DNA of 64,000 nt from the NCBI GenBank assembly GCA_001592145.1, contig BCWJ01000015.1, positions 1 through 64,000 on the forward strand, in the 5' to 3' direction. Shown here one piece after another: positions 1-64,000 of the stretch (positions are counted from its first letter, which is position 1; every line of letters starts with the position of its first letter). The notes below the pieces were generated by a model. That model was given only the letters and a program-made list of their open reading frames with translations, ran no database searches and had not been told where the DNA came from. The position numbers and the translations under genes are program-made. Source of the stretch: Xylanimicrobium pachnodae JCM 13526 = NBRC 107786 (GTDB taxonomy: Bacteria; Actinomycetota; Actinomycetes; Actinomycetales; Cellulomonadaceae).

Positions 1-77
1 GACGATGGTGCTCACTGCGGTGCTCTCCAAGGATGGTGGCCGACGGCCGGGCGGGGGTGAAGGTGGCCCTAGCACGG

Positions 78-115
78 CGTCGCCGCCCGCCAGCACTGGC
101 TGAGGGGCGGCGACG
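78..115 (-). terminator. Hairpin terminator after the sugar-binding lipoprotein gene
   Basis: Perfect 11-bp stem (CGTCGCCGCCC at 78-88, GGGCGGCGACG at 105-115) with a 16-nt loop, 22 bp beyond the stop codon of the minus-strand lipoprotein gene. There is no clear T-tract, which is common for actinobacterial terminators. Nothing else is recognisable in positions 1-137. Confidence 0.6.
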
Positions 116-137
116 TCGTGTGCGGGGTGGTGCTGTG

Positions 138-1814
138 CTACTTGGTGAAGGCCTCGTGGGCGGCGTTGTAGTCGTCCACGACGGTCTGGGCGCCCAGGCC
201 GTCGAGCTGGCTGGCGAACTTGTCCCAGTCGTCGAGCGAGCGCTTGCCCGTGATGAACTCGGCGGTCGCGGTATCCACGGCGTCCTTGATCTGCGTGGTC
301 AGCAGGCCCAGCTCCTCCTGCGTGTCGGCGTCCATCGGGGCCGGCGGGTTGGCCGGGCGCAGCGTGGAGTTGCCCAGGACGGTCTTGGTCCACTCGGCGA
401 TCTCCGGGCTCATGGTCGACTGGACCAGGTCGGCGGTCGACCCGACGCCCGCCATGAACACGCCGTTGAAGAAGCCGAAGTCAGCCTGGAGCTTCTTGGT
501 GGCGTCCGGGTTCTGGTTGTTGCCGTTGATGTCGGCGTTGAGCACGCGCGTGCCGTCGGCGTCCTTGGTGTAGGTCTGGCCTTCCTGGCCCCACACCGCG
601 AACTCGATGCCCTCGTCGCTGAAGTACAGCCAGTCGACGAACTGCAGCAGCGCCTTGAAGTACGGCTTCTTCGCCACGTCGGCGTTGAGGACCACGCCCT
701 GGGCCAGGCGCGACCCGGCCACGACGTTGCCCGCCGGCCCACCGGGGATCACCATCAGGTGCGTGTTGATCGGCTTGCCGGCCTCCTCGGCCTTCGCGCG
801 GATGTCGCTCGTGATCGTCTGCGTGTTGCAGCTGATCGCGGCGGACTCGCCGTTGAGGAACTTGGCGTTGGCGGTGTCGTCGTCCTGCGTGATCTCCGGG
901 TCGAGCAGACCGTCGGAGACGAGGCCGGCGAGCTGGGTGACGACCGCCTTGTAGCCGGCGCTCGTCGCGGTCAGCTCGAACTTCGAGTCGTCGCTGTTGA
1001 AGATGACGGGCGAGTAGCCCCAGCCGGCGACGGTGTCGTAGTTCGGGCCCATCGTCGACAGCAGCGCACCCAGCGGGGCCGGGTTGGCGTTCCACCGGTC
1101 GGAGAACGGGTACTTGACGTCGGGGTTGGCGTCCTTGACCTTCTGGAGGTCAGCCGCGAACTCGTCCCACGTGGCCGGGTCCTCGGTGATGCCGGCCTTC
1201 TGCCACATGTCGTCGTTCGGGCAGATCGTGTACTGCAGGTCGGGCTGCTCGCGCAGGCCGGGCAGCAGGTAGTACTTGCCGTCGGCCTGGCGCAGCGCGT
1301 CGATCTCGTCCGACAGGCCCCACTTCTCGACCTTGTCCTTGAAGTTCGGCATGTAGTCGATGTAGTCGGAGACCGGCAGGAGCGCCCCGGAGGCCACGTA
1401 CTGGGACTCCTGGCCGGGGTAGAACACCGAGGTGATGTCCGGGAAGTCGCCCGAGCCCAGGAGCAGCGAGCGCTTGTTGTCCCAGTCGGCCAGCGGGATG
1501 TCGGTGCGGTCGAAGGTGACGTTCTGGTTCGTCTTGATGTCGGTGAAGAAGTCCCAGTCGTCCTTCACCGGGTAGTTCGGGTGGTCGCGGTACATGAGCG
1601 AGAACGTCGTCGGCTCCGTGGCCTTGAACGTGGTGCCCACGGCGAAGTCGTCCATGGCGCCCACCGACTGCGCGTCGGCGATGGTGACCTCGTCGCCGGC
1701 ACCGGCCGTGTCGTCGCTGCCCGAGCCGTCGCCGTCGGACGAGCAGGCGGTCAGGGCGAGGGCGAGCGTGGCGACCGTTGCCACCGCTGCCGAGCCCCTG
1801 CGGATGATTCTCAT
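138..1814 (-). CDS. Carbohydrate ABC transporter substrate-binding lipoprotein (LplA/YtcQ type)
   Basis: Extracytoplasmic solute-binding protein of 558 residues that should capture an oligosaccharide and hand it to the two permeases encoded just upstream in the same operon. The N-terminus is a lipoprotein signal: basic residues, a hydrophobic stretch, then lipobox LTAC with the lipidated cysteine at residue 24, followed by a flexible Ser/Asp/Gly linker. The length fits the large LplA/YtcQ-type binding proteins (about 500-560 residues), typical of importers for oligosaccharides from plant polysaccharides. The ATG at 1814 is preceded by a GAAGGAGAA ribosome-binding site. No ATPase is encoded nearby, so the system probably uses a shared MsmK/MalK-type ATPase. 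The sugar cannot be read from sequence, and no glycoside hydrolase lies in the window to hint at it. Confidence 0.93.
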   Translation of the reverse strand: MRIIRRGSAAVATVATLALALTACSSDGDGSGSDDTAGAGDEVTIADAQSVGAMDDFAVGTTFKATEPTTFSLMYRDHPNYPVKDDWDFFTDIKTNQNVTFDRTDIPLADWDNKRSLLLGSGDFPDITSVFYPGQESQYVASGALLPVSDYIDYMPNFKDKVEKWGLSDEIDALRQADGKYYLLPGLREQPDLQYTICPNDDMWQKAGITEDPATWDEFAADLQKVKDANPDVKYPFSDRWNANPAPLGALLSTMGPNYDTVAGWGYSPVIFNSDDSKFELTATSAGYKAVVTQLAGLVSDGLLDPEITQDDDTANAKFLNGESAAISCNTQTITSDIRAKAEEAGKPINTHLMVIPGGPAGNVVAGSRLAQGVVLNADVAKKPYFKALLQFVDWLYFSDEGIEFAVWGQEGQTYTKDADGTRVLNADINGNNQNPDATKKLQADFGFFNGVFMAGVGSTADLVQSTMSPEIAEWTKTVLGNSTLRPANPPAPMDADTQEELGLLTTQIKDAVDTATAEFITGKRSLDDWDKFASQLDGLGAQTVVDDYNAAHEAFTK

Positions 1815-1882
1815 GATTCTCCTTCGTTGGAAACGTCATTGCCCTGACGTGGGGTGGGCGCAGAGGCCCGGTGCTTCGTCCC

Positions 1883-2812
1883 TCAGCCCTTGACGGAGCC
1901 GAGCATCACGCCCGAGACGAAGTACTTCTGGACGAACGGGTAGACGCAGATGATGGGAAGAACCGTCAGCAGCATCGTCACCGACTGGATGTTCGCGCCG
2001 ATCTGCACCGCATCGGTCGCGCTTCCGGTGACGTCCTGGGAGCCCGTCGCCGCAGCGATCAGGTTGCGCAGGTACATCATCACCGGGAACTTCGTCTTGT
2101 CATCGAGGTACAGGAACGCCCCGAACCAGGAGTTCCACAGCCCGACGGCGTAGAAGAGCGTCATGGTGGCCATCACCGCCTTGGAGAGCGGCACCACGAT
2201 CTTGAAGAAGATGCCGTAGCTCGACAGTCCGTCGATGGCCGCCGCCTCTTCCAGCTCCGCGGGGAAGTTCTCGAAGAACGACTTCATCACCAGCAGGTTG
2301 AACACGCTGAGCGCCCCGGGCAGCACCATCGCCCAGATGGTGTTGCGCATGCCCAGCCACTGCGTGACCAGGATGTAGTTCGGGATCAGGCCGCCGCCGA
2401 AGAACATCGTGAAGACGGCGAGCCCGACGAAGAACCCCCGCCCGCGCAGGTTGGGGCGGCTGATCGCGTAGGCGAACGTCGTCGTGATGGCCATCGCGAT
2501 GAGCGTGCCGACCACGGTGTAGACGACCGTGTTCTTGTAGTTGATCCAGAACATCGAGTCGCTGATGACGGCCGTGAACGTGGTCGTGTTGAACCCGACC
2601 GGCCACAGGTTCACCTTGGCCGCGGCGATCGCGCCCTCGGAGGAGAAGGACTTCGCCACCAGGTTGACGAACGGGTAGATCGTCACCAGGGTCAGCAGCG
2701 TCAGGAACACCGTGTTGAGCGCGCGGAACACCTTGGTTCCCGTGGTGTCCTTGACCTGCGTCAGGGAGGAGCGGACTCCCGCGATGTCAGGGGCGGCGTC
2801 GAAATCTGTCAC
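1883..2812 (-). CDS. Carbohydrate ABC transporter permease (YtcP/LplC, MalG-like)
   Basis: Inner-membrane permease of about 309 residues with six predicted hydrophobic segments and the cytoplasmic EAA loop: EEAAAIDGLSSYGIFFKIV around residue 200, the contact point for the ATPase. It ends in the typical LplC/YtcP C-terminus, with VQKYFVSGVMLGSVKG as the final residues. The chosen GTG at 2812 overlaps the upstream permease's stop as GTGA, implying translational coupling; an in-frame GTG three bases earlier (2815) is equally possible. The longer open frame that continues upstream is antisense-like read-through over the neighbouring permease and is not coding. Together with the other permease it forms the heterodimeric channel of the importer. 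Confidence 0.93.
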   Translation of the reverse strand: MTDFDAAPDIAGVRSSLTQVKDTTGTKVFRALNTVFLTLLTLVTIYPFVNLVAKSFSSEGAIAAAKVNLWPVGFNTTTFTAVISDSMFWINYKNTVVYTVVGTLIAMAITTTFAYAISRPNLRGRGFFVGLAVFTMFFGGGLIPNYILVTQWLGMRNTIWAMVLPGALSVFNLLVMKSFFENFPAELEEAAAIDGLSSYGIFFKIVVPLSKAVMATMTLFYAVGLWNSWFGAFLYLDDKTKFPVMMYLRNLIAAATGSQDVTGSATDAVQIGANIQSVTMLLTVLPIICVYPFVQKYFVSGVMLGSVKG

Positions 2813-3825
2813 CACAGCGAGGATCCCACCAGTCGGCGCGACGTGAAGTTCGCGGAAAGAACGAGGACAAGGCCGATCACGGCTTCGAAGAGACCGATCG
2901 CGGTGGCGTAGGAGTACTGCCCGGACTGGACGCCCACGCGGAACAGGTACGTGGTGATCACGTCGCCCGTCGAGTAGATGAGCGGGTTCTGCAGCAGCAG
3001 GACCTTCTCGAAGCCCACCGCCATGAAGGAGCCGATGTTGAGGATGAGCAGCACCATGATGGTGGGCCGGATACCGGGCAGCGTGATGTGCCAGGTCTGC
3101 TTCCACCGGTTGGCGCCGTCGATGCGGGCCGCCTCGTAGAGCTGTTCGTCGATGGTGGTCAGGGCCGCGAGGTAGAGGATGGTCCCCCAGCCGACGGTCT
3201 GCCACGCCTCCGAGACGATGTAGATCGCGCGGAAGTAGGCCGGGTCCTGCATGAACGGGATCGCGTCGATCCCGAAGAACCCGAGCAGCTGGTTGATCGA
3301 CCCGTTCACCGCGGTGAGCTGGAAGACGATGCCGGCCACGATGACGATCGACAGGAAGTGCGGCAGGTATGTCAGCGTCTGCACCGTGCGCTTGAACTTG
3401 CGCGAGCGCACCTCGTTGAGCAGCAGCGCCAGGATGATCGGCAGCGGGAACCCGATGATCAGCCACAGCCCGCCCAGGATCACGGTGTTCCAGAACACCG
3501 ACCAGAACTGGGCGTTGTGGATGAACATCTCGAAGTAGTGCAGGCCCACCCAGCTCTCGCCGATCGGGCTACCGCCGGGGCGGAAGCGCCGGAACGCGAT
3601 GATGTTGCCGAACATCGGGGCGTACCGGAACACCAGCAGGAAGATGACGGGCACCACCATGAAGGTGTAGATGCGCCAGTCGCGACGCAGCGCGTGGCGC
3701 CACGTGTGCTTGTTGCGGAGCCGCTGCTCCTGTCGATGGTCGAAACCCGCGCCGCCGGCCGCGCGGCTCGACACCGAGCCCGCCTCCGCCGTCACGAGGC
3801 CGACCGCCTCGTTCTGTTGCGCCAC
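2809..3825 (-). CDS. Carbohydrate ABC transporter permease (LplB/YteP, MalF-like)
   Basis: First gene of the sugar-importer operon, about 338 residues. A basic N-terminal tail (LRNKHTWRHALRRDWRIY) precedes six membrane segments, with the EAA loop YEAARIDGANRWKQTWHITLP near residue 230. The start is set at the GTG at 3825 because GGAG lies six bases upstream of it; an ATG at 3903 in the same frame would add 26 residues with no ribosome-binding site and would run into the operator region. It overlaps the following permease by 4 bp. The gene is divergent from the LacI-type regulator, which probably represses it until the imported sugar is present. Confidence 0.9.
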   Translation of the reverse strand: MAQQNEAVGLVTAEAGSVSSRAAGGAGFDHRQEQRLRNKHTWRHALRRDWRIYTFMVVPVIFLLVFRYAPMFGNIIAFRRFRPGGSPIGESWVGLHYFEMFIHNAQFWSVFWNTVILGGLWLIIGFPLPIILALLLNEVRSRKFKRTVQTLTYLPHFLSIVIVAGIVFQLTAVNGSINQLLGFFGIDAIPFMQDPAYFRAIYIVSEAWQTVGWGTILYLAALTTIDEQLYEAARIDGANRWKQTWHITLPGIRPTIMVLLILNIGSFMAVGFEKVLLLQNPLIYSTGDVITTYLFRVGVQSGQYSYATAIGLFEAVIGLVLVLSANFTSRRLVGSSLW

Positions 3826-3861
3826 ACCGCACTCCAGCCTGTTCACCCATGAACCGTGCTT

Positions 3862-3872
3862 CGAAACTTGCG
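3862..3872 (+). promoter_or_regulatory. Candidate LacI-family operator, importer side (CGAAACTTGCG)
   Basis: CGAAACTTGCG lies 37 bp upstream of the permease start. It is one base from the CGAAANTTTCG palindrome seen upstream of polysaccharide-utilisation genes in actinobacteria, and is nearly repeated at 4034-4044 on the regulator side. Assignment as an operator is inference. Confidence 0.5.
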
Positions 3873-3961
3873 ATCGCTCGTTCGAACGTCCGCGATCATG
3901 CACGCTAGCCTCGCGCCCGAAGAAGCGTCAACACGCGCCGGGCGCGTCGGCCGTCACGGCT

Positions 3962-3975
3962 TGATAACGTTTTCA
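3962..3975. promoter_or_regulatory. cre-like operator TGATAACGTTTTCA between importer and LacI regulator
   Basis: The 14-bp sequence fits the general LacI/CcpA-family consensus TGWNANCGNTNWCA at every defined position, with the central CG expected for this family. It lies in the divergent intergenic region, 137 bp from the permease start and 84 bp from the regulator start, so one repressor could control both directions. Confidence 0.65.
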
Positions 3976-4033
3976 TCGCCCGCGTGGAGGCCTGGCTCAC
4001 TGCTGTCGCGTCCGACCATGTAAAGTCCCGTCC

Positions 4034-4044
4034 CGAAAGTTGCG
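4034..4044 (+). promoter_or_regulatory. Candidate LacI-family operator, regulator side (CGAAAGTTGCG)
   Basis: CGAAAGTTGCG differs from the importer-side copy (3862-3872) only at the central base. It ends 14 bp before the regulator's ATG, overlapping the expected ribosome-binding region, which suggests autorepression. Confidence 0.5.
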
Positions 4045-4058
4045 ACCTAAGGACACCG

Positions 4059-5102
4059 ATGCCCTCGACGACGCTGGAGCCGCCCACGGGGCGCGCCGCC
4101 ACGATCGCGCAGATCGCGCGCGAGCTCGGCCTCTCCGCGCCCACCGTGTCCAAGGTGATCAACGGCCGCGCCGACGTCGCCCCTGCGACACGCGCCCGCG
4201 TCGAGCAGGCACTGGAACGGCACCACTATCAGCGCCGCAGAGCCGCTCCACCGCCCCGAGGCGCGGGGCTGATCGACCTGGTGTTCCACCGCCTCGGATC
4301 GCCGTGGTCGATGGAGATCATCCGCGGGGTCGAGGACGCCGCTGCCGCCGCGCAGGTGGGCGTGATCCTCTCGGAGCTGGGCGGCGTGCACCGCCCACCG
4401 CAGGCGTGGCTCGACGCGACCCTGGTGCGCCCGCCCCTCGGGATCCTGCTGGTGGCCTCACGCCTGACGGCCGCGCAGCAGCAGGTGCTCGACCGTCGCA
4501 CCATCCCCGCCGTCGTCATCGACACGGACGGGGAGCCGCCGCAGGGCGTCCCGACGGTGGGCTCCGACAACTGGAACGGCGGGTTCATCGCCGCCCGGCA
4601 CCTGCTGACCCTGGGGCACCGGCGCATCGCCGCCGTGAGCGGCCCGCCCGACATGCTCTGCTCCCGCGCTCGGCTCGACGGCTTCCGCAGCGCCCACGCC
4701 GAGGCCGGTGCCGCCGTCGACGAGTCGTTGATCCTGTCCGGGAACTTCTACATGGAGACGGGATACCGGGCCGCCCACGAGCTGCTGCGCCGCCCCGACC
4801 GGCCCACCGCGATCTTCGCGGGCTCCGACATGGCGGCACTCGGGATCCTGCGCGCCGCCCACGAGCTCGGCCTGCTGATCCCCCGCGACCTGTCGGTGGT
4901 GGGGTACGACGACCTCCCCCAGGCCGCCTGGGCCACGCCCGCGCTGACCACCGTCCACCAGCCCCTGGCCGAGATGGGCTCCGTGGCCACCGGGATGCTG
5001 CTCGACCTGATCGACGGGCGTCGGCCGCCGACACCCCGCATCAACCTCGCCACCGAGCTGGTGGTCCGGGAGTCGACCGCCACGTCGCCGACGGAAGCCT
5101 GA
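4059..5102 (+). CDS. LacI-family transcriptional regulator of the sugar importer
   Basis: A 347-residue repressor. An N-terminal helix-turn-helix (TIAQIARELGLSAPTVSKVI, about residues 16-35, followed by NGRADVAPATRARVEQAL) is joined to a periplasmic-binding-protein-like sensor domain of about 280 residues; the family ending VVGYDDLPQAAWATPALTTV is visible near residue 300. The start is the ATG at 4059, preceded by AAGGA; the open frame extends 25 codons upstream but those lack a ribosome-binding site. By position (divergent from the importer, with candidate operators between) it should respond to the imported sugar. The ligand is unknown. Confidence 0.92.
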   Translation: MPSTTLEPPTGRAATIAQIARELGLSAPTVSKVINGRADVAPATRARVEQALERHHYQRRRAAPPPRGAGLIDLVFHRLGSPWSMEIIRGVEDAAAAAQVGVILSELGGVHRPPQAWLDATLVRPPLGILLVASRLTAAQQQVLDRRTIPAVVIDTDGEPPQGVPTVGSDNWNGGFIAARHLLTLGHRRIAAVSGPPDMLCSRARLDGFRSAHAEAGAAVDESLILSGNFYMETGYRAAHELLRRPDRPTAIFAGSDMAALGILRAAHELGLLIPRDLSVVGYDDLPQAAWATPALTTVHQPLAEMGSVATGMLLDLIDGRRPPTPRINLATELVVRESTATSPTEA

Positions 5103-5139
5103 GGGCGATCACGGCTCGGCCGGGTGCGAAGATGCAGTC

Positions 5140-6135
5140 ATGACCACCTCGAGGTCCATCCTGTTCATCGGCGGCAGCGGCGTCATCAGCCATGCGAGCG
5201 TCGCCCGCGCGGTCACGCAGGGCCACCGCGTCACCGTGCTCAACCGCGGCCGCTCCGCGTCGCGGCCCCTGCCCGACGTCGAGACGCTGGTGGCGGACGC
5301 CACCGACCATGACGCCGTGGACGCCGCCCTGGTCGGCCGCGAGTTCGACGTGGTCGCCCAGTTCCGCGCGTTCCACCCGGATCACGTGGCACGCGACGTC
5401 GCACGGTTCGCGGGGCGCACGGGCCAGTACGTGTTCATCTCCAGCGCCTCCGCGTACCAGAAGCCGCCCGCACACCTGCCCGTCACCGAGTCGACGCCGC
5501 TGGTCAACCCGTACTGGCAGTACTCGCGCGACAAGATCGCGTGCGAGGACGTGCTGGTCCGGGCGGTGCGCGAGCAGGGGTTCCCCGCCACGATCGTGCG
5601 GCCCTCCCACACCTACGACCGCACCCTCATCCCGACGACGGGCGGCTGGACCGACGTCGCCCGGATGCGGGCGGGGCGTCCCGTCGTCGTGCACGGCGAC
5701 GGCACCACGCAGTGGACGCTCACCCACACGGACGACTTCGCCGTCGGGTTCGTGGGCCTGCTCGGCCACCCGCTCGCCATCGGCGACGCCTTCCAGATCA
5801 TGGGCACGCACGCCCCCACGTGGAACCAGATCTACACGTGGCTCGCCGATGCCGCGGGCGTGCGTGCACCCGAGCTGGTGCACGTGGCGAGCAAGACCAT
5901 CGCCCGCGCGCTGCCCGACGAGGGCGACGGGCTGCTGGGCGACAAGGCCCACTCGATGGTGTTCGACTGCCGCAAGCTCCAGGCCCTGGTCCCCGAGTTC
6001 CGTACCACCATCACGTACGACGACGCCGCCGCCGAGCAGGTGGCCTGGTACGACGCCCACCCGGAGGCACAGCGGGTCGACGCCGCCCTCGACGCGGGTT
6101 TCGACCGCCTGGTGGCGCACGCCGCCTCACTGTGA
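5140..6135 (+). CDS. NAD(P)-dependent epimerase/dehydratase family protein (extended SDR)
   Basis: A 331-residue short-chain dehydrogenase/reductase-like protein. A dinucleotide-binding motif (LFIGGSGVISHASV, residues 8-21) replaces the usual GxxGxxG ending with an unusual Ser, and the catalytic-type tetrad element YSRDK is near residue 130, after the SSASAYQ strand. The extended fold and length match sugar-nucleotide epimerases and RNA-binding-protein-like SDRs, but no specific substrate motif is recognisable. It follows the LacI gene by 37 bp on the same strand and could be cotranscribed, which would hint at sugar metabolism; this is inference. Confidence 0.82.
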   Translation: MTTSRSILFIGGSGVISHASVARAVTQGHRVTVLNRGRSASRPLPDVETLVADATDHDAVDAALVGREFDVVAQFRAFHPDHVARDVARFAGRTGQYVFISSASAYQKPPAHLPVTESTPLVNPYWQYSRDKIACEDVLVRAVREQGFPATIVRPSHTYDRTLIPTTGGWTDVARMRAGRPVVVHGDGTTQWTLTHTDDFAVGFVGLLGHPLAIGDAFQIMGTHAPTWNQIYTWLADAAGVRAPELVHVASKTIARALPDEGDGLLGDKAHSMVFDCRKLQALVPEFRTTITYDDAAAEQVAWYDAHPEAQRVDAALDAGFDRLVAHAASL

Positions 6136-6165
6136 GGATCCGGGGCGGCCCGTAGGGTGGCGGGC

Positions 6166-6906
6166 GTGAGACTCGTCCTGCTCGACCTCGACGGCACGCT
6201 GATGGACTCCGCGCCCGGGATCGTCGCCTCGGCCGCCCACGCCTTCACCGCGCTCGGCCTGCCCGTGCCCGACGCCGCGACCCTGCGCTCGTTCGTGGGG
6301 CCGCCCATCACCGAGTCGTTCCCCGCCCACGGCGTCCCGCCCACCCGGGTCGCCGAGGCGATGGCGGCGTACCGCGAGGAGTTCACCGCCACCGGCATGT
6401 GGGACAACTCGGTGTTCGACGGCATCCCCGCGCAGCTCGACCTGCTGCGCGCCCACGGGTGCACGCTCGCCGTCGCGACGTCGAAGCCCGAGGTGTTCGC
6501 CGCGCCTCTCGTGGAGCGGTTCGGCCTCGCGCCGCTCGTGGACTCGGTGTTCGGCGCGCCGCTCGACGAGCAGGGCACCAAGGCGGACGTGATCGCCCGC
6601 GCCCTGGCCGTGCACGGGTGGGCGGGCGGTCCCGCGCTCATGGTCGGCGACCGGCGCTACGACGTCGTCGGCGCCCGCGAGCACGGCATCGACACGCTCG
6701 GCGTCACGTGGGGCTACCCGTCGGACGGCGAGCTCGAAGAGGCGGGCGCAGTGCGCGTCATCCACGAGGTGTCCGACCTCGCGACGACGGCGCTGGCCCT
6801 CCTCGACGAGCAGCCCGGTCTCGACCCTTCGACAGGCTCAGGACGGCGCAGGATCGACCACCCGGGGCGTGACGCACGACAGGCTCAACCACCCGTGGGT
6901 GGTTGA
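6166..6906 (+). CDS. HAD-superfamily hydrolase, phosphoglycolate-phosphatase-like
   Basis: A 246-residue HAD phosphatase of the Gph/5'-nucleotidase-like group. Motif I DLDGTLMDS (Asp nucleophile and general acid) is near the N-terminus, motif II is AVATSKPEV near residue 105, and motif III/IV GTKADVI...MVGDRRYDVVGA is near residues 140-170; a helical cap lies between motifs I and II. GTG at 6166 is chosen because AGGG lies eight bases upstream; GTG at 6157 is an alternative. The last 25-30 codons are unusual: they run through two copies of the dispersed CTTCGACAGGCTCA repeat, and the stop codon (6904-6906) is inside the second repeat's right arm, so the C-terminus has probably been replaced by repeat-derived sequence. 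Confidence 0.85.
   Translation: MRLVLLDLDGTLMDSAPGIVASAAHAFTALGLPVPDAATLRSFVGPPITESFPAHGVPPTRVAEAMAAYREEFTATGMWDNSVFDGIPAQLDLLRAHGCTLAVATSKPEVFAAPLVERFGLAPLVDSVFGAPLDEQGTKADVIARALAVHGWAGGPALMVGDRRYDVVGAREHGIDTLGVTWGYPSDGELEEAGAVRVIHEVSDLATTALALLDEQPGLDPSTGSGRRRIDHPGRDARQAQPPVGG
6826..6842. repeat. Dispersed-repeat copy (CTTCGACAGGCTCAGG type)
   Basis: A single arm of the dispersed repeat family described at 6878-6917, here in reverse orientation and within the 3' end of the HAD hydrolase gene. Confidence 0.6.
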
Positions 6907-6913
6907 GCCTGTC
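6878..6913. repeat. Inverted dispersed repeat, probable bidirectional terminator between HAD gene and clpC
   Basis: Perfect 17-bp inverted repeat GACAGGCTCAACCACCC / GGGTGGTTGAGCCTGTC (6878-6894 and 6897-6913) separated by GT. It lies between the convergent HAD and clpC genes and contains the HAD stop codon. Related single copies occur near 6826, 11953, 41807 and 42361. The hairpin could end transcription in both directions. Confidence 0.75.
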
Positions 6914-6926
6914 GAAACCCGGACCC

Positions 6927-9485
<2,559 letters not shown>

Positions 9486-9556
9486 GGCTGCTCCTCACAA
9501 GGGCCTCACTCGACTCTATGCGCTCGCAACCGGGCACCCCCCGAAGTTCTGCCCGT

Positions 9557-9570
9557 GTTCGCCGCAGGCG
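9557..9570. promoter_or_regulatory. ClgR-type operator upstream of clpC
   Basis: GTTCGC-CGCAG-GCG matches the GTTCGC-N5-GCG element recognised by ClgR, the actinobacterial activator of clp genes (established in Streptomyces and Corynebacterium). It lies 72 bp from the clpC start, in the 198-bp gap shared with the divergent hypothetical gene. Confidence 0.6.
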
Positions 9571-9683
9571 TGACAGATGGCTCGCGAGCGACGCGCTGGC
9601 GTGCCCGGTGGACAGACCGGTACCCCCCGTTGCACGCTCGCACCACAGGCAGCATCGGCACCGTGGGACGGCAGGGGGGCATC

Positions 9684-10256
9684 ATGGCCAGCTCGTGGGA
9701 GGAACGCGTGGCGCTGTTCGCCCGCCCGCCGGGTGTGGTCGCGGAGATCGACGACCCGCTGACCTGGGGGCTCGACCTGGAAGAGGAGACGGTCACCGGC
9801 GACGCCCGTCCCGGGGACCCCACGTCGCAGCGGTTCCTGCGCGCCTACCGCACGTTCGCGGGCGAGGTGCTGGAGCTCGAGACGCTCGCCGTGCCCTGCC
9901 CGGAGGACATGGTCGAGGACCTGGTGCGCGCCGCGGCGTCGAGTGCACTGGCCGCCCCGCTGCACGACGTGCCCCACACCGCGCATGCCGCGCCCGAGCC
10001 GACCGAGGGGTTCGAGGCGTACCGCAGCGCGATCCGCGCCGTGGTCGAGGCGGTGGACGAGGTGCCGCTCGAGGCGGGCACCTTCGTGGTGGACGGCGTC
10101 GAGGCGCCCTGCGCCCGCGTCGTCGTGCGCGGGGTCACCGCGGTGTACGTCGCCGTCGCGGGCCGCGCCGTCGTCGTCGCCGGATCGGCGGACCTGACGG
10201 CGCGCGTCGACGTCGTCCTGCGGCCCGTCCGCAGCGTGCTCCACCAAGACGACTAG
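9684..10256 (+). CDS. Conserved hypothetical protein
   Basis: A 190-residue soluble, acidic protein with no recognised domain, signal peptide or membrane segment. It begins MASSWEERVALFARPPGV, and the C-terminal half (about residues 125-180) alternates short beta-strand-like hydrophobic segments (ARVVVRGVTAVYVAVAG, AVVVAGSADLTARVDVVLRP). The ATG at 9684 has a strong AGGGGGG ribosome-binding site; the same frame stays open far upstream only because it runs antisense to clpC. Third-codon-position G+C is very high, as in neighbouring genes, supporting real coding. It is divergent from clpC across a 198-bp promoter region. I do not recognise a function. Confidence 0.75.
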   Translation: MASSWEERVALFARPPGVVAEIDDPLTWGLDLEEETVTGDARPGDPTSQRFLRAYRTFAGEVLELETLAVPCPEDMVEDLVRAAASSALAAPLHDVPHTAHAAPEPTEGFEAYRSAIRAVVEAVDEVPLEAGTFVVDGVEAPCARVVVRGVTAVYVAVAGRAVVVAGSADLTARVDVVLRPVRSVLHQDD

Positions 10257-10420
10257 CACGACTCCTGACGCGGCACTGAACGCGGCGCGACGTCCGACCG
10301 GGCGATCTTCACCACACTGAACCATCTGGCGCCCGGAACACTGCCCACCAGGGTGGCGTGGGCCATATGCTCGCGACACAGCCTGAGTGATGGGCACCCG
10401 ACGGTGGGGAGGGCCTGACT

Positions 10421-11314
10421 GTGCACGGTGTGGTGGTCGGTGTAAGCGGGTCGGCCGAGGCGGACGCCGCCCTGGACTGGGCCCTGGCCGAGGCGTCGTC
10501 GCGGGGCGTGCCGCTGACCGCGATCCTCGCGTGGACGGGGCCGCGCGGCGTCCAGCCGCACGAGTACCAGGACCTGCTCGAGCGGCGTCGCGAGGACCTG
10601 CTCGCGCTGCTCGACGCGGCGGTGCGCCGCACCGGTCTGACCTCGGTCGAGGCCAGCGCGGTCGTCGCCGAGGGCGACGCCGCCGAGTCGCTCGTCGCGG
10701 CCGCGCACGACGTCGAGATGCTGGTGCTGGGCCGGCGCCGGCTGGGCCGGTTCGGTCGGCTGGTGCTCGGGTCCGTGTCCTTCGAGGTGGTCGAGCGCGC
10801 CACCGTTCCCGTCACCGTGGTGAGGTCCGACGACGGCGCCGCCGGTCATGACGCGTCCGACGACGGTGGGGCGCAGGACGACGCGGGCCATGACGACCGG
10901 ATCGTCGTCGGCGTCGACACCTCGGGGTCCTCGCTGCTGGCGCTGCACCACGCGGCGGAGGTCGCACAGCGCACCGGTGCCGTGCTGGAGGCCGTGCACG
11001 CCTGGCAGATCACGACGCTCGCCCCGCTGCCCGGCACGTGGGGCTGGGCGCCGCCGCTCGACGACTACGAGGCGTTCGCCGCTACGACGCTCGACAACGC
11101 GATCGAGGCCGCCGGGGTGCGGCTCCCGTCCGAGCAGCTGGTGCGCAGCGTCGTCCACAAGTCCCCCGCGGCCGCGCTGGTCGAGGCGTCCACCGCGGCG
11201 AGCCGGCTCGTGGTCGGCGCGCGCGGGCTGGGCGGGTTCGACCGGCTGCTGCTCGGGTCCGTGAGCCGGCAGGTGCTGGAGTACTCGGCCTGCCCGGTCA
11301 CCGTCGTCCGGTGA
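10421..11314 (+). CDS. Universal stress protein, tandem UspA domains
   Basis: A 297-residue protein made of two UspA domains, each ending in the ATP-binding-type signature G-x2-G-x9-G-S. The first copy is LGRRRLGRFGRLVLGSVS (about residue 105-122); the second, GARGLGGFDRLLLGSVSRQV (about 266-285), is the better conserved. Each is followed by a PVTVVR strand. A variable Asp-rich linker near residue 145 separates the domains. The GTG start at 10421 follows a GGGAGGG ribosome-binding site. Double-domain USPs in actinobacteria bind ATP and are often induced by hypoxia or stationary phase; that role is family knowledge, not visible here. Confidence 0.93.
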   Translation: MHGVVVGVSGSAEADAALDWALAEASSRGVPLTAILAWTGPRGVQPHEYQDLLERRREDLLALLDAAVRRTGLTSVEASAVVAEGDAAESLVAAAHDVEMLVLGRRRLGRFGRLVLGSVSFEVVERATVPVTVVRSDDGAAGHDASDDGGAQDDAGHDDRIVVGVDTSGSSLLALHHAAEVAQRTGAVLEAVHAWQITTLAPLPGTWGWAPPLDDYEAFAATTLDNAIEAAGVRLPSEQLVRSVVHKSPAAALVEASTAASRLVVGARGLGGFDRLLLGSVSRQVLEYSACPVTVVR

Positions 11315-11324
11315 GCAGCGTCCG

Positions 11325-11936
11325 GTGGGCGGTACCGGTGCGCGGGGTCCCGTGAGCGGGCCCGCGGGGCTGCTGCTGACACCCGGCGCGGGCGCGTCGC
11401 GCGACCATCACACGCTGGTCGCCGTCGAGCAGGCCGTCGCTCCCCTGCCCGTACTGCGGCTCGACTTCCCGTACCGGATCGCCGGGAAGCGGATGCCCGA
11501 CCGGGCGCCCGTGGCCGTCGCCCACGTGGTGGAGGCCGCCACCGAGTGGGCAACGGAACTGGGCGCGACGGACCTGGGCGCGGCGACGTCGGGCCTGGTG
11601 CTGGGCGGGCGCTCCTACGGGGGCCGCATGTGCTCGATGGCGGTGGCCGAGGGGCTGCCCGCGGCGGGGCTGGTGCTGCTCAGCTACCCGCTGCACCCGC
11701 CCGGCAAACCCGAGCGGCTGCGCGTCGAGCACTTCGGCGCCATCACGGTGCCGGTGCTGTTCGTCTCCGGGGACCACGACCCGTTCGGCACGCCCGACGA
11801 GCTGGCCGCGCACGCCGCCGCCATCCCCGGACCCGTCACCTACGTGACGTTGCCGGGCGCCCACGACCTGCGCGGGCGCGACGCGGACGTGGCGGACGCC
11901 GTGGCCGACTGGCTCAGGGCCGTCCCCGCTGGTTGA
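11325..11936 (+). CDS. Alpha/beta hydrolase of the KANL3/Tex30 (dienelactone-hydrolase-like) type
   Basis: A compact 203-residue alpha/beta hydrolase. The early strand-loop LLLTPGAGASRDHHTL, nucleophile elbow GGRSYGG (Ser near residue 97), acid region VSGDHDPFGTPDEL and a catalytic-type histidine in LPGAHDLRG near residue 180 are all visible. This is the layout of small bacterial proteins annotated as KANL3/Tex30-like hydrolases, whose substrates are mostly unknown. The gene follows the universal stress protein by 10 bp and is probably cotranscribed. The start may be GTG 11325 or GTG 11352; the second has a closer GGGG. Its 3' end is followed by a single copy of the dispersed GGTTGAGCCTGTCGAAACC repeat. 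Confidence 0.85.
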   Translation: MGGTGARGPVSGPAGLLLTPGAGASRDHHTLVAVEQAVAPLPVLRLDFPYRIAGKRMPDRAPVAVAHVVEAATEWATELGATDLGAATSGLVLGGRSYGGRMCSMAVAEGLPAAGLVLLSYPLHPPGKPERLRVEHFGAITVPVLFVSGDHDPFGTPDELAAHAAAIPGPVTYVTLPGAHDLRGRDADVADAVADWLRAVPAG

Positions 11937-11948
11937 CGCCGCCCCGCG

Positions 11949-11968
11949 GGTTGAGCCTGTCGAAACCC
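11949..11968. repeat. Dispersed-repeat copy in the convergent 3' intergenic region
   Basis: GGGTTGAGCCTGTCGAAACC lies between the hydrolase stop and the convergent peptide deformylase stop, a single-arm copy of the element at 6878-6917. Confidence 0.7.
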
Positions 11969-11981
11969 CTGGTGCCCCCGA

Positions 11982-12668
11982 TCAGCGCCCGCCCGCAGGG
12001 TCCTTCGGGTACTCCGGCGGGCGCTTGCCGAGCTCGATCGCGATCTCGCGGCGGTTCGCCAGCACGTCCGCGCGCTGCTTGTCGCGCTGCCGCAGCGCGT
12101 CCTGCTGCTGTTCCGCGGTGAGGTGGTCCCAGTACAGGACGCCGTCCAGGTGCTGCGTCTCGTGGATGTAGCAGCGGGCCAGGTAGCCGGTCGCCGTGAG
12201 CTGCACGGGGGCGCCGCGCAGGTCGACACCACGCAGGGTCACCGCGCCGGGGCGTTCCAGCGGGGCGTACGCGCCGGGCACCGACAGGCAGCCCTCGTCC
12301 TCGGTGACCGGTTCGGCGTCGTCGTCCACCTCGATGACCGGGTTGACGACGGCGCCCAGGTGGCGGTCCCCGGCGTCGTCGGTGAGGTCGTACACGAACA
12401 CGCGCAGGTCCACCCCCACCTGCGGGGCGGCCAGGCCCACGCCCTCGGCCACGTCCATGGTGGCGAACATGTCGTCCACCAGCCGGGACAGCTCGGGGGT
12501 GCCGAACTCGGTGACCGGGCGCGCCGGGGTGTGCAGCACCGGCTCGCCGATCTCCGTGATGCGCAGGGCCTTGCCGCGTTCCGACTCGGGCGCGTAGGCG
12601 GGCCAGTCGCTCACGGGCTCGCCGAGCAGGTACGTGGTGGGCCGGCGGCGGCCGAAGATGCGGGGCAT
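11982..12668 (-). CDS. def: Peptide deformylase
   Basis: A metalloenzyme that removes the N-formyl group from nascent proteins at the ribosome exit. All three family motifs are present: GVGLAAPQVG (about residue 76), EGCLSVPG with the metal-ligand cysteine (about 123), and HETQH of the HEXXH motif (about 168) followed by LDG. At 228 residues it is longer than the usual 165-190, with an N-terminal extension of about 35 residues (GRRRPTTYLLGEPVSDWPAY) and a Lys/Arg-rich tail. Many actinobacteria have such a longer second deformylase. It lies 24 bp downstream of the membrane-protein gene on the same strand and may be cotranscribed with it. Confidence 0.95.
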   Translation of the reverse strand: MPRIFGRRRPTTYLLGEPVSDWPAYAPESERGKALRITEIGEPVLHTPARPVTEFGTPELSRLVDDMFATMDVAEGVGLAAPQVGVDLRVFVYDLTDDAGDRHLGAVVNPVIEVDDDAEPVTEDEGCLSVPGAYAPLERPGAVTLRGVDLRGAPVQLTATGYLARCYIHETQHLDGVLYWDHLTAEQQQDALRQRDKQRADVLANRREIAIELGKRPPEYPKDPAGGR

Positions 12669-12692
12669 CCCCCGAGGGTAGCCGCGGCGCGG

Positions 12693-13646
12693 TCACCGGC
12701 CGGGGGCAGGTCTTTCGCCGTCGTCCCCGACGGCACGCTCTGCGGCGCGTTCCGCCGCACCGGCCGCGGCGATGTCGGCCCGCAGCAGCGGCAGCACGCC
12801 CAGCACCTTGGTGGTGATCAACCAGACGACGACGGCGACGGGCACGATCGCGACCGCCGCCCATACGCGCAGGTGGCCCGGCACGGCCGCGGCCACGACC
12901 TGCGCACGGGGCACTCCGTCCACGTCCGCCGGGAGCCACTCGGTGAGCAGGCGCCGGATCAGCGTCGTCGGCTCGAACGGCCCCACCGCCGTCGCCAGGA
13001 ACAACGCCACCACCGTGAGCACCAGCGCGAACGGCCACGCGAAGATGCGCGACTCGTTGTCGAGCACGTCCGCCGCGGCCCGCTCCGCCTCCACCACGAA
13101 GCCCACCGCGAGCACCACCAGCAGGGCGCCGAGCTGCGCGGCCAGCAGGTCGTCGATCACGGACGTCTCGGCGTCGCTGCCCCACCGCGCCGGCAGGCCG
13201 AACGACAGCACCACCAGCCCCGCGATCAACGTGACCAGGGTGAGCGTGGACGTGAACGCTGCGATCCGCTCGAACGACTCGCGCGCCGCCTTGCTCACAC
13301 TGCGCGACGCCTGCCGGGGCGCCTCCCGGTACACGACCAGCACCACCAGCCCCGCCAGCACGATGACGAGCAGCCACGCCACCGCCGTCGCGCTGATCGC
13401 CGCGAGCGCCGCCGAGGCAAGGAACGGCCCGAACACGATCGCGTCGCGCGGCATCGCGGTGCGGATCCCGAGGAGCGGCACCAGGCCGAGCGCCACCATA
13501 AGTGCGAACCGGGCCAGCAGGGGCAGCGCGAACTCGCTCAGGTCGCTCGCGTCGACCTCCGGGTCGCGGGCGCGGATGGTCGCCGCCTCCCGGCGCAGCG
13601 CTGCCCGGAGGTTACCCACCGGCCGCCGGGACCGCTTCGCCGCCAT
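12693..13646 (-). CDS. Multi-pass membrane protein of unknown function
   Basis: A 317-residue integral membrane protein. A basic N-terminal stretch (MAAKRSRRPVGNLRAALRRE) is followed by about seven hydrophobic segments; the C-terminal tail is hydrophilic and Ala/Glu/Arg-rich. No transport, enzyme or receptor motif is recognisable. The ATG at 13646 is preferred because of GGGGG nine bases upstream; a GTG at 13688 in frame would add 14 Gly/Thr-rich residues. It is the probable first gene of a two-gene unit with def. Confidence 0.75.
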   Translation of the reverse strand: MAAKRSRRPVGNLRAALRREAATIRARDPEVDASDLSEFALPLLARFALMVALGLVPLLGIRTAMPRDAIVFGPFLASAALAAISATAVAWLLVIVLAGLVVLVVYREAPRQASRSVSKAARESFERIAAFTSTLTLVTLIAGLVVLSFGLPARWGSDAETSVIDDLLAAQLGALLVVLAVGFVVEAERAAADVLDNESRIFAWPFALVLTVVALFLATAVGPFEPTTLIRRLLTEWLPADVDGVPRAQVVAAAVPGHLRVWAAVAIVPVAVVVWLITTKVLGVLPLLRADIAAAGAAERAAERAVGDDGERPAPGR

Positions 13647-13800
13647 GCGCGCCCCCGCCGTCCGTGTGCCTTCCGTCCCTGTGCCCACCGCTCGCCTCGC
13701 CTCGCTTCGAGGCTACGGGGGCCGCACATGCCGCGCAGGGCCAGCGGGTGCTTCTCGGCCAACCGGGCGGTGGCGACGTCGGCGCGAGGGACGCTGGAGC

Positions 13801-14106
13801 ATGCTCCAGAAGTGCTTCTACACCGGCACCGTCGCCTCGACCGTGGAGTCATACCGCGACCGGTGCGACTTCGGGCGCACGCTGACGTTCCTGTTCGGGG
13901 GCGCGCTGCTGGTCATGCTGACCCTGTTCTCCTGGTCCGTGTACGCCGTGTTCCCGCTGGTGGACACCCACCCGGCCCTCGCGTCCGTCATCGTCGCGAT
14001 CAAGGTGGCCGCGAGCGCCGTCATCGTGGCCACGGCGCTCGCGCTCGTGGCGGCGCTACGGTGCTGGCGGCGGATGGCGGCGCAGCTCGCGTGCGTGCGG
14101 GGTTGA
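13801..14106 (+). CDS. Small two-helix membrane protein, hypothetical
   Basis: A 101-residue protein with a soluble N-terminus of about 30 residues (MLQKCFYTGTVASTVESYRD) and two long hydrophobic segments (about 32-52 and 64-88), ending in a short Arg-rich tail. Almost every third codon position is G or C, like accepted genes here, which supports coding although no family is recognised. The ribosome-binding site is uncertain: GAGGGA is nine bases upstream, GGAG almost adjacent to the ATG. It lies 59 bp before the DUF454 gene. Confidence 0.6.
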   Translation: MLQKCFYTGTVASTVESYRDRCDFGRTLTFLFGGALLVMLTLFSWSVYAVFPLVDTHPALASVIVAIKVAASAVIVATALALVAALRCWRRMAAQLACVRG

Positions 14107-14165
14107 CCCGTGTGGATGGGGCACGGATCATCGGGCCGGTGCCCCCGCAGGAAGGCGAGCCGCCC

Positions 14166-14618
14166 ATGACCGTCCCTCGCGGGCCGAAGCCGATCAGCCG
14201 GGCTCGGCGTGCCGTCTACAACGCGGTGGGTTTCGGGTGCGTGGTGCTGGGCGTGATCGGGGTTTTCGTGCCCGTGTGGCCCACCACCGTGTTCGTGATC
14301 GTCGCGTCGATCCTGTTCGCGCGGGCCAACCCGCGCATGTACACGTGGCTGCTCACCAACCGCCTGCTGGGCCCGTACCTGGAGAACTGGCACCACAAGA
14401 CGGGCATCACGATGGCGTTCAAGATCCGCACCTGCGTGATCCTGTGGGTGGGGCTGGGCGTGTCCATGTACTTCGTGTCCGCCACATGGCTCTACGTGCT
14501 GCTCGCCGCCGTCGGCGTCGGGGTGACGTGGCACGTGTTCGCGATCAGGACCCGGCGGGCTGTGCCGGGCGCACGATCCGCTCGTCGGGGATCACGGCGA
14601 CCCCGGCGATCTCGATGA
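14166..14618 (+). CDS. DUF454 (YbaN) family inner-membrane protein
   Basis: A 150-residue membrane protein with the DUF454 pattern: a first hydrophobic segment ending in GVFVPVWPTTVFVIVASILF, then RANPRMYTWLLTNRLLGPYLENW, then two further hydrophobic segments. The function of this family is unknown. The ATG at 14166 has GGAAGG upstream. The last 74 bases overlap the 3' end of the convergent RidA gene (14545-14618), and the corresponding residues are Arg-rich and poorly conserved, suggesting the frame has run past an ancestral stop. Confidence 0.88.
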   Translation: MTVPRGPKPISRARRAVYNAVGFGCVVLGVIGVFVPVWPTTVFVIVASILFARANPRMYTWLLTNRLLGPYLENWHHKTGITMAFKIRTCVILWVGLGVSMYFVSATWLYVLLAAVGVGVTWHVFAIRTRRAVPGARSARRGSRRPRRSR

Positions 14619-14982
14619 GCGCTTCGGGCTGCCACAGGCCGGTCACGCCGATGCCGGCCATCGCCGGGTAGACGGGCCCTGCCAGTTCCCTCCATACCGC
14701 GCCGATCTGGCGTCCGTGAGCCTGGTAGCCGGGGATGTCGGTGAGGTAGATCGTGATCGACACGAGGTCGCCCGGCACGCCGCCGGCGGCACGCAGCGTG
14801 GTCAGCACGTTGCCGAAGGCTTGCCGGAACTGCTCGACGATGCCGCCGTCGACGATCCGCATGGCCACGTCGAGCGCCGTCTGGCCGCCGAGGTACAGCG
14901 TGTTGCCGCTGAGCGTGCCGTGGGAGTAGCCGCTGGGGGCGGGCAGGGTGGCCGGGTTGACCGGCAGGGGCGTCGGGTTCAT
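14545..14982 (-). CDS. RidA-family enamine/imine deaminase-like protein
   Basis: A 145-residue YjgF/YER057c/UK114-family protein. Diagnostic features are SGNTLYLGGQTALD, TIYLTDIPGY, and the family ending PEALIEIAGVAVIP. In place of the Arg of canonical RidA (IEIEAVA), the C-terminal strand reads IEIAGVAV, so it belongs to a divergent subfamily, some of whose members act in aromatic catabolism. The ATG at 14982 has no ribosome-binding site, but a TTGCCA-N18-TACGCT promoter ends seven bases before it, so a leaderless message is likely. It is divergent from the FAH-family gene with only 58 bp between, pointing to coregulation with the aromatic cluster. A role in hydrolysing an enamine intermediate is inference. 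Confidence 0.88.
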   Translation of the reverse strand: MNPTPLPVNPATLPAPSGYSHGTLSGNTLYLGGQTALDVAMRIVDGGIVEQFRQAFGNVLTTLRAAGGVPGDLVSITIYLTDIPGYQAHGRQIGAVWRELAGPVYPAMAGIGVTGLWQPEALIEIAGVAVIPDERIVRPAQPAGS

Positions 14983-14989
14983 GCCGGGC

Positions 14990-15019
14990 AGCGTAGAACG
15001 GGCATTGACAACTTGGCAA
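14990..15019 (-). promoter_or_regulatory. Leaderless-type promoter of the RidA gene
   Basis: On the minus strand, -35 TTGCCA (15019-15014) and -10 TACGCT (14995-14990) are 18 bp apart; the -10 box ends seven bases before the ATG, as in leaderless actinobacterial transcripts. Confidence 0.6.
15005..15019. promoter_or_regulatory. Candidate operator TTGACAACTTGGCAA at the divergent catabolic promoter
   Basis: A 15-bp near-palindrome (also a TTGNCAA direct repeat) that contains the -35 TTGACA of the plus-strand operon and overlaps the -35 TTGCCA of the RidA promoter. A bound repressor would block both. The PaaX-family protein encoded at the end of the plus-strand operon is the obvious candidate; no binding site knowledge confirms this. 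Confidence 0.5.
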
Positions 15020-15040
15020 CGTTCGTGCGAAAACTGAAAT

Positions 15041-15841
15041 ATGCAAATGACGACGGTCGTCACCCCCCGCGGCACCACCGCCGCGGCCTGGCACAGCGGC
15101 GGCTGGCACGCCCTGCCCGCCCCCGATCTGTCCGCCCTGCTCGCCGCGGGCGGGCCGTGGGAACCCGGCGAACCCCTCCCGGACGCGACGCCCACCTTGC
15201 CGCTGCCCCGGCCCGGCAAGGTGATCTGCTGCGGGCTCAACTACGGCGACCACATCGCCGAGATGGGGCGCACCGCACCCACCCACCCCACGCTCTTCGC
15301 CAAGTTCGCCGACACCCTCCTCGCCGACGGCGCCGACCTGCGCCTGCCCGCCGGGCACGACGCCGACTGGGAGGCCGAGCTCGCCGTCGTCGTCGGGCAC
15401 GAGCTGCGCCACGCCGACGAGGCCACCGCGCGCACCGCCATCGCCGGCTACACCGTGGCCAACGACGTCTCCGTGCGCGACTGGCAGAACCGCACCCCCC
15501 AGTGGTTCCAGGGCAAGGCGTGGGACGCCACCACCCCGTTCGGACCCGTCGTCGTCACCACCGACGAGATCGACCCCGAGGCCGGCGTCGAGGTGATCTG
15601 CCGCGTCAACGGCAACGAACGCCAACGGGGCAACACCCGCACCCTCGTGTTCTCCCCCGCCGCCCTGCTCGCCTACGTCTCCACCTTCACCGTGCTGCGC
15701 CCCGGCGACGTCGTGCTCACCGGCACCCCAGGCGGCGTCGGCATGGGAATGACGCCCCCGCAGTACCTCGCCGACGGCGACGTCGTCGAGACGCACATCC
15801 CCGGCATCGGCACCCTGACCAACACGGTCCGGCTCATCTGA
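15041..15841 (+). CDS. Fumarylacetoacetate hydrolase (FAH) family protein
   Basis: A 266-residue FAH-fold enzyme that should act on a C-C bond of a beta-diketone-type acid or isomerise a hydroxymuconate-like acid. Visible are VICCGLNYGDHIAEMG, the acidic metal-binding strand WEAELAVVVG (about residue 110), the substrate-loop motif WFQGKAWDATTPFGP and the family ending DVVLTGTPGGVGMGM. Relatives include fumarylpyruvate hydrolase and 5-carboxymethyl-2-hydroxymuconate isomerase; substrate cannot be fixed by sequence. It opens the operon FAH-tesB-monooxygenase/OYE-thioesterase-paaX. The ATG at 15041 (or 15047) lacks a ribosome-binding site, so a leaderless or atypical start is likely. Confidence 0.92.
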   Translation: MQMTTVVTPRGTTAAAWHSGGWHALPAPDLSALLAAGGPWEPGEPLPDATPTLPLPRPGKVICCGLNYGDHIAEMGRTAPTHPTLFAKFADTLLADGADLRLPAGHDADWEAELAVVVGHELRHADEATARTAIAGYTVANDVSVRDWQNRTPQWFQGKAWDATTPFGPVVVTTDEIDPEAGVEVICRVNGNERQRGNTRTLVFSPAALLAYVSTFTVLRPGDVVLTGTPGGVGMGMTPPQYLADGDVVETHIPGIGTLTNTVRLI

Positions 15842-15856
15842 CGGGAAGGACCCACC

Positions 15857-16810
15857 ATGACCTCCGCACCGGCCACCACTGCTGCTCCCACCTGCGCGCC
15901 CACCTCCGAACCCCTGACCGACGCGCTCACCCTCACGCCCACCACCGCGCAGGTGTACGACGTCGCCTTCACCGCCACCACCGGACCCTGCCCCTGGCCC
16001 AAGGCCTACGGCGGGGACATGGTGGCCCAGGCGCTCGCCGCCGCCATGCGCACCGTCGCCTCCCCCAAGACGGTGCACTCCACGCACGCGTACTTCCTGC
16101 GTCCCGTCGACGTCGGCGCCCAGGTCCGCTACGAGGTCGAGGTGCTGCGCGACGGCCGCGGCTACAGCACCCGCCACGTGCGCGGCTACCAGCACGGCAA
16201 GCCCGTGTACGTGTGCCTCGCCAACTTCGCCGCGGGCGAGCCCGGCCGCGACTACCAGCCCGGCATGCCCGACGACGTGCCCGCCCCCGACGAGCTGTCG
16301 ACGTCGGCCGACTACCTCGCCACGCTCGACGACGCCGCCCTGCCGCCCGCCGCACACGACTACTGGGCCAGCGGGCGCAGCGTGGACATGCGCCACCTGC
16401 CCGGCCCGGTCTACCTGCGGGTCGACGGCGCCGCCGCACCGCACCAGGCCGTGTGGGTGCGGCCGTTCGACGCGCTGCGGCCCGTCAGCGGGCTCACCGA
16501 CGCCCAACGCGACACCGCCGCGCTGGCCTACCTGTGCGACTACACCATCCTCGAACCCGCGCTGCGGGTGCTCGGCCTGTCCTGGGCCGACGAGGGACTG
16601 GTCACCGCCAGCCTCGACCACGCCATGTGGTTCCACCGACCCGTCGCCATGGGCGACTGGCTCCTCTACGCCCAGGAGGCGTGGTCCGTGGCCGACGGCC
16701 GCGGCAGCGCGACGGGCCGCTTCTTCACCACCGACGGCGTCCTCGTGGCCACCGTCGTCCAGGAAGGCATGATCCGGGCCACCACGCCCGCGAAGGGAGA
16801 GCTGTCATGA
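15857..16810 (+). CDS. Acyl-CoA thioesterase II (TesB-like, double hotdog)
   Basis: A 317-residue double-hotdog thioesterase that hydrolyses acyl-CoA to acid plus CoA. First hotdog: WPKAYGGDMVAQALAAAMRTV and STHAYFLRPVDVG (about residues 50-90). Second hotdog: LDHAMWFHRPVAMGDWLLYAQE with the catalytic-type Asp (about 255). The N-terminal 30 residues are Thr/Pro/Ala-rich and unlike typical TesB. A GGAAGG ribosome-binding site precedes the ATG at 15857. The gene follows FAH by 15 bp and overlaps the monooxygenase start by 4 bp (ATGA). In this operon the likely task is releasing CoA from a ring-modified or ring-opened aromatic intermediate. Confidence 0.92.
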   Translation: MTSAPATTAAPTCAPTSEPLTDALTLTPTTAQVYDVAFTATTGPCPWPKAYGGDMVAQALAAAMRTVASPKTVHSTHAYFLRPVDVGAQVRYEVEVLRDGRGYSTRHVRGYQHGKPVYVCLANFAAGEPGRDYQPGMPDDVPAPDELSTSADYLATLDDAALPPAAHDYWASGRSVDMRHLPGPVYLRVDGAAAPHQAVWVRPFDALRPVSGLTDAQRDTAALAYLCDYTILEPALRVLGLSWADEGLVTASLDHAMWFHRPVAMGDWLLYAQEAWSVADGRGSATGRFFTTDGVLVATVVQEGMIRATTPAKGELS

Positions 16811-19191
16811 AGATCGCGATCGTGGGTGGCGGCCCCGGCGGCCTGTACTTCGCCACCCTCATGAAGGGGCTCGACCCCACGCACGACATCACCGTGTGGG
16901 AGCGCAACGCCGCGGACGACACGTTCGGGTTCGGCGTCGTCTTCTCCGACGAGACCCTCGGCAGCATCGACGGCGCCGACCCGGTGGTCCACGAACGCAT
17001 GGAGGCGAGCTTCGCGCGCTGGAGCGACATCGACGTCACGTTCGACGGGCACCCGTTCACCGTGGGTGGGCAGGGGTTCGCCGCCATGTCCCGCAAGGAG
17101 CTGCTCTCGATCCTCCAGCAGCGGGCCGCCGAGCTCGGCGTGACCGTGCACTTCGGTACGCCCGCCCCCGACCTGGACCTGCTGCGCACCACGCACGACC
17201 TGGTGCTCGCCGCCGACGGCCTCAACTCCGCCATCCGCACCAAGCACTCCGACCACTTCCGCCCCACCCTGGACCGGCGGCCCAACAAGTACATCTGGTT
17301 CGGCACCGACCTGGTGTTCGAGGCGTTCCAGTTCTTCGTCAAGCGGACCCCCTGGGGGGTCATGCAGATCCACGGCTACCCGTTCTCCGCCACCGGCTCC
17401 ACGTTCATCGTCGAGATGCACGAGGACGTGTGGCGCCGCGCCGGGCTCGACGCCACCGAGCGCGAGCAGTTCCCGCCCGGCGTCTCCGACGAGTACGCCG
17501 TCGACCGCATCGCCGAGATCTTCGCCGACGAGCTCCAGGGCCACGCGATCCTCACCAACAACTCCAAGTGGATCAACTTCCACACCGTGCGCAATGAGCG
17601 GTGGTCGCACGAGAACGTCGTGCTGCTGGGCGACGCCGCCCACACCGCGCACTTCTCCATCGGCTCGGGCACCAAGCTCGCCATGGAGGACGCGCTCGCG
17701 CTCGCCGCCTGCCTGCACGAGCACGACGCCCTGCCCGAGGCACTGGCCGCCTACGAGGCCGAGCGCAAGCCCGTGGTCGAGTCCACCCAGCGCGCCGCGC
17801 AGGCCTCCCTGGAGTGGTTCGAGAACATCGGCATGTATGCGGACCAGGAGCCGTCGCAGTTCGTGTTCAACCTGTTGACCCGCTCGCGGCGCATCACCTT
17901 CGAGAACCTCAAGGAGCGCGACGCCGCCTTCGCCGGGCGCATCGAGTCCGCGTTCGCGGCCGCGCACGGGCTGGCACATCCCGGCGACGACGCCGCACCC
18001 GCGATGTTCCAACCCGTGCGCATCGGCGCGCTCGAACTCAAGAACCGCGTCGTGCTCTCGCCGATGGACATGTACTCGGCCAGGGACGGCGTCGTCAACG
18101 AGTTCCACCTGGTGCACCTGGGTTCCAAGGCCATGGGCGGTGCCGGTCTGGTCATGACCGAGATGACGTGCGTGTCCCCGCAAGGGCGCATCACGCCCGG
18201 CTGCCCCGGTCTGTGGACCGACGAGCAGGCCGCCGCGTGGCGCACCGTCACCACGTTCATCCATGAGCGCTCGACGGCGAAGGTGGGCGTCCAGCTCGGC
18301 CACTCGGGGCGCAAGGGCTCCACCAAGCTCATGTGGGAAGGCATCGACCAGCCGCTTGACGAGGGCAACTGGGAGGTGATCGGACCCTCGGCGCTGCCCT
18401 ACGGCCGCGGCTGCCACGTGCCGCGCGAGGCGACGCGCGCCGACCTGGACCAGGTCACCGCCGACTTCGTGGCCGCCGCCCGCCGCGCCGTCGACGCCGG
18501 GTTCGACCTGGTCGAGGTGCACGCCGCGCACGGGTACCTGCTCAGCTCGTTCCTGTCCCCGGTGTCCAACCAGCGCACCGACGAGTACGGCGGCAGCCTC
18601 GAGAACCGGTTGCGCTACCCGCTCGAGGTGTTCGCTGCCGTCCGCGCCGCCGTACCCACCACGATCCCCGTCACCGTGCGCATCTCCGCCACCGACTGGG
18701 TGCCCGACGGCAACACCGAGCACGACGCCGTCGAGATCGCCCGCGCGTTCGTCGCCGCCGGCGCCGCCGCCATCGACGTCTCCTCCGGGCAGGTCACGAA
18801 GGACGAGCGCCCCGCGTTCGGCCGCTCCTACCAGACACCGTTCGCCGACCGGATCCGTCACCAGGTGGCCGCGCCCGCCGGCGTCGCCGTCATCGCCGTC
18901 GGCGCCATCTCCTCCTACGACGACGTCAACTCGATCCTGCTGGCCGGACGCGCCGACCTCTGCGCGCTGGGCCGCACCCACCTCTACGACCCGAGCTGGA
19001 CGCTGCACGCGGCAGCCGAGCAGGGCTACCGGGGCGACGCCGCCGCGTGGCCCGAGCCGTGGGCGGCAGGTCGCCGCAAGCCTCCGACGTCGCGCACCGA
19101 CAAGGTGCCGCCACGCCTGGCGCTGCTGCGTGAAGACAGCGACACCGTGCCCCACCTGCGGTGGCGCGCCGGTGCTACGGTTCCGGCGTGA
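16807..19191 (+). CDS. Fused FAD monooxygenase / Old Yellow Enzyme (2-aminobenzoyl-CoA monooxygenase/reductase or salicylyl-CoA 5-hydroxylase/oxidoreductase type)
   Basis: A 794-residue bifunctional flavoenzyme. Residues 1-385 form a class-A FAD monooxygenase: GGGPGGLYFATL near residue 6 and GDAAHTAHFSIGSGTKLAME (about 271-290). Residues about 398-765 form an Old Yellow Enzyme reductase: RIGALELKNRVVLSPMDMYS, VQLGHSGRKG, and HAAHGYLLSSFLSPVSNQR with the FMN/substrate histidine region. This exact fusion is known from 2-aminobenzoyl-CoA monooxygenase/reductase of Azoarcus evansii, which hydroxylates then reduces the ring of anthraniloyl-CoA; annotation pipelines also call it salicylyl-CoA 5-hydroxylase/oxidoreductase. 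Start and stop overlap both neighbours by 4 bp (ATGA, GTGA). Substrate is an aryl-CoA; amino versus hydroxy is unresolved. Confidence 0.93.
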   Translation: MKIAIVGGGPGGLYFATLMKGLDPTHDITVWERNAADDTFGFGVVFSDETLGSIDGADPVVHERMEASFARWSDIDVTFDGHPFTVGGQGFAAMSRKELLSILQQRAAELGVTVHFGTPAPDLDLLRTTHDLVLAADGLNSAIRTKHSDHFRPTLDRRPNKYIWFGTDLVFEAFQFFVKRTPWGVMQIHGYPFSATGSTFIVEMHEDVWRRAGLDATEREQFPPGVSDEYAVDRIAEIFADELQGHAILTNNSKWINFHTVRNERWSHENVVLLGDAAHTAHFSIGSGTKLAMEDALALAACLHEHDALPEALAAYEAERKPVVESTQRAAQASLEWFENIGMYADQEPSQFVFNLLTRSRRITFENLKERDAAFAGRIESAFAAAHGLAHPGDDAAPAMFQPVRIGALELKNRVVLSPMDMYSARDGVVNEFHLVHLGSKAMGGAGLVMTEMTCVSPQGRITPGCPGLWTDEQAAAWRTVTTFIHERSTAKVGVQLGHSGRKGSTKLMWEGIDQPLDEGNWEVIGPSALPYGRGCHVPREATRADLDQVTADFVAAARRAVDAGFDLVEVHAAHGYLLSSFLSPVSNQRTDEYGGSLENRLRYPLEVFAAVRAAVPTTIPVTVRISATDWVPDGNTEHDAVEIARAFVAAGAAAIDVSSGQVTKDERPAFGRSYQTPFADRIRHQVAAPAGVAVIAVGAISSYDDVNSILLAGRADLCALGRTHLYDPSWTLHAAAEQGYRGDAAAWPEPWAAGRRKPPTSRTDKVPPRLALLREDSDTVPHLRWRAGATVPA

Positions 19192-19649
19192 CCGGAGAAC
19201 CCCTCGCCGTCGGTGTCGCCCGCACGCGTGTGGAGTGGGTCGACACCGACGCCGCCGGCATCTACCACAACTCCACGGTGATCCGGTTCGTGGAGTCCGC
19301 CGAGTCACGCCTCATGGTGGAGCGGGGGCTGCCCGACTACTTCCCGTCCAGCCCGCGCGTCCGGTTCGAGGCCGACTTCGAGGCGCCGCTGTTCTTCACG
19401 CAGGACGTCACCACGTCCGTCTGCCTGATGCGCGTGGGCACCAGCTCCATGCACTGGGAGTTCGAGGTGTGGGGCGAGGAGCTCGACGGCCGCCCCCGGC
19501 ACCGCGCCGCACGCGGCCGGTACGTGACCGTGCACATCGGCGTCGGGAACCGTGCGGGGCACGGGGCCACGAGCGTGCCGTGGCCTACCGACTGGGTGAC
19601 CGCCCTCGCGGGCGAGGGCGCGCTCGACGGCGCGCTGCCCCTGCCGTGA
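19188..19649 (+). CDS. Acyl-CoA thioesterase, 4-hydroxybenzoyl-CoA thioesterase type
   Basis: A 153-residue single hotdog protein. The signature VEWVDTDAAGIYHNSTVIRFVES (residues about 13-35) carries the catalytic Asp and the His-Asn of YbgC/4HBT thioesterases. It begins with a GTG overlapping the monooxygenase stop (GTGA) and its own stop overlaps the next start the same way, so the three proteins are translationally coupled. Being the second thioesterase of the operon, after a TesB type, it presumably acts on a different CoA ester: a small aromatic acyl-CoA would fit the 4HBT family. Confidence 0.9.
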   Translation: MTGEPLAVGVARTRVEWVDTDAAGIYHNSTVIRFVESAESRLMVERGLPDYFPSSPRVRFEADFEAPLFFTQDVTTSVCLMRVGTSSMHWEFEVWGEELDGRPRHRAARGRYVTVHIGVGNRAGHGATSVPWPTDWVTALAGEGALDGALPLP

Positions 19650-20500
19650 CGGCCGAACCACCGGGCAGCGGGGCCCCCGCCACCCGACAGCTACGCACCA
19701 CCGTGGTGACCTTCCTCGGCGCCGTCGTGCGGCCCCTGGACGGGTGGGTGCCCGTCGGCGCCGCCGTCGAGCTGCTCACGCAGCACGGGCTCGACGAGCC
19801 GGGCGTGCGCACCGCGATCCACCGGCTCAAGAGCAAGGGCTGGCTCGCGTCGCAGACCCGGGACGGGCTGCGCGGCTACACGCTCACCGAGCTGGCCCGC
19901 ACCGAGTTCGCCGCCGGCGACCAGGTCATCTGGCACGCGCGCACCCCACCGGCCCTGGCGGACGGCTGGTGCCTCGTCAACTTCAGCGTGCCCGAGTCGA
20001 AGCGCGCGCTGCGCCACCAGCTCCGCTCGCACCTGGCCGCGCTCGGCTTCGGCAACGTGGGCACGGCCCTGTGGCTCGCCCCCGCGCGCCTGCGCGAGGC
20101 CGGCACCCACGCCGTGGCGGACCTGGGGCTCGACGCCTTCACGACCATCTTCACGGGCGCGTACCACGGCCCGCAGGATCTGGCCGCGCTCGTCGCCGAG
20201 ACCTGGGACCTGGACTCCGTGGCTCAGGGGTACCGGGGGTTCGCCGCCTCGTTCGGCGGCGTGGCGGACGACGTCGAGCAGGCGCCGCCCGCGCCCCGCG
20301 AGGCGTTCACGCTCTACCTGTCGGTGCTCGACGCGTGGCGGCGCCTGCCCTTCCGCGACCCGGGGCTGCCCCGCGAGGTGCTGCCGGCGAGTTGGCCGGG
20401 CCCCGCCGCCGCCGCCGTCTTCGAGCGCCTGGTCGAGGCCGTGGAGCGCCCGGCGCTCGCCCACGCAGCCACCTACTGGCCCGCCCCGCCACGCGCATAG
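19646..20500 (+). CDS. PaaX-family transcriptional repressor
   Basis: A 284-residue regulator with an N-terminal winged helix (TVVTFLGAVVRPLDGWVPVG, then EPGVRTAIHRLKSKGWLASQ, about residues 18-70) and the PaaX C-terminal region (DGWCLVNFSVPESKRALRHQ near residue 108 and LPREVLPASWPGPAAAAVFE near the end). PaaX repressors sense aryl-CoA thioesters such as phenylacetyl-CoA, which matches an operon built around an aryl-CoA. It starts with a GTG overlapping the thioesterase stop. Likely target: the divergent promoter at 14983-15040, giving induction by the aryl-CoA intermediate. Target and ligand are inference. Confidence 0.92.
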   Translation: MTAEPPGSGAPATRQLRTTVVTFLGAVVRPLDGWVPVGAAVELLTQHGLDEPGVRTAIHRLKSKGWLASQTRDGLRGYTLTELARTEFAAGDQVIWHARTPPALADGWCLVNFSVPESKRALRHQLRSHLAALGFGNVGTALWLAPARLREAGTHAVADLGLDAFTTIFTGAYHGPQDLAALVAETWDLDSVAQGYRGFAASFGGVADDVEQAPPAPREAFTLYLSVLDAWRRLPFRDPGLPREVLPASWPGPAAAAVFERLVEAVERPALAHAATYWPAPPRA

Positions 20501-20508
20501 ACGGACTA

Positions 20509-20560
20509 CCTCGCGCAGAAGGGGGACCACCTCGCGAGGTCGTCCCCCTTCTGCGCGAGG
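20509..20560. terminator. Long-stem bidirectional terminator between paaX and the LLM gene
   Basis: A perfect 19-bp stem (CCTCGCGCAGAAGGGGGAC at 20509-20527; GTCCCCCTTCTGCGCGAGG at 20542-20560) whose 14-nt loop itself contains the palindrome CCTCGCGAGG. It sits between convergent stop codons. Confidence 0.85.
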
Positions 20561-20578
20561 CAGTCCCCTGGGTGCGCG

Positions 20579-21682
20579 TCAGAAGGTCGTGTCGGGGCGC
20601 AGGCCCTTCTTGACCAGGCGGGGCATGACCTCCTGGGCGAAGTACTCCAGCTCGCCCACGTAGTCGACGAACGCCATCGTGATGCCACCGAACCCGGCCT
20701 TCGCGAAGCGCTCGATCTCGTCGGCGACGTCGTCGGGCGAGCCGATGAGCGGGCACGTGCCGTGCCCGGCCGCGAACCGGCTGCGGAAGTTCGCCAGCAG
20801 GTCCTTGCTGAACGACTGGGCGTGCAGGCCCTGGAGGCGCATGAGGTTGTCGACGGCGTCCCAGTCGGCGTTCTCCTCGGCGTAGTAGTGCAGATACTCC
20901 TCCGCCTCCTTCTTGGTGGGGCGGCACACCACGTGCGTGGGCGTGAGCACGCCCGCCTCGCGGCCGAGCGCGGCCGAGTTGGCCTTGAGCTCGGTCACCA
21001 CGTTCGCGCCCTCCTCGGCGCTGCCGACGATGGTGAACACGAAGTCGGCGTTGCGCGCCGCGTACGCCTTGCCCTGCGCGGACGAGCCCGCGTTGAGGAT
21101 GGGCAGGCGACGCGCGGCCGGCTTCGGCATCGACTCGATGGCCTCCAGGTTCCAGAACCGCCCCTTGAGGTCATAGCGGCCGTCGCGCGACCAGAGCGTG
21201 GTCAGGACGTCGACCCACTCCTGGGCGAGCTCGTAGCGCGAGTCGTGGTCCTGCGGCAGGTCCACGCCCATGGCCACGTACTCGGGCTGGTTCCAGCCGG
21301 CGACGACGTTGACGCCGATGCGACCCGGGGCCATCTGGTCGATCGTGGCGAGCTGCTTGGCCGTGACGGCCGGGTGGTTGAACGCCGTGTGGACCGTGGC
21401 GAACGCGTTGAGCCGCGTGGTGTTCGCGAGGATCGCGGTGGCCCACGGGACCGGCTCGAGCACACCCTCGTGGAAGTTGGTCTCGCCGCCGTACCCGATC
21501 CAGCGGGCGATCGGCAGCATGAAGTCGATGCCCGTCGCGTCGGCCAGCTTGGCCAGGCGCAGGTTGTCCTCCCACGACGCCGACCAGCGCTCCGGGATCG
21601 TGGTGACGGCCAGGCCGCCCGTGCAGTTGGACGAGAACAGTCCGAGCCGGAAGTGGTCCGCGTCGAGGATGGGGATGCCCAT
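20579..21682 (-). CDS. LLM-class flavin-dependent monooxygenase (RutA/alkanesulfonate-monooxygenase-like)
   Basis: A 367-residue TIM-barrel flavin monooxygenase using reduced FMN supplied by the partner reductase encoded just upstream. Recognisable segments are WEDNLRLAKLADATGIDFML, RIGVNVVAGWNQPEYVAMGV (about residue 130), and PILNAGSSAQGKAYAARNAD (about 190-210), all laid out as in RutA, which opens the pyrimidine ring. AGGAG precedes the ATG at 21682. RutA-type enzymes use flavin peroxide or N5-oxide chemistry to break amide or other carbon-heteroatom bonds in N-heterocycles, so attack on an indole/oxindole-type ring would fit the cluster; the substrate is not determinable here. Confidence 0.9.
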   Translation of the reverse strand: MGIPILDADHFRLGLFSSNCTGGLAVTTIPERWSASWEDNLRLAKLADATGIDFMLPIARWIGYGGETNFHEGVLEPVPWATAILANTTRLNAFATVHTAFNHPAVTAKQLATIDQMAPGRIGVNVVAGWNQPEYVAMGVDLPQDHDSRYELAQEWVDVLTTLWSRDGRYDLKGRFWNLEAIESMPKPAARRLPILNAGSSAQGKAYAARNADFVFTIVGSAEEGANVVTELKANSAALGREAGVLTPTHVVCRPTKKEAEEYLHYYAEENADWDAVDNLMRLQGLHAQSFSKDLLANFRSRFAAGHGTCPLIGSPDDVADEIERFAKAGFGGITMAFVDYVGELEYFAQEVMPRLVKKGLRPDTTF

Positions 21683-21719
21683 GGTGCGTCTCCTGAGTGG
21701 GTGAGGGTGGGTGGGAGGT

Positions 21720-22199
21720 TCAGCGCTGGAGGGTCATCGGGACGTGATCGGCGGCCGTCATGGCGCAGACCTGCCCGATGAGGTAGACGTGGTCGCCGAC
21801 GTCGAACGTGTGCGCGACCCGGCACTCGAGCCGTAGCGGGACGTCGTCGAGGGCCAGCACGGGGAGCCCGTCGAGGCCCGGCGCCGTCTCGACGCCGTCG
21901 AACCGGTCGGGCTTCGACGCGGCGAAGCGCGAGACGAGGTCGGTGTGGTGCCCGGCCATGACGTGCACGGCGTAGCCGGTGACGGCGACCCACTCCTCGA
22001 ACCGGGTCGACGTCTTGTCGATGCACCAGCCCACCAGTGCGGGGTCCAGCGACGCCGAGTGGAAGCTGTTGACGGTCTTGCCCAGGGGGCCGGTCGTCCC
22101 GTTCGCGGTGATGATCGCGACGCCCGTGGGCCATCGGGCGAGCTGGCCGCGAAGCGACGACGGTGTCACCTCAAGTGTGTTGGCTGTCACACGGATCAT
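21720..22199 (-). CDS. Flavin reductase (RutF/HpaC-like), partner of the LLM monooxygenase
   Basis: A 159-residue flavin reductase-like protein that uses NAD(P)H to make free reduced flavin. The family layout LARWPTGVAIITAN, then VNSFHSASLDPALVGWCIDK (FMN-binding), a GHHTDLVSRFA region and LECRVAHTFDVGDHVYLIGQV is clear. Encoded 37 bp upstream of the LLM gene on the same strand; the two form a two-component monooxygenase. The promoter region (22200-22361) is shared with the divergent AraC-family gene and contains a CTATCC direct repeat that may be the activator site. Confidence 0.92.
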   Translation of the reverse strand: MIRVTANTLEVTPSSLRGQLARWPTGVAIITANGTTGPLGKTVNSFHSASLDPALVGWCIDKTSTRFEEWVAVTGYAVHVMAGHHTDLVSRFAASKPDRFDGVETAPGLDGLPVLALDDVPLRLECRVAHTFDVGDHVYLIGQVCAMTAADHVPMTLQR

Positions 22200-22232
22200 G
22201 CGATGATGCTGTGCCGGGGGACGCCGGGCAGG

Positions 22233-22260
22233 CTATCCGCCCACGGTGGACGACTATCCA
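22233..22260 (+). promoter_or_regulatory. Candidate AraC-family binding site: CTATCC direct repeat, 21-bp phasing
   Basis: CTATCCGC at 22233 and CTATCCAC at 22254 are in direct orientation exactly 21 bp (two helical turns) apart, the arrangement bound by AraC/XylS proteins. They lie between the flavin-reductase and AraC-family genes. The same word occurs inverted upstream of the cyclase-family gene (23405-23412). Confidence 0.5.
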
Positions 22261-22361
22261 CTCAGCGCGTACCTTTCACGTGCGTGACGATCGTTGCACG
22301 TTCGACACAGATGTCGGGCAGGGACGACAGGATGGTCACGGCAGGTCGGCGAGGAGGCCAC

Positions 22362-23333
22362 ATGACGCGAGTGACGACGCCGCTGGGATCGCACGGCGTG
22401 CTGCACACCACCGACGTGGACGACGCGCGCACGTCGATCACCGCATCGCTCGCACCGCACCGGCTCACCGCCGTGCCCGGCGCCCGGCCGTTCGAGGCCC
22501 GGCACAACGCCGCCGCGCTCGACCGCGTGAGCCTGCACTACATCGACTACGGCGCGGAGGCAGAGGTCACCGCCGAGCGCCTCGACTTCCACCTGGTGCA
22601 GATCCCTCTCAGCGGCCTCACCACCGTGTCCACCGGTACGCGCACCGTGAGCGCCGGTCCCCGCAGCGCCACCCTCACGGGCCCCGACGAGACGGTCCGC
22701 ATGCGGTACTCGGCCGGCAACCCGCGTCTCATGGTGCGCATCTCCCCCGAGCTGCTGCGCGGGCGCCAGGCCGTCGCAGCCGCGGGCGGCGTCGTCGCCC
22801 CACCGCAGTCCACCACGTCCGTGGACCTCGGCAGCGGGGCGGGGCGGAGCTGGCGCGGTTTCGTGGACCTGGTCATCGCCGACCTGGAGCGCGACGGGGG
22901 CCTGACCCAGTCACCCATCACCTCAGCCACGCTCCAGGTGGCTCTGGCCGACGGACTCATCGCAGCGCTCGCCGCACCCGCCGAACCGGAACCCGACACC
23001 CGCACCCTGTCCGAGCGCGTGGTGCGCCGCGCAGCCCGGCTCATCGAGGACCACTGCGCGGAGCCGCTCGGCACGCCCGACATCGCCGACTCCGTGGGCG
23101 TGTCGATCCGCGCGCTCCAGGCCGGGTTCCGCTCACGCCTGGGGACGACGCCGATGGCGTACCTGCGCCAGGCGCGACTGACCCGCGTGCACGACGCGCT
23201 CATGGACGGCAGCGCGGTCTCCGTGGCTGAGGCGGCGCACCGCTGGGGCGTCACCCACCTGGGCCGCCTCTCGGGCGACTACCGGGCCACGTTCGGCGAG
23301 TCCCCCAGCGAGACGCTCGCGCGCGCACGCTGA
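22362..23333 (+). CDS. AraC/XylS-family transcriptional regulator (FeaR-like architecture)
   Basis: A 323-residue activator: an N-terminal cupin-like sensing region of about 190 residues (LHYIDYGAEAEVTAERLDFH around residue 60) and a C-terminal double helix-turn-helix (VVRRAARLIEDHCAEPLGTP, IADSVGVSIRALQAGFRSRL, then MAYLRQARLTRVHDALMD, about residues 218-310). The second HTH is unusual in its final part (AAHRWGVTHLGRLSGDYRATF) but retains the FG(E)SPSE ending. The sensing region resembles FeaR-type regulators of aromatic-amine catabolism. GAGGAGG precedes the ATG at 22362. It is divergent from the LLM/flavin reductase pair and upstream of the cyclase-ior-cupin genes, so it probably activates both. 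Confidence 0.9.
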   Translation: MTRVTTPLGSHGVLHTTDVDDARTSITASLAPHRLTAVPGARPFEARHNAAALDRVSLHYIDYGAEAEVTAERLDFHLVQIPLSGLTTVSTGTRTVSAGPRSATLTGPDETVRMRYSAGNPRLMVRISPELLRGRQAVAAAGGVVAPPQSTTSVDLGSGAGRSWRGFVDLVIADLERDGGLTQSPITSATLQVALADGLIAALAAPAEPEPDTRTLSERVVRRAARLIEDHCAEPLGTPDIADSVGVSIRALQAGFRSRLGTTPMAYLRQARLTRVHDALMDGSAVSVAEAAHRWGVTHLGRLSGDYRATFGESPSETLARAR

Positions 23334-23376
23334 GCCGGCCCGACCCCACCGGCCTGCGCCGAGCCGTGCCGTGCCG

Positions 23377-23412
23377 TGCGCACCGCGGACCACCGGTGCG
23401 CACAGCGGATAG
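23377..23412 (-). promoter_or_regulatory. Candidate AraC-family site upstream of the cyclase-ior operon
   Basis: TGCGCACCGCGGA and TGCGCACAGCGGATAG start 20 bp apart (23377 and 23397). Read on the minus strand the second gives CTATCCGC, the same word as at 22233. It ends 78 bp before the cyclase start, a usual activator position. Confidence 0.45.
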
Positions 23413-23489
23413 AGGAACGCTCCCGACGCGACCTAACTTGCTGACTCCGGCGTGTGATCACGCTCACGTCACGCGAAAGGTCGTGCCCC

Positions 23490-24260
23490 ATGTCCGTCAT
23501 CTCCGCACTGCTGACCGGTCTCGCCACGGGCGAGGTCGAGATCATCGACCTCACGGCGCCCCTGTCCCCCGACACCCCGGTGCTCGAACTGCCGGCGCCG
23601 TTCGCCAACACCATCCCGCTCTCGCTCGAGGTGGTCAGCGACTTCGACGACGACGGCCCGGCGTGGGGCTGGAACAACATCCACACCGGCGAGCACACGG
23701 GCACCCACCTGGACGCCCCGGTGCACTGGATCACCGGCCGGGACGGCTACTCCGTGGACACCATCCCGCCGTCGCGCCTCATCGGCCCCGCGATCGTCGT
23801 GGACGTCACCGCCGAGGTCGCCGAGAACCCCGACTTCCTCCTGGAGCCGGTGCACCTGGAGAAGCACGTCGCCGAGCACGGCCCGCTCCCCGACGGCGCC
23901 TGGCTGGTGCTGCGCACCGGCTGGGGCCGGTACAGCAAGGACGCCGCAGCGTTCGCCAACGTCGACGAGACCGGCTCCCACACGCCCGGGCTCACACCGG
24001 CGGCCGCCGAGTGGCTCGCCGCGTCCCCCGTGACGGGCGTGGCCGTGGAGACCGTGGGCATCGACGCCGGGCAGGCCGCCAGCCTGGAACCGCCGTTCCC
24101 CGCGCACTACCACCTGCTCGGCGCCAACAAGTTCGGCCTCACCCAGCTGCAGAACATCGACAGGCTGCCCACCACGGGCGCCGTGATCATCGCGTCGCCG
24201 CTGCCCATCGTGGGCGGCACCGGCTCACCCGCCCGCGCCTTCGCGATCGTCCCCGCCTGA
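23490..24260 (+). CDS. Cyclase-family metal hydrolase (kynurenine formamidase / isatin hydrolase superfamily)
   Basis: A 256-residue metal-dependent amidohydrolase of the cyclase family. The defining metal motif HxGTHxDxPxH is present as HTGEHTGTHLDAPVHW (about residues 74-89), and the distal glutamate/histidine region VAVETVGIDAG is near residue 190. Members with this fold include bacterial kynurenine formamidase (about 210 residues) and isatin hydrolase (about 260), both opening or cleaving an amide next to an aromatic amine; the length is closer to isatin hydrolase. The ATG at 23490 follows AAAGG. Nine bp separate it from the ferredoxin-oxidoreductase gene, so they are one operon. Isatin as substrate is inference. 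Confidence 0.88.
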   Translation: MSVISALLTGLATGEVEIIDLTAPLSPDTPVLELPAPFANTIPLSLEVVSDFDDDGPAWGWNNIHTGEHTGTHLDAPVHWITGRDGYSVDTIPPSRLIGPAIVVDVTAEVAENPDFLLEPVHLEKHVAEHGPLPDGAWLVLRTGWGRYSKDAAAFANVDETGSHTPGLTPAAAEWLAASPVTGVAVETVGIDAGQAASLEPPFPAHYHLLGANKFGLTQLQNIDRLPTTGAVIIASPLPIVGGTGSPARAFAIVPA

Positions 24261-24269
24261 GCGCCGACC

Positions 24270-26444
24270 ATGGCCGAGAGATCATTCGCGCACGAGGTGC
24301 GCAAGCTCCGCATGGGTGCCGGGAGCACCTTCACCGGCGAGGGCATCCTGGCCGTCACGAAGGCACTGCTCCAGTCCGGGGTGGCCTACGTGGGCGGCTA
24401 CCAGGGCGCCCCCATCTCCCACCTCATGGACGTGCTCGGCGACGCGCACGAGATCCTCGATGAGCTGGACGTCCACTTCGAGAACAGCGCGTCCGAGGCG
24501 ACGGCGGCCGCCATGCTGGCCGCGTCCGTCAACTACCCGCTGCGCGGGGCGATCACGTTCAAGTCCACCGTGGGCACCAACGTGGCCTCCGACGCGCTGG
24601 CCAACCTGGCGAGCGGCGGCGTCAAGGGTGGCGCCCTCGTCATCGTCGGGGAGGACTACGGCGAGGGCTCCAGCATCATGCAGGAACGCTCGCACGCCTT
24701 CGCCATGAAGTCCCAGATGTGGCTGCTCGACCCCCGCCCCAACATCGACGCCATCGTGCGCTCGGTGGAGGCCGGGTTCGAGCTCTCCGAGGCGAGCAGC
24801 ACGCCCGTGATGCTCCAGCTCCGGCTGCGTTCCTGCCACCTGTACGGCAGCTTCACCGCCAAGGACAACGTGCGCCCGCCGATGACGGTCAAGGACGCCG
24901 CGGAGCACCCGTCACGCCAGCTCGATCGGATCGTGCTGCCGCCCGCGAGCTTCCTGCACGAGAAGGAGAAGATCGAGGACCGCTGGCCCGCCGCCGTCGA
25001 CTACATCACCAGCCACGGCCTCAACGAGGTGCTGGGCGAGGGCACCAGCGACATCGGCATCATCGTCCAGGGTGGTGTGTACAACACGCTCAACCGGGCC
25101 ATGGAGCTGCTGGGGGTCTCGGACGCCTACGGCAACACGCAGATCCCCACCTACGTCATGAACGTGACCTACCCGGTGATCGACTCCGAGATCCTCGACT
25201 TCGTCAAGGACAAGCGGGCCGTGCTGCTGGTCGAGGAGGGGCAGCCCGACTACATCGAGCAGAACCTCAACGCGATCCTGCGCCGCGCCGGGTCCGACGT
25301 CGCACTGCACGGCAAGGACCTGCTGCCCGTCGCGGGCGAGTACACGGCGACGGCCGTGACGCGCGGCCTGCACGCGTACCTGAGCAAGTACCTGCCGAAC
25401 GTCGCGCCCGGCACCCCCACGCTGCTGCTGCCGCACAGCGACCCGCGCAGCCCGTTCGCGGAGCGCGTCTCCGCCGAGGTGGTGCGCACGCGCCCGCCGG
25501 GCCTGTGCACCGGCTGTCCCGAGCGACCCATCTTCTCCGCGCTCAAGCTGGCCGAGCGCGAGACCGGGGAGCACCACGTCAGCGCCGACATCGGCTGCCA
25601 CCTGTTCGCGATCAACGAGCCGTTCAACCTGGGCGCCACCACCATGGGCTACGGCCTCGGCTCGGCCGGCGCCGCCGCGCTCAACTCGAAGGACGCCGAC
25701 CGGCCCTCGATCGCCGTCATGGGCGACGGCGGGTTCTGGCACAACGGCCTGACCAGCGGTGTGGGCAACGCCGTGTTCAACCAGAGCGACCAGCTCGTGC
25801 TCGTGGTCGACAACGCGTACAGCGCCGCGACGGGCGGGCAGGACGTGCTCTCCTCACGCGCCGACTCCGAGCTGCGCTCCACCAAGCACCCCATCGAGAA
25901 GGCCGTGCGCGGCATCGGGGTGAAGTGGGCGCGCACCGTGACGAACACCTACCAGATCGGCAAGCTGCGCGACCTGTTCGTCAAGGCGCTGACCACCGAG
26001 GAGCCCGGACCCAAGGTCATCGTCGCCCAGTCCGAGTGCTCCCTGAACAAGCAGCGGCGCGAGAAGCCGTTGCGCGCGCAGGCCATCAAGGACGGCAAGC
26101 GTGTGGTCAAGGAGCGGTTCGGCGTCGACGCCGACACCTGCACGGGCGACCACGCCTGCATCCGCGTCTCGGGCTGCCCGTCGCTGACCATCAAGGCCAA
26201 CCCGGACCCGATGCGCACCGACCCGGTGGCCACGGTGCTCGACTCCTGCGTGGGCTGCGGCACCTGCGGCGCCAACGCGCACGCGGCGTCGCTGTGCCCG
26301 TCGTTCTACCGCAGCGACCTGGTCTACAACCCCACCTGGCGGGACACCGGCCTCGCCAGGCTCCGCAAGGGCTGGATCGGGGCGCTGTCCCGGGGCGTGG
26401 AGCGCCGCGCCGCCCGCTTCGAGGTTGCCGAGGTGACCGCATGA
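24270..26444 (+). CDS. Indolepyruvate (2-oxoacid) ferredoxin oxidoreductase, alpha-type subunit
   Basis: A 724-residue TPP-dependent enzyme that oxidatively decarboxylates an aryl 2-oxoacid to an aryl-CoA with reduction of ferredoxin. The pyrimidine-binding domain comes first (GYQGAPISHLMDVL, FENSASEATAAAM), then a domain with the TPP/Mg motif GDGGFWHNG...VVDNAYSAATGG (about residues 484-520), then a C-terminal ferredoxin-like region with two cysteine sets. The first, C-x5-C-x5-CP (about 621-637), has three cysteines; the second, C-x2-C-x2-C-x9-CP (about 659-677), has four. This pattern is that of the aerobic subfamily rather than archaeal IorA. It overlaps the beta subunit by ATGA. Confidence 0.93.
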   Translation: MAERSFAHEVRKLRMGAGSTFTGEGILAVTKALLQSGVAYVGGYQGAPISHLMDVLGDAHEILDELDVHFENSASEATAAAMLAASVNYPLRGAITFKSTVGTNVASDALANLASGGVKGGALVIVGEDYGEGSSIMQERSHAFAMKSQMWLLDPRPNIDAIVRSVEAGFELSEASSTPVMLQLRLRSCHLYGSFTAKDNVRPPMTVKDAAEHPSRQLDRIVLPPASFLHEKEKIEDRWPAAVDYITSHGLNEVLGEGTSDIGIIVQGGVYNTLNRAMELLGVSDAYGNTQIPTYVMNVTYPVIDSEILDFVKDKRAVLLVEEGQPDYIEQNLNAILRRAGSDVALHGKDLLPVAGEYTATAVTRGLHAYLSKYLPNVAPGTPTLLLPHSDPRSPFAERVSAEVVRTRPPGLCTGCPERPIFSALKLAERETGEHHVSADIGCHLFAINEPFNLGATTMGYGLGSAGAAALNSKDADRPSIAVMGDGGFWHNGLTSGVGNAVFNQSDQLVLVVDNAYSAATGGQDVLSSRADSELRSTKHPIEKAVRGIGVKWARTVTNTYQIGKLRDLFVKALTTEEPGPKVIVAQSECSLNKQRREKPLRAQAIKDGKRVVKERFGVDADTCTGDHACIRVSGCPSLTIKANPDPMRTDPVATVLDSCVGCGTCGANAHAASLCPSFYRSDLVYNPTWRDTGLARLRKGWIGALSRGVERRAARFEVAEVTA

Positions 26445-28102
26445 CCAGCGACCGCACGACCTCATGGACCACGGGCCACCGGCCCATCACCATCGCGATC
26501 CTCGCCATGGGCGGCGAGGGCGGCGGCGTCCTGGCCGACTGGATCGTGGCCGTGGGCGAGACCGCCGGGTACCACGCACAGAACACCTCGGTGGCCGGCG
26601 TCGCCCAGCGCACCGGCGCCACCGTGTACTACGTGGAGCTGTACCCGAGCGGCGACGCCGGCCCCGACGACGCGCGCAGCGAGCCCGTGCTCAGCCTGTT
26701 CCCCACGCCGGGCGAGGTGGACGTCGTCATCGCCTCCGAGCTCATGGAGGCGGGCCGCGCCATCCAGCGCGGGTTCTGCACTCCCGACCGGACCACGCTC
26801 ATCGCCTCGACCAACCGCGTCTACTCGATGGACGAGAAGCTCGCGCTGGGCGACGGCCGCGTGGACAGCAACACCCTGCTGGAGGCGGCGCACGCCGGGG
26901 CGCAGCGGTTCATCGGGGCCGACTTCATGGAGCTCGCCTCCGCGGCCCGCAGCGTCATCAGCGCCGCACTGTTCGGGGCCCTCGCCGGGTCGGGCACCCT
27001 GCCGTTCCCGCGCACCGGCTTCGAGGACGCGATCCGGGCCAGCGGCAAGGGCGTGGACGCGTCGCTCGCCGCGTTCGCCTCCGGGTACGACGCCGCCCAG
27101 CGGCCCGCGCCGCGGCCCACCGCCGCGCCGTCCGGCAGCGGGCCGGTCTCCGTGACCATCGGGCGCAGCCGCCCCGTCGATCCCGCCGAGGAGGCGGCCG
27201 AGGCCGCCGCCAAGCGGCGCGAGGAGGTGGCCGCCACCGACCCCGGGTCGCTCGTGGGCCCCGCACTCCAGGCGCACGCCGCCCGCGTGGCCGCCGACTT
27301 CCCCGCGGCGGCCCGGTCCATGCTGCTGCACGGCGTGGTGCGCACCGCGGTGTTCCAGGGCCCGCGGTACACCGAGGCCTACCTGGACCGGGTGGCGCGC
27401 CTCGCCGCGGTCGAACCCGACGACGGCACCGCCCGGCTCACCACGGAGGCGGCCCGGCACGTGGCCCTGTGGATGTGCTACCAGGACACCATCCAGGTGG
27501 CGCTGCAGAAGATCCGGCGGCGTCGGCTCGACGGCGTGCGCGCCGAGGCGAAGGCCGCGGACGACCAGCTCCTCAACGTGCACGAGTACCTGCACCCGCA
27601 GCTCGACGAGATCGCCGACACCCTGCCCGTCGCACTGGGCAAGGCCGTCGCCGGATCGGCCTGGTTCGGGAAGCTGGTGCGCAAGGTCACCCACAACGGC
27701 ATGGTGGTCAACACCACGGGCGCCATCGGGTTCTCGATGCTGTGGGCCATGGCGGCGTTCCGCCCGCTGCGGCCACGCTCGCTACGGTTCGCCCGCGAGC
27801 AGACCGCCATCGACGCCTGGCTGGACCTCGCGCTGACCGCCGCCGCCGTCGACTACGACCTCGCCTGCGAGATCGTCGAGTGCCAGCGCGTGCTCAAGGG
27901 CTACGGCGCCACGCACCAGCACGGCGAGGAGAGCTTCACCACGCTGCTCGCCCAGGCGGACGCCCTGATCGGCGCCGAGGACGCCGCCGCCACGCTGGTG
28001 CGGCTGCGCGACGCGGCCCTGGCCGACGAGGACGGCACCGCGCTGTGCTCCGCGGTCGCCGCCCTGCCCCAGTCGGAGCCCGCCCTGAGCCACGCGCACT
28101 GA
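26441..28102 (+). CDS. Indolepyruvate oxidoreductase beta-type subunit with long C-terminal extension
   Basis: A 553-residue protein. Residues about 15-215 are the gamma/beta domain of 2-oxoacid oxidoreductases (ILAMGGEGGGVLADWIVAVG, NTSVAGVAQRTGATVYYVEL). After a Pro/Ala linker near 225-245 comes a 300-residue helical extension (about 250-545) absent from the 200-residue archaeal IorB; it is the DUF6537-like domain seen in the aerobic subfamily, of unknown role. The start ATG overlaps the alpha stop by 4 bp, giving equal expression of both subunits. The extension's Trp/Cys/Tyr-containing helix HVALWMCYQDTIQVALQKI near 340 is conserved-looking and may contact the alpha subunit. Confidence 0.9.
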   Translation: MTSDRTTSWTTGHRPITIAILAMGGEGGGVLADWIVAVGETAGYHAQNTSVAGVAQRTGATVYYVELYPSGDAGPDDARSEPVLSLFPTPGEVDVVIASELMEAGRAIQRGFCTPDRTTLIASTNRVYSMDEKLALGDGRVDSNTLLEAAHAGAQRFIGADFMELASAARSVISAALFGALAGSGTLPFPRTGFEDAIRASGKGVDASLAAFASGYDAAQRPAPRPTAAPSGSGPVSVTIGRSRPVDPAEEAAEAAAKRREEVAATDPGSLVGPALQAHAARVAADFPAAARSMLLHGVVRTAVFQGPRYTEAYLDRVARLAAVEPDDGTARLTTEAARHVALWMCYQDTIQVALQKIRRRRLDGVRAEAKAADDQLLNVHEYLHPQLDEIADTLPVALGKAVAGSAWFGKLVRKVTHNGMVVNTTGAIGFSMLWAMAAFRPLRPRSLRFAREQTAIDAWLDLALTAAAVDYDLACEIVECQRVLKGYGATHQHGEESFTTLLAQADALIGAEDAAATLVRLRDAALADEDGTALCSAVAALPQSEPALSHAH

Positions 28103-28148
28103 CGACCCCCGCACCACGACCGCCCGCACCACCGCAAAGGACGCGATC

Positions 28149-28616
28149 ATGACCACCGCACCCGGCACCCTCAAGCAGCCCACCCTCAAGCAACCCACCC
28201 TCAAGCAGCTCAGCGTGCAGCGCAGCAGCGAGCTGCCCGTCGCCCCCGGCCAGACGGCCAACGCCCGCCGCATCTCCGGCGTCAGCAAGGAGAACACCCA
28301 GGTCAAGGACCTGTGGTTCGGCAAGGTGCACACCGGGCCCGGCGAGGTCTCCGACCCCCACCACCACGGCGAGGCGGAAACGGGCGGCTACGTGTTCAAG
28401 GGCCACGGATTCATCCGCTTCGGCGAGCGGTACGAGGAGATCGTGTACCTCGAGGAGGGTGACTTCGTCTACGTACCACCCTTCGTGCCGCACATCGAGG
28501 GCAACCTCAGCCACAGCGAGGAACTCGTGTGGCTCACGACGCGCAACCCCGACAACATCGTGGTGAACCTCGAGGATCAGGACGTCGCCGACATCGACAT
28601 CGCGTACGTCGACTGA
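28149..28616 (+). CDS. Small single-domain cupin protein
   Basis: A 155-residue cupin. Motif 1 is visible as HHHGEAETGGYVFKGHGFIRFGE (about residues 74-96, His-His-His-x-Glu metal ligands) and motif 2 as EGDFVYVPPFVPHIEGN (about 106-122), so a metal centre is likely. The size does not match bicupin gentisate or homogentisate dioxygenases. The N-terminus carries three in-frame copies of TLKQP from a 15-bp tandem repeat, which suggests slippage. AAAGGA precedes the ATG. It lies 46 bp after the ior genes, in the same operon. Possible roles: ring-cleavage or other oxygenase, or a small-molecule sensor; not decided by sequence. Confidence 0.85.
   Translation: MTTAPGTLKQPTLKQPTLKQLSVQRSSELPVAPGQTANARRISGVSKENTQVKDLWFGKVHTGPGEVSDPHHHGEAETGGYVFKGHGFIRFGERYEEIVYLEEGDFVYVPPFVPHIEGNLSHSEELVWLTTRNPDNIVVNLEDQDVADIDIAYVD
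28164..28208 (+). repeat. 15-bp tandem repeat inside the cupin gene
   Basis: Three imperfect copies of CACCCTCAAGCAGCC encoding TLKQP repeated; the copies are almost identical at DNA level, so the expansion is recent. Confidence 0.75.
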
Positions 28617-28638
28617 GCCACCACTGGTCGCAGACCAC

Positions 28639-28675
28639 GGGGGAGCCCTCGGCCGAAGTGGCCGAGGGCTCCCCC
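28639..28675. terminator. Bidirectional terminator between cupin and surface-protein genes
   Basis: Perfect 16-bp stem (GGGGGAGCCCTCGGCC / GGCCGAGGGCTCCCCC) with a five-base GAAGT loop; it lies 22 bp after the cupin stop and 10 bp after the convergent surface-protein stop. Confidence 0.9.
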
Positions 28676-28685
28676 GTGCATGCAC

Positions 28686-31600
28686 CTACCCGATCCGGGC
28701 GTCCGTCGTCGTCGTGTCCACCGCCTTGAGCGCGGTGCACTTGGCGACCTTGACCGGTGGAGCCCCCTGCGGGATCTCCGTGATCGTGCCGATCACCCCG
28801 AGCCGGGTGTCGCTGTCCGTCACCGTGATGTTCTTGATGCTGGTCGCCCAGTCGTCCTGCGACGTGTTGCTGACCGTGTAGACGAAGCACACCGTCTGGC
28901 GGTCGCTGAGGCGCGTGCCCTTCGGCGCCGGGATGCCGGTGGCCTCGATCGTCTCGGCCGAGTCCTGGGTCATGGTGCCGCCGGGCGGGGCCACCCAGGC
29001 GCGCTTGTCGATGCGGATCGTCGGGTCCGTCGCGAACAGGTACGGGTTCACCGGGGGCACCACGAGCCCGTCGTAGTTCGTGTCGGTCGACGTGACCGTG
29101 TGGCTGATGAGCGTCTCCGTGTTCGCCGCGACCGGGCCGGCGGCGGCCGTGACGTTGACCGGGCCGGACTGTGAGGTCCCTGCCGGGATCACCGGCGACG
29201 TCGTGTCCAGGGTCAGCGCAGGGCTGTCGATCGGCTGGCTCACCGTGGCGACGAAGCTCAGGTCCGCCGTCGGGATCGGCGCACCAGCCCTGATGAGAAT
29301 CGAGTAGTCCTTGCCGTTCGGTTCACCCGTGACCAGCGTGAACCGGGGCGGGCTCACCTGCAGCGGGTTGAGGAAGACGGTCTTGTTGTCGTTCCACGTG
29401 GCCGCCTTGTTCGTCAGCCCGGTGTCCGGGGTGAGCACCCGCCCGGCGGGCACCTCGATCGTGACCGTCGCCGAGTCGTCCACCCGGACGACGACCTCGA
29501 ACACCTTCCGGTCCTGGTCGAGCTGCTCGATGGAGACGACACGCGGGTTCAGGACGCTGCCCGGGAACGTCACGCCCTCCACCGGCGCGGCATCCAGGTC
29601 GAACGAGCTCTCCGTCACCGAGGCGCGCTCCAACGGCACCGACGACGTCAACGTGAACTTCAGGTCACGGGCCAGGGTCGGATCTACCATCCCCTGAGCC
29701 TGGTTGATCGTCAGGACCGGCGTCGCCGCGTACTCGAGCTGCAACGTCACGTCCCCGGCGTCGAGCAGCGCGGAGGACGGGATCGTGAACGTGGTGCCGC
29801 TCGCCTCCGTCTCCGAGATCACGGCACCCGTGATCGTGTCGACGATCTTCGCGCTCTGCAGCACGTCCCCCTCCGGCACGGCGGAGATCGTGATCACGAC
29901 GTCCTTCTGCGCGTCCTGGACCGCGTGGACCCGGCCCGAGTACGTCAGGTCGTCCTTCGTCGTGACCTCGATGGAGTCGGTAGTCGACGACGGGGCGTTC
30001 GGGCTGACGTTCGTGAGGTTCGAGAACTCGAACGTGCCCGGCAGGTCGTTCTGCACCGCGATCCGCACGACCGCGCTCGCCTGATAGAGCTTGTAGTCCT
30101 CCGTCTCCCCGTCACTGGTCCACTTCTGGGTGTTCGACGCCGCTGAGCCTGCGGTGGGGGCGTACTCACCCGTCGAGTTGTCCGGAGCGGTGATATCGGT
30201 GTTCGTCGACGCGTTCACCCGCAACCACATCGAGGACAAGCCGCCCGTGGGCACACCCGACGGTGTCAGGTTCAGCGTCGCGTGCGACCCCAGCGGCGAC
30301 GTCGACGCCGTCGGCGTCGCCGGGAACGTTCCTGTGTCCCCCGAGTTCACCGGCGACAACCACGCGTTGACCCGTGCCTTCGCCACGCCGTCACCCGCGA
30401 GCGCAACGTTCAGCGGGTACTCCTTGCCCGAGACCAGGATCTGGTTGTCCAGCGGCAGTTGCTCGCCATTCACCGTAAGGGTCACGCCGTCGTCCGACGC
30501 GTGGTCGTTCAGATTGCTGCCGTCCGCGAACATCCCGCGCTGCGCACCCATCCGGACACCCGAACCAGCCGGGGACTCGATGCCCTGCGGGCCCTTCTGC
30601 AGCGTCATCGACCTGTAGGGGGCCGGGGCGTCACCGTACGAGCCGAGCACCGAGATGCCGAAGTCCTGCGTCACCAGGTCCGCGCCGCTGTTGATCGTGA
30701 CCTTCGCGTACGCCGCGATCGTGCCGAGGTCCGTGGTCTGGCCCCATGCGTCGGGAACCGGATCGACGTACGGCGCCTTCGGTGAGCCCGTGCCCGCCAC
30801 ACCGCGACTCATCTGCACCACCTCGTTGCGGTCGTACAGCGTCGACCCCTTGCCAAAGGTCTGCACGGCGTTCGCCTCGTTGACCACCGGCTGCGCCAAG
30901 CGCACATAGTACGCGGACTGTCGCGAGGCGAGCAGGAACGAGTACGACCCGGAGTCGTTCGTGATCTGGCTGCCGATCACCTTGCCCTTGTCGTCGTAGA
31001 GCACGACGGTCTGACCGGAAACCCCCACCTCGTCGGCACCCACGTCACCATCTGCGTTTGCGTCGTTGTACACGGTTCCGTTCAGTACCGCCGCTGGCTG
31101 GCCCGAAGTGAGGTCGTAGGGGGTCGAGGCCGTCGTGCCAGGCTTGAGCACGGTCACTGTTCCGGTCAGCGGGTCCACCCGCGAGATGGACGTCCCGTTG
31201 CCAATTGCGCCCGTGCCGGACGTGTAGTAGAGCTGGCCATTATGGAACGCCATTCCCCAGTGACCCGAGCCTAAAATTGAGGAGTCGCCGAGACCGTTAC
31301 CTGTGGTGTCCTGGAAGAGCGGGACAACCCTGCTATAGGTCCATTTACCGGGTGCCGCCGGAGTAACTTTGATAAGCCATTGCGTAGCCGCCGTCGTGAC
31401 CTTGCCCGAGGGCGTTACCAGACGTTGAGAGGAACCGTTCACAATCAGGTACGCATTTCCGGCAGCATCCAGCGCCATATCCGAGGCAGGGTCGCCAGTG
31501 ACCTTGTCCGAGGGTTTGTCCGGTTGAATGAGGCCAGAGAGGTTGTATTTTCCCGTCACGGGATCAAAGATGAGCATCTGAAAATTGGACTCGATGTTGT

Positions 31601-32303
31601 TGGTGTAGTTGCCCGTGAAGTAGAGGTAGCCGGTATTCTGGTCGACCTCTCCTCCGGACCAACCCGACTCCTGGGGAACGAAGTAGACCCTGTCCGGCGT
31701 GTTCCCGTCTTCGATGAACGAGTAGACAGGTCGATACGAAGAACCAGGCGGCGGTGCGTTATCAATGACATCGGCGCGAATAGTCGGAGTGACGGCGTTG
31801 AAATGCCAGAAGTAGCGCGTTGGCTGTCGTCTCTTATCCTCGCCGCCAGAGTCGAAGGCCGTAGTCGCCATCTGGCTCGCCGCGAAACCCGAATTCGTTG
31901 GCGCATTGACTCCAGTCACCTCAGGCACAGGGGTCCACGAGGCCAGGAATCCGGTGTCATCCGGAGACAGTCTCGCCGCCAACGGGCTCGAAACAGCAGC
32001 GACGTAGATGCTGTCCTTGTCGAATGACAGCTCGCCCGTGATGGTGGCAGTACCTGTGTACTTGTTCGAGTAGGACCAGGCGGCTTGGCTCGGCAGGGAA
32101 ACGCCCGATGCCGCCTGCGCGGGATCGCTCAGGGCTACCCCCGCGGCGACAAGAGCGCCCGCGACCAACGCGGTGCTCGTGACCGCGGCGACGCCCTTGC
32201 GCGGCCGCCGCCAAGCGTGACCTCGTCGCCGTCGGGCTGGAGCGGTGGACGCCCGATGCCGAGCACCACCCGGTGAGTCGGCGAGTGCACGGCGTACGTT
32301 CAC
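28686..32303 (-). CDS. Large secreted repeat/adhesin-like surface protein
   Basis: A 1205-residue exported protein. A long basic n-region of about 38 residues and the hydrophobic core AAVTSTALVAGALVAAGVAL precede a signal-peptidase site at AQA-AS near residue 66. Residues about 130-390 look like a beta-propeller-type region with repeated GNGTSISRVDPLTGTVTVL-like strands. An SdrD B-like domain (GTVYNDANADGDVGADEVGV, Ca-binding-type acidic loops) spans about 405-475, a GSYGDAPAPYRSM domain near 555, and DUF11-like Ig domains follow. No LPXTG motif or C-terminal membrane anchor is present, so it is either released or truncated. DNA for residues about 134-350 is near 50% G+C, far below the rest. 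Confidence 0.85.
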   Translation of the reverse strand: MNVRRALADSPGGARHRASTAPARRRRGHAWRRPRKGVAAVTSTALVAGALVAAGVALSDPAQAASGVSLPSQAAWSYSNKYTGTATITGELSFDKDSIYVAAVSSPLAARLSPDDTGFLASWTPVPEVTGVNAPTNSGFAASQMATTAFDSGGEDKRRQPTRYFWHFNAVTPTIRADVIDNAPPPGSSYRPVYSFIEDGNTPDRVYFVPQESGWSGGEVDQNTGYLYFTGNYTNNIESNFQMLIFDPVTGKYNLSGLIQPDKPSDKVTGDPASDMALDAAGNAYLIVNGSSQRLVTPSGKVTTAATQWLIKVTPAAPGKWTYSRVVPLFQDTTGNGLGDSSILGSGHWGMAFHNGQLYYTSGTGAIGNGTSISRVDPLTGTVTVLKPGTTASTPYDLTSGQPAAVLNGTVYNDANADGDVGADEVGVSGQTVVLYDDKGKVIGSQITNDSGSYSFLLASRQSAYYVRLAQPVVNEANAVQTFGKGSTLYDRNEVVQMSRGVAGTGSPKAPYVDPVPDAWGQTTDLGTIAAYAKVTINSGADLVTQDFGISVLGSYGDAPAPYRSMTLQKGPQGIESPAGSGVRMGAQRGMFADGSNLNDHASDDGVTLTVNGEQLPLDNQILVSGKEYPLNVALAGDGVAKARVNAWLSPVNSGDTGTFPATPTASTSPLGSHATLNLTPSGVPTGGLSSMWLRVNASTNTDITAPDNSTGEYAPTAGSAASNTQKWTSDGETEDYKLYQASAVVRIAVQNDLPGTFEFSNLTNVSPNAPSSTTDSIEVTTKDDLTYSGRVHAVQDAQKDVVITISAVPEGDVLQSAKIVDTITGAVISETEASGTTFTIPSSALLDAGDVTLQLEYAATPVLTINQAQGMVDPTLARDLKFTLTSSVPLERASVTESSFDLDAAPVEGVTFPGSVLNPRVVSIEQLDQDRKVFEVVVRVDDSATVTIEVPAGRVLTPDTGLTNKAATWNDNKTVFLNPLQVSPPRFTLVTGEPNGKDYSILIRAGAPIPTADLSFVATVSQPIDSPALTLDTTSPVIPAGTSQSGPVNVTAAAGPVAANTETLISHTVTSTDTNYDGLVVPPVNPYLFATDPTIRIDKRAWVAPPGGTMTQDSAETIEATGIPAPKGTRLSDRQTVCFVYTVSNTSQDDWATSIKNITVTDSDTRLGVIGTITEIPQGAPPVKVAKCTALKAVDTTTTDARIG

Positions 32304-32485
32304 GATGGTTCCTCCTCAGGACGCTGGTCGCACGATCATGTGCCGCCAGCCGGAGGTGCTTGTTCGGCCTGACGCACCTCACGGCGCGGCTGTCGCGCAT
32401 TGGGAGACCGCGGCGAGGAACGGCAAGCGCCGGGAGCCAGCGCTGACGGCGGCCGCACCCGTGGAAGCCCGCTACGTTGAGCGAC

Positions 32486-32797
32486 ATGCGACGGACGCCG
32501 GTGATCGCCCCCACCATCGGGGCGATGCTGATTCTGAGTGCGTGCTCCAGCGGTCTGAGTCTCGATGAGCACGCGGCCTGCACCGGGATCGACCAGTGGA
32601 TCGCTGGCGGGCACGACGCCGGCTCCTTCGACCGGTTCGCGTCCCGAGCTGTGACGAACGTGTCGGACTCCGAGCACGAAGCGCTCGTGGCAGCGGCGGG
32701 CGCGCTCGCGCAGGCGTCCGAGGCAGACCGTCCAGGCCTGGCCGCCGAGTTCATGGCCATCTGCAACGACCTTGGTTGGGAACCGCCGGAGGGGTAG
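32486..32797 (+). CDS. Small lipoprotein, hypothetical
   Basis: A 103-residue predicted lipoprotein: MRRTPVIAPTIGAMLILSAC ends in lipobox LSAC with the lipidated cysteine at residue 20. The mature part is acidic and helical with two further cysteines (in ACTGID and AICNDL) that could form a disulfide. The C-terminus recalls the small exported proteins encoded at 61746-63296 (a Cys near each end, short helical repeats), but similarity is weak. ATG 32486 is chosen over the TTG at 32477. It is divergent from the surface-protein gene. Confidence 0.65.
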   Translation: MRRTPVIAPTIGAMLILSACSSGLSLDEHAACTGIDQWIAGGHDAGSFDRFASRAVTNVSDSEHEALVAAAGALAQASEADRPGLAAEFMAICNDLGWEPPEG

Positions 32798-32828
32798 CAG
32801 CAAGCGACGCAGGCAGGTGGACGAACGA

Positions 32829-32859
32829 AAGGCCCCGATCTCATCGAGACCGGGGCCTT
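32829..32859. terminator. Terminator after the small lipoprotein gene
   Basis: AAGGCCCCG (32829-32837) and CGGGGCCTT (32851-32859) pair around an inner TCTC/GAGA helix. It lies 31 bp after the lipoprotein stop and 7 bp beyond the 3' end of the convergent tRNA gene, so it may serve both. Confidence 0.8.
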
Positions 32860-32866
32860 CTGGCTG

Positions 32867-32939
32867 AGCCGCTGTGGGGAATCGAACCCCAGACCTGTTC
32901 ATTACGAGTGAACCGCTCTGCCGACTGAGCTACAGCGGC
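32867..32939 (-). tRNA. tRNA-Thr (anticodon CGT)
   Basis: A 73-nt tRNA on the minus strand. Acceptor arm GCCGCTG / CAGCGGC is fully paired with discriminator T; D arm GCTC-AGTCGGCA-GAGC; anticodon arm GTTCA-CTCGTAA-TGAAC with anticodon CGT reading ACG; T arm CTGGG-GTTCGAT-TCCCCA-type. The 3' CCA is not encoded. The 5' part of the gene is nearly duplicated at 33091-33113. Confidence 0.97.
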
Positions 32940-33090
32940 GTGCTAGACCGTGACCATACAGCCCGGGCAGCGACGTACAGGCTACCCGACACCTGGCGCG
33001 GTTCCCAAACCGGTCAGCCACGCGCCGCCGAACGACTCTACGGCAGCATCAACGAAGGGCGCACCAGTGGATCGCAGCTTCAGCACGCCC

Positions 33091-33113
33091 CTGCCGACTG
33101 AGCTCCAGCGTGC
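33091..33113. repeat. Partial copy of the tRNA-Thr 5' end
   Basis: CTGCCGACTGAGCTCCAGCG (33091-33110) matches tRNA-Thr positions 32918-32937 at 19 of 20 bases, and with a 3-bp gap the match continues into the tRNA's 5' flank (GTGC). The surrounding 219-bp gap (32940-33158) holds no other recognisable gene and would include the 3' flank of tnpB. Confidence 0.8.
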
Positions 33114-33158
33114 CGAGCCCCCTGCTGAGGGTCCGGCACCGTCCTTCTCGGACGTTCC

Positions 33159-34595
33159 TCAGTCCGCCGGGGTGGCGGCTTCGGTTCCCACGTCATCCGG
33201 ACCGGTTTCACCGGCACGTGAGCACCGGCCAGAGCCTTCCCGTCGGTGGGCGTTGTTGACCCGGCCTCGCGCTTCGAGGTCCGGAACCTGGAAGGAGTGC
33301 CTCTCGCCCCAGGCGGCGAGGTTGACCGCGGCGTTCAGGTCGCGGTCAAGCGTGTGCCCACACCTGTCGCACTCATACTCCCGGTCCGCGAGGGTGAGCG
33401 TAGTCTTCACACCACCGCAAGCTGAGCAGGTCTTGGACGAGGGAAACCACCTGTCCGCGAGCAAGACTTGTCCGCCGCGCCAGGCCTGCTTGTAGCGAAC
33501 CTTGCGGGCGAGTTCGCCCCACGCTGCGTCCGAGATCGCGGCCGCGATCTTGTGGTTGGCGAGCATGCCTTCGATGTTGAGGTCCTCCAGCACCAGCCGG
33601 TCGTGGGTCTTGACCAGCACGTTGGAGACCTGGTGCAGGAAATGATGGCGACGGTCACGAACCCGCCCGTACTCCCTGGCCAACCGGCTGGCCGCTTCGC
33701 GCCGATTGGCGGAGCCCTTGGTCTTGCGCGCGACCGCCTTCTGCAGCGTGCGAAGGACAGGCTGGGCGGTCTTCAATGCCCGCGGCGCCGCGGCCACTCG
33801 GAGTGCTTCCGCACCGCCCGCAGTTCCAGCGACCACGGGGGCATGCAGGCCACGATCTACGCCCACCCAGCCGCTGTGAGTTCCGCCGTCCTGCGTCGGG
33901 TGCTGTGTTGCGGGGTGCAGATCAGCCGCCTCGACGTTCAGCGAGATCCGCCACCTGCCATTTACCCGGGAGACGGTCGCGTACAGGATCCGAGCCCGAC
34001 CGTTCGTGATCATCCGGCGCACCTTGCGAGTGTCGTCACGCACCTTGATGGCCCCGATCCCCGGCAAGGTCACCGAACGTGGCCCGTCTTCCCCGATCCG
34101 GATCGTGGCACGCTCGCCCGACTTGGACTTCAGCACCCGGCATCGCATGCGGAACGAGCCGCGCTCGGGTTGCTTCCTCTTGAACCTCGGGTGCCCGACC
34201 GCTGCGCCCGCACGTTTACCGCGACGGGAGTTGGTCCAGGCTTGCAGGGCCTTGCCGAGGTCGACAACGGCTTCCTCAAAGACCTGCGCGGACACTTCCG
34301 CCCGCCACGCCAGTCCGGTCACCTCGATGTCGGCGTGCCCGGTGCGGTCGACGACGATCCGGCGTCCGGCTGCCTCGGACCGCTTCCACGCATTGAACGC
34401 GTTGATCAGGTCGAACCCCGTCCATGGCACCGCGACCGAGTCTGAACCCTCGCGTGCGGCGTGCTTGCGGGCGTCCAGGTGCAGGCGCAGACCCTGGTTG
34501 TACGCGAACCTCGATACGCCGACGTGTCGGGCAAGCACGCGCGCCTGCTCGGCGGTGGGATCCGCCGTCAGTTGGAACGTCGTGTGTCTTGCCAC
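33159..34595 (-). CDS. tnpB: TnpB RNA-guided endonuclease (IS200/IS605-type accessory protein)
   Basis: A 478-residue TnpB. The split RuvC triad is intact: Asp in GWVGVDRGLHAP (about residue 242), Glu in VLEDLNIEG (about 335), Asp in DRDLNAAVNLAAWG (about 418). Between the last two lies a four-Cys zinc finger, CSACGG...CDRCGH. The N-terminal part (VSRFAYNQGLRLHLDARKHA, AWRAEVSAQVFEEAV) is the usual REC/wedge-like region. TnpB is guided by an RNA from the 3' end of its own gene; no TnpA transposase is present, so the copy is non-autonomous. GTG 34595 is preferred; GTG 34619 adds eight residues. Confidence 0.9.
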   Translation of the reverse strand: MARHTTFQLTADPTAEQARVLARHVGVSRFAYNQGLRLHLDARKHAAREGSDSVAVPWTGFDLINAFNAWKRSEAAGRRIVVDRTGHADIEVTGLAWRAEVSAQVFEEAVVDLGKALQAWTNSRRGKRAGAAVGHPRFKRKQPERGSFRMRCRVLKSKSGERATIRIGEDGPRSVTLPGIGAIKVRDDTRKVRRMITNGRARILYATVSRVNGRWRISLNVEAADLHPATQHPTQDGGTHSGWVGVDRGLHAPVVAGTAGGAEALRVAAAPRALKTAQPVLRTLQKAVARKTKGSANRREAASRLAREYGRVRDRRHHFLHQVSNVLVKTHDRLVLEDLNIEGMLANHKIAAAISDAAWGELARKVRYKQAWRGGQVLLADRWFPSSKTCSACGGVKTTLTLADREYECDRCGHTLDRDLNAAVNLAAWGERHSFQVPDLEARGRVNNAHRREGSGRCSRAGETGPDDVGTEAATPAD

Positions 34596-34656
34596 GGACC
34601 GGAACCTACCGACTACCACCGACAGGCGGTCGTACCGGATCAGGCCGCGCGGACGG

Positions 34657-36183
34657 TCAGCAGCGGGTGCCCTCGGCGGGGGTCACGCCGTCCACCAGGA
34701 AGTCGTCCACGGCGTCGCCGACGCAGTCGTTCGAGCGGCCGTACGCGGTGTGCCCTTCGCCGTCGTAGGTGAGCAGGATGCCGGAGTCGAGGGTGTCGGC
34801 CAGCGCCTGCGCCCACGCGTACGGGGTGGCGGGGTCGTCGGTGGTGCCGATGACGACGATGGGCGGGGCGCCCGTGGCGTGCAGGTCGAAGTCCTGGGCC
34901 ACCACGGGGTAGGGCCAGTCGGCGCACGTCAGCCCGGAGTACCCGAAGAACGTCCCGACGGTGGGCGCGACCTTCTCGATCTGGGCCACCTGGGCGCGCA
35001 TCTCGGCGACGTCCGTGGTTCCACGGGAGTCGAGGCACCCGACGGCGCGGAACGCCTCGGCCGAGTTGTTGGCGAACGTGCCGTCGTCGTTGCGGTCGTT
35101 GTAGAAGTCGGCCAGGTAGAGCAGCACGTCGCCCGTGCCGCGGGTGAGCACCTCGGTGAGCGCCTGGGTGAGGGCGGGCCACGAGTCCTGGTCGTACAGG
35201 GTGACGGCGATGCCGTAGAAGGCCAGGGTGCGGGTGACGCGCCGGTTGCCGGACGTCGGGTACGGGTCGGTGAACGCCTTGTCGAGCACGTCGCGGATGT
35301 TGGCCATCCCGTCGTCGACGCTGCCGGTCAGCGGGCAGCCGGTGCCGCCCTGGCAGTCGGCGACGTAGTTGCGCAGGGCCTGTTCGAACCCGGCGGCCTG
35401 CCCGGCGGACGCCTGGTCGGCGTCAAGGGTGATGTCGACGGCTCCGTCGAGCACCATGTTCCCCACCCGGTCCGGGAACAGCCCGGCGTAGGTGGCGCCG
35501 AGCTGGGTGCCGTACGAGTACCCCAGGTAGTCGAGCTTGTCCTGCCCGAGCAGGGCGCGGATGAGGTCCATGTCGCGGGCGGCGGACTGGGTGTCCACGG
35601 TGCCGAGCAGCGCACCGGTGTTCTCGGCGCACGCCGCTCCCCATGCGGCGGCCTCGTCGGCCATCGCGGCCAGCCCCTCGTCGGTGTCCAGGTCGAAGTC
35701 CATCGCGAGGGACGCGTCCTTGCGGGCGTCGTCGAAGCACGTCACGGGCGTGGACTCGCCGACGCCGCGCGGGTCGAACCCGACGATGTCGAACGCGTCC
35801 TGGACCCGCTGGCCGGCGATCTTGACCACGGTGGGCACGAACTCGACCCCGGAGCCACCCGGCCCGCCCGGGTTGATGAGCAGCGCACCCTGTCGCGTGC
35901 CGGTGGCCGTGTGCTGCTTCAGGGCCAGGTCGATCGTCCCGGCGTCGGCGTCCTGCCAGGACAGCGGCGCGGTGATGGTCGCGCACTCGTAGCCCGTGCC
36001 GCAGTCGTCCCAGTCGACGCTCTGCCCGTAGAACTCCTCGAACCCGGCGGGCGCACCCGCGGTGGCCGACGGCGACGCCCCCTCGGGCTCGTCACCACCC
36101 GTGCAGCCCGCGAGGAGCGCGACGACGGCAGCAGCCGAGACCAGGGTGCGGGCGAACGTCGGGGCGGGCTTCACGGGCGTCAA
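34657..36183 (-). CDS. Secreted alpha/beta-hydrolase lipoprotein (SlpD/SlpE tripeptidyl aminopeptidase-like)
   Basis: A 508-residue exported serine hydrolase. The lipobox LLAGC places the lipidated Cys near residue 27. The oxyanion region LLINPGGPGGSGVEFVP (about 100-116) and FDPRGVGEST, the nucleophile GYSYGT (Ser about 222), the acid VIGTTDDPATP (about 448) and the histidine YDGEGHTAYGRS (about 475) are in the arrangement of Streptomyces tripeptidyl aminopeptidase homologues SlpD/SlpE, including the C-terminal TAP-like domain. It should trim peptides outside the cell. It is upstream of tnpB on the same strand and follows the holB gene start by convergent order in many actinobacteria. Confidence 0.93.
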   Translation of the reverse strand: MTPVKPAPTFARTLVSAAAVVALLAGCTGGDEPEGASPSATAGAPAGFEEFYGQSVDWDDCGTGYECATITAPLSWQDADAGTIDLALKQHTATGTRQGALLINPGGPGGSGVEFVPTVVKIAGQRVQDAFDIVGFDPRGVGESTPVTCFDDARKDASLAMDFDLDTDEGLAAMADEAAAWGAACAENTGALLGTVDTQSAARDMDLIRALLGQDKLDYLGYSYGTQLGATYAGLFPDRVGNMVLDGAVDITLDADQASAGQAAGFEQALRNYVADCQGGTGCPLTGSVDDGMANIRDVLDKAFTDPYPTSGNRRVTRTLAFYGIAVTLYDQDSWPALTQALTEVLTRGTGDVLLYLADFYNDRNDDGTFANNSAEAFRAVGCLDSRGTTDVAEMRAQVAQIEKVAPTVGTFFGYSGLTCADWPYPVVAQDFDLHATGAPPIVVIGTTDDPATPYAWAQALADTLDSGILLTYDGEGHTAYGRSNDCVGDAVDDFLVDGVTPAEGTRC

Positions 36184-36216
36184 GATACCGGGCGCGGGTG
36201 ACAGTTCCCGCCACGT

Positions 36217-37362
36217 TCACCCCTGGGGTCGCAGGGCGATCGCCAGCGCCTCCATCGCGAGCAGCGGCGCCACGTTGCTGCCGAGCCGTTCACGGGCGAC
36301 ACCGATCGCGTCCATGCGCCGCACCGTCTGCTCAGGGGTGGAGTCGGCGGCGAGCGAACGTACGACGGCCAGGTCGTTCGGGTCCAGCCCGTTGATCAGG
36401 TCGACGTCGGCCCCGAGCTGCATCACGAGCACGTCGCGGTACAGGGACAGCAGGTCCACCATCGACCGGTCGAGCACGTCACGCTGGCGGCGCGTGGCCC
36501 GACGCTTCTGGTCCTCCTCGAGCTGCCTGACCTGACTGCGCAGCCGGGGCGGGAGCGTCGCCCCGTCCTGCGCGCCGAGCGCGCGCATCAGCTCGGCGCG
36601 TTCGGTCGCGTCGCGCTCCGACGTCGACGACGCCGCCTCCGCCTTGGCGACGTCGACCAGCTCCCCCGCGGCGAGCACCGCGTCGCCGACGCCGCGGATC
36701 CGGCGCGCGACGTCGAGCACCGCGGACCGGCGACCGCGCGCCTCCGGGTCGCGGGCGAGACGCCGGGCGAGGCCCACGTGCGACTGGGCGGCACGCGCGG
36801 CCGCGAGCGCCACCGTGGGGTCGGCGCCGTCGCGGCGCACCACGAGCTCGGCGACGGCCTCGGGCGGCGGGACGCGCAGGGGCACGGCCCGGCAGCGGGA
36901 GCGGATGGTGGGCAGCACGTCCTGGACGCTGGGGGCGCACAGCACCCACACGGTGTGCGCGGGGGGTTCCTCGATCGCCTTGAGGAGCACGTTCGTGGTG
37001 CGTTCGATCATGCGGTCGGCGTCCTCGACCACGATGACGCGGAACCGCCCCAGCGACGGGGTGCGCGCGGCGGTGCCGATGAGGCTGCGCACCTCCTCGA
37101 TGCGGATGGTCACCTGGTCGGTGGCGACGACGGTGAGGTCGGGGTGAGTGCCGGCCAGCGTCGTCGTGCACTGGTGGCAGGCACCGCAGCCGCCCTGCTC
37201 GCACTGGAGCGCGGCGGCGAAGGCGCGTGCGGCCACCGACCGGCCGCTGCCGGGCGGGCCCGTGAGCAGCCAGGCGTGGGTCATGGAGCGCGTGTCGCCG
37301 GCAGCGCGTTGCAGCACGTCGACGGCGGCCTCCTGGCCCACCACCTCGTCCCAGACGGTCAC
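36217..37362 (-). CDS. holB: DNA polymerase III subunit delta'
   Basis: Clamp-loader subunit of 381 residues. AAA+ features: TGPPGSGRS in place of a strict Walker A (about residue 34), a four-Cys zinc module CEQGGCGACHQC (about 55-66), VIVVEDADRM as the Walker-B equivalent, and sensor 1 PPAHTVWVLC. The Lys of the P-loop is replaced by Arg, consistent with delta' not being the ATP-hydrolysing subunit. GTG at 37362 overlaps the tmk stop (GTGA). tmk and holB are an invariant pair in actinobacteria; their usual third neighbour, topA, is instead 18 kb away. Confidence 0.95.
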   Translation of the reverse strand: MTVWDEVVGQEAAVDVLQRAAGDTRSMTHAWLLTGPPGSGRSVAARAFAAALQCEQGGCGACHQCTTTLAGTHPDLTVVATDQVTIRIEEVRSLIGTAARTPSLGRFRVIVVEDADRMIERTTNVLLKAIEEPPAHTVWVLCAPSVQDVLPTIRSRCRAVPLRVPPPEAVAELVVRRDGADPTVALAAARAAQSHVGLARRLARDPEARGRRSAVLDVARRIRGVGDAVLAAGELVDVAKAEAASSTSERDATERAELMRALGAQDGATLPPRLRSQVRQLEEDQKRRATRRQRDVLDRSMVDLLSLYRDVLVMQLGADVDLINGLDPNDLAVVRSLAADSTPEQTVRRMDAIGVARERLGSNVAPLLAMEALAIALRPQG

Positions 37363-38006
37363 GGGCGCTCGCCCTCCGGGCGGGCGGGGGCGGGCAGGCG
37401 GCCCGTGAGGGCGGCGCGGATGCGGGCCTGGACGTCGTCGATCGTGCCGGCGGCGTCGATGACCACCCACCGGCCGGGGTCGGCGGCGGCGCGGCGCAGG
37501 TAGGCGTCGCGGGTGCGCTGCCGGAAGGACTCGTCGACGCGTTCGAGCCGGTCCAGGTCGGCGGGCATGCGCGCGGCGGACGTCGCCAGGTCGACGTCGA
37601 GCAGGATCGTCACGTCGGGCGGCAGGCCGTGGGTGGCCCACAGGGACAGCCGCTCGACCTCGTCCTCGCCGAGCTCGCGCCCGCCGGCCTGGTAGGCGAC
37701 GGACGAGTCCAGGTAGCGGTCCGTGATGACGACGGCGCCGCGGTCGAGTGCCGGTCGGATCAGGGAGGCGACGTGGTGGGCGCGGTCGGCGGCGTACAGC
37801 AGCGCCTCGGTACGCGGGTCCATGTCCTCGCTGTGCAGCACCAGGCGGCGCAGCTCCAGGCCCAGGAACGTGCCGCCGGGCTCCCGCGTGACGACGACGT
37901 CGCGGCCCAGCGTCTGGCCCAGCCAGTCGCCCAGCAGGCGCGCCTGCGTCGTCTTGCCGCTGCCGTCGCCGCCCTCGAACGACACGAAGTACCCGGGTTC
38001 CGTCAC
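37359..38006 (-). CDS. tmk: Thymidylate kinase
   Basis: A 215-residue enzyme converting dTMP to dTDP. P-loop EGGDGSGKTTQAR at residues 11-23, dTMP-binding EPGGTFLGLELR, the family DRYLDSSVAYQ motif (about residue 100), and a LID region RADL...FRQRTRDAY. GTG at 38006 (MTEPGYFVSFEGGDG) is chosen because GGGTTTGGGG lies upstream and it gives the family length; a longer frame adds 32 Arg-rich residues. It overlaps holB by 4 bp. Confidence 0.96.
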   Translation of the reverse strand: MTEPGYFVSFEGGDGSGKTTQARLLGDWLGQTLGRDVVVTREPGGTFLGLELRRLVLHSEDMDPRTEALLYAADRAHHVASLIRPALDRGAVVITDRYLDSSVAYQAGGRELGEDEVERLSLWATHGLPPDVTILLDVDLATSAARMPADLDRLERVDESFRQRTRDAYLRRAAADPGRWVVIDAAGTIDDVQARIRAALTGRLPAPARPEGERP

Positions 38007-38193
38007 GCCCCAAACCCTAACCGCGGCCACCGACGCCGCCCGGCGGCGGATCCGCGGCCGACCCGCGGTGGGTCGCGATGGATCAGCGGTGGCCAGCGTC
38101 ACACGTCATCGGCGGCCGTTCCTTGTCGCGCAAATCGTGCTGCGCGCCAGACTGGGATCAGCCAGCCCACCCGCGAAGCACCGGAGGTTCACC

Positions 38194-38601
38194 ATGTCAC
38201 TCACCGTCACCACGCTCACCGATGCCGAGTGCTGGGAGTTCCTGGGCCTGCAGTCCATCGGCCGCCTCGCGACGGCCGCCGCGGGTGAGCCGGAGATCTT
38301 CCCCGTCAACTTCGCCACGTCGGCGGGTGCCGTCTACGTGCGCACCGCCCCCGGGTCGAAGCTCGCCGAGGTGGCCGTCAACGGTCGCGTGGCGTTCGAG
38401 GCCGACCAGCTCGGCCCGGAGATCGCGTACTCCGTGGTGCTCAAGGGCACGGCCGAGATCCTGGAGAGCGACCACGACATCGCCGCCGCCGAGGCGACGG
38501 GCCTGATGACGTACCAGGAGAACGGCGACACCCCCAAGAACGTGTGGCTGCGCGTCACCGCGACCGAGGTCAGCGGCCGCCGCTTCACGCGCGACGCCTA
38601 G
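38194..38601 (+). CDS. Pyridoxamine 5'-phosphate oxidase (PPOX) family protein
   Basis: A 135-residue split-barrel flavin-binding-type protein. Typical elements are CWEFLGLQSIGRLATAAAGE near the start, IFPVNFATSAGAVYVRTAPGSK, and VAFEADQLG. Members of this size (Pyridox_ox_2 type) bind FMN, F420 or haem, or act as nonenzymatic proteins, and this sequence does not discriminate. GGAGG precedes the ATG at 38194. The gene stands alone between tmk and the convergent Gfo/Idh gene. Confidence 0.85.
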   Translation: MSLTVTTLTDAECWEFLGLQSIGRLATAAAGEPEIFPVNFATSAGAVYVRTAPGSKLAEVAVNGRVAFEADQLGPEIAYSVVLKGTAEILESDHDIAAAEATGLMTYQENGDTPKNVWLRVTATEVSGRRFTRDA

Positions 38602-38615
38602 TTCGGCAACACCCT

Positions 38616-38652
38616 CCGGGCGAGTCAGCGGGCCGGTCGCTCACTCGCCCGG
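38616..38652. terminator. Terminator between convergent PPOX and Gfo/Idh genes
   Basis: CCGGGCGAGT (38616-38625) pairs with ACTCGCCCGG (38643-38652) around a 17-nt loop; the right arm overlaps the last codons of the Gfo/Idh gene. Confidence 0.65.
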
Positions 38653-39696
38653 GTAGACGACGCCGAGCTGGCGGCGCGCCTCGTCGAGGATCGCCATGAC
38701 CTCGACGGTGTCGGCCCACGTGTGCCGGTCGGAGGCGGTGGCGCCCGCGGTGACGAGGCGCGCCACCTCGGCCGCCTCGTAGGCCTTGCCCTCGCCCGTG
38801 GGTGACTCGAAGGTGCTGGTGGTGCCGTCGGCGCGGGTGATCGTCATCGTCGTCGGCGTGAAGAAGCTGCGCGGGATCTCGATGTGGCCCTGCGTGCCGA
38901 TGATGGTGGCCGCGTTGGGCCCGGCCGCACGCGAGGACGTGTGCAGCACGGCCTGCTGCCCGTCGCTCCAGTCGAGGACGAGCGCCACGTGGTCGTCCAC
39001 CCCGGTCTCGGCGCGGGTGCCGCGCACGGTGATGGTCTCGGGGGCGCCGAGCAGGTCGTGGGCGAACGCGATCGGGTAGATGCCCAGGTCCAGCAGCGCG
39101 CCCCCTGCGAGCTCGGGCGCGAACAGCCGGTGCGCCGGGTCGTACGGGACGGCCAGGTCGAACTCCGCGACGACGGTGCGCACCTGCCCGATCTCACCGC
39201 GCGCGATCGCGGCGCGCAGGGCGGCCACGTGCGGCAGGAACCGCGTCCACATGGCCTCCATGCAGAACACCCCGGCCTCGCGCGCGGCCGCGAGCAGGGT
39301 CTCCGACTCGGCCACCGACCGCGTGATGGGCTTCTCGACGAGCACGTGCTTGCCCGCACGGATCGCGAGCAGCGTGTGCTCCAGGTGGTGCGAGTGCGGG
39401 GTGGCCACGTAGACGACGTCGACGTCGGGGTCGGTGACCAGGGCCTCGTACGACCCGTGCACCCGGGCGCCGGGGGCGTGCGCGGCCGCGAAGTCGGCGG
39501 CCTTGTCGAGCGAGCGGGAGCCGACGGCGACGACGTCGGACGCGGTGCGTTCACGCACGCCGTCGCTGAAGGAACCGGCGATGTTGCCTGCGCCGAGCAC
39601 CCCCCAGCGGATCGCGGGGGCGGCGAGCAGGTCGGGGACGGTCCCGTCCAGGTCGGCAGCGGTCAGACGCGGGGCAAAGGTGGAGGGAGCGGCCAT
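38641..39696 (-). CDS. Gfo/Idh/MocA-family NAD(P)-dependent oxidoreductase
   Basis: A 351-residue dehydrogenase. The Rossmann motif GVLGAGNIAGSF lies near residue 33 after an unusual N-terminal extension of 28 residues. The family's EKP motif appears as HVLVEKPITRS (about 118-128), and GGALLDLGIYPI is the conserved DxG/Y-P element of the C-terminal substrate domain (about 195). Family members oxidise sugars, inositols or dihydrodiols (trans-1,2-dihydrobenzene-1,2-diol dehydrogenase is the closest type by layout). Its start is 28 bp from the first NrtR-type operator, so it may share the divergent promoter region with the NAD operon. Confidence 0.9.
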   Translation of the reverse strand: MAAPSTFAPRLTAADLDGTVPDLLAAPAIRWGVLGAGNIAGSFSDGVRERTASDVVAVGSRSLDKAADFAAAHAPGARVHGSYEALVTDPDVDVVYVATPHSHHLEHTLLAIRAGKHVLVEKPITRSVAESETLLAAAREAGVFCMEAMWTRFLPHVAALRAAIARGEIGQVRTVVAEFDLAVPYDPAHRLFAPELAGGALLDLGIYPIAFAHDLLGAPETITVRGTRAETGVDDHVALVLDWSDGQQAVLHTSSRAAGPNAATIIGTQGHIEIPRSFFTPTTMTITRADGTTSTFESPTGEGKAYEAAEVARLVTAGATASDRHTWADTVEVMAILDEARRQLGVVYPGE

Positions 39697-39724
39697 GACC
39701 CGACGGTATCGCCCTTCGAGTTGT

Positions 39725-39737
39725 GGTCACTCTGACC
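39725..39737. promoter_or_regulatory. NrtR-type operator 1
   Basis: Perfect palindrome GGTCA-CTC-TGACC. It lies between a possible -35 (TTGTGG, 39721) and -10 (TAGGCT, 39746), so binding would block the promoter of the NAD operon. Repeated 34 bp downstream. Confidence 0.75.
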
Positions 39738-39758
39738 CGAAGTGGTAGGCTGTGTTCT

Positions 39759-39771
39759 GGTCACGTTGACC
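39759..39771. promoter_or_regulatory. NrtR-type operator 2
   Basis: Perfect palindrome GGTCA-CGT-TGACC, same arms as operator 1, centred 34 bp downstream and 33 bp before the nrtR start codon. Confidence 0.75.
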
Positions 39772-39804
39772 TTAACTCACCGGACACCCACCCCAGGGGG
39801 ACGC

Positions 39805-40536
39805 TTGCCCGAGATCGGCCTGGCCGTCTCCACGGTCATCTTCGCCCTGCGCCCCCACCCGGAGACCGGGCGGCCCGTGCTGTCGATCCCGCTGGTGCGC
39901 CGCACGCGCGACCCGTTCGAGGGCCGGTGGGCGCTGCCCGGCGGGTGGGTGGACCCGGCCGAGTCGCTCGGGACCTCGGCCAGCCGCACCCTCGTGGAGA
40001 CCACCGGCGTGCGCCCCTCCTACCTGGAGCAGCTCTACACGTTCGGCGCACCCGACCGCTCCCCCACGGGCCGCGTGGTCTCCGTCGTCTACTGGGCGCT
40101 GGTGCGCCCCGAGCAGATCGGCGAGCGGACCGACGCCGGGTTCGACGCCCACAACGTCGCCTGGTTCGTCGCCGACGCCCTGCCGCACCTGGCCTTCGAC
40201 CACGACGACGTCGTCGCCTACGCGCTGTGGCGGCTGCGCACCAAGGTCGAGTACTCCGCCATCGCCCAGGGACTCATCGGTTCCACCTTCACGCTCAGCG
40301 AGCTGCGCCAGGTCCACGAGGCCGTGCTGGACCGCGTGCTCGATCCCGCAAACTTCCGCCGCCAGGTGGAGAGCTCCGGCACCGTCGTCGCTACCGGGGA
40401 GCACGTTCAGGGGGGCCGCCATCGGCCGCCACGGCTGTATCGCTACGACACGTCGGCACCGCTCGCGGACCTCGGCCCGCTGGCCGCCGACCCACCCATC
40501 CCCACACCCGCCGACCCGCCCGGAGAGAACTCATGA
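39805..40536 (+). CDS. nrtR: NrtR, Nudix-related transcriptional regulator of NAD synthesis
   Basis: A 243-residue repressor: an N-terminal Nudix-fold sensor (IGLAVSTVIFALRP, then GRWALPGGWVDPAESLGTSA) that binds ADP-ribose-type ligands, and a C-terminal winged helix (LSELRQVHEAVLDRVLDPANF, RRQVESSGTVV). The Nudix box is degenerate: the catalytic RExxEE is RTLVET, as expected for a regulator that no longer hydrolyses. The start is a TTG at 39805 with AGGGGGA upstream; an earlier in-frame GTG at 39742 would place operator 2 in the gene. Its stop overlaps nadA by ATGA. It should repress the NAD operon from the two palindromes and release on NAD-derived ligand. Confidence 0.92.
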   Translation: MPEIGLAVSTVIFALRPHPETGRPVLSIPLVRRTRDPFEGRWALPGGWVDPAESLGTSASRTLVETTGVRPSYLEQLYTFGAPDRSPTGRVVSVVYWALVRPEQIGERTDAGFDAHNVAWFVADALPHLAFDHDDVVAYALWRLRTKVEYSAIAQGLIGSTFTLSELRQVHEAVLDRVLDPANFRRQVESSGTVVATGEHVQGGRHRPPRLYRYDTSAPLADLGPLAADPPIPTPADPPGENS

Positions 40537-41837
40537 CCTCCGTCAACCTCACCATCGCCGCCGCACCCGAGAGCGCCTGCGACCCCGACCTCGCCACCGC
40601 GCCCTGGGACTTCGACCAGGTGCCGGGCTACGGCCCCGGGGCCTCCGCGAACGACGTCGCACCGCCGTCGGCCCCCCGGCAGGGCACCCTGCCCGCCGAG
40701 TACCGCGAGGCGCCCGAGGACGAGCTGCACGCCCGCATCGAGGCGGCCCGCGCGGAGCTCGGCTCCCGCGTCGTCGTGCTGGGGCACTACTACCAGCGCG
40801 ACGAGATCGTGGCGCACGCGGACTTCCTGGGCGACTCGTTCCAGCTCGCGAACGCGGCCCAGACCGTGCCCGACGCCGAAGCCATCGTGTTCTGCGGCGT
40901 GCACTTCATGGCCGAGACGGCCGACATCCTGGCCAAGCCCGGCCAGTCCGTGATCCTGCCCAACCTGGCCGCCGGCTGCTCCATGGCGGACATGGCGGAC
41001 ATCGACTCCGTCGAGGAGGCCTGGGCGTCACTCATGGACGTCTACGGCACCGAGCCCGACGCCGACGGCCGCCAGCCCGTCATCCCCGTCACCTACATGA
41101 ACTCGGCCGCCGACCTCAAGGCGTTCTGCGGGCGCAACGGCGGCATCGTGTGCACCTCCTCCAACGCGGAGACCGTGCTCAAGTGGGCGTTCGAACGCGG
41201 GCAGCGCGTCCTGTTCTTCCCCGACCAGCACCTGGGGCGCAACACCGCCAAGGCGCTCGGCATCACCGAGGAGCAGATGCCGATGTGGAGCCCCTTCCAG
41301 CGCATGGGCGGCAACACCCCGGAGACCCTGGCCGACGCCCGCGTGATCCTGTGGCACGGCTTCTGCTCCGTGCACAAGCGGTTCACCGTGGACCAGATCG
41401 CCAAGGCCCGCGCCGACTACCCCGGCGTGCGCGTCATCGTGCACCCCGAGTGCCCCGCCCCGGTGGTCGACGCCGCCGACGAGGCCGGGTCCACCGCCTA
41501 CATCCGCCGCGCCGTGACCACCGCCACCGAGCCGACCGTGTTCGCCATCGGCACCGAGATCAACATGGTGAACCGGCTCGCGAACGAGCACCCGCAGCAC
41601 ACCATCTTCTGCCTGGACCCCACGGTGTGCCCCTGCTCCACCATGTACCGCATCCACCCCGGGTACCTCGCCTGGGTGCTCGAGTCCCTCGTCAAGGGCG
41701 AGGTGGTCAACCAGGTCACCGTGCCCGACGACGTCGCCGCCGACGCCAAGGTGGCCCTCGAGCGGATGCTGGCCGCCAAGCCGCCGGCCGCCTCGACCTC
41801 CCCGGTGGTTGAGCCCGTCGCTACCACGGTCGCCTGA
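40533..41837 (+). CDS. nadA: Quinolinate synthase A
   Basis: A 434-residue enzyme that condenses iminoaspartate with dihydroxyacetone phosphate to quinolinate using a [4Fe-4S] cluster. Conserved cysteine contexts are VFCGVHFMAE (about residue 120), VCTSSNAETV (about 207) and CLDPTVCPCSTM (about 365); VVVLGHYYQRDEI is the substrate-binding N-motif. The N-terminal 50 residues are a nonconserved extension. The last 12 codons derive from a degenerate copy of the dispersed repeat (VVEPVATTVA). The stop and the nadB ATG share one base. Confidence 0.97.
   Translation: MTSVNLTIAAAPESACDPDLATAPWDFDQVPGYGPGASANDVAPPSAPRQGTLPAEYREAPEDELHARIEAARAELGSRVVVLGHYYQRDEIVAHADFLGDSFQLANAAQTVPDAEAIVFCGVHFMAETADILAKPGQSVILPNLAAGCSMADMADIDSVEEAWASLMDVYGTEPDADGRQPVIPVTYMNSAADLKAFCGRNGGIVCTSSNAETVLKWAFERGQRVLFFPDQHLGRNTAKALGITEEQMPMWSPFQRMGGNTPETLADARVILWHGFCSVHKRFTVDQIAKARADYPGVRVIVHPECPAPVVDAADEAGSTAYIRRAVTTATEPTVFAIGTEINMVNRLANEHPQHTIFCLDPTVCPCSTMYRIHPGYLAWVLESLVKGEVVNQVTVPDDVAADAKVALERMLAAKPPAASTSPVVEPVATTVA
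41807..41826. repeat. Degenerate dispersed-repeat copy forming the end of nadA
   Basis: GGTGGTTGAGCCCGTCGCTACC resembles GGTGGTTGAGCCTGTCGAAACC and encodes the last residues of NadA. Confidence 0.6.
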
Positions 41838-43624
41838 TGCGGGTCATCGTCGTCGGCTCGGGCGCGTCCGGGCTGCTGGCCGCCTACCGGGCCGCCACGC
41901 GCGGCCACGACGTCACCCTGGTGACCAAAGCCGACCTGCCCGAGGCCAACACCCGGTACGCGCAGGGCGGCATCGCGGCCGTCACGCCGGAGTCGGCGCG
42001 GCGGGGCGACACCGTCGACTCCCACGTGGCCAACACCCTCGCGGCCGGTGCCGGGCTGTGCGACCCCGAGGCGGTGCGCGTCCTGTGTGCCGAGGGCCCG
42101 GAGCGGGTGCGTGACCTGCTGGCGCTCGGCCTGGACCTCGACCGGGTCGACGGCCCGGGGTCCCCGCTGGCTCTGGGACGCGAGGCCGCCCACACGGTGG
42201 ACCGCATCCTGCACTCGCACGGCGACGCCACGGGGCTCTCCCTGGAGATCGCGCTGCTGAACGCGGTGCGCTCGGTGCCGGTCGAGGTGATCGAGCACGC
42301 CGCCCTGCGCGACCTGCTGACGGTCCCCCTCCGGCCGCTGGTTGAGCCCCACGCCCCGGTGGTTGAGCCTGTCGAAACCCCCGGGCGCCGCGTCGTCGGC
42401 GTCGACCTGCTCCACGCGGACGGCACGACGTCGGCCCTGCACGCCGACGCCGTCATCCTGGCCACGGGCGGCGCCGGGCAGCTCTTCGCGCACACCACCA
42501 ACCCGGCCGTGACCACGGGCGACGGGATCGCGGCCGCCCTGCGGGCGGGCGCCGAGGTGGCCGACCTGGAGTTCTACCAGTTCCACCCCACCGCGCTGGC
42601 CGTGCCCGGAACCCCGCTGATCTCGGAGGCCGTGCGCGGGGAGGGCGCCGTGCTGCGCGACGCCGCGGGCCGCCGGTTCATGCGGGACGTGCACCCGGAC
42701 GCCGAGCTCGCACCGCGCGACGTGGTGGCCCGCGGGATCGCCGCCGCCATGGCCGCCCAGGACGGGCAGCCCGTGGTGCTCGACACCACCGCACTGGGTG
42801 CGGAGCGGATGGCCGCCCGGTTCCCCGGCATCACCGCCACACTCGCCCACCACGGGTACACGTGGGACCAGCCGATCCCCGTCACCCCCGCCGCGCACTA
42901 CTGGATGGGCGGCATCCGCACCGACCTGTCGGGCCGCACGTCCCTGCCGGGTCTCTTCGCCGTCGGCGAGGCGGCCTGCACCGGGGTGCACGGGGCGAAC
43001 CGGCTGGCCTCGAACTCCCTGCTGGAGGCGCTGGTGTTCGGCTGGCGGGCCGCGGATGCGCTCGACGCCCCTGAGGACACCTGTGGGGTCCTGGGTGCGG
43101 CCCGGCCGGCGTCGGAGGTGCGCGAACTTCCCCTGCCGCCCCGGAGCGCGGCGCTGGCTCGCGGCGCGGCGCGGGGTGAGACCGTGCTGGACGAGGCCGT
43201 GCTGGACGGGGCCTCTCTGGACCGGCCCACGCTCCGGGCCCTGCTGTGGGCCAACGCGGGCCTGTTCCGCGACGCGACCGGCCTCCGCGCGGCCCTCCGT
43301 GTCGTGGGCGGCGGCGCGCCGGAGGCTGGCGCCACCGAACGGTTCGTGAGTTTGTCGACGATTCGGGGCCCCGAGGGCACGAACGGTCGACAAACCCCCG
43401 ATCCGTCCTCCGTCGCCGAACTGGAGGACCGGAACCTGGCGCTGCTCGGGTTCGCGCTCGTCAGCGCGGCACTCGCGCGCACCGAGTCGCGCGGCGGGCA
43501 CGCCCGGGCCGACTTCCTCGCCACCGATCCCGCGCAGGCCACCTCGACCGCGTGGCGCCTGCCCGAGTCCGCGCTGGTGCCCACCCTCGCGCCCACAGCC
43601 CTGACCCCTGGAGTCCGCGCATGA
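41837..43624 (+). CDS. nadB: L-aspartate oxidase
   Basis: A 595-residue FAD enzyme oxidising aspartate to iminoaspartate. FAD motif VVGSGASGLLAAYRA at residues 5-19, NTRYAQGGIAAV, EFYQFHPTAL (catalytic-type His), RGEGAVLRD, RDVVARGI, HYWMGGI and GLFAVGEAACTGVHGANRLASNSLLEA are all present, so the active site is intact. At 595 residues it is longer than the usual 530-560, largely through two in-frame repeat insertions: about residues 167-187 (two dispersed-repeat arms) and about 501-520 (a 46-bp GTTTGTCGAC palindrome). Both fall in predicted surface loops. Overlaps nadC by ATGA. Confidence 0.96.
   Translation: MRVIVVGSGASGLLAAYRAATRGHDVTLVTKADLPEANTRYAQGGIAAVTPESARRGDTVDSHVANTLAAGAGLCDPEAVRVLCAEGPERVRDLLALGLDLDRVDGPGSPLALGREAAHTVDRILHSHGDATGLSLEIALLNAVRSVPVEVIEHAALRDLLTVPLRPLVEPHAPVVEPVETPGRRVVGVDLLHADGTTSALHADAVILATGGAGQLFAHTTNPAVTTGDGIAAALRAGAEVADLEFYQFHPTALAVPGTPLISEAVRGEGAVLRDAAGRRFMRDVHPDAELAPRDVVARGIAAAMAAQDGQPVVLDTTALGAERMAARFPGITATLAHHGYTWDQPIPVTPAAHYWMGGIRTDLSGRTSLPGLFAVGEAACTGVHGANRLASNSLLEALVFGWRAADALDAPEDTCGVLGAARPASEVRELPLPPRSAALARGAARGETVLDEAVLDGASLDRPTLRALLWANAGLFRDATGLRAALRVVGGGAPEAGATERFVSLSTIRGPEGTNGRQTPDPSSVAELEDRNLALLGFALVSAALARTESRGGHARADFLATDPAQATSTAWRLPESALVPTLAPTALTPGVRA
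42341..42381. repeat. Two dispersed-repeat arms inserted in frame in nadB
   Basis: GGTTGAGCC at 42342 and GGTGGTTGAGCCTGTCGAAA at 42359 are arms of the repeat at 6878-6917. They encode LVEPHAPVVEPVETP and keep the frame. Confidence 0.75.
43350..43395. repeat. 46-bp palindromic element inserted in frame in nadB
   Basis: GTTTGTCGAC (43350-43359) and GTCGACAAAC (43386-43395) are perfect inverted ends; the arms extend imperfectly inward (TTCG/CGAA). It encodes about 15 extra residues (SLSTIRGPEGTNGRQ) absent from typical NadB, a different family from the GGTTGAGCC repeat. Confidence 0.7.
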
Positions 43625-44484
43625 TCCCCGCCACCGCCGTCGACGACATCCTGACCCGCGCGCTGGCCGAGGACGCCCCCTGGGGTGACCTGACCGGCGA
43701 GGTGTTCCTGCCTGAAGGCGCCCGCGCCCGCGCCGCGCTCGTGGCCCGGGAGCCCGGAGTACTCAGCGGGCTGAGCGTGTTCGCGCGCACCTTCACGCTG
43801 CTCGACGCCGGGGCCACGATCGAGGCGGCGTCGTCGGACGGGAAGGGGTTCGCGGCGGGTGACGTGCTCGCCGTCGTCACGGGTGACGCGCACGCCGTGC
43901 TGCGGGCCGAGCGGGTGGCGCTCAACCTGGTGCAGCGGCTCTCCGGCATCGCGACGGCCACGGCGCGCTACGTGGCCGAGGTGGCCGGGACGGGCGCCCG
44001 CGTGGTCGACACGCGCAAGACGACGCCCGGGCTGCGCGTGCTGGAGCGCGCTGCGGTGCGCGACGGCGGCGGGCACAACCACCGCTTCTCCCTCTCGGAC
44101 GCCGTCATGGCCAAGGACAATCACCTGGCCGTGCTCGCGGCGGCCGGCATCTCGGTGGGCGACGCCATCCGCGCGGCCCGCGAGCGCCTGCCCCACACCA
44201 CGAGCATCGAGGTGGAGGTGGACCGGCTGGACCAGGTCGAGGAGGTCGTGGCCGCCGGCGTGGACACGATCATGCTCGACAACTTCAGCAACGAGGACCT
44301 GCGGGCCGGGGTGGCGCAGGTGGCGGGCCGGGCGATCGTCGAGGCGAGCGGCGGCATCACCCTCGACACGATCCGGGGCGTCGCGCAGACCGGGGTGGAC
44401 GTCATCTCGGTGGGGGCGCTGACCCACGGGGTGCGTTCGCTGGATCTGGGCCTGGACGTCGACGTCGCTGCCGTGACGGCCTGA
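43621..44484 (+). CDS. nadC: Nicotinate-nucleotide pyrophosphorylase (carboxylating), quinolinate phosphoribosyltransferase
   Basis: A 287-residue enzyme joining quinolinate with PRPP to give nicotinate mononucleotide. Characteristic stretches: LNLVQRLSGIATATARYV (about residue 100), VVDTRKTTPGLRVLERAAVR (Arg/Lys of the active site), GGGHNHRFSL, MAKDNHL, the EVEVDRLDQ strand, MLDNFS and GGITLDTIRGVAQTGVDVISVG. Length is normal. The stop and the next gene's ATG overlap as TGATG. Confidence 0.97.
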   Translation: MIPATAVDDILTRALAEDAPWGDLTGEVFLPEGARARAALVAREPGVLSGLSVFARTFTLLDAGATIEAASSDGKGFAAGDVLAVVTGDAHAVLRAERVALNLVQRLSGIATATARYVAEVAGTGARVVDTRKTTPGLRVLERAAVRDGGGHNHRFSLSDAVMAKDNHLAVLAAAGISVGDAIRAARERLPHTTSIEVEVDRLDQVEEVVAAGVDTIMLDNFSNEDLRAGVAQVAGRAIVEASGGITLDTIRGVAQTGVDVISVGALTHGVRSLDLGLDVDVAAVTA

Positions 44485-45641
44485 TGCTCTACGCCGACTC
44501 GGCCGCCACCACCCCCGTGCGCCGCGAGGTGCTGGAGGCCATGTGGCCGTACCTGACGGGCGAGTTCGGCAACCCGTCCTCCACCCACGAGCTGGGGCAC
44601 CGCGCCGCCGACGCGCTCAAGGCCGCCCGGGCCGACGTGGCCCGGGCATTCGGCGCCCGCCCGGGTGAGGTGGTGTTCACGGCCGGGGGCACCGAGGCGG
44701 ACAACCTGGCGGTCAAGGGCCTGGCGCTCGCGGCCTGCGACCCCTCCCGGGGGGCCCGGGCGCGCGGCCGGCACCTGGTCACGACGGCGATCGAGCACGA
44801 GGCCGTCCTGGAGTCGGCGGACTACCTGCGCCGTCTGCACGGGTTCGAGGTGACGTTCGCCGACGTCGGCCCGGACGGGGTGGTGACCCCCGACGCCGTG
44901 CGCACGGCGCTCCGCCCGGACACCGCGCTCGTCTCGATCCACCACGCGAACAACGAGGTGGGCACGGTCCAGGACGTGCGCACGCTGGCCGCCGTGGCCC
45001 GCGAGGCCGGGGCCCTGTTCCACACGGACGCCGTGCAGGCCGCGGGCTGGCTGGACGTCTCGCTGCGCGGCTCAGGCGCCGACGCGGTCTCGCTCTCGGG
45101 CCACAAGCTCGGCACCCCCAAGGGCATCGGCGCGCTGCTGGTCCGCGCGGGCGCACCGCTCGAACCGCTGATCCATGGCGGCGGGCAGGAGCGGGGCCGC
45201 CGGTCGGGCACCGAGAACGTCGCCTTCGCCGTCGGCCTCGCGGCCGCTGCCCGTGGCCTGCCCGCGCTGCGCGCCCGGGCCGACGACGTCGCCGCCGCCC
45301 GGGACGACCTGATCGACGGGGTGCTGGCGCGCGTGCCGGGGGCGCTGCTCACCGGGGCCGCTGACGGGAACCGCCTGCCCGGCCACGCGAGCTTCTGCTT
45401 CCCGGGCACGAGCGGCGAGGCGGTACTGCTGGAACTGGAGCGAGCAGGCGTGATCACGTCGAGCGGATCGGCGTGCGCGGCGGGCCACGACGACCCGTCG
45501 CACGTGCTGCTGGCCCTGGGCGTCGAACCCGCCGTGGCCCAGACCTCGGTGCGCTTCACGCTCGACGCCCCCTTCGACGCGGCCGCCCTGGTGGACGCCG
45601 TGGTCGCCGCGACGACGACGGTGAGCCGACTGGGCGCCTGA
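44484..45641 (+). CDS. Cysteine desulfurase (NifS/IscS type), last gene of the NAD operon
   Basis: A 385-residue PLP enzyme that transfers cysteine sulfur. N-terminal YADSAATTPVRREV, PLP-anchoring SLSGHKLGTPKGIG (Lys about residue 207) and the catalytic cysteine loop ITSSGSACAAGHDDPSHVL (Cys about 330) are intact. Position directly after nadC, with overlapping codons, suggests it supplies sulfur for the NadA [4Fe-4S] cluster, as NifS-like proteins linked to nad genes do elsewhere (Bacillus NifS/YrvO context). A general Fe-S or tRNA-thiolation role cannot be excluded. Confidence 0.93.
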   Translation: MLYADSAATTPVRREVLEAMWPYLTGEFGNPSSTHELGHRAADALKAARADVARAFGARPGEVVFTAGGTEADNLAVKGLALAACDPSRGARARGRHLVTTAIEHEAVLESADYLRRLHGFEVTFADVGPDGVVTPDAVRTALRPDTALVSIHHANNEVGTVQDVRTLAAVAREAGALFHTDAVQAAGWLDVSLRGSGADAVSLSGHKLGTPKGIGALLVRAGAPLEPLIHGGGQERGRRSGTENVAFAVGLAAAARGLPALRARADDVAAARDDLIDGVLARVPGALLTGAADGNRLPGHASFCFPGTSGEAVLLELERAGVITSSGSACAAGHDDPSHVLLALGVEPAVAQTSVRFTLDAPFDAAALVDAVVAATTTVSRLGA

Positions 45642-45678
45642 GCGGCGCGGTACTGAACCACCATCACGCACAGCGAGC

Positions 45679-45716
45679 CGCAGAACCCAGGGCCGTGGAG
45701 ACTCCTGGGTCCTGCG
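45679..45716. terminator. Terminator between the NAD operon and the CU044_5270-type gene
   Basis: CGCAGAACCCAGG (45679-45691) pairs with CCTGGGTCCTGCG (45704-45716) with one mismatch and a 12-nt loop, between convergent genes. Confidence 0.75.
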
Positions 45717-45743
45717 ACTGCGCGATGACGGGGGCGTCGGGGC

Positions 45744-46772
45744 TCAGCAGCTGCGCAGCGGGACCGAGCCGGGACCGCAGAGCGGTGGGTCCGCCGCGGG
45801 TGCCGTGTCACGGGGTCCTTGCTCGACCAGTGTCAGGGTGTCCGGCGCTGCTCCGCTCTCCGGGAACATGCGGCTCTCGAGCACGGTGCCGGTCGTCGGG
45901 TCGATGACCCACTGGTTGACGCCCAACCGGTCGGCCGAGAAGTCGGCGGTGATCGCCGTGCCGGTGCGACCCATGGCGTCGGTCGTCTCGCCGTCGAGCG
46001 TGAGCTCCGGGATGGCGGCAAGGACCTGCCACAGGGCGCGTCGAACCTGCGGCGGGGCGGGCGTCTCGGTCAGCAGGGCTGCCGCCGCATGGTAGACGCG
46101 GTAGTCCGACACCTCGACGGTCTCCTGGTCGCGGATCCTCGCTTCGAGCGCGGCCCGCAGCGTGGCCGGGTCGGTGGGCAGGGACTCCAGCTCGTCCCAG
46201 GTGAACGGTGCCTCATCACCGAACAGGGTGGGTCCCTCGAGCGCCTCGTTCCTCAGTTCGTCAGCGTTGTCATCCGTCGCGGCCGCGAACCCGTCGCGGA
46301 GGATGCCGCCTTCTCGGCCCACCCAGATCTCCCGGTCAAACTCCACCGTCCTGGGCTTACCCGACAGCCCCAGGTCGGTCACATGGGCTTGCCAGTGGAC
46401 GTACCAGTACGCGCCGGTCGCCTCGGGCTGGAGGGCGGCCGCGTCCGCGGCCTGGAGGAGAACCCCCTCGGCCGACGCCGTGGACGGGACGAGGATCATC
46501 GCGCCGACGACGGCGAGCACGGCGGCCCCGGCGGCGGCCAGCCGGGTCTTGATGGTGCCGGGCAGACGACGTCGGCGGTGCTCCGACGACGCGGTCCCGC
46601 GCGGGGTAGCCTCCAGCCGGGCGAGGAGGGCGTCCGCGCGGGCGGCCTCCGCCACGGTGAGACGGGCGCCGGCAGCGCGGGCGGGGTGGTCGGCGGCGTC
46701 GCGGAAGGCGTCGTAGGCGGGGTCGAGGGCGGCGACGCGACGCAGGGTCGGGTCGGTGAGGCGGGCGGTCAT
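45744..46772 (-). CDS. CU044_5270-family membrane protein, probable partner of the ECF sigma factor
   Basis: A 342-residue protein with an N-terminal cytoplasmic part (about 75 residues), a single membrane segment (LAAAGAAVLAVVGAMILVP, about residues 79-97) and an extracytoplasmic domain with the family's TGAYWYVHWQAHVTDLG and VEFDREIWVGREGGILRDGF. GGAGGAG precedes the ATG, which overlaps the sigma gene stop (ATGA). CU044_5270 proteins are typically encoded after ECF sigma genes in actinobacteria and may act as unconventional anti-sigma or sensor proteins; this role is inference from position. Two Cys lie at the extreme C-terminus (PPLCGPGSVPLRSC). Confidence 0.88.
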   Translation of the reverse strand: MTARLTDPTLRRVAALDPAYDAFRDAADHPARAAGARLTVAEAARADALLARLEATPRGTASSEHRRRRLPGTIKTRLAAAGAAVLAVVGAMILVPSTASAEGVLLQAADAAALQPEATGAYWYVHWQAHVTDLGLSGKPRTVEFDREIWVGREGGILRDGFAAATDDNADELRNEALEGPTLFGDEAPFTWDELESLPTDPATLRAALEARIRDQETVEVSDYRVYHAAAALLTETPAPPQVRRALWQVLAAIPELTLDGETTDAMGRTGTAITADFSADRLGVNQWVIDPTTGTVLESRMFPESGAAPDTLTLVEQGPRDTAPAADPPLCGPGSVPLRSC

Positions 46773-47392
46773 GACTCTCCTCCTGAGGTGAGTCCGGCGC
46801 TGAGCGGGGAGGGGTGGAGGGCGGCTCGTTCGACGGCGTAGGCGCGGGCGGCCGGGGCCGTCGGGGCCGGGGCCGCCGGGACGGGTTCGGCCGGGGCGTC
46901 GTCGAGCAGCCGCGCGAGGCGGCGTCGGGCGCGGGTGAGCCGCACGGAGAACGCGGCGCGGGTGCAGCCGAGCACCTGGGCGGCTTCGCGGCCGGTCAGC
47001 CCGTCCCAGGCGACCAGGGCGATGGCCTCGCGGTCGGTGTCGCCGAGGCGGGCCCACGCGACGCGCAGGTCGAGGGTGGCAGCGGTGAACGCCATGCCGC
47101 CGTCGTCGTGCGCGGGCTCGGTCGAGGTGCCGACGGCACGCAGCTCGAGCCGTTGGCGGCGGCCGGTGGCGCGGGCGTGGTTGGCGGCGACGTTGCGGGC
47201 GACGCCGAACAGCCAGGGCCGCACGTCGGCGGGCACGGTGTCCCAGCGGTCCCAGGCGATGGCGAACACCTCGGCCACGAGGTCCTCGACGTCGTCGGGC
47301 GGCACGCGGCGGCGCACGAACGCGAGCAGGCCCGGGTAGTGCGCGCGGAACGCGTCGCCGAAGTCGGGTGGTGGGTCCTCTGCTGGCCTCAT
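46769..47392 (-). CDS. ECF-type RNA polymerase sigma factor
   Basis: A 207-residue sigma-70-family factor. Region 2: FRAHYPGLLAFVRRRVPPDD, VEDLVAEVFAIAWDRWDTVP, PWLFGVARNVAANHARATGR (residues about 13-80). Region 4: LGDTDREAIALVAWDGLTGR, EAAQVLGCTRAAFSVRLTRA (about 115-160). After region 4 comes a Pro/Ala tail of about 40 residues. ATG 47392 is chosen (MRPAEDPPPDFGDAFRAHYP); the longer frame would add 21 residues. Cotranscribed with the membrane protein above. Its target promoters are not recognisable. Confidence 0.93.
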   Translation of the reverse strand: MRPAEDPPPDFGDAFRAHYPGLLAFVRRRVPPDDVEDLVAEVFAIAWDRWDTVPADVRPWLFGVARNVAANHARATGRRQRLELRAVGTSTEPAHDDGGMAFTAATLDLRVAWARLGDTDREAIALVAWDGLTGREAAQVLGCTRAAFSVRLTRARRRLARLLDDAPAEPVPAAPAPTAPAARAYAVERAALHPSPLSAGLTSGGES

Positions 47393-47527
47393 ACCCGTAC
47401 ATGGTCGCCCGGGGGTCAGGTGCAACAGCGGGCGCCGCGCCTGCACCGCGCGCACAGACCGTCGCCACCGCGCATCGCCACCCGCGGCACCGAAGTTTGT
47501 CGTTGTGGATTAAGCCACGCCGACCTC

Positions 47528-47548
47528 TGACACTTTGCTAGGTTGTCA
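47528..47548. promoter_or_regulatory. Inverted repeat TGACA-N11-TGTCA in the Fic gene promoter
   Basis: The TGACA/TGTCA arms lie 25 bp upstream of the Fic start and overlap a possible -35 CTGACA; TTGATCATTAA follows. A dyad in this position suggests autoregulation by the Fic protein's own C-terminal DNA-binding-like region. Confidence 0.45.
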
Positions 47549-47572
47549 TTGATCATTAACTCAGGGAGAGCG

Positions 47573-48631
47573 ATGACACACTCGTCCGGCACCACTCCGA
47601 AGCGAGGGCGCCCCTCGCGGGACGTCATCTACGCACGCTTCGCTGCCGCGATCACCGAACTTGCCAACTACGGACGCTTACCCAAGCCGTACGAGGCAAG
47701 GAAGTTGTGGGACGACCTCTGGGCGCTGGAGGCACACCACTCCACCGCGATCGAGGGAAACACCCTCGTGCTGCGCGAGGTCGAACGTCTCCTGCACGAA
47801 GGGCGCGCGGTCGGGTCAAAGGAACTCAAGGACTACATGGAGGTGCTCGGGTACTCAGAAGCAGCCCGGTGGGTCTATCAGCAGGCCGTCGCGCCCGACG
47901 AGTGGGCTCACGACGGACTGGTCACCATCACCGAGGTCCGCCGGATCCACACCTTGGCGATGTCGAAGGCATGGGACGTAGCTCCCCATCCCGACGCATC
48001 CGACTCCGAGGGTCCGGGGAGCTTCCGGAAGCACGAGATCGCCGAGTTCGCCGGCGGGATGAAGCCCCCGACACACCCGCTCGTTCCCGTCGAGGTCGGG
48101 GCATGGGTCGACAGCGTGAACGAGCTCGGGTCCAGGATTGCCGCCCAGCACATCGAGGTCAGCGCCGCACCCGAAGAGCTGGCCGACATGCACCGCACGT
48201 TCGAGCAGATCCACCCCTTTATCGACGGCAATGGGCGCACCGGTCGACTGCTTCTCAACCTCGTCCTCGTACGCCTGGGCTGGCCTCCCGCGATCATCCT
48301 CAAGGAACACCGGCGTCGGTACCTCAGAGCCCTGGATCGCGCCGATCACGGCGACCTGAGCCCACTCGCAGAGATCATCTGCCGATCCGTCGTCGACAGT
48401 CTGCACCGGCTCATCCCCAACATCGCCGGCCCCGCCAAGTACGTGCCCCTCGAGGCGCTCGCCGATGAAGACTTCAGTCTCGTCGCACTCAAGCAAGCCG
48501 CATCACGCGGACGTCTCGAGGCGATCATCGGGCCCGACGGCCGCTACCGTTCGAGCCGAGCCGCGGTCGACGAGTACAGGGCGTCCAAGTACACCCGGCG
48601 CCCGCCCGCGGGCGCCGCTCCCGCGCAGTGA
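47573..48631 (+). CDS. Fic-family protein (AMP-transferase type) with N-terminal inhibitory motif
   Basis: A 352-residue Fic-domain protein. The catalytic loop HPFIDGNGRTGR (about residue 219) matches HPFx[D/E]GNGRxxR exactly, so adenylylation or another nucleotidyl transfer is possible. The inhibitory helix motif STAIEGN (about residues 58-64; [S/T]xxxE[G/N]) precedes the core, marking a class II self-inhibited enzyme. After the Fic core, residues about 285-345 (DFSLVALKQAASRGRLEAII, then RYRSSRAAVDEYRASKYTRR) look like a winged-helix or excisionase-type DNA-binding domain. The N-terminus carries a KRGRPSRDVIY basic motif. ATG 47573 has GGGAGA. No antitoxin gene adjoins it. Codon use is slightly less GC-biased than neighbours. 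Confidence 0.9.
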   Translation: MTHSSGTTPKRGRPSRDVIYARFAAAITELANYGRLPKPYEARKLWDDLWALEAHHSTAIEGNTLVLREVERLLHEGRAVGSKELKDYMEVLGYSEAARWVYQQAVAPDEWAHDGLVTITEVRRIHTLAMSKAWDVAPHPDASDSEGPGSFRKHEIAEFAGGMKPPTHPLVPVEVGAWVDSVNELGSRIAAQHIEVSAAPEELADMHRTFEQIHPFIDGNGRTGRLLLNLVLVRLGWPPAIILKEHRRRYLRALDRADHGDLSPLAEIICRSVVDSLHRLIPNIAGPAKYVPLEALADEDFSLVALKQAASRGRLEAIIGPDGRYRSSRAAVDEYRASKYTRRPPAGAAPAQ

Positions 48632-48820
48632 CTCGATCCAGGTGCGGCAAGCGCGCTGCCAGGCACAACACCCGCTAGCAGTCATCCCAAGGCAGTTCTG
48701 TCGGCCATCTCACGGACGCCCGACCGTCAACGGTGACCCCACCCGGATCGCGCCCGCCAGCACACGACCGCGAGCGGCCACCTCGACGCACACATCCTCG
48801 ATGCGGGTCACGATGGGGGC

Positions 48821-49780
48821 ATGACCACCCCTCACGGACGGCACAGCACGCCTGAGCCGGACGCCTCGGAGCCTGACGCCCCCGCCCCGGACGCCCCCGC
48901 TCCGGCCGTCCAGGAAACACCGCCCGCGCAGGCCACCGCCCGCGACCTGGTCAAGACGTACGGCAGCGGGGACACGCAGGTGCGGGCGCTCGACGGCGTC
49001 TCGGTGGACTTCGCCCGGGGCAGGCTCACGGCGATCATGGGCCCCTCCGGCTCGGGCAAGTCGACCCTCATGCACTGCATGGCCGGGCTGGACACGCCGA
49101 CGAGCGGCACGGTCACGGTGGACGGCGAGGAGGTGTCCGCCATGAGCCAGCGCGCCCTGACGAGGCTGCGCCGCACCCGGATCGGGTTCGTGTTCCAGGC
49201 ATACAACCTGGTGCCCACCCTCACGGCGGCGGAGAACATCACGCTGCCGCTCGACATCGCGCGCACGCCCGTGGACCGGGAGTGGTTCGACGCCGTGGTG
49301 GACGCCGTCGGGCTGCGCGCCCGGCTGAGGCACCGGCCCAACGCGCTCTCGGGCGGGGAGCAACAGCGCGTCGCGTGCGCCCGCGCGCTGGTGAGCCGCC
49401 CGTCGGTGGTGTTCGCGGACGAGCCGACGGGCAACCTGGACTCGAAGAGCTCGCGCGAGGTGCTGACGTTCCTGCGGCAGTCGGTGGACGAGCTGGGCCA
49501 GACGGTGGTCATGGTCACCCACGACCCGCGCGCCGCCGCGTACGCGCACCGGGTGCTGCTGCTGGGCGACGGCCGGATCACCGCCGACCTGGACGCCCCG
49601 AGCCCCGCGCAGATCCTGGCCGCCGTCGGCGCGGAGGACGAGGAGCCCGCACCCGTGACCGGCCGCTACGCCGCCGTCCCCGGACCTCCCACCGGCCCGC
49701 TCGCCGTGATCGGCGCACCCTCGCGGGCGCGTCGCGCGCGCCGGACCGACGACGCCGCGGGCACGACGGGAACCCCGTGA
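48821..49780 (+). CDS. ABC transporter ATP-binding protein (MacB/LolD type)
   Basis: A 319-residue ATPase of the MacB/LolCDE-type exporter class. Walker A GPSGSGKST (about residue 73), Q-loop FVFQAYNLVPTLTA, signature LSGGEQQRVACARAL (about 173), Walker B VVFADEPTGNLDS and switch VMVTHDPRAA are all conserved. The first 35 residues are a PDA/PAP-rich nonconserved extension with degenerate tandem repeats, and the C-terminal 65 residues are also extra. The GTGA overlap with the permease shows the two are one unit. Substrate is unknown; such systems export peptides, lipids or drugs, or act in envelope signalling. Confidence 0.95.
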   Translation: MTTPHGRHSTPEPDASEPDAPAPDAPAPAVQETPPAQATARDLVKTYGSGDTQVRALDGVSVDFARGRLTAIMGPSGSGKSTLMHCMAGLDTPTSGTVTVDGEEVSAMSQRALTRLRRTRIGFVFQAYNLVPTLTAAENITLPLDIARTPVDREWFDAVVDAVGLRARLRHRPNALSGGEQQRVACARALVSRPSVVFADEPTGNLDSKSSREVLTFLRQSVDELGQTVVMVTHDPRAAAYAHRVLLLGDGRITADLDAPSPAQILAAVGAEDEEPAPVTGRYAAVPGPPTGPLAVIGAPSRARRARRTDDAAGTTGTP

Positions 49781-52482
49781 TCCGGGTCTCCCTGCGCGGC
49801 GTCGCCGAGCACCTGGTCCGGTTCGCCCTCTCGGTGCTCGCCGTCGCCCTGGGGGTCGCGTTCGTGGTGGGCACGTTCGCGTTCCGCGGCATGCTCTCGG
49901 CCACGTTCGACGACATCGTGGCCACCTCGATCAGCGCGGACGTGTACGTGCGCGGCGCCGACGCCGCACCGTCGTCGGGCAGCGCACCCGCGCAGGACGC
50001 GACGGCGTCGGCGTCGGGCATGACACAGCAACGCAACCCGGTACCGGCGGACCTGGCGACCGCGATCGCGAGGGTCGACGGCGTCGCCCACGCGCTGCCC
50101 GACTACTCCGGACCCGTGGTGCTCGTGGGCGCCGACGGCACGGCCGTGACCACGCAGGGTCCGCCGTCGATCGCGTTCGGTCACGACCCCGACTTCCCCA
50201 CGGCCCACCTCACGGCCGGGCACTGGCCCGGCCCGGGCGAGATGGCGCTGGAGACGGGCACGGTCACGGCGTCCGGCCTGGCCGTCGGGGACACGACCAC
50301 CGTGGTGCTCGGCGACAGCCCCAGCACCATGACCGTCTCCGGCACGTTCGCCATCGACGCCGCCGCCGCGGGCGCGGTGCTCGTGGTGATCGACTCCGAC
50401 ACGGCCCGCGAGGCGTTCGCCCCCGACGGGCAGGTGCAGCAGATCGCCGTGTACGCGGACTCCGGCGTCAGCCCCGACGCGCTGGCGCAGCGGATCGACG
50501 ACGCCCTCCCCGCCAGCGCGAACGCGCAGGCCGTCACCGGCGACGTGGTGCGCGACGAGGCCACCGCGTCGATCCAGGACGCCCTCGGGTTCCTGCAGAC
50601 GTTCCTGCTGATCTTCGCCGCCATCGCGCTCGTGGTGGGCGCGTTCATCATCACCAACGCGTTCGCGATGGCGGTGCGCGAACGCCAGCGCGAGCACGCC
50701 CTGCTGCGCGCCATCGGTGCCTCCCCGACGCAGGTGTTCGCGACGGTGCTCGCGCAGGCGCTCGCCGTGGGGGTCGTGGGGTCGGGTATCGGCGCCGGGC
50801 TGGGTATCGCGCTGGTGCACGGCATCCGGGCCGTGCTGGACCGGTTCGGCATGCCGTTCGCGGGGCGTATCCCGCTCACGGGCGGGCAGTTCGCGGCGGC
50901 GATCGCGCTCGGCACGGTCCTGTGCCTGGTCGCGGCGGCCCTGCCCGCCCGCAAGGCGGCGCTGGTCCCGCCCGTGGAGGCCATGCGCGACGACGTCGCC
51001 CCTGAGCGCCGGGTGCGCGCCCGTGCGGTGTCCGGCGTGCTGCTCGCCGGCGCCGGGGTGGCCCTGCTGGTGCTGGCCTCCCGGCTCGGCACGGTGGCCG
51101 GACTCGGGGCGGGGTTCGGGGCGAGCCCCCGCGTGACGGGGTGGGCGTGGCTCGACACGCGCAGCCCCACCTGGGTGCTCGGCGTCGGCGCCGGACTGCT
51201 GCTGGTGGGCGTGCTCACGGGGTCGCCCGCGGTGGCGCGCGGGGTGCTGCGCGGGCTCGGCGCCCCGGCCGTGTGGTGGCTCGGGACGCTGGGCAGGCTG
51301 GCCCGCGGCAACGTGACCCGCAACCCGCGCCGCACGGCCGCGACGGCCGGGGCCCTGACGATCGGGATGGCCCTGGTGGCCTGCACGGGCATCATCGCGG
51401 CGTCCGCGCGCGAGTCGGTCGCCACCATCGTCGACGCGGAGATGCGCGCGCCCCTGGTGGTCGACTCGCCCACGTTCCGCATCCCGGCCGACGCCGTGGA
51501 CGCCGTGCGCGCGGTGCCCGGCGTGGGGAGCACCGAGGTGGTGCGCCTGGCGAGCGCGGCCGTGGCCACCTCCGAGAGCGCCACGCCCGAGAACTCGGCG
51601 CCCGACGACGCCACGCCCGACGCCGCCACGTCCGACGACGGGCACGCGCAGGCCGCCACCGTCATCGGGGTGAGCACCACCTTCTTCACGGACGCCCTGC
51701 GCGTCCAGGCGCTCGACGGCGACCCGGCCACCGCGCTGATCGGCGGCAAGGCGGCCGTGGGGCGCACCGCGGCGCGGACCCTGGGGGTGGGCGTCGGGGA
51801 CGAGCTCACGATCGGCCAGGGCGCGCTGGCCCGCACCGTGACGGTGGGCGCCGTCTTCGAGAGCCAGATCGTGGGCACCACGCTCGCCCTGCCGAGCGCT
51901 GTGTTCGACGCCGTCGTGCCGCCCACCCAGGAGTCGGTGCGCGCGATCTACGTGCTCCCGGCCCAGGGCACCGACGTCGCCACCCTCCAGGCGGACCTGC
52001 GCGACGCGGTCAAGCCGTTCCTGGTGGTCTCGGTGCGCGACCACGCGGAGACCACCTCCGCCGTGGCCGGGCAGGTGGACCAGGCCATCGCGATCCTGTA
52101 CGCGCTGCTCGCCCTGTCGATCGTGATCGCGCTGCTCGGCATCGTGAACACGCTGGCCCTCTCGGTGGTGGAGCGGACGCGGGAGATCGGCCTGCTGCGC
52201 GCGGTCGGGCTGGGCAGGCTGCAGCTCTCCGCCGTGATCGCGCTGGAGTCGGTGCTCATCGCCGTCTACGGCACGGTGCTGGGGGTCGCGACGGGCACCG
52301 CCGTGGCCGCCGCCCTGCCCGGTGTCCTGGCCGACCAGGGCCTGACCCGCCTCGCGATCCCCTGGGGCCAGGTGCTCCTGGTGCTCGCCGCCGCCGTCGT
52401 CATCGGCCTGCTCGCCTCGATCGGCCCCGCGGTGCGGGCGGCGCGGCTCCCCATCCTGGACGCCGTCGCTACTGCCGACTGA
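49777..52482 (+). CDS. FtsX/MacB-family ABC transporter permease
   Basis: A 901-residue permease. One N-terminal membrane helix (LVRFALSVLAVALGVAFVVG), a large extracytoplasmic domain (about 45-260), then three helices containing the FtsX domain (about 265-400: FAMAVRERQREHALLRAIGA), further helices, a second extracytoplasmic domain (about 545-760), and a second FtsX domain (TLALSVVERTREIGLLRAVG, about 795). This two-FtsX layout with large outer domains is typical of actinobacterial MacB-like proteins. The start GTG overlaps the ATPase stop. The 3' end overlaps the convergent small gene by 14 bp. Confidence 0.94.
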   Translation: MIRVSLRGVAEHLVRFALSVLAVALGVAFVVGTFAFRGMLSATFDDIVATSISADVYVRGADAAPSSGSAPAQDATASASGMTQQRNPVPADLATAIARVDGVAHALPDYSGPVVLVGADGTAVTTQGPPSIAFGHDPDFPTAHLTAGHWPGPGEMALETGTVTASGLAVGDTTTVVLGDSPSTMTVSGTFAIDAAAAGAVLVVIDSDTAREAFAPDGQVQQIAVYADSGVSPDALAQRIDDALPASANAQAVTGDVVRDEATASIQDALGFLQTFLLIFAAIALVVGAFIITNAFAMAVRERQREHALLRAIGASPTQVFATVLAQALAVGVVGSGIGAGLGIALVHGIRAVLDRFGMPFAGRIPLTGGQFAAAIALGTVLCLVAAALPARKAALVPPVEAMRDDVAPERRVRARAVSGVLLAGAGVALLVLASRLGTVAGLGAGFGASPRVTGWAWLDTRSPTWVLGVGAGLLLVGVLTGSPAVARGVLRGLGAPAVWWLGTLGRLARGNVTRNPRRTAATAGALTIGMALVACTGIIAASARESVATIVDAEMRAPLVVDSPTFRIPADAVDAVRAVPGVGSTEVVRLASAAVATSESATPENSAPDDATPDAATSDDGHAQAATVIGVSTTFFTDALRVQALDGDPATALIGGKAAVGRTAARTLGVGVGDELTIGQGALARTVTVGAVFESQIVGTTLALPSAVFDAVVPPTQESVRAIYVLPAQGTDVATLQADLRDAVKPFLVVSVRDHAETTSAVAGQVDQAIAILYALLALSIVIALLGIVNTLALSVVERTREIGLLRAVGLGRLQLSAVIALESVLIAVYGTVLGVATGTAVAAALPGVLADQGLTRLAIPWGQVLLVLAAAVVIGLLASIGPAVRAARLPILDAVATAD

Positions 52483-52924
52483 GCGTGTCTTCCGAGACCA
52501 CCGTGGCGGTCCATCCGGGCTGGCGGGCGCCCTCGTCCGCGGGGTCGTCGCCGTCGGTGACGAGCATGAGCGCCGAGGTTCCGGGCCGCATCCGCTCCCG
52601 CAGATCCTCGACCTGCTCCTCGTCGAGGCCCGAGCGCAGAGAGTCGTCCATGAACGACATCCAGGCGAGGCCCCCGGCCAGCCCGGACGGGGCAGCGAAC
52701 AGCGTGCCGATGAGGTTGGACCAGAACACCGTCCACCCGGAGCGGGGCACGTGCTCGGACCGCTCCTGATGCAGGATCACGGGATCGTCCGCGCCGACCG
52801 GCCAACGCACCAGCACCTGGTCCAGCACGGTCCACCGTGCCTCGGGCGTCTCCGGGCCCAGCGCCTGCGCCGCGCGGGCAGCACCGTCCACCGAGTCGAA
52901 TGCCCAGATCGTCATGCGCGTCAT
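52469..52924 (-). CDS. DUF1269-like membrane-associated protein
   Basis: A 151-residue protein with the start MTRMTIWAFDSVDGAARAAQ, a hydrophobic Gly-rich middle segment (LIGTLFAAPSGLAGGLAWMS, about residues 81-100) and a C-terminal PGTSALMLVTDG strand. This is the layout of small DUF1269-type proteins, which carry a glycine-zipper-like helix; function is unknown. AGGAGG precedes the ATG at 52924. Its last 14 bases overlap the end of the convergent permease gene. Confidence 0.75.
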   Translation of the reverse strand: MTRMTIWAFDSVDGAARAAQALGPETPEARWTVLDQVLVRWPVGADDPVILHQERSEHVPRSGWTVFWSNLIGTLFAAPSGLAGGLAWMSFMDDSLRSGLDEEQVEDLRERMRPGTSALMLVTDGDDPADEGARQPGWTATVVSEDTLSRQ

Positions 52925-53014
52925 TGCGACCACCTCCTGACTTGGGACGGTACCGGTCCGGTGGGCGTCCCGACCAGGCTACGGCGCAGTCCACGACATC
53001 CGGGCGACAGCCTG

Positions 53015-54250
53015 TCAGCCTGGGCCCAGGTGGCCCAGCGAGACGACGTGGACGCCGTCGTCCCGGGTGTAGCTGGTTGCGCCGGCCGTGAGCACCACCA
53101 GGGCGGAGAGCTGTGCGCGCGACGCGTCCGAGACCCTGGCGGCCAGCGCCGACAGCGACCTCGCCGCCGCGTCGATGGCCTTCGCGCCACCGAGCTTGAC
53201 CTCGAACGCCGCCCATCGACCGTCCGCGAGCTCGACGATCGCGTCCACCTCGCGACCCGCCTCATCGCGGTAGTGATAGACCGCGCCCCCCAGGGCGTCG
53301 GCATAGACCCGCAGGTCCCGGACGCACAGCGACTCGAAGAAGAACCCGAACGTGTTCAGATCGTCGAGCAAGGATCGAGGACTCGCGCCCAACGCCGCCG
53401 CGGCGAGCGAAGGGTCGACGAAGTGCCACTTGGGCTGCACCCGGAGCCGGACTCGCGACCTCAGGCGCGGCGCCCACGCCGGCTGCTCCTCGACGACGAA
53501 CACCCGGGTCAAGGCATCGAGGTAGGACCGCACGGTCTGCGCCGAGACCTCCGCTTCCACGCCCAGCTTGGTCGCGGCGATCTCGGTCGCGATGTTGCGC
53601 GCGAGCGCACGCTGCAGGGCGCGCATCCGCTGGGGGTCCACGCGAATGTCGGCGCCGGGGAGGTCGACGCGCGCAATATCGTCCAGATAGCTGGTGAGGT
53701 AGTCCCGCGCCGAGCGGGTCGGCTGGTTCACCAGGGCGGGCCACCCACCGCGGACCGCCAGGTCGGCGTAGTCCTCGACTGTCGGGCCTCCGATCGCGGC
53801 GGCACCCCCGCCGTCGAGCAGCGCCCGGAGCCCCACCTCGCCCGAGCCCTCACCACTCTCCGCGAGGGCCATCGGACGCAGCGTGATCCGGCGGAATCGC
53901 CCGGCTCCGCTGTGGCGTGTCACGTCGTCGGACGGCGTTGCCGACCCCGTGAGGATGAACTGGCCCGGCACGCCGCGGTCATCGACCTCGTGGCGCACGG
54001 CGTTCCAGAGTGTCGGTGCGAGCTGCCACTCGTCGATGAGACGAGGGGTGGCGCCGGCGAGGACGGTTCGGGGGGAGGCGTCGGCCAGCGCAGCGAGCTC
54101 CGGTGACGCGTCGAGACGGATCGAGCTCGCAGCGTTCTCCAGCCCCGTGGTCGTCTTCCCGGTGGCGCGGGCACCCTGGAGGATCACCGCGCCGAAGGTC
54201 TCCAGCGCGTCACGGACGGTCTGGTCGGCGACCCGTGCCCGATAGGCCAT
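53015..54250 (-). CDS. AAA ATPase with DUF4143 (possible nuclease-like C-terminus)
   Basis: A 411-residue protein of the AAA/DUF4143 family. Walker A GARATGKTTT (about residue 26), Walker-B-like RLIDEWQLAP (about 70), sensor FILTGSATPS, then the DUF4143 region (LTSYLDDIARVDLPG, NIATEIAATKLGVEAEVSAQTVRSYL) with a winged-helix look, and a PD-(D/E)XK-like end REVDAIVELADGRWAAFEVKLG (about 325-348). Function of the family is unclear; some genes behave as selfish or toxin-antitoxin-like modules. The ATG is preceded closely by a 23-bp tandem-repeat array that probably serves as an operator. Confidence 0.88.
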   Translation of the reverse strand: MAYRARVADQTVRDALETFGAVILQGARATGKTTTGLENAASSIRLDASPELAALADASPRTVLAGATPRLIDEWQLAPTLWNAVRHEVDDRGVPGQFILTGSATPSDDVTRHSGAGRFRRITLRPMALAESGEGSGEVGLRALLDGGGAAAIGGPTVEDYADLAVRGGWPALVNQPTRSARDYLTSYLDDIARVDLPGADIRVDPQRMRALQRALARNIATEIAATKLGVEAEVSAQTVRSYLDALTRVFVVEEQPAWAPRLRSRVRLRVQPKWHFVDPSLAAAALGASPRSLLDDLNTFGFFFESLCVRDLRVYADALGGAVYHYRDEAGREVDAIVELADGRWAAFEVKLGGAKAIDAAARSLSALAARVSDASRAQLSALVVLTAGATSYTRDDGVHVVSLGHLGPG

Positions 54251-54261
54251 GACCTGTATGT

Positions 54262-54344
54262 TAGCACTCTTGCGATGATCTCAGTATCACTTTTACGTAA
54301 ATCTCGATATCACTCTTGCGACGATCTCAGTATCACTCCTGCGG
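54262..54344. repeat. 23-bp tandem-repeat (iteron-like) array upstream of the DUF4143 gene
   Basis: Three and a half units: 54262-54284, 54285-54307, 54308-54330 and partial 54331-54344. Units 1 and 3 differ at two or three bases (T[A]GCACTCTTGCGATGAT / TATCACTCTTGCGACGAT); unit 2 is more diverged (TATCACTTTTACGTAAATC). The array begins 11 bp from the ATG, covers the expected promoter, and is AT-richer than the surroundings. An autoregulatory operator is the simplest reading. Confidence 0.85.
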
Positions 54345-54439
54345 TCCCGGGGACCGCCAACAGGGGTTCGTCTCACCGCTGTCAGAGGTTGCTGGCATCG
54401 TGATCCCCGTCATATTTCAGTCGCGAGGGGAGCAGCCCA

Positions 54440-55237
54440 GTGAGCGAGAGCCTTGTCCGCGTGGAACGCCGCCCCGTGGATCGACCCACGGGACCCCGCG
54501 CTGTGGCACCTGCCAGCACCGCCGACGACGACTTCACCGGGACCGTCCTCAACTGGGACGCCATGCCCGAAGAGAGCCGCTCCGCAGCGTTCTGGGAAAC
54601 GGAGGCCATCGGCGAGCACGTCGAGCGCCTGTCGCGGGGAGCGCTGCGGATCAACGGCGTCCCCCATCAGCGGATGCTCGGTTGGCGGGCCTACATCGAC
54701 CGCGTCGTGGTGGCCACCGCGGTGCGAGCACTCCGCCGTCGACCGGACGGCAGACTGGAACCCTCCGGCGCGTGGCGCCACCACAACACGGAGATCCTTG
54801 TCCCGTCGGCACCGGCCCGTCGTAGGGATGGGACCGTCCCGATGGACAAAGCGTCGTCGCCTGCGCCGGGACCGTCGGCACCGGCGCCCCGCCTGCCGGA
54901 TGACCAGCACGCCGCGGCGCAAGCCGTCGCCTTCCTCCCCACGGTGGTCCAGCAGGGCTTCATCGACGCCGTTCCCAGCCCGCGCCTCTGGCTGGGGTCC
55001 CTCGTGCAGTGGAAGGACGGTGACGGCTATCCCGAGAGACACCGCCTGGACTCCCTTCGCCTCGACACCCTCCGAGCCGTCGTCTTGGTCGCTGAGCGCC
55101 GCTTGCCGGGGACGCTCGGTTACCGCGACGCCGATGCGGCGCGCACCGTTCTTGCCACCACGGCATGGAACGTCACGCAGGTGACGTACGACCTTTCCCC
55201 CGGGCAGCGCGCGATCCCTGGCGGGGCCACACGGTGA
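54440..55237 (+). CDS. Hypothetical protein translationally coupled to a J-domain protein
   Basis: A 265-residue soluble protein with no recognised domain. Residues 1-40 and about 128-150 are low-complexity (PAPGPSAPAPRLP); the ordered parts are about 40-125 (SAAFWETEAIGEHVERLSRG, MLGWRAYIDRVVVATAVRAL) and 150-250 (VAFLPTVVQQGFIDAVPSPR, LRAVVLVAERRLPGTLGYRD). The second part has an Arg-Asp-Thr/Leu-rich helix but no catalytic motif. The GTG at 54440 follows GAGGGGAG. The stop overlaps the J-domain gene by GTGA, so both are made together. The function is not evident. Confidence 0.7.
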   Translation: MSESLVRVERRPVDRPTGPRAVAPASTADDDFTGTVLNWDAMPEESRSAAFWETEAIGEHVERLSRGALRINGVPHQRMLGWRAYIDRVVVATAVRALRRRPDGRLEPSGAWRHHNTEILVPSAPARRRDGTVPMDKASSPAPGPSAPAPRLPDDQHAAAQAVAFLPTVVQQGFIDAVPSPRLWLGSLVQWKDGDGYPERHRLDSLRLDTLRAVVLVAERRLPGTLGYRDADAARTVLATTAWNVTQVTYDLSPGQRAIPGGATR

Positions 55238-56292
55238 CCTCCTACTACGACGTCCTGGGACTGGAGCCGGATGCCTCGGCCGCGCAGGTACGGGCCGCAT
55301 TCCGGCGGCTCGCTCGCGCGCACCATCCGGATCGGGGCGGTTCCGCGGAGGCGTTTCACAGGATCGAGTCGGCCTTCGCCGTACTGGGCAATGCTGCAAG
55401 TCGTGCCTCCTACGACGCCGACTGCGCTGCACCAGATGAGCCCGCACACCCCGAAGCCACCCCGGAACCAGCGTGGGGAACCGAACGCCCGGCAGCCCCC
55501 GACCCCAGGCCAGAGCACCAACCGAGCGCAGAACCTGGCCCATCCACCGCATCGAACGGCTTCGTGCCCCTGACGTGGACCGCACCCCCGTTACCTCCGC
55601 AACCGGGCGCCCCTCGTCGCTCCCGGGCAGGACGACGGTGGGGGCTGGCCGCGATCGTGGCCTACGCACTCGTCGTCGCGGCCAGCATCGGCGTCGCTCT
55701 CGCGCCACAACTCGATGCCAGCGGTGTCCCTGTCGCGGTCACATTCCTCGCCATCGTGTGCTTCCACCGTGCCGTGCGACCAGCCGCCGCAGGCGCCGCC
55801 TGGATCGTGGCCGAAGCACTTCTCGCGGTGTTCGCCGTCGGCTCCGCCGCCCGGCCGTTCACCGACATGGCAGGAAACCCGAACAGTTTCGCGGGGGCGG
55901 CCGGGCTTCTTCTCGTGGGCGTCATCATCACCGGCGCCGAGGTGGCTCGGGCAAGCCAGCGGCGCGCCACGGCCAGAAACGCGGCCGCCTGGCAGTCGTA
56001 CAAGGAGGCTGCGTGGCTCAAGGAGCTCGCCGAGGCCTGGCACGCCCTGCTTGTCCAGTCCCAGCAGCCAGGGAAGTGCGTGCGATGGATTGTGGCAGCA
56101 TCGCCGGTCGGCTCCAAGACACACGCCCTGCTCGAGGAACCGGGCTCCACCGCACGCGAGAACCGGTGGCTCTGGGGAACGTGGCAGAGTCAGACCTGGG
56201 TAGTGGTGGACACGCGAACCGACGAGGTGACCCACTGGGCGCATGCCGACGCACCTGATGCCTGGAACCGCCTCGGGCCGCGCGCCGGGTGA
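55234..56292 (+). CDS. Membrane-anchored J-domain (DnaJ-like) protein
   Basis: A 352-residue protein starting with a J-domain: SYYDVLGLEPDASAAQVRAA and the invariant HPD as AHHPDRGGSAE (residues about 29-38). A Pro/Glu-rich linker (about 70-125) leads to four hydrophobic segments (about 133-240: AIVAYALVVAASIGVALAP, VAVTFLAIVCFHRAV, AAWIVAEALLAVFAVG, FAGAAGLLLVGVIITGAE). A helix rich in Ala/Arg and a C-terminal WGTWQSQTWVVVDTRTDEVT domain follow. It should recruit an Hsp70 (DnaK) ATPase to the membrane. The GTG at 55234 overlaps the preceding gene's stop. Ends 10 bp from topA. Confidence 0.85.
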   Translation: MTSYYDVLGLEPDASAAQVRAAFRRLARAHHPDRGGSAEAFHRIESAFAVLGNAASRASYDADCAAPDEPAHPEATPEPAWGTERPAAPDPRPEHQPSAEPGPSTASNGFVPLTWTAPPLPPQPGAPRRSRAGRRWGLAAIVAYALVVAASIGVALAPQLDASGVPVAVTFLAIVCFHRAVRPAAAGAAWIVAEALLAVFAVGSAARPFTDMAGNPNSFAGAAGLLLVGVIITGAEVARASQRRATARNAAAWQSYKEAAWLKELAEAWHALLVQSQQPGKCVRWIVAASPVGSKTHALLEEPGSTARENRWLWGTWQSQTWVVVDTRTDEVTHWAHADAPDAWNRLGPRAG

Positions 56293-56302
56293 GAATCGTG
56301 CG

Positions 56303-59050
56303 TTACTTCTTGGCCGCCGCCTTCTTCGCGGGGGCCTTCTTGGCGGGCGCCTTGCGCGTCGTGGTGCGCTTCTTGGCCGGTCCCGCCGCCCGCTTCTCGG
56401 CCAGCAGCTCGATGGCGCGTTCGGGGGTGATGGACTCCGGGGTCAGGTCGCGCGGCAGCGTCCGGTTGGTCTCGCCGTCGGTCACGTAGGGGCCGAACCG
56501 CCCGTCCTTGACCGTGATCGGCTTGCCCGACGTCGGGTCGTCGCCCAGCTCGCGCAGCGGCGGCACGGCGGCGCGCGCCCCCCGGCGCTTGGGCTCGGCG
56601 TAGATCTTGAGCGCCTCGTCCAGCGTGATGGTCAGGAGCTGCGCCTCGGACGCGATGGTGCGCGAGTCGGTCCCCTTCTTCAGGTAGGGCCCGTAGCGGC
56701 CGTTCTGCGCGGTGATCTCGACGCCGTCGGCCGGGTCGACGCCGACGACGCGGGGCAGCGAGAGCAGCTTGAGCGCGTCGTCGAGCGTGATGGTCGCCAG
56801 GTCCATGTCCTTGAACAGGGAGCCGGTGCGCGGCTTGGGCAGGGCGGCGAGCGCCTTCTTCTTGGCGGCGGCGCTCAGGCCCTCGTCCAGCACGGGCTCG
56901 GGCAGCACCTCGGTCACGTACGGGCCGTACCGGCCGGCCTTGGCGACGATCTCGTGGCCGGACGCCGGGTCGACGCCGAGCGAGCGGCCGTCGTCGGCGC
57001 CCGCGGCGAGCAGCTCGCGCGCCTTCTCCACGGTCAGCTCGTCGGGGGCGAGGTCGTCGGGCACGGAGGCGCGCGGCGGGGTGGCACCCTCGGCGACGGG
57101 CGCGGACAGGTCCTCGATGTAGGGGCCGTAGCGGCCCACGCGCAGGCGGATGCCGTCGCCGATGGCCACCGAGTTGATGGCCACGGGGTCGATCTCGCCC
57201 AGGTTCTCGACCAGGTGCTTGAGACCCCCGGCCGCTTCGTCCGCCTGGCCGTCGTCACCGAAGTAGAACTCGGTGAGCCAGGCGCGGCGCTCGCGCGCAC
57301 CCGCGGCGATCTCGTCGAGGTCCTGCTCCATGGTGGCCGTGAACCGGTAGTCCACGAGGGAGCCGAAGTGCTCCTCGAGCAGCTTGGTCACGGCGAAGGC
57401 GAGCCACGTGGGGACGAGCGCCTGCCCGGAGGTGCGCACGTACCCGCGGTCCTGGATGGTGGAGATGGTGGCCGCGTAGGTGGACGGGCGGCCGATGCCG
57501 AGCTCTTCGAGCGCCTTGACCAGCGACGCCTCGGTGAAGCGCGCGGGCGGCGTGGTCGAGTGGCCGTCGGCCGTCAGGTCGCGGCCGTCGAGCGCGTCAC
57601 CCTCGGCCATGCGCGGCAGCCGCGCATCGCCCTTGCGGCCCGCGGCGCCCTCGGAGTCCTCCGTGTCCGTGGACTCCTCGTACGCGGCGAGGAACCCGCG
57701 GAACGTGATGACGGTGCCCGACGCCGAGAACACGGCGTCCTTGCCCGCCAGGTCCCCGGCCGCGGCCGAGAGCACGGCCCCCAGGCGCACCGACGCCGTC
57801 GACCCCTTCGCGTCGGCCATCTGCGAGGCGACCGTGCGCTTCCAGATGAGCTCGTAGAGGCGGAACTGGTCTCCCGACAGCTCGCGGGCCACCTGGGCGG
57901 GCGTGCGGAACGAGTCGCCGGCGGGGCGGATGGCCTCGTGCGCCTCCTGCGCCCCGGCGGACTTCGACTGGTACAGGCGCGGGGCGCCCGGGACGAACTC
58001 GGTGCCGTACAGCTCCGCGGCCTGCCGGCGGGCGGCGTCGATCGCCTCCGCGGACAGCGCCGGGGAGTCGGTACGCATATAGGTGATGTACCCGTTCTCG
58101 TACAGCGACTGCGCGGTGCGCATCGTGGCGCGGGCGTTCATGCGCAGCTTGCGCGACGCCTCCTGCTGGAGGGTCGAGGTGGTGAACGGCGCGGCGGGCT
58201 TGCGCGAGTACGGCTTGGTGTCGAGCGAGCGCACGGCGAACTCCGCGCCGTCCAGCCCGGCCACGACGGCCGTCGCGACGTCCTCCGAGCAGTGCACGAC
58301 ACCCGTACGCACCTTGAGGCGACCCCGGTCGTCGAAGTCCCGGCCGCTGGCCACCCGCTCCCCGCCGATGCCGGACAGGCGCGCGTCGAACAGCTGCCCC
58401 GCATCACCGCCGGACACGGGCGCGAACGAGCCGGTCACGTCCCAGTACGACGCCGGGACGAACGCCATGCGCTCGCGCTCCCTCTCCACCACGAGCCGGG
58501 TGGCCACGGACTGCACGCGCCCGGCCGAGAGACCCTGGCGCACTTTGCGCCACAGCACCGGCGAGACCTCGTAGCCGTACAGGCGGTCCAGGATGCGGCG
58601 CGTCTCCTGCGCGTCCACCAGATCGGTGTCCAGGTCGCGCGTCGACTCGAGCGCGCGCAGGATCGCCTCCTTGGTGATCTCGTGGAACACCATGCGGCGC
58701 ACCGGAACCTTGGGCTTGAGCTCCTGGATCAGGTGCCACGCGATGGCCTCGCCCTCGCGGTCCTCATCGGTGGCCAGGTAGAGCTCGTCGGCATCCTTGA
58801 GCAGCTTCTTCAGCTCGCGGACCTTGGCCTTCTTGTCCGCGTATACCTCGTAGTACGGCTCGAAGCCGTTCTCGACGTCGACGGCGAACTTGCCGTACGG
58901 ACCCTTCTTCATCTCGGCGGGCAGCTCGGAAGGCTGCGGCAGGTCGCGGATGTGGCCCACGCTGGCCTCCACCGCGAACCCCGCGCCGAGGTAGCCGGCG
59001 ATCTTGCGAGCCTTCGTGGGCGACTCGACGATCACAAGCTTGGTTGGCAT
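56303..59050 (-). CDS. topA: DNA topoisomerase I (type IA)
   Basis: A 915-residue enzyme that relaxes negative supercoils. TOPRIM domain at the N-terminus (KLVIVESPTKARKIAGYLG; ATDEDREGEAIAWH with the DxD-type acids), DRYGYEVSPVLW-type RLYGYEVSPVLWRK region, and catalytic tyrosine in NGYITYMRTDSPALS (about residue 327). The C-terminal third contains Topo C repeats, each ending RYGPYV/L (GRYGPYIEDL, GRYGPYVTEV, GRYGPYLKKG, GRFGPYVTDG), and a Lys-rich tail AKKAPAKKAPAKKAAAKK. Zinc ribbons are absent, as in other actinobacteria. Usually adjacent to tmk-holB; here separated by 18 kb. Confidence 0.97.
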   Translation of the reverse strand: MPTKLVIVESPTKARKIAGYLGAGFAVEASVGHIRDLPQPSELPAEMKKGPYGKFAVDVENGFEPYYEVYADKKAKVRELKKLLKDADELYLATDEDREGEAIAWHLIQELKPKVPVRRMVFHEITKEAILRALESTRDLDTDLVDAQETRRILDRLYGYEVSPVLWRKVRQGLSAGRVQSVATRLVVERERERMAFVPASYWDVTGSFAPVSGGDAGQLFDARLSGIGGERVASGRDFDDRGRLKVRTGVVHCSEDVATAVVAGLDGAEFAVRSLDTKPYSRKPAAPFTTSTLQQEASRKLRMNARATMRTAQSLYENGYITYMRTDSPALSAEAIDAARRQAAELYGTEFVPGAPRLYQSKSAGAQEAHEAIRPAGDSFRTPAQVARELSGDQFRLYELIWKRTVASQMADAKGSTASVRLGAVLSAAAGDLAGKDAVFSASGTVITFRGFLAAYEESTDTEDSEGAAGRKGDARLPRMAEGDALDGRDLTADGHSTTPPARFTEASLVKALEELGIGRPSTYAATISTIQDRGYVRTSGQALVPTWLAFAVTKLLEEHFGSLVDYRFTATMEQDLDEIAAGARERRAWLTEFYFGDDGQADEAAGGLKHLVENLGEIDPVAINSVAIGDGIRLRVGRYGPYIEDLSAPVAEGATPPRASVPDDLAPDELTVEKARELLAAGADDGRSLGVDPASGHEIVAKAGRYGPYVTEVLPEPVLDEGLSAAAKKKALAALPKPRTGSLFKDMDLATITLDDALKLLSLPRVVGVDPADGVEITAQNGRYGPYLKKGTDSRTIASEAQLLTITLDEALKIYAEPKRRGARAAVPPLRELGDDPTSGKPITVKDGRFGPYVTDGETNRTLPRDLTPESITPERAIELLAEKRAAGPAKKRTTTRKAPAKKAPAKKAAAKK

Positions 59051-59184
59051 CCGTTCCTGCTCTCCGTGTAGACCGGCCGGCTGGACCGCCGCCGTCGGGG
59101 CACCTTACCCGCGACGGCGAGGGCCCGTCCTGCGGTGTCCTCCCCACGTCTGCCGACGGTCCGGGGCGCGGACCACCGCACCCG

Positions 59185-60090
59185 TCACGCCGTGAGGCGC
59201 GCGGTGGACTGCCGCACCAGGAGCAGCACGGCGAACACCACGGTGGTGACCGCCACGACGCCGGCGACACCGCCAGCGTAGGCGATCAACCCCGCGTCGA
59301 ACCGCGCGGACCCGGTACCGGACCACACGCGGGCCAGGCTCAGGCCTGCCGCCAGCGTGGACGCCGCACCGATCACGCCCAGCAGCACACCGGCCACGAC
59401 CGTGCTCCGCGTGGCCAGCGCACCGCCCGCGCCGACGACGTCTCCCGTGGCGTGGGTGGTCAGCGCGCAGACCAGCGCCCCCCACACGCCGACCACCAGC
59501 ACGGCGGCGACGACGTCGGACGGTGTGTGCCACTGGCCCACGAGCGTGGAGATGCCGGTGGCCGCCGTCCATCCCGCCCCGAGCACCGCCACCGTGGGCC
59601 GCCAGGTACGCGGCACCGCGATCAGCAGCCCGACCGAGACAGACATGGCCACCGTCGTGTGCCCCGAGGGCAGCGAGTTGGGACGGTTCCACCCGGGCAG
59701 CAGGTGCGGACGGTCGTAGACCCAGTGCTTGACCACCTGCGTGGTCGCGTTCGAACCGCCGATGAGCGCCGCCACCTGCGCGGCGAGCACCCACCGCTGC
59801 CGCATGACGCAGACCACGGCCGTGACCGCGATACCGAGCACCACGAACGAGATCGAGACGACGTCGAGCACCGGGCGGGCGACCGTCCACAGGCGGTACT
59901 GACCGTGAGCGGCACCGTCGAACGCGTACTCCTCGACCTGCTGACCGGCCCGGGTGGCCACGAAGGCCCGCCACGTCAGGTGCACGCCCACGGCCATGAC
60001 CAGGGCGAACACCGCAGCCACCACCCGCGGCGCGACCGGGGGCGCGCCCGGGTCGTGGCCGCGCGGCGCGGCGGGGCGGGAAGCAGGCAT
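59185..60090 (-). CDS. PAP2-superfamily membrane phosphatase
   Basis: A 301-residue integral membrane protein with about six helices and a PAP2 active site split over loops: KHWVYDRP (about residue 119), SLPSGHTTVA (about 139) and TLVGQWHTPSD (about 187). In the third motif the Arg of the canonical S-R-x5-H is Thr (S-T-L-V-G-Q-W-H), and the first Lys-to-Arg spacing is one short, so activity is not certain. Likely substrates are membrane lipid phosphates such as phosphatidic acid or isoprenyl diphosphates. Located between topA and a methyltransferase gene on the same strand. Confidence 0.87.
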   Translation of the reverse strand: MPASRPAAPRGHDPGAPPVAPRVVAAVFALVMAVGVHLTWRAFVATRAGQQVEEYAFDGAAHGQYRLWTVARPVLDVVSISFVVLGIAVTAVVCVMRQRWVLAAQVAALIGGSNATTQVVKHWVYDRPHLLPGWNRPNSLPSGHTTVAMSVSVGLLIAVPRTWRPTVAVLGAGWTAATGISTLVGQWHTPSDVVAAVLVVGVWGALVCALTTHATGDVVGAGGALATRSTVVAGVLLGVIGAASTLAAGLSLARVWSGTGSARFDAGLIAYAGGVAGVVAVTTVVFAVLLLVRQSTARLTA

Positions 60091-60099
60091 GGGGTAACG

Positions 60100-61749
60100 C
60101 TATGCGCCGCCGGCGGGACGCACGAAGCAGTCGCGTACCAGCCGTCGCACCGCAGGCGCCAGCTCGGCCAGCAGCGCGGCGGCGTCGACGTCGAACAGGG
60201 TCGCGATCGCTCCCGCGATCTGCCCGACGCTCAGCTCCCCGTCGCACGCCCCGACCAGGGCGGCCAGGGCCGTGGACGCGTGCACGCCGCGGCCCAGCCC
60301 GTCGCCCTGCCTGATGACGACGACGTTCGGGTCGGCCGCGCCCGGCGTCAGGTAACGCTCCTCCGTCACGTCCGGGGCGACCACCAGGCGTTCCGCGGCC
60401 AGGGCGGCGTCGTCGCGGGCTGCGAGCCAGTCGTGCGCGGCCAGCGACGCGGCCAGGTGCGCGCCGAGCGGCTGGCGCACCGCCCCGGTGTGCTCCTCCA
60501 GTCGGCGCAGCGTCGCCGGCCCGTCGACGGGCCGGCGCAACGTCACGATCCCGAACCCGATCGCCGCCACGTCACGCGCCGCGAAGTCGTCCAGCCACGC
60601 GCCGTACGCCGCCGCCCACCCGGCCGGGTCCCGGTCGGGCGTGGTGCCCCCGTCCCGGATCCACGTCTCCGCATACTCCGCCGGGTCGAGCACCTCGCGC
60701 TGGATCACCCACCCGTCCAGGCCGCTCGCGTCGAGCCACTCACCCACCCGCTCCGCCCACGGCTGCCCGCGGCGATGCTCCCAGTTGCCCAGGAGCTGCG
60801 CGGTGCCGCCGGGCGCGAGCACGCTGCCGAGGTTCGTGACGAGGTCGCGCACCAGGTCGTCACCCGCGCGGCCGCCGTCGCGGTACTCGAAGTCGCCCAG
60901 CGCGTCGTGCACCGCCCGGCCCGCCGCCCCCTGGTGCGGGGTGATGACGAACGGCGGGTTGCTCACCACCAGGTCGAACCGCTCCCCCGCCACCGGTTCC
61001 AGCATCGACCCGCGGCGCAGCTCGATCACCTGCGCGGGCTCGAGGTTCAGGCCCGCGTTGAAGCGCGCGTACGCCAGCGCCCGCGCCGAGATGTCCGTGC
61101 CCAGCACGCTCCCGGCGTGCCGGGCGGCGTGCAACGCCTGGATGCCGCATCCCGTCCCCAGGTCCAGGACCCGGCCCACCGGGGCGCGCGACGTCACCTG
61201 CGCGAGCGTCAGCGACGCACCGCCCGCACCCAGCACGTGGTCCGGCGCGATGGCGGCGTCCCGAGCCAGCTCGGAGCGGTCGGAGGCCAGCCACCACGCC
61301 ACGTCCCCCGACGCGTCGGTGGCCGCGTACGGGGCCAGGTCGACGGCGGCGCGCACGGCGTCGTCCCGCCCTGATCCCGCGCCGACGACGAGGCCGGCGT
61401 GTTCCAGGCCGACGGCTCCCGTGGCGGGCACCGCGGCGTCGAGCGCCGCCCGCGGAACCTGCCCGCCGAGCAGGAAGAGGTGCGCGAGCGTGGCACGCGG
61501 ATCCCAGCGCGACGGCTCCCGGCCGGCCGTCGCCGCCGCCACCGCGCGGCGCGCCGGGACCGCCTGCTCACGGTGCAGCGCAGCGCTCGCGAGGTCGCCG
61601 AGCAGGTCGGCGACGCCGTCCACCGTGTAGCCGGAGCCCGTGAGGTCGGCACGCAGGGTGGCCAGCGCGGCGGGCGTCGCAACCGGGGCCGGATCGCTCG
61701 GGGTAGGGCCGCTCGAGGTAGGGCCGCTCGGGGCGGCGGCGCGGCTCAC
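60100..61749 (-). CDS. Class I SAM-dependent methyltransferase with N-terminal DUF7059-like domain
   Basis: A 549-residue protein. The first about 115 residues (AALATLRADLTGSGYTVDGV, LASAALHREQAVPARRAVAA) form an all-helical region of the DUF7059 kind; residues about 150-340 form the Rossmann methyltransferase (RVLDLGTGCGIQALHAARHA motif I; LGTDISARALAYARFNAGLN; FDLVVSNPPFVI motif IV). The NPPF motif marks N- or amino-group methylation of the HemK/RsmC/N6A kind. A C-terminal 170-residue part has no recognised domain. Probable targets are rRNA, DNA or protein. The GTG at 61749 overlaps the preceding lipoprotein stop (GTGA). Confidence 0.85.
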   Translation of the reverse strand: MSRAAAPSGPTSSGPTPSDPAPVATPAALATLRADLTGSGYTVDGVADLLGDLASAALHREQAVPARRAVAAATAGREPSRWDPRATLAHLFLLGGQVPRAALDAAVPATGAVGLEHAGLVVGAGSGRDDAVRAAVDLAPYAATDASGDVAWWLASDRSELARDAAIAPDHVLGAGGASLTLAQVTSRAPVGRVLDLGTGCGIQALHAARHAGSVLGTDISARALAYARFNAGLNLEPAQVIELRRGSMLEPVAGERFDLVVSNPPFVITPHQGAAGRAVHDALGDFEYRDGGRAGDDLVRDLVTNLGSVLAPGGTAQLLGNWEHRRGQPWAERVGEWLDASGLDGWVIQREVLDPAEYAETWIRDGGTTPDRDPAGWAAAYGAWLDDFAARDVAAIGFGIVTLRRPVDGPATLRRLEEHTGAVRQPLGAHLAASLAAHDWLAARDDAALAAERLVVAPDVTEERYLTPGAADPNVVVIRQGDGLGRGVHASTALAALVGACDGELSVGQIAGAIATLFDVDAAALLAELAPAVRRLVRDCFVRPAGGA

Positions 61750-62327
61750 GACTCGACGCAGTCGGCCGCGAGGAAGTCGGTGATGCGCCCGGCGGCGGCC
61801 GTCACCGCCTGGGTGTCGTGCGCCGTGATGGTGTCGTTCAGCGCGGTGGCCACCGCGTCGGCGTCGTTGGCGTCGACGTCCTCCAGCGCCCGGTTGACCC
61901 GGGCGAGATAGGCGGACATGTCCGCCCAGTCGTCGGCCACGGGGTCGAGCACGCGGACCCCGGACATCGCCTCGCCGGCGGTACGGAAGCTGTTCACCAG
62001 GTTGCGGGGGTGCTCCGAGCTGAGGTTGACGAGGGCCTGGTTCGTGGCGCTCCACGCCTCCTGGAGAGCGGCGCACGCCGCGGCGTCGTCAGGGGTGTCG
62101 TCGGGGGCGGCGTCCGGGCTGGCGGAGGCGCCACCGCCGTCGGAGTCGGGGACGACGGCGTCCGACGGCACCTCGACGGACGACGCCGTGGGCACGGGCG
62201 TCGGGGAGGCCGGGCCGTCCGGCGACCCCGAAGGACCGCCGCACCCCGCGAGCAGGCCCAGGGCCAGCACCGCGCCGACCGCGGTGCCGACACGTGCACG
62301 GGGCAACAGGTTCGGGCTGGGCAGCAT
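61746..62327 (-). CDS. Lipoprotein, hypothetical, paralogue of the neighbouring membrane protein
   Basis: A 193-residue lipoprotein: a hydrophobic n-region with lipobox LLAGC (Cys about residue 29), a Pro/Ser/Asp linker (about 30-78), and a helical domain of about 105 residues running from ACAALQEAWSATNQAL to ITDFLAADCVES, with one Cys near each end. The same domain, with matching Cys positions and matching VADDWA and ASARIT-type words, forms the C-terminus of the next gene (62400-63296). The ATG at 62327 is preferred to the GTG at 62345. Coupled to the methyltransferase gene. Function unknown. Confidence 0.75.
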   Translation of the reverse strand: MLPSPNLLPRARVGTAVGAVLALGLLAGCGGPSGSPDGPASPTPVPTASSVEVPSDAVVPDSDGGGASASPDAAPDDTPDDAAACAALQEAWSATNQALVNLSSEHPRNLVNSFRTAGEAMSGVRVLDPVADDWADMSAYLARVNRALEDVDANDADAVATALNDTITAHDTQAVTAAAGRITDFLAADCVES

Positions 62328-62399
62328 CGTTCCATCGTGACGCACCAGCGGCCCGGAACGAAAATCTTCCGGCGGGTGGCGGCACGCCCGAACACGTCC

Positions 62400-63296
62400 T
62401 CAGTTCGCGCAACCACCCGTGAGGTACGCCGTGATCCGCGCCGACGCCGCCGTGACCTCGGGGGTGTCCAGCTCGGCGAGCGTGGCCCCCACCGCCGAGG
62501 CGATGGCCTCCCCGTCGGTCGGAGCCACCGGCGTGACGGCCGCCGCGACGGTGTCGAGGTAGTGCGTGACCAGAGCCCAGTCGTCGGCCACCCCGGAGGG
62601 CGTGGGGGCGTCCACCAGCGCGTCCCTGGCACCCATGAAACCCTCCCGCAACGTGACCGGGTCGTCCGCCGACATCCCCACCTGGTGCGACGCGGACGCC
62701 GTCCACGCCGCCTGGATCGCCTGACACTGCTCGGGCGTGGTGGGCTCGGCCACCCCCTGCTGCGGGCCGCGCCCCGTCACCGCCGCTCCGCCGAGTCCTG
62801 CCCCGATGGCGACCACGCCGACCGCGGCGAGCGCCCACCGGCTGTTGAGCCGCCCGGGCACGGCCAGGCGACGTCGGCCCCGCATCGCCGGGCGGCGACG
62901 CCGGAGACGCGCGGACGGCAGCGGCGCCGGCACGTCGACGGCCGGAGGAGGACCGACCGGGGCGAGGTCGACGGGCACGGGCTCCGCGGGCACGGGCTCG
63001 ACGGGCACGGGGTCCACGGGCACGGGCTCCGCGGGCACGGGCTCCGCGGGCACGGGCTCGACGGGGTGGAGTGCGGGCCATGAGGGGCCGGCGGCGTCCA
63101 CCGGGCCCAGCAGGTCCCGGAACGACGAGCCGCCACCGGATGCCACCAGCGGTGTGCCGGACTGGGGCGTGCCGGACTGGGGCGTGCCGGACAGGGGTGT
63201 TCCGGACAGTGGCGCCCACTGCGGCGCGCCGGGCCGGCGCACGCCTCGATGCTGGCGGCCTCCCGGCACCGTCGGCGTCGTCGCACGTCCTGTCAC
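62400..63296 (-). CDS. Membrane protein with repeat-rich cytoplasmic tail and conserved exported domain
   Basis: A 298-residue bitopic protein. An N-terminal cytoplasmic tail with two tandem-repeat stretches (about residues 30-50, SGTPLSGTPQSGTPQSGTP; about 78-112, EPVPAEPVPAEPVPVDPVPV) leads to an Arg-rich stretch and one membrane helix (ALAAVGVVAIGAGLGGAAV, about 157-175), then an extracytoplasmic domain of about 110 residues starting CQAIQAAWTASASHQVGMSA and ending ARITAYLTGGCAN. That domain is paralogous to the lipoprotein at 61746-62327. GTG at 63296 starts it. Function unknown; the two proteins may share a partner or act together. Confidence 0.75.
   Translation of the reverse strand: MTGRATTPTVPGGRQHRGVRRPGAPQWAPLSGTPLSGTPQSGTPQSGTPLVASGGGSSFRDLLGPVDAAGPSWPALHPVEPVPAEPVPAEPVPVDPVPVEPVPAEPVPVDLAPVGPPPAVDVPAPLPSARLRRRRPAMRGRRRLAVPGRLNSRWALAAVGVVAIGAGLGGAAVTGRGPQQGVAEPTTPEQCQAIQAAWTASASHQVGMSADDPVTLREGFMGARDALVDAPTPSGVADDWALVTHYLDTVAAAVTPVAPTDGEAIASAVGATLAELDTPEVTAASARITAYLTGGCAN
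62960..63068. repeat. 18-bp tandem repeats in the membrane-protein gene
   Basis: On the plus strand, units of the form CGGGCTCCGCGGGCA and CGGGCTCGACGGGCA alternate with GGGGTCCACGG, each unit coding for EPVPxx. A second block of 15-bp units (GGGCGTGCCGGACTG) lies at 63157-63205. Confidence 0.75.
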
Positions 63297-63381
63297 GCCG
63301 GGCAGGCTAGCGCGTGCGATCCGCCGGGTGAAGCCCGGGTTCCGGCGGGACGGACGGCGACCCGGCGGCCCGCCCCCACGC

Positions 63382-63418
63382 CGCAGAGCCCCGCCCGTGA
63401 CCCGGGCGGGGCTCTGCG
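63382..63418 (-). terminator. Terminator after the membrane pyrophosphatase gene
   Basis: Perfect 16-bp stem CGCAGAGCCCCGCCCG / CGGGCGGGGCTCTGCG (63382-63397 and 63403-63418) with a five-base loop, 13 bp beyond the pyrophosphatase stop on the minus strand. Confidence 0.85.
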
Positions 63419-63431
63419 AACGCCGGTCGGC

Positions 63432-64000
63432 TCAGCCGCGCAGGGCGGCGGTGATCTCCGCGTCGGCCGCCTTGATCGACTCCCGGTCGGCGCGGGCGGC
63501 GCGCAGGCGCGAGGCGATGACGGCGCCGAACGCGATCAGCGCGGCCACGGTGGCCAGGCCGATGCGCAGCCAGTGGTTGGCGTCCTCCGGGATGGACATG
63601 GCGACGACGGCGGGCGCGATGAGCACCGCGACCAGGTTCATCACCTTGATGAGCGGGTTGATGGCGGGGCCGGCGGTGTCCTTGAACGGGTCGCCCACGG
63701 TGTCGCCGATGACGGTGGCGGCGTGCGCGTCGGAGCCCTTGCCCCCGTGGGCGCCGTCCTCGACGATCTTCTTCGCGTTGTCCCAGGCGCCGCCCGAGTT
63801 GGCCAGGAAGATCGCCATGAGCACGCCCGCGCCGATGGCCCCGGCCAGGAACCCGGCGAGCGGCCCGACGCCCAGACCGAACCCGACGGCGATGGGCGCG
63901 AACGCGGCGAGCAGGCCTGGGGTGGCGAGCTCCCGCAGCGAGTCGCGCGTGCAGATGTCCACGACCTTGCCGTACTCGGGCCGCTCCTCGAACGTCATGA
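63432..64000 (-). CDS. hppA: K(+)-independent-type H+-translocating pyrophosphatase, C-terminal part (gene runs off the window)
   Basis: The visible 189-codon frame is the C-terminal part of a membrane-bound inorganic pyrophosphatase, which pumps protons (or Na+) with the energy of pyrophosphate. Visible signatures: GGAWDNAKKIVEDGAHGGKG, DTVGDPFKDTAGPAINPLIK (the metal/pyrophosphate-coordinating C-terminal motif), and several membrane helices. In family numbering a Lys two positions after the GxxAAxxxI-type segment separates K+-independent from K+-dependent forms; here GNTTAAT-equivalent is not in view. The start lies beyond 64000, so this is a partial gene. Confidence 0.95.
   Translation of the reverse strand, partial: MTFEERPEYGKVVDICTRDSLRELATPGLLAAFAPIAVGFGLGVGPLAGFLAGAIGAGVLMAIFLANSGGAWDNAKKIVEDGAHGGKGSDAHAATVIGDTVGDPFKDTAGPAINPLIKVMNLVAVLIAPAVVAMSIPEDANHWLRIGLATVAALIAFGAVIASRLRAARADRESIKAADAEITAALRG

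Follow-up and report, generated by a model that had tools for sequence, protein, structure and literature searches.

In the aerobic 2-aminobenzoyl-CoA pathway of Azoarcus (Aromatoleum) evansii, which employs a ligase and beta-oxidation-like genes, a fused monooxygenase/reductase acts on anthraniloyl-CoA. Aryl-CoA thioesters are also formed anaerobically from aryl glyoxylates, through the oxidative decarboxylation carried out by phenylglyoxylate:acceptor oxidoreductase. Actinobacteria possess a known anthranilate cassette (RidA-FAH-cupin-TesB-(ligase)-monooxygenase) that adjoins kynureninase, tryptophan 2,3-dioxygenase and aqdC1 genes in relatives and is also found on the quinaldine plasmid of Arthrobacter sp. 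Rue61a; a plasmid-encoded ligase of this strain has demonstrated anthranilate-CoA ligase activity (PMC3534580, in its accessible text).

Published work on the auxin-degrading iad locus of Variovorax, Achromobacter and Bradyrhizobium has already connected IorAB with isatin and isatinic acid; this locus leads from IAA to anthranilic acid, and IadAB is an exclusive marker of it (PMC9613470, in the part available). According to the available part of PMC12633357, Variovorax expressing iadC-K2 in a deletion background accumulates C8H7NO3, the formula of isatinate, which its authors take only as an intermediate after IadI; iadC-K2 alone fully restores anthranilic acid, and C7H7NO also forms. Neither iadA nor iadB is mentioned in the main text of that paper as far as it is available, and in the accessible portions of open-licence PubMed Central papers on bacterial isatin and auxin degradation we found neither an enzyme assigned to the conversion of isatinate to anthranilate nor a role assigned to IadAB. 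PMC9613470 was the sole match in this literature to combine isatinic acid, ferredoxin oxidoreductase and aminobenzoyl-CoA, the last of which belongs, in its accessible text, to the anaerobic iaa pathway. A search restricted to open-licence PubMed Central, and thus no proof of absence, found no paper joining isatinic acid with anthraniloyl-CoA.

Here, we analyze the first 64,000 nucleotides (the window) of contig BCWJ01000015.1 from Xylanimicrobium pachnodae JCM 13526, positions 1–64,000, in which positions 14545–28616 hold what is probably a composite catabolic island, one that would convert isatin through isatinate to anthraniloyl-CoA by means of IorAB and then proceed through the anthranilate cassette, its ligase dispensable and lost.

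Results

Gene calls and profile searches confirmed all 13 named genes of the island (Table 1), and an AMP-binding profile search that gave 8 matches in the genome gave none in the window, bearing out the ligase-free inventory of the first-pass annotation. The RidA gene most likely starts at the ATG at 14982 and not at 15240; the 145 aa from 14982 yield the family match.

Table 1. Features of the island, in window coordinates.
Feature	Position	Strand	Evidence and remarks
RidA family (enamine/imine deaminase)	14545..14982	-	PF01042 E 7.7e-20; divergent from FAH gene
FAH-family hydrolase	15041..15841	+	PF01557 E 1.8e-68; cassette member in relatives
TesB-like acyl-CoA thioesterase	15857..16810	+	PF02551/PF20789; stop overlaps next gene's start by 4 bases
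Place of missing anthranilate-CoA ligase	16807..16810	+	TesB/ACMR 4-base overlap; ~1.65 kb ligase gene here in relatives
Fused FAD monooxygenase/old yellow enzyme (OYE) (ACMR, 2-aminobenzoyl-CoA monooxygenase/reductase type)	16807..19191	+	FAD monooxygenase (PF01494) joined to OYE (PF00724)
4HBT-type thioesterase	19188..19649	+	PF13279 E 8.4e-7
PaaX-family repressor	19646..20500	+	PF07848/PF20803/PF08223
LLM flavin-dependent monooxygenase, SfnG/RutA-like	20579..21682	-	PF00296 E 4.7e-53; PDB 8t0u and RutA
Flavin reductase, presumed LLM partner	21720..22199	-	PF01613 E 1e-27
Divergent intergenic region between LLM/flavin reductase and AraC-IH-IorAB genes; putative shared control region	22200..22361		gene coordinates, inference
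AraC-family regulator, AndR-like	22362..23333	+	PF14525, PF12833; NF041686 149 bits, below cut-off 350
Isatin-hydrolase-family enzyme (IH)	23490..24260	+	PF04199; best PDB matches 5nmp, 4j0n, 5nnb, 5nna
IorA, ThDP and Fe-S alpha subunit of 2-oxoacid:ferredoxin oxidoreductase	24270..26444	+	TIGR03336 265 bits, cut-off 651
IorB with C-terminal DUF6537	26441..28102	+	PF01558 and PF20169; PRK08312 688 bits, cut-off 348
Small cupin, taken as cassette cupin moved behind iorB	28149..28616	+	PF07883

Compared with the known cassette (RidA, FAH, cupin, TesB, ligase, ACMR, thioesterase, PaaX), the island has every member except the ligase, with the cupin displaced. The Rue61a pAL1 and Rhodococcus plasmid cassettes share RidA, FAH, small cupin, TesB, fused enzyme, PaaX and, in Rhodococcus, the thioesterase with the island in a similar order, but have an AMP-binding ligase before the fused gene that the island lacks, and the island's cupin lies behind iorB. 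RidA is found in the corresponding place on pAL1 and in the same place in locus L044 (85% identical to the island RidA), and the 4HBT gene stands at the same place in L043, L045 and L139–L142. The fused enzyme, also common to the Azoarcus evansii pathway (the ligase and beta-oxidation-like genes being on the Azoarcus side), scored 1220.9 bits against NF006101, above the cut-off of 1078; anthraniloyl-CoA is its predicted substrate.

The cupin is 47–51% identical to cupins beside FAH in L044, L045 and L046; it matched no solved structure at E ≤ 0.001, and its AlphaFold2 model, from four sequences, had a mean pLDDT of 37. Judged by its sequence, it is a member of the anthranilate-CoA cassette that has only been relocated, and a cassette cupin behind iorB ties the two operons together. 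The first-pass annotation had left the cupin as the sole unused enzyme class, which this assignment overturns; it had also given the LLM monooxygenase and flavin reductase no role. Among the loci compared, relatives of the LLM enzyme (58–87% identity) occur only in seven IorA-bearing genomes, and the pair probably acts upstream of isatin.

All four top hits of the cyclase among solved structures are isatin hydrolases, led by 5nmp at E 1.6e-78. Metal and catalytic residues of LaIHA (His69, His73, Asp75, His79) are conserved, the window protein reading HTGEHTGTHLDAPVHW in the alignment, and its PAWGWNN aligns with PAWKWHN of isatin hydrolase A, preserving the WXW/FXW aromatic pocket motif. The GLQC/GLAS signature, which like the LaIHA assignments comes from the accessible text of PMC6117287, is absent, with GLTQ in its place. 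Relatives carry GLTQ (31), GLTS (5), GLAQ (3), GITS (2), GITQ (1), GLQC (33) or GLAS (6), and 9 were unread by the pattern. Because the motif is GLTQ and not the exact published signature, we use the label isatin-hydrolase family (IH) and treat Mn-dependent isatin hydrolysis as a predicted activity only.

IorA falls far below the cut-off of TIGR03336, the indolepyruvate:ferredoxin oxidoreductase equivalog, and by this measure is a member of another subfamily. IorAB has a ThDP site, Fe-S cysteines and a POR-type second subunit, as is typical of the 2-oxoacid:ferredoxin oxidoreductase superfamily: the ThDP motif lies at 485 and the 7 cysteines of the two C-terminal Fe-S motifs are invariant in all 81 aligned sequences. 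No solved structure matched IorA at E ≤ 0.001. It is ~64–67% identical to IorA of Variovorax and Achromobacter; within its own order it occurs in 1 of 238 genomes, that of the window only. Like the iad locus, the island combines an IadAB relative with an isatin-hydrolase-family gene (in iad loci taken as IadI by position and annotation). Unlike it, the island lacks the Rieske IadCDE and side-chain genes, continues through the fused monooxygenase, and has AraC and PaaX regulators in place of MarR; the Rieske IadDE that attacks IAA is not among the island genes. In contrast to the phenylglyoxylate enzyme, the island is apparently aerobic, with a two-subunit, DUF6537-bearing IorAB and a proposed ortho-amino substrate.

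Among 394 Actinomycetes genomes, the fused enzyme occurs in 66, IH in 58 and IorA in 10. Both IH and the fused gene are found in all 10 IorA genomes (hypergeometric ~1.5e-13 for both, relatedness ignored), indicating that the association is more than chance and upholding the co-occurrence of cyclase, IorA and fused gene that the first-pass annotation had suggested checking. In 8 of these 10 genomes IorA and ACMR are on one contig, as are IorA and IH in 9.

IH has a different neighbor elsewhere. A ThDP decarboxylase-type enzyme (at least 60% identity) is present in 47 of the 48 IH genomes without IorA, at most 2 kb from IH in 45 of those 47, and in none of the 10 with IorA. On the IH tree (89 rows), the partner label, ThDP enzyme or IorA, requires 5 changes, and no row has both. 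Genome G278 (L142) carries SDR-FMO-amine-oxidase-like-IH-ThDP genes together with a ligase-bearing cassette. The same upstream genes recur in Pimelobacter (L045) at 70–78% identity, but there with IH-IorAB and a ligase-free cassette. These patterns suggest that two unlike enzymes, the ThDP decarboxylase-type enzyme and IorAB, stand in for one another after IH, and that presence of the ligase gene tends to follow suit. A plasmid of Azospirillum carries a ligase/beta-oxidation-like gene set together with IorAB.

Between TesB and ACMR, the ligase is present in L136–L142 and in L043, the closest island, and absent from the window, L044 and L045. Counted genome-wide at a minimum of 50% identity in the 66 ACMR genomes, an anthranilate-CoA-type ligase occurs in 56 of 56 without IorA versus 7 of 10 with it, and the 3 ligase-free IorA genomes are few, two (G545, G578) being of the same genus. 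Nocardioides acrostichi has the same gene set as the island and no ligase genome-wide; Nocardioides sp. CER19 has an IorA island and keeps the ligase in its cassette; in G519 and G668, also with IorA, the ligase lies 9–10 kb from ACMR, just beyond the compared stretch. Within the fetched stretch, an AMP-binding gene appears in 4 of 9 IorA-bearing class loci, one being the cassette ligase and three only ~28–29% identical to it. Strict mutual exclusion of IorAB and the ligase, near-perfect at the locus, is thus refuted genome-wide: ligase loss is seen only together with IorA, and the two are not strict alternatives.

A dedicated ligase of the AMP-forming class was also sought elsewhere in the genome. 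The Rue61a anthranilate-CoA ligase had no match there at E ≤ 1e-40, and the best NCBIfam hits of the 8 AMP-binding matches are FadD-type, acetate-CoA, FadD11-like and MenE-like, several below cut-off. Of the 32 iad-like loci that bear Rieske genes, 29 have an AMP-forming ligase gene; this was not taken as counter-evidence because PMC12633357, in its available part, assigns IadF to the side chain.

Discussion

In the proposed pathway, an indole-type compound would first be oxidised to isatin by upstream enzymes, the LLM monooxygenase and flavin reductase probably among them, and IH would open the isatin ring to give isatinate (2-aminophenylglyoxylate). IorAB would then carry out the new step, oxidative decarboxylation of isatinate to anthraniloyl-CoA with ThDP, Fe-S centres, CoA and ferredoxin. 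Dearomatisation of the product by the fused enzyme would follow, as in the aerobic 2-aminobenzoyl-CoA pathway. Breakdown would be completed by the RidA-FAH-cupin-thioesterase cassette, with RidA plausibly taking off the enamine nitrogen; the RidA, FAH and thioesterase steps of the first-pass annotation are guesses. A thioester formed from the 2-oxoacid would render dispensable the ATP-dependent anthranilate-CoA ligase usually encoded between TesB and the fused gene, and lost here. This route, already put forward in that annotation, is well supported at the level of genes by linkage, partner replacement and ligase loss, although absence of the ligase proved not to be general. Its remark that it knew of no described pathway of this kind needs narrowing: the iad literature and the cassette precede it, and the anthraniloyl-CoA-forming step would be what is new.

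The strongest competing explanation, which we consider unlikely, is that IH and IorAB use another cyclic 2-oxo-amide or aryl 2-oxoacid (a substituted isatin, phenylglyoxylate or 2-hydroxyphenylglyoxylate) and that the fused enzyme receives another aryl-CoA such as salicylyl-CoA. NF006101 is indeed named salicylyl-CoA 5-hydroxylase/oxidoreductase, and the IH motif deviates from that of assayed enzymes. Moreover, in a wider survey of the best 80 of 594 IorA matches, IH lay within the locus in 46; of the other 34 genomes, 15 had IH elsewhere and 19 had none at E ≤ 1e-40, which rules out IH as an obligatory partner and suggests that the subfamily may have other substrates besides isatinate. Against this, the cassette's neighbors and its place on the quinaldine plasmid mark routes to anthranilate, and a plasmid ligase of Rue61a acts as an anthranilate-CoA ligase.

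Less likely still, isatinate would yield free anthranilate, through IorAB, another enzyme or 2-aminobenzaldehyde, for activation by a promiscuous acyl-CoA ligase from elsewhere in the genome. Several FadD-like ligases are available, and since iadC-K2 alone fully restores anthranilic acid, IorAB is not needed for anthranilate in Variovorax, where C7H7NO is formed too. Opposing this reading, all 14 genomes with IH, ThDP enzyme and ACMR keep the ligase, and the ligase-free ACMR genomes found here all have IorA. A chance juxtaposition of an unrelated IorAB operon and a decayed cassette is very improbable: IorA is sporadic in its order, so that the island may be a recent acquisition, and its relatives are annotated as indolepyruvate oxidoreductase, but IorA scores far below that equivalog's cut-off, the island genes are open with translational overlaps, and IorA and ACMR are also close in Nocardioides, Pimelobacter, Nocardia, Leucobacter, Tsukamurella and small uncultured actinobacteria.

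The route through isatinate and IorAB also bears on auxin degraders. The Variovorax deletion background spans genes 77–53, with iadA as gene 72 and iadC as gene 70 (PMC9613470, available part), so iadAB should be absent from the iadC-K2 strains; the build-up of C8H7NO3 may be connected with missing IadAB, a reading that is ours and not that of the authors of PMC12633357 in its accessible text. We think it reasonably likely that IorAB of this subfamily acts as an anthraniloyl-CoA-forming isatinate:ferredoxin oxidoreductase. This activity, so far undescribed, would link the opening of the isatin ring straight to CoA-thioester catabolism, make anthranilate-CoA ligase dispensable, and represent the function of IadAB in auxin degraders. 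If so, CoA would be attached without ATP cost, which would explain the missing ligase; the isatinate step and IadAB could both be assigned, in a form open to testing, to oxidative decarboxylation yielding anthraniloyl-CoA; and plant-hormone and indole breakdown would be linked to aryl-CoA pathways in actinobacteria.

Island content and origin

The island is real and coherent, with 13 open genes on contig C15 of a 4.0-Mb genome. They include an isatin-hydrolase-family enzyme (IH), both subunits of a 2-oxoacid:ferredoxin oxidoreductase (IorAB), and a fused FAD monooxygenase/OYE of the 2-aminobenzoyl-CoA type (ACMR). Nocardioides (89% and 86%) and Pimelobacter (87%) supply the closest IorA matches found, and IorA occurs in only one of 238 genomes of the host's own order, that of the window itself (E ≤ 1e-150). 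Because IorA is so rare in the order though close relatives exist in these two genera, the island looks acquired.

Features of the island and the reading frame that follows it
Feature	Position in window	Strand	Remark
Island	14545–28616		13 open genes
RidA		−	first island gene
FAH		+
TesB		+
ACMR (fused FAD monooxygenase/OYE)		+
4HBT		+
PaaX		+
LLM monooxygenase		−
Flavin reductase		−
AraC		+
IH		+
IorA		+
IorB-DUF6537	26441–28102	+	DUF6537 at C-terminal end
Small cupin		+
1205-aa reading frame	28686–32303	−	after the island; surface-protein-like by eye

The anthranilate cassette and its ligase

The known actinobacterial anthranilate-CoA cassette is ordered RidA, FAH, cupin, TesB, AMP-binding ligase, ACMR and PaaX on plasmid pAL1 of Arthrobacter Rue61a. 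Two Rhodococcus plasmids carry this gene set plus a thioesterase in divergent halves. On one Arthrobacter plasmid RidA, cupin, ligase, ACMR, thioesterase and PaaX are present; its gene table, which is incomplete, lists neither FAH nor TesB. Cassette neighbours (kynureninase, tryptophan 2,3-dioxygenase and aqdC1) and the substrate of the Rue61a host, quinaldine, point to anthranilate as the cassette substrate. Among cassettes whose ACMR shares ≥77% identity with that of the window, the ligase lies between TesB and ACMR in all seven that are IorA-free (L136–L142) and in one of four that bear IorA (L043, Nocardioides sp. CER19). TesB and ACMR overlap by 4 bases in the window, L044 and L045 (Pimelobacter); the cupin occupies the FAH–TesB gap in L044 and L045, and follows iorB in the window.

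No AMP-binding match was found inside the window. The X. pachnodae genome holds eight, which NCBIfam marks as FadD-, acetate-CoA-, FadD11- and MenE-like, several of them below cut-off. As a ligase query we used the AMP-binding gene immediately preceding ACMR on Rue61a pAL1, equated by position with the gene for which anthranilate-CoA ligase activity has been reported (PMC3534580). At E ≤ 1e-40 this query had no match in X. pachnodae, the sole such case among 30 genomes searched.

Of 394 Actinomycetes genomes sampled, 66 have ACMR, 58 have IH and 10 have IorA; ACMR and IH occur together in 25, which include all 10 with IorA. The chance probability of the IorA overlap, kinship ignored, is 2e-9 for IH, 1e-8 for ACMR and 1.5e-13 for both, and the 10 genomes are spread over four family codes (f1, f7, f102 and f108). 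Among the best 80 of 594 matches to this IorA, 19 of 80 genomes had no IH at E ≤ 1e-40.

A ligase of at least 50% identity is present in 56 of 56 IorA-free ACMR genomes, 51 times at the ACMR locus (matched by any of four ligase queries) and away from it in G654, G612, G465, G651 and G246 (matched by the Rue61a query; the G465 match is a contig-cut piece). It is present in seven of the 10 IorA genomes and in none of the other three, the window's own and two of one genus, G545 and G578 (Fisher 0.0026, kinship ignored). Nocardioides acrostichi alone lacked it among seven named genomes checked, and L047 and Pimelobacter have it elsewhere in the genome. A general AMP-binding profile matched at 55 of 59 IorA-free ACMR loci, versus 2 of the 16 IorA loci that have ACMR and lack Rieske genes. 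This contrast is rough; several of the 16 extend less than 3 kb to one side of ACMR. Some AMP-binding gene was found at four of nine IorA-bearing class loci.

A ThDP enzyme in place of IorAB

IorA-free IH loci repeatedly carry a ThDP enzyme that bears the full set of three TPP domains; the two examples scanned scored under all the curated NCBIfam cut-offs shown. The enzyme has matches of ≥60% identity, some of them partial, in 47 of 48 IorA-free IH genomes (within 2 kb of IH in 45 and within 150 bp in 34) and in none of the 10 IorA genomes. G627 has IH with neither partner, and X. pachnodae encodes a 39% match on a different contig. With a 45% threshold, the enzyme lies within 1.5-kb flanks at 23 of 29 IH loci taken from 43 non-window matches of a phylum-wide search. 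On a quick-search IH tree without bootstrap (89 sequences: 56 with IorA, 26 with the ThDP enzyme and 7 with neither in the stretch compared), the partner label requires five changes, and no row carries both. The pair of IH-family hydrolase and ThDP enzyme is widespread in actinobacteria (L014–L042, L145, L147, L148 and the IH genomes).

By family, this enzyme too is suggested to act on a 2-oxoacid. As IorA is a ThDP 2-oxoacid enzyme, and if its counterpart is likewise, the IH product would most simply be a 2-oxoacid, as isatinate is.

Genome G278 (L142) has SDR, FMO-type monooxygenase and FAD amine-oxidase-like genes with IH and the ThDP enzyme, and its adjoining cassette has a ligase. Those three upstream genes also occur in Pimelobacter (78, 70 and 72% identical), there with IH and IorAB and an adjoining cassette that has no ligase. 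This trio is also near IH at L053, L104 and L123, and the amine-oxidase-like gene alone at L046 and others. In the window this place is taken by the LLM monooxygenase and flavin reductase genes, and L053 carries both sets. LLM relatives (58–87% identity) were found at seven of the loci compared, all from IorA genomes.

Other IorA loci (L049, L050, L062, L084, L099, L114, L124, L125, L127, L162 and L185/L206) carry a bicupin, gentisate-dioxygenase-like by length and company, in many cases with FAH, CN-hydrolase and Asp/Glu-racemase (maleate-isomerase-like) genes. Such a module could convert 5-hydroxyanthranilate through maleamylpyruvate, maleamate and maleate to fumarate; maleamate together with 5-hydroxyanthranilate was not found in the open-licence PubMed Central literature searched.

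Proposed route and its precedents

Alongside this gene content, linkage and replacement pattern, IorA has invariant Fe-S cysteines and a ThDP motif. IH would act on isatin, IorAB would take isatinate as its substrate, and its predicted product is anthraniloyl-CoA. The iad auxin-degradation locus of Variovorax, Achromobacter and Bradyrhizobium encodes relatives of IorAB, IadAB; we infer that iadB lies between genes 72 and 70. A 2025 preprint assigns IadC–J, and neither iadA nor iadB is named in its main text (PMC12633357). It describes iadC-K2 strains, in a deletion background, that accumulate C8H7NO3 and C7H7NO, formulae that fit isatinate and 2-aminobenzaldehyde. By our reading, this build-up may reflect missing IadAB; anthranilic acid was restored in the same strains, so there is a second route. 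For Rue61a, a C7H8O4 CoA ester is reported only from anthranilate-grown cells (PMC3534580); it would be consistent with hydrolytic deamination by RidA or by other means.

The first-pass annotation knew of no described pathway with this gene set. The novelty is below that claimed, both the anthranilate cassette and the iad locus being known already. Neither this gene combination nor the enzyme activity that it implies turned up in the open-licence PubMed Central literature searched. The annotation's key step, the conversion of isatinate to anthraniloyl-CoA by IorAB, is likely right.
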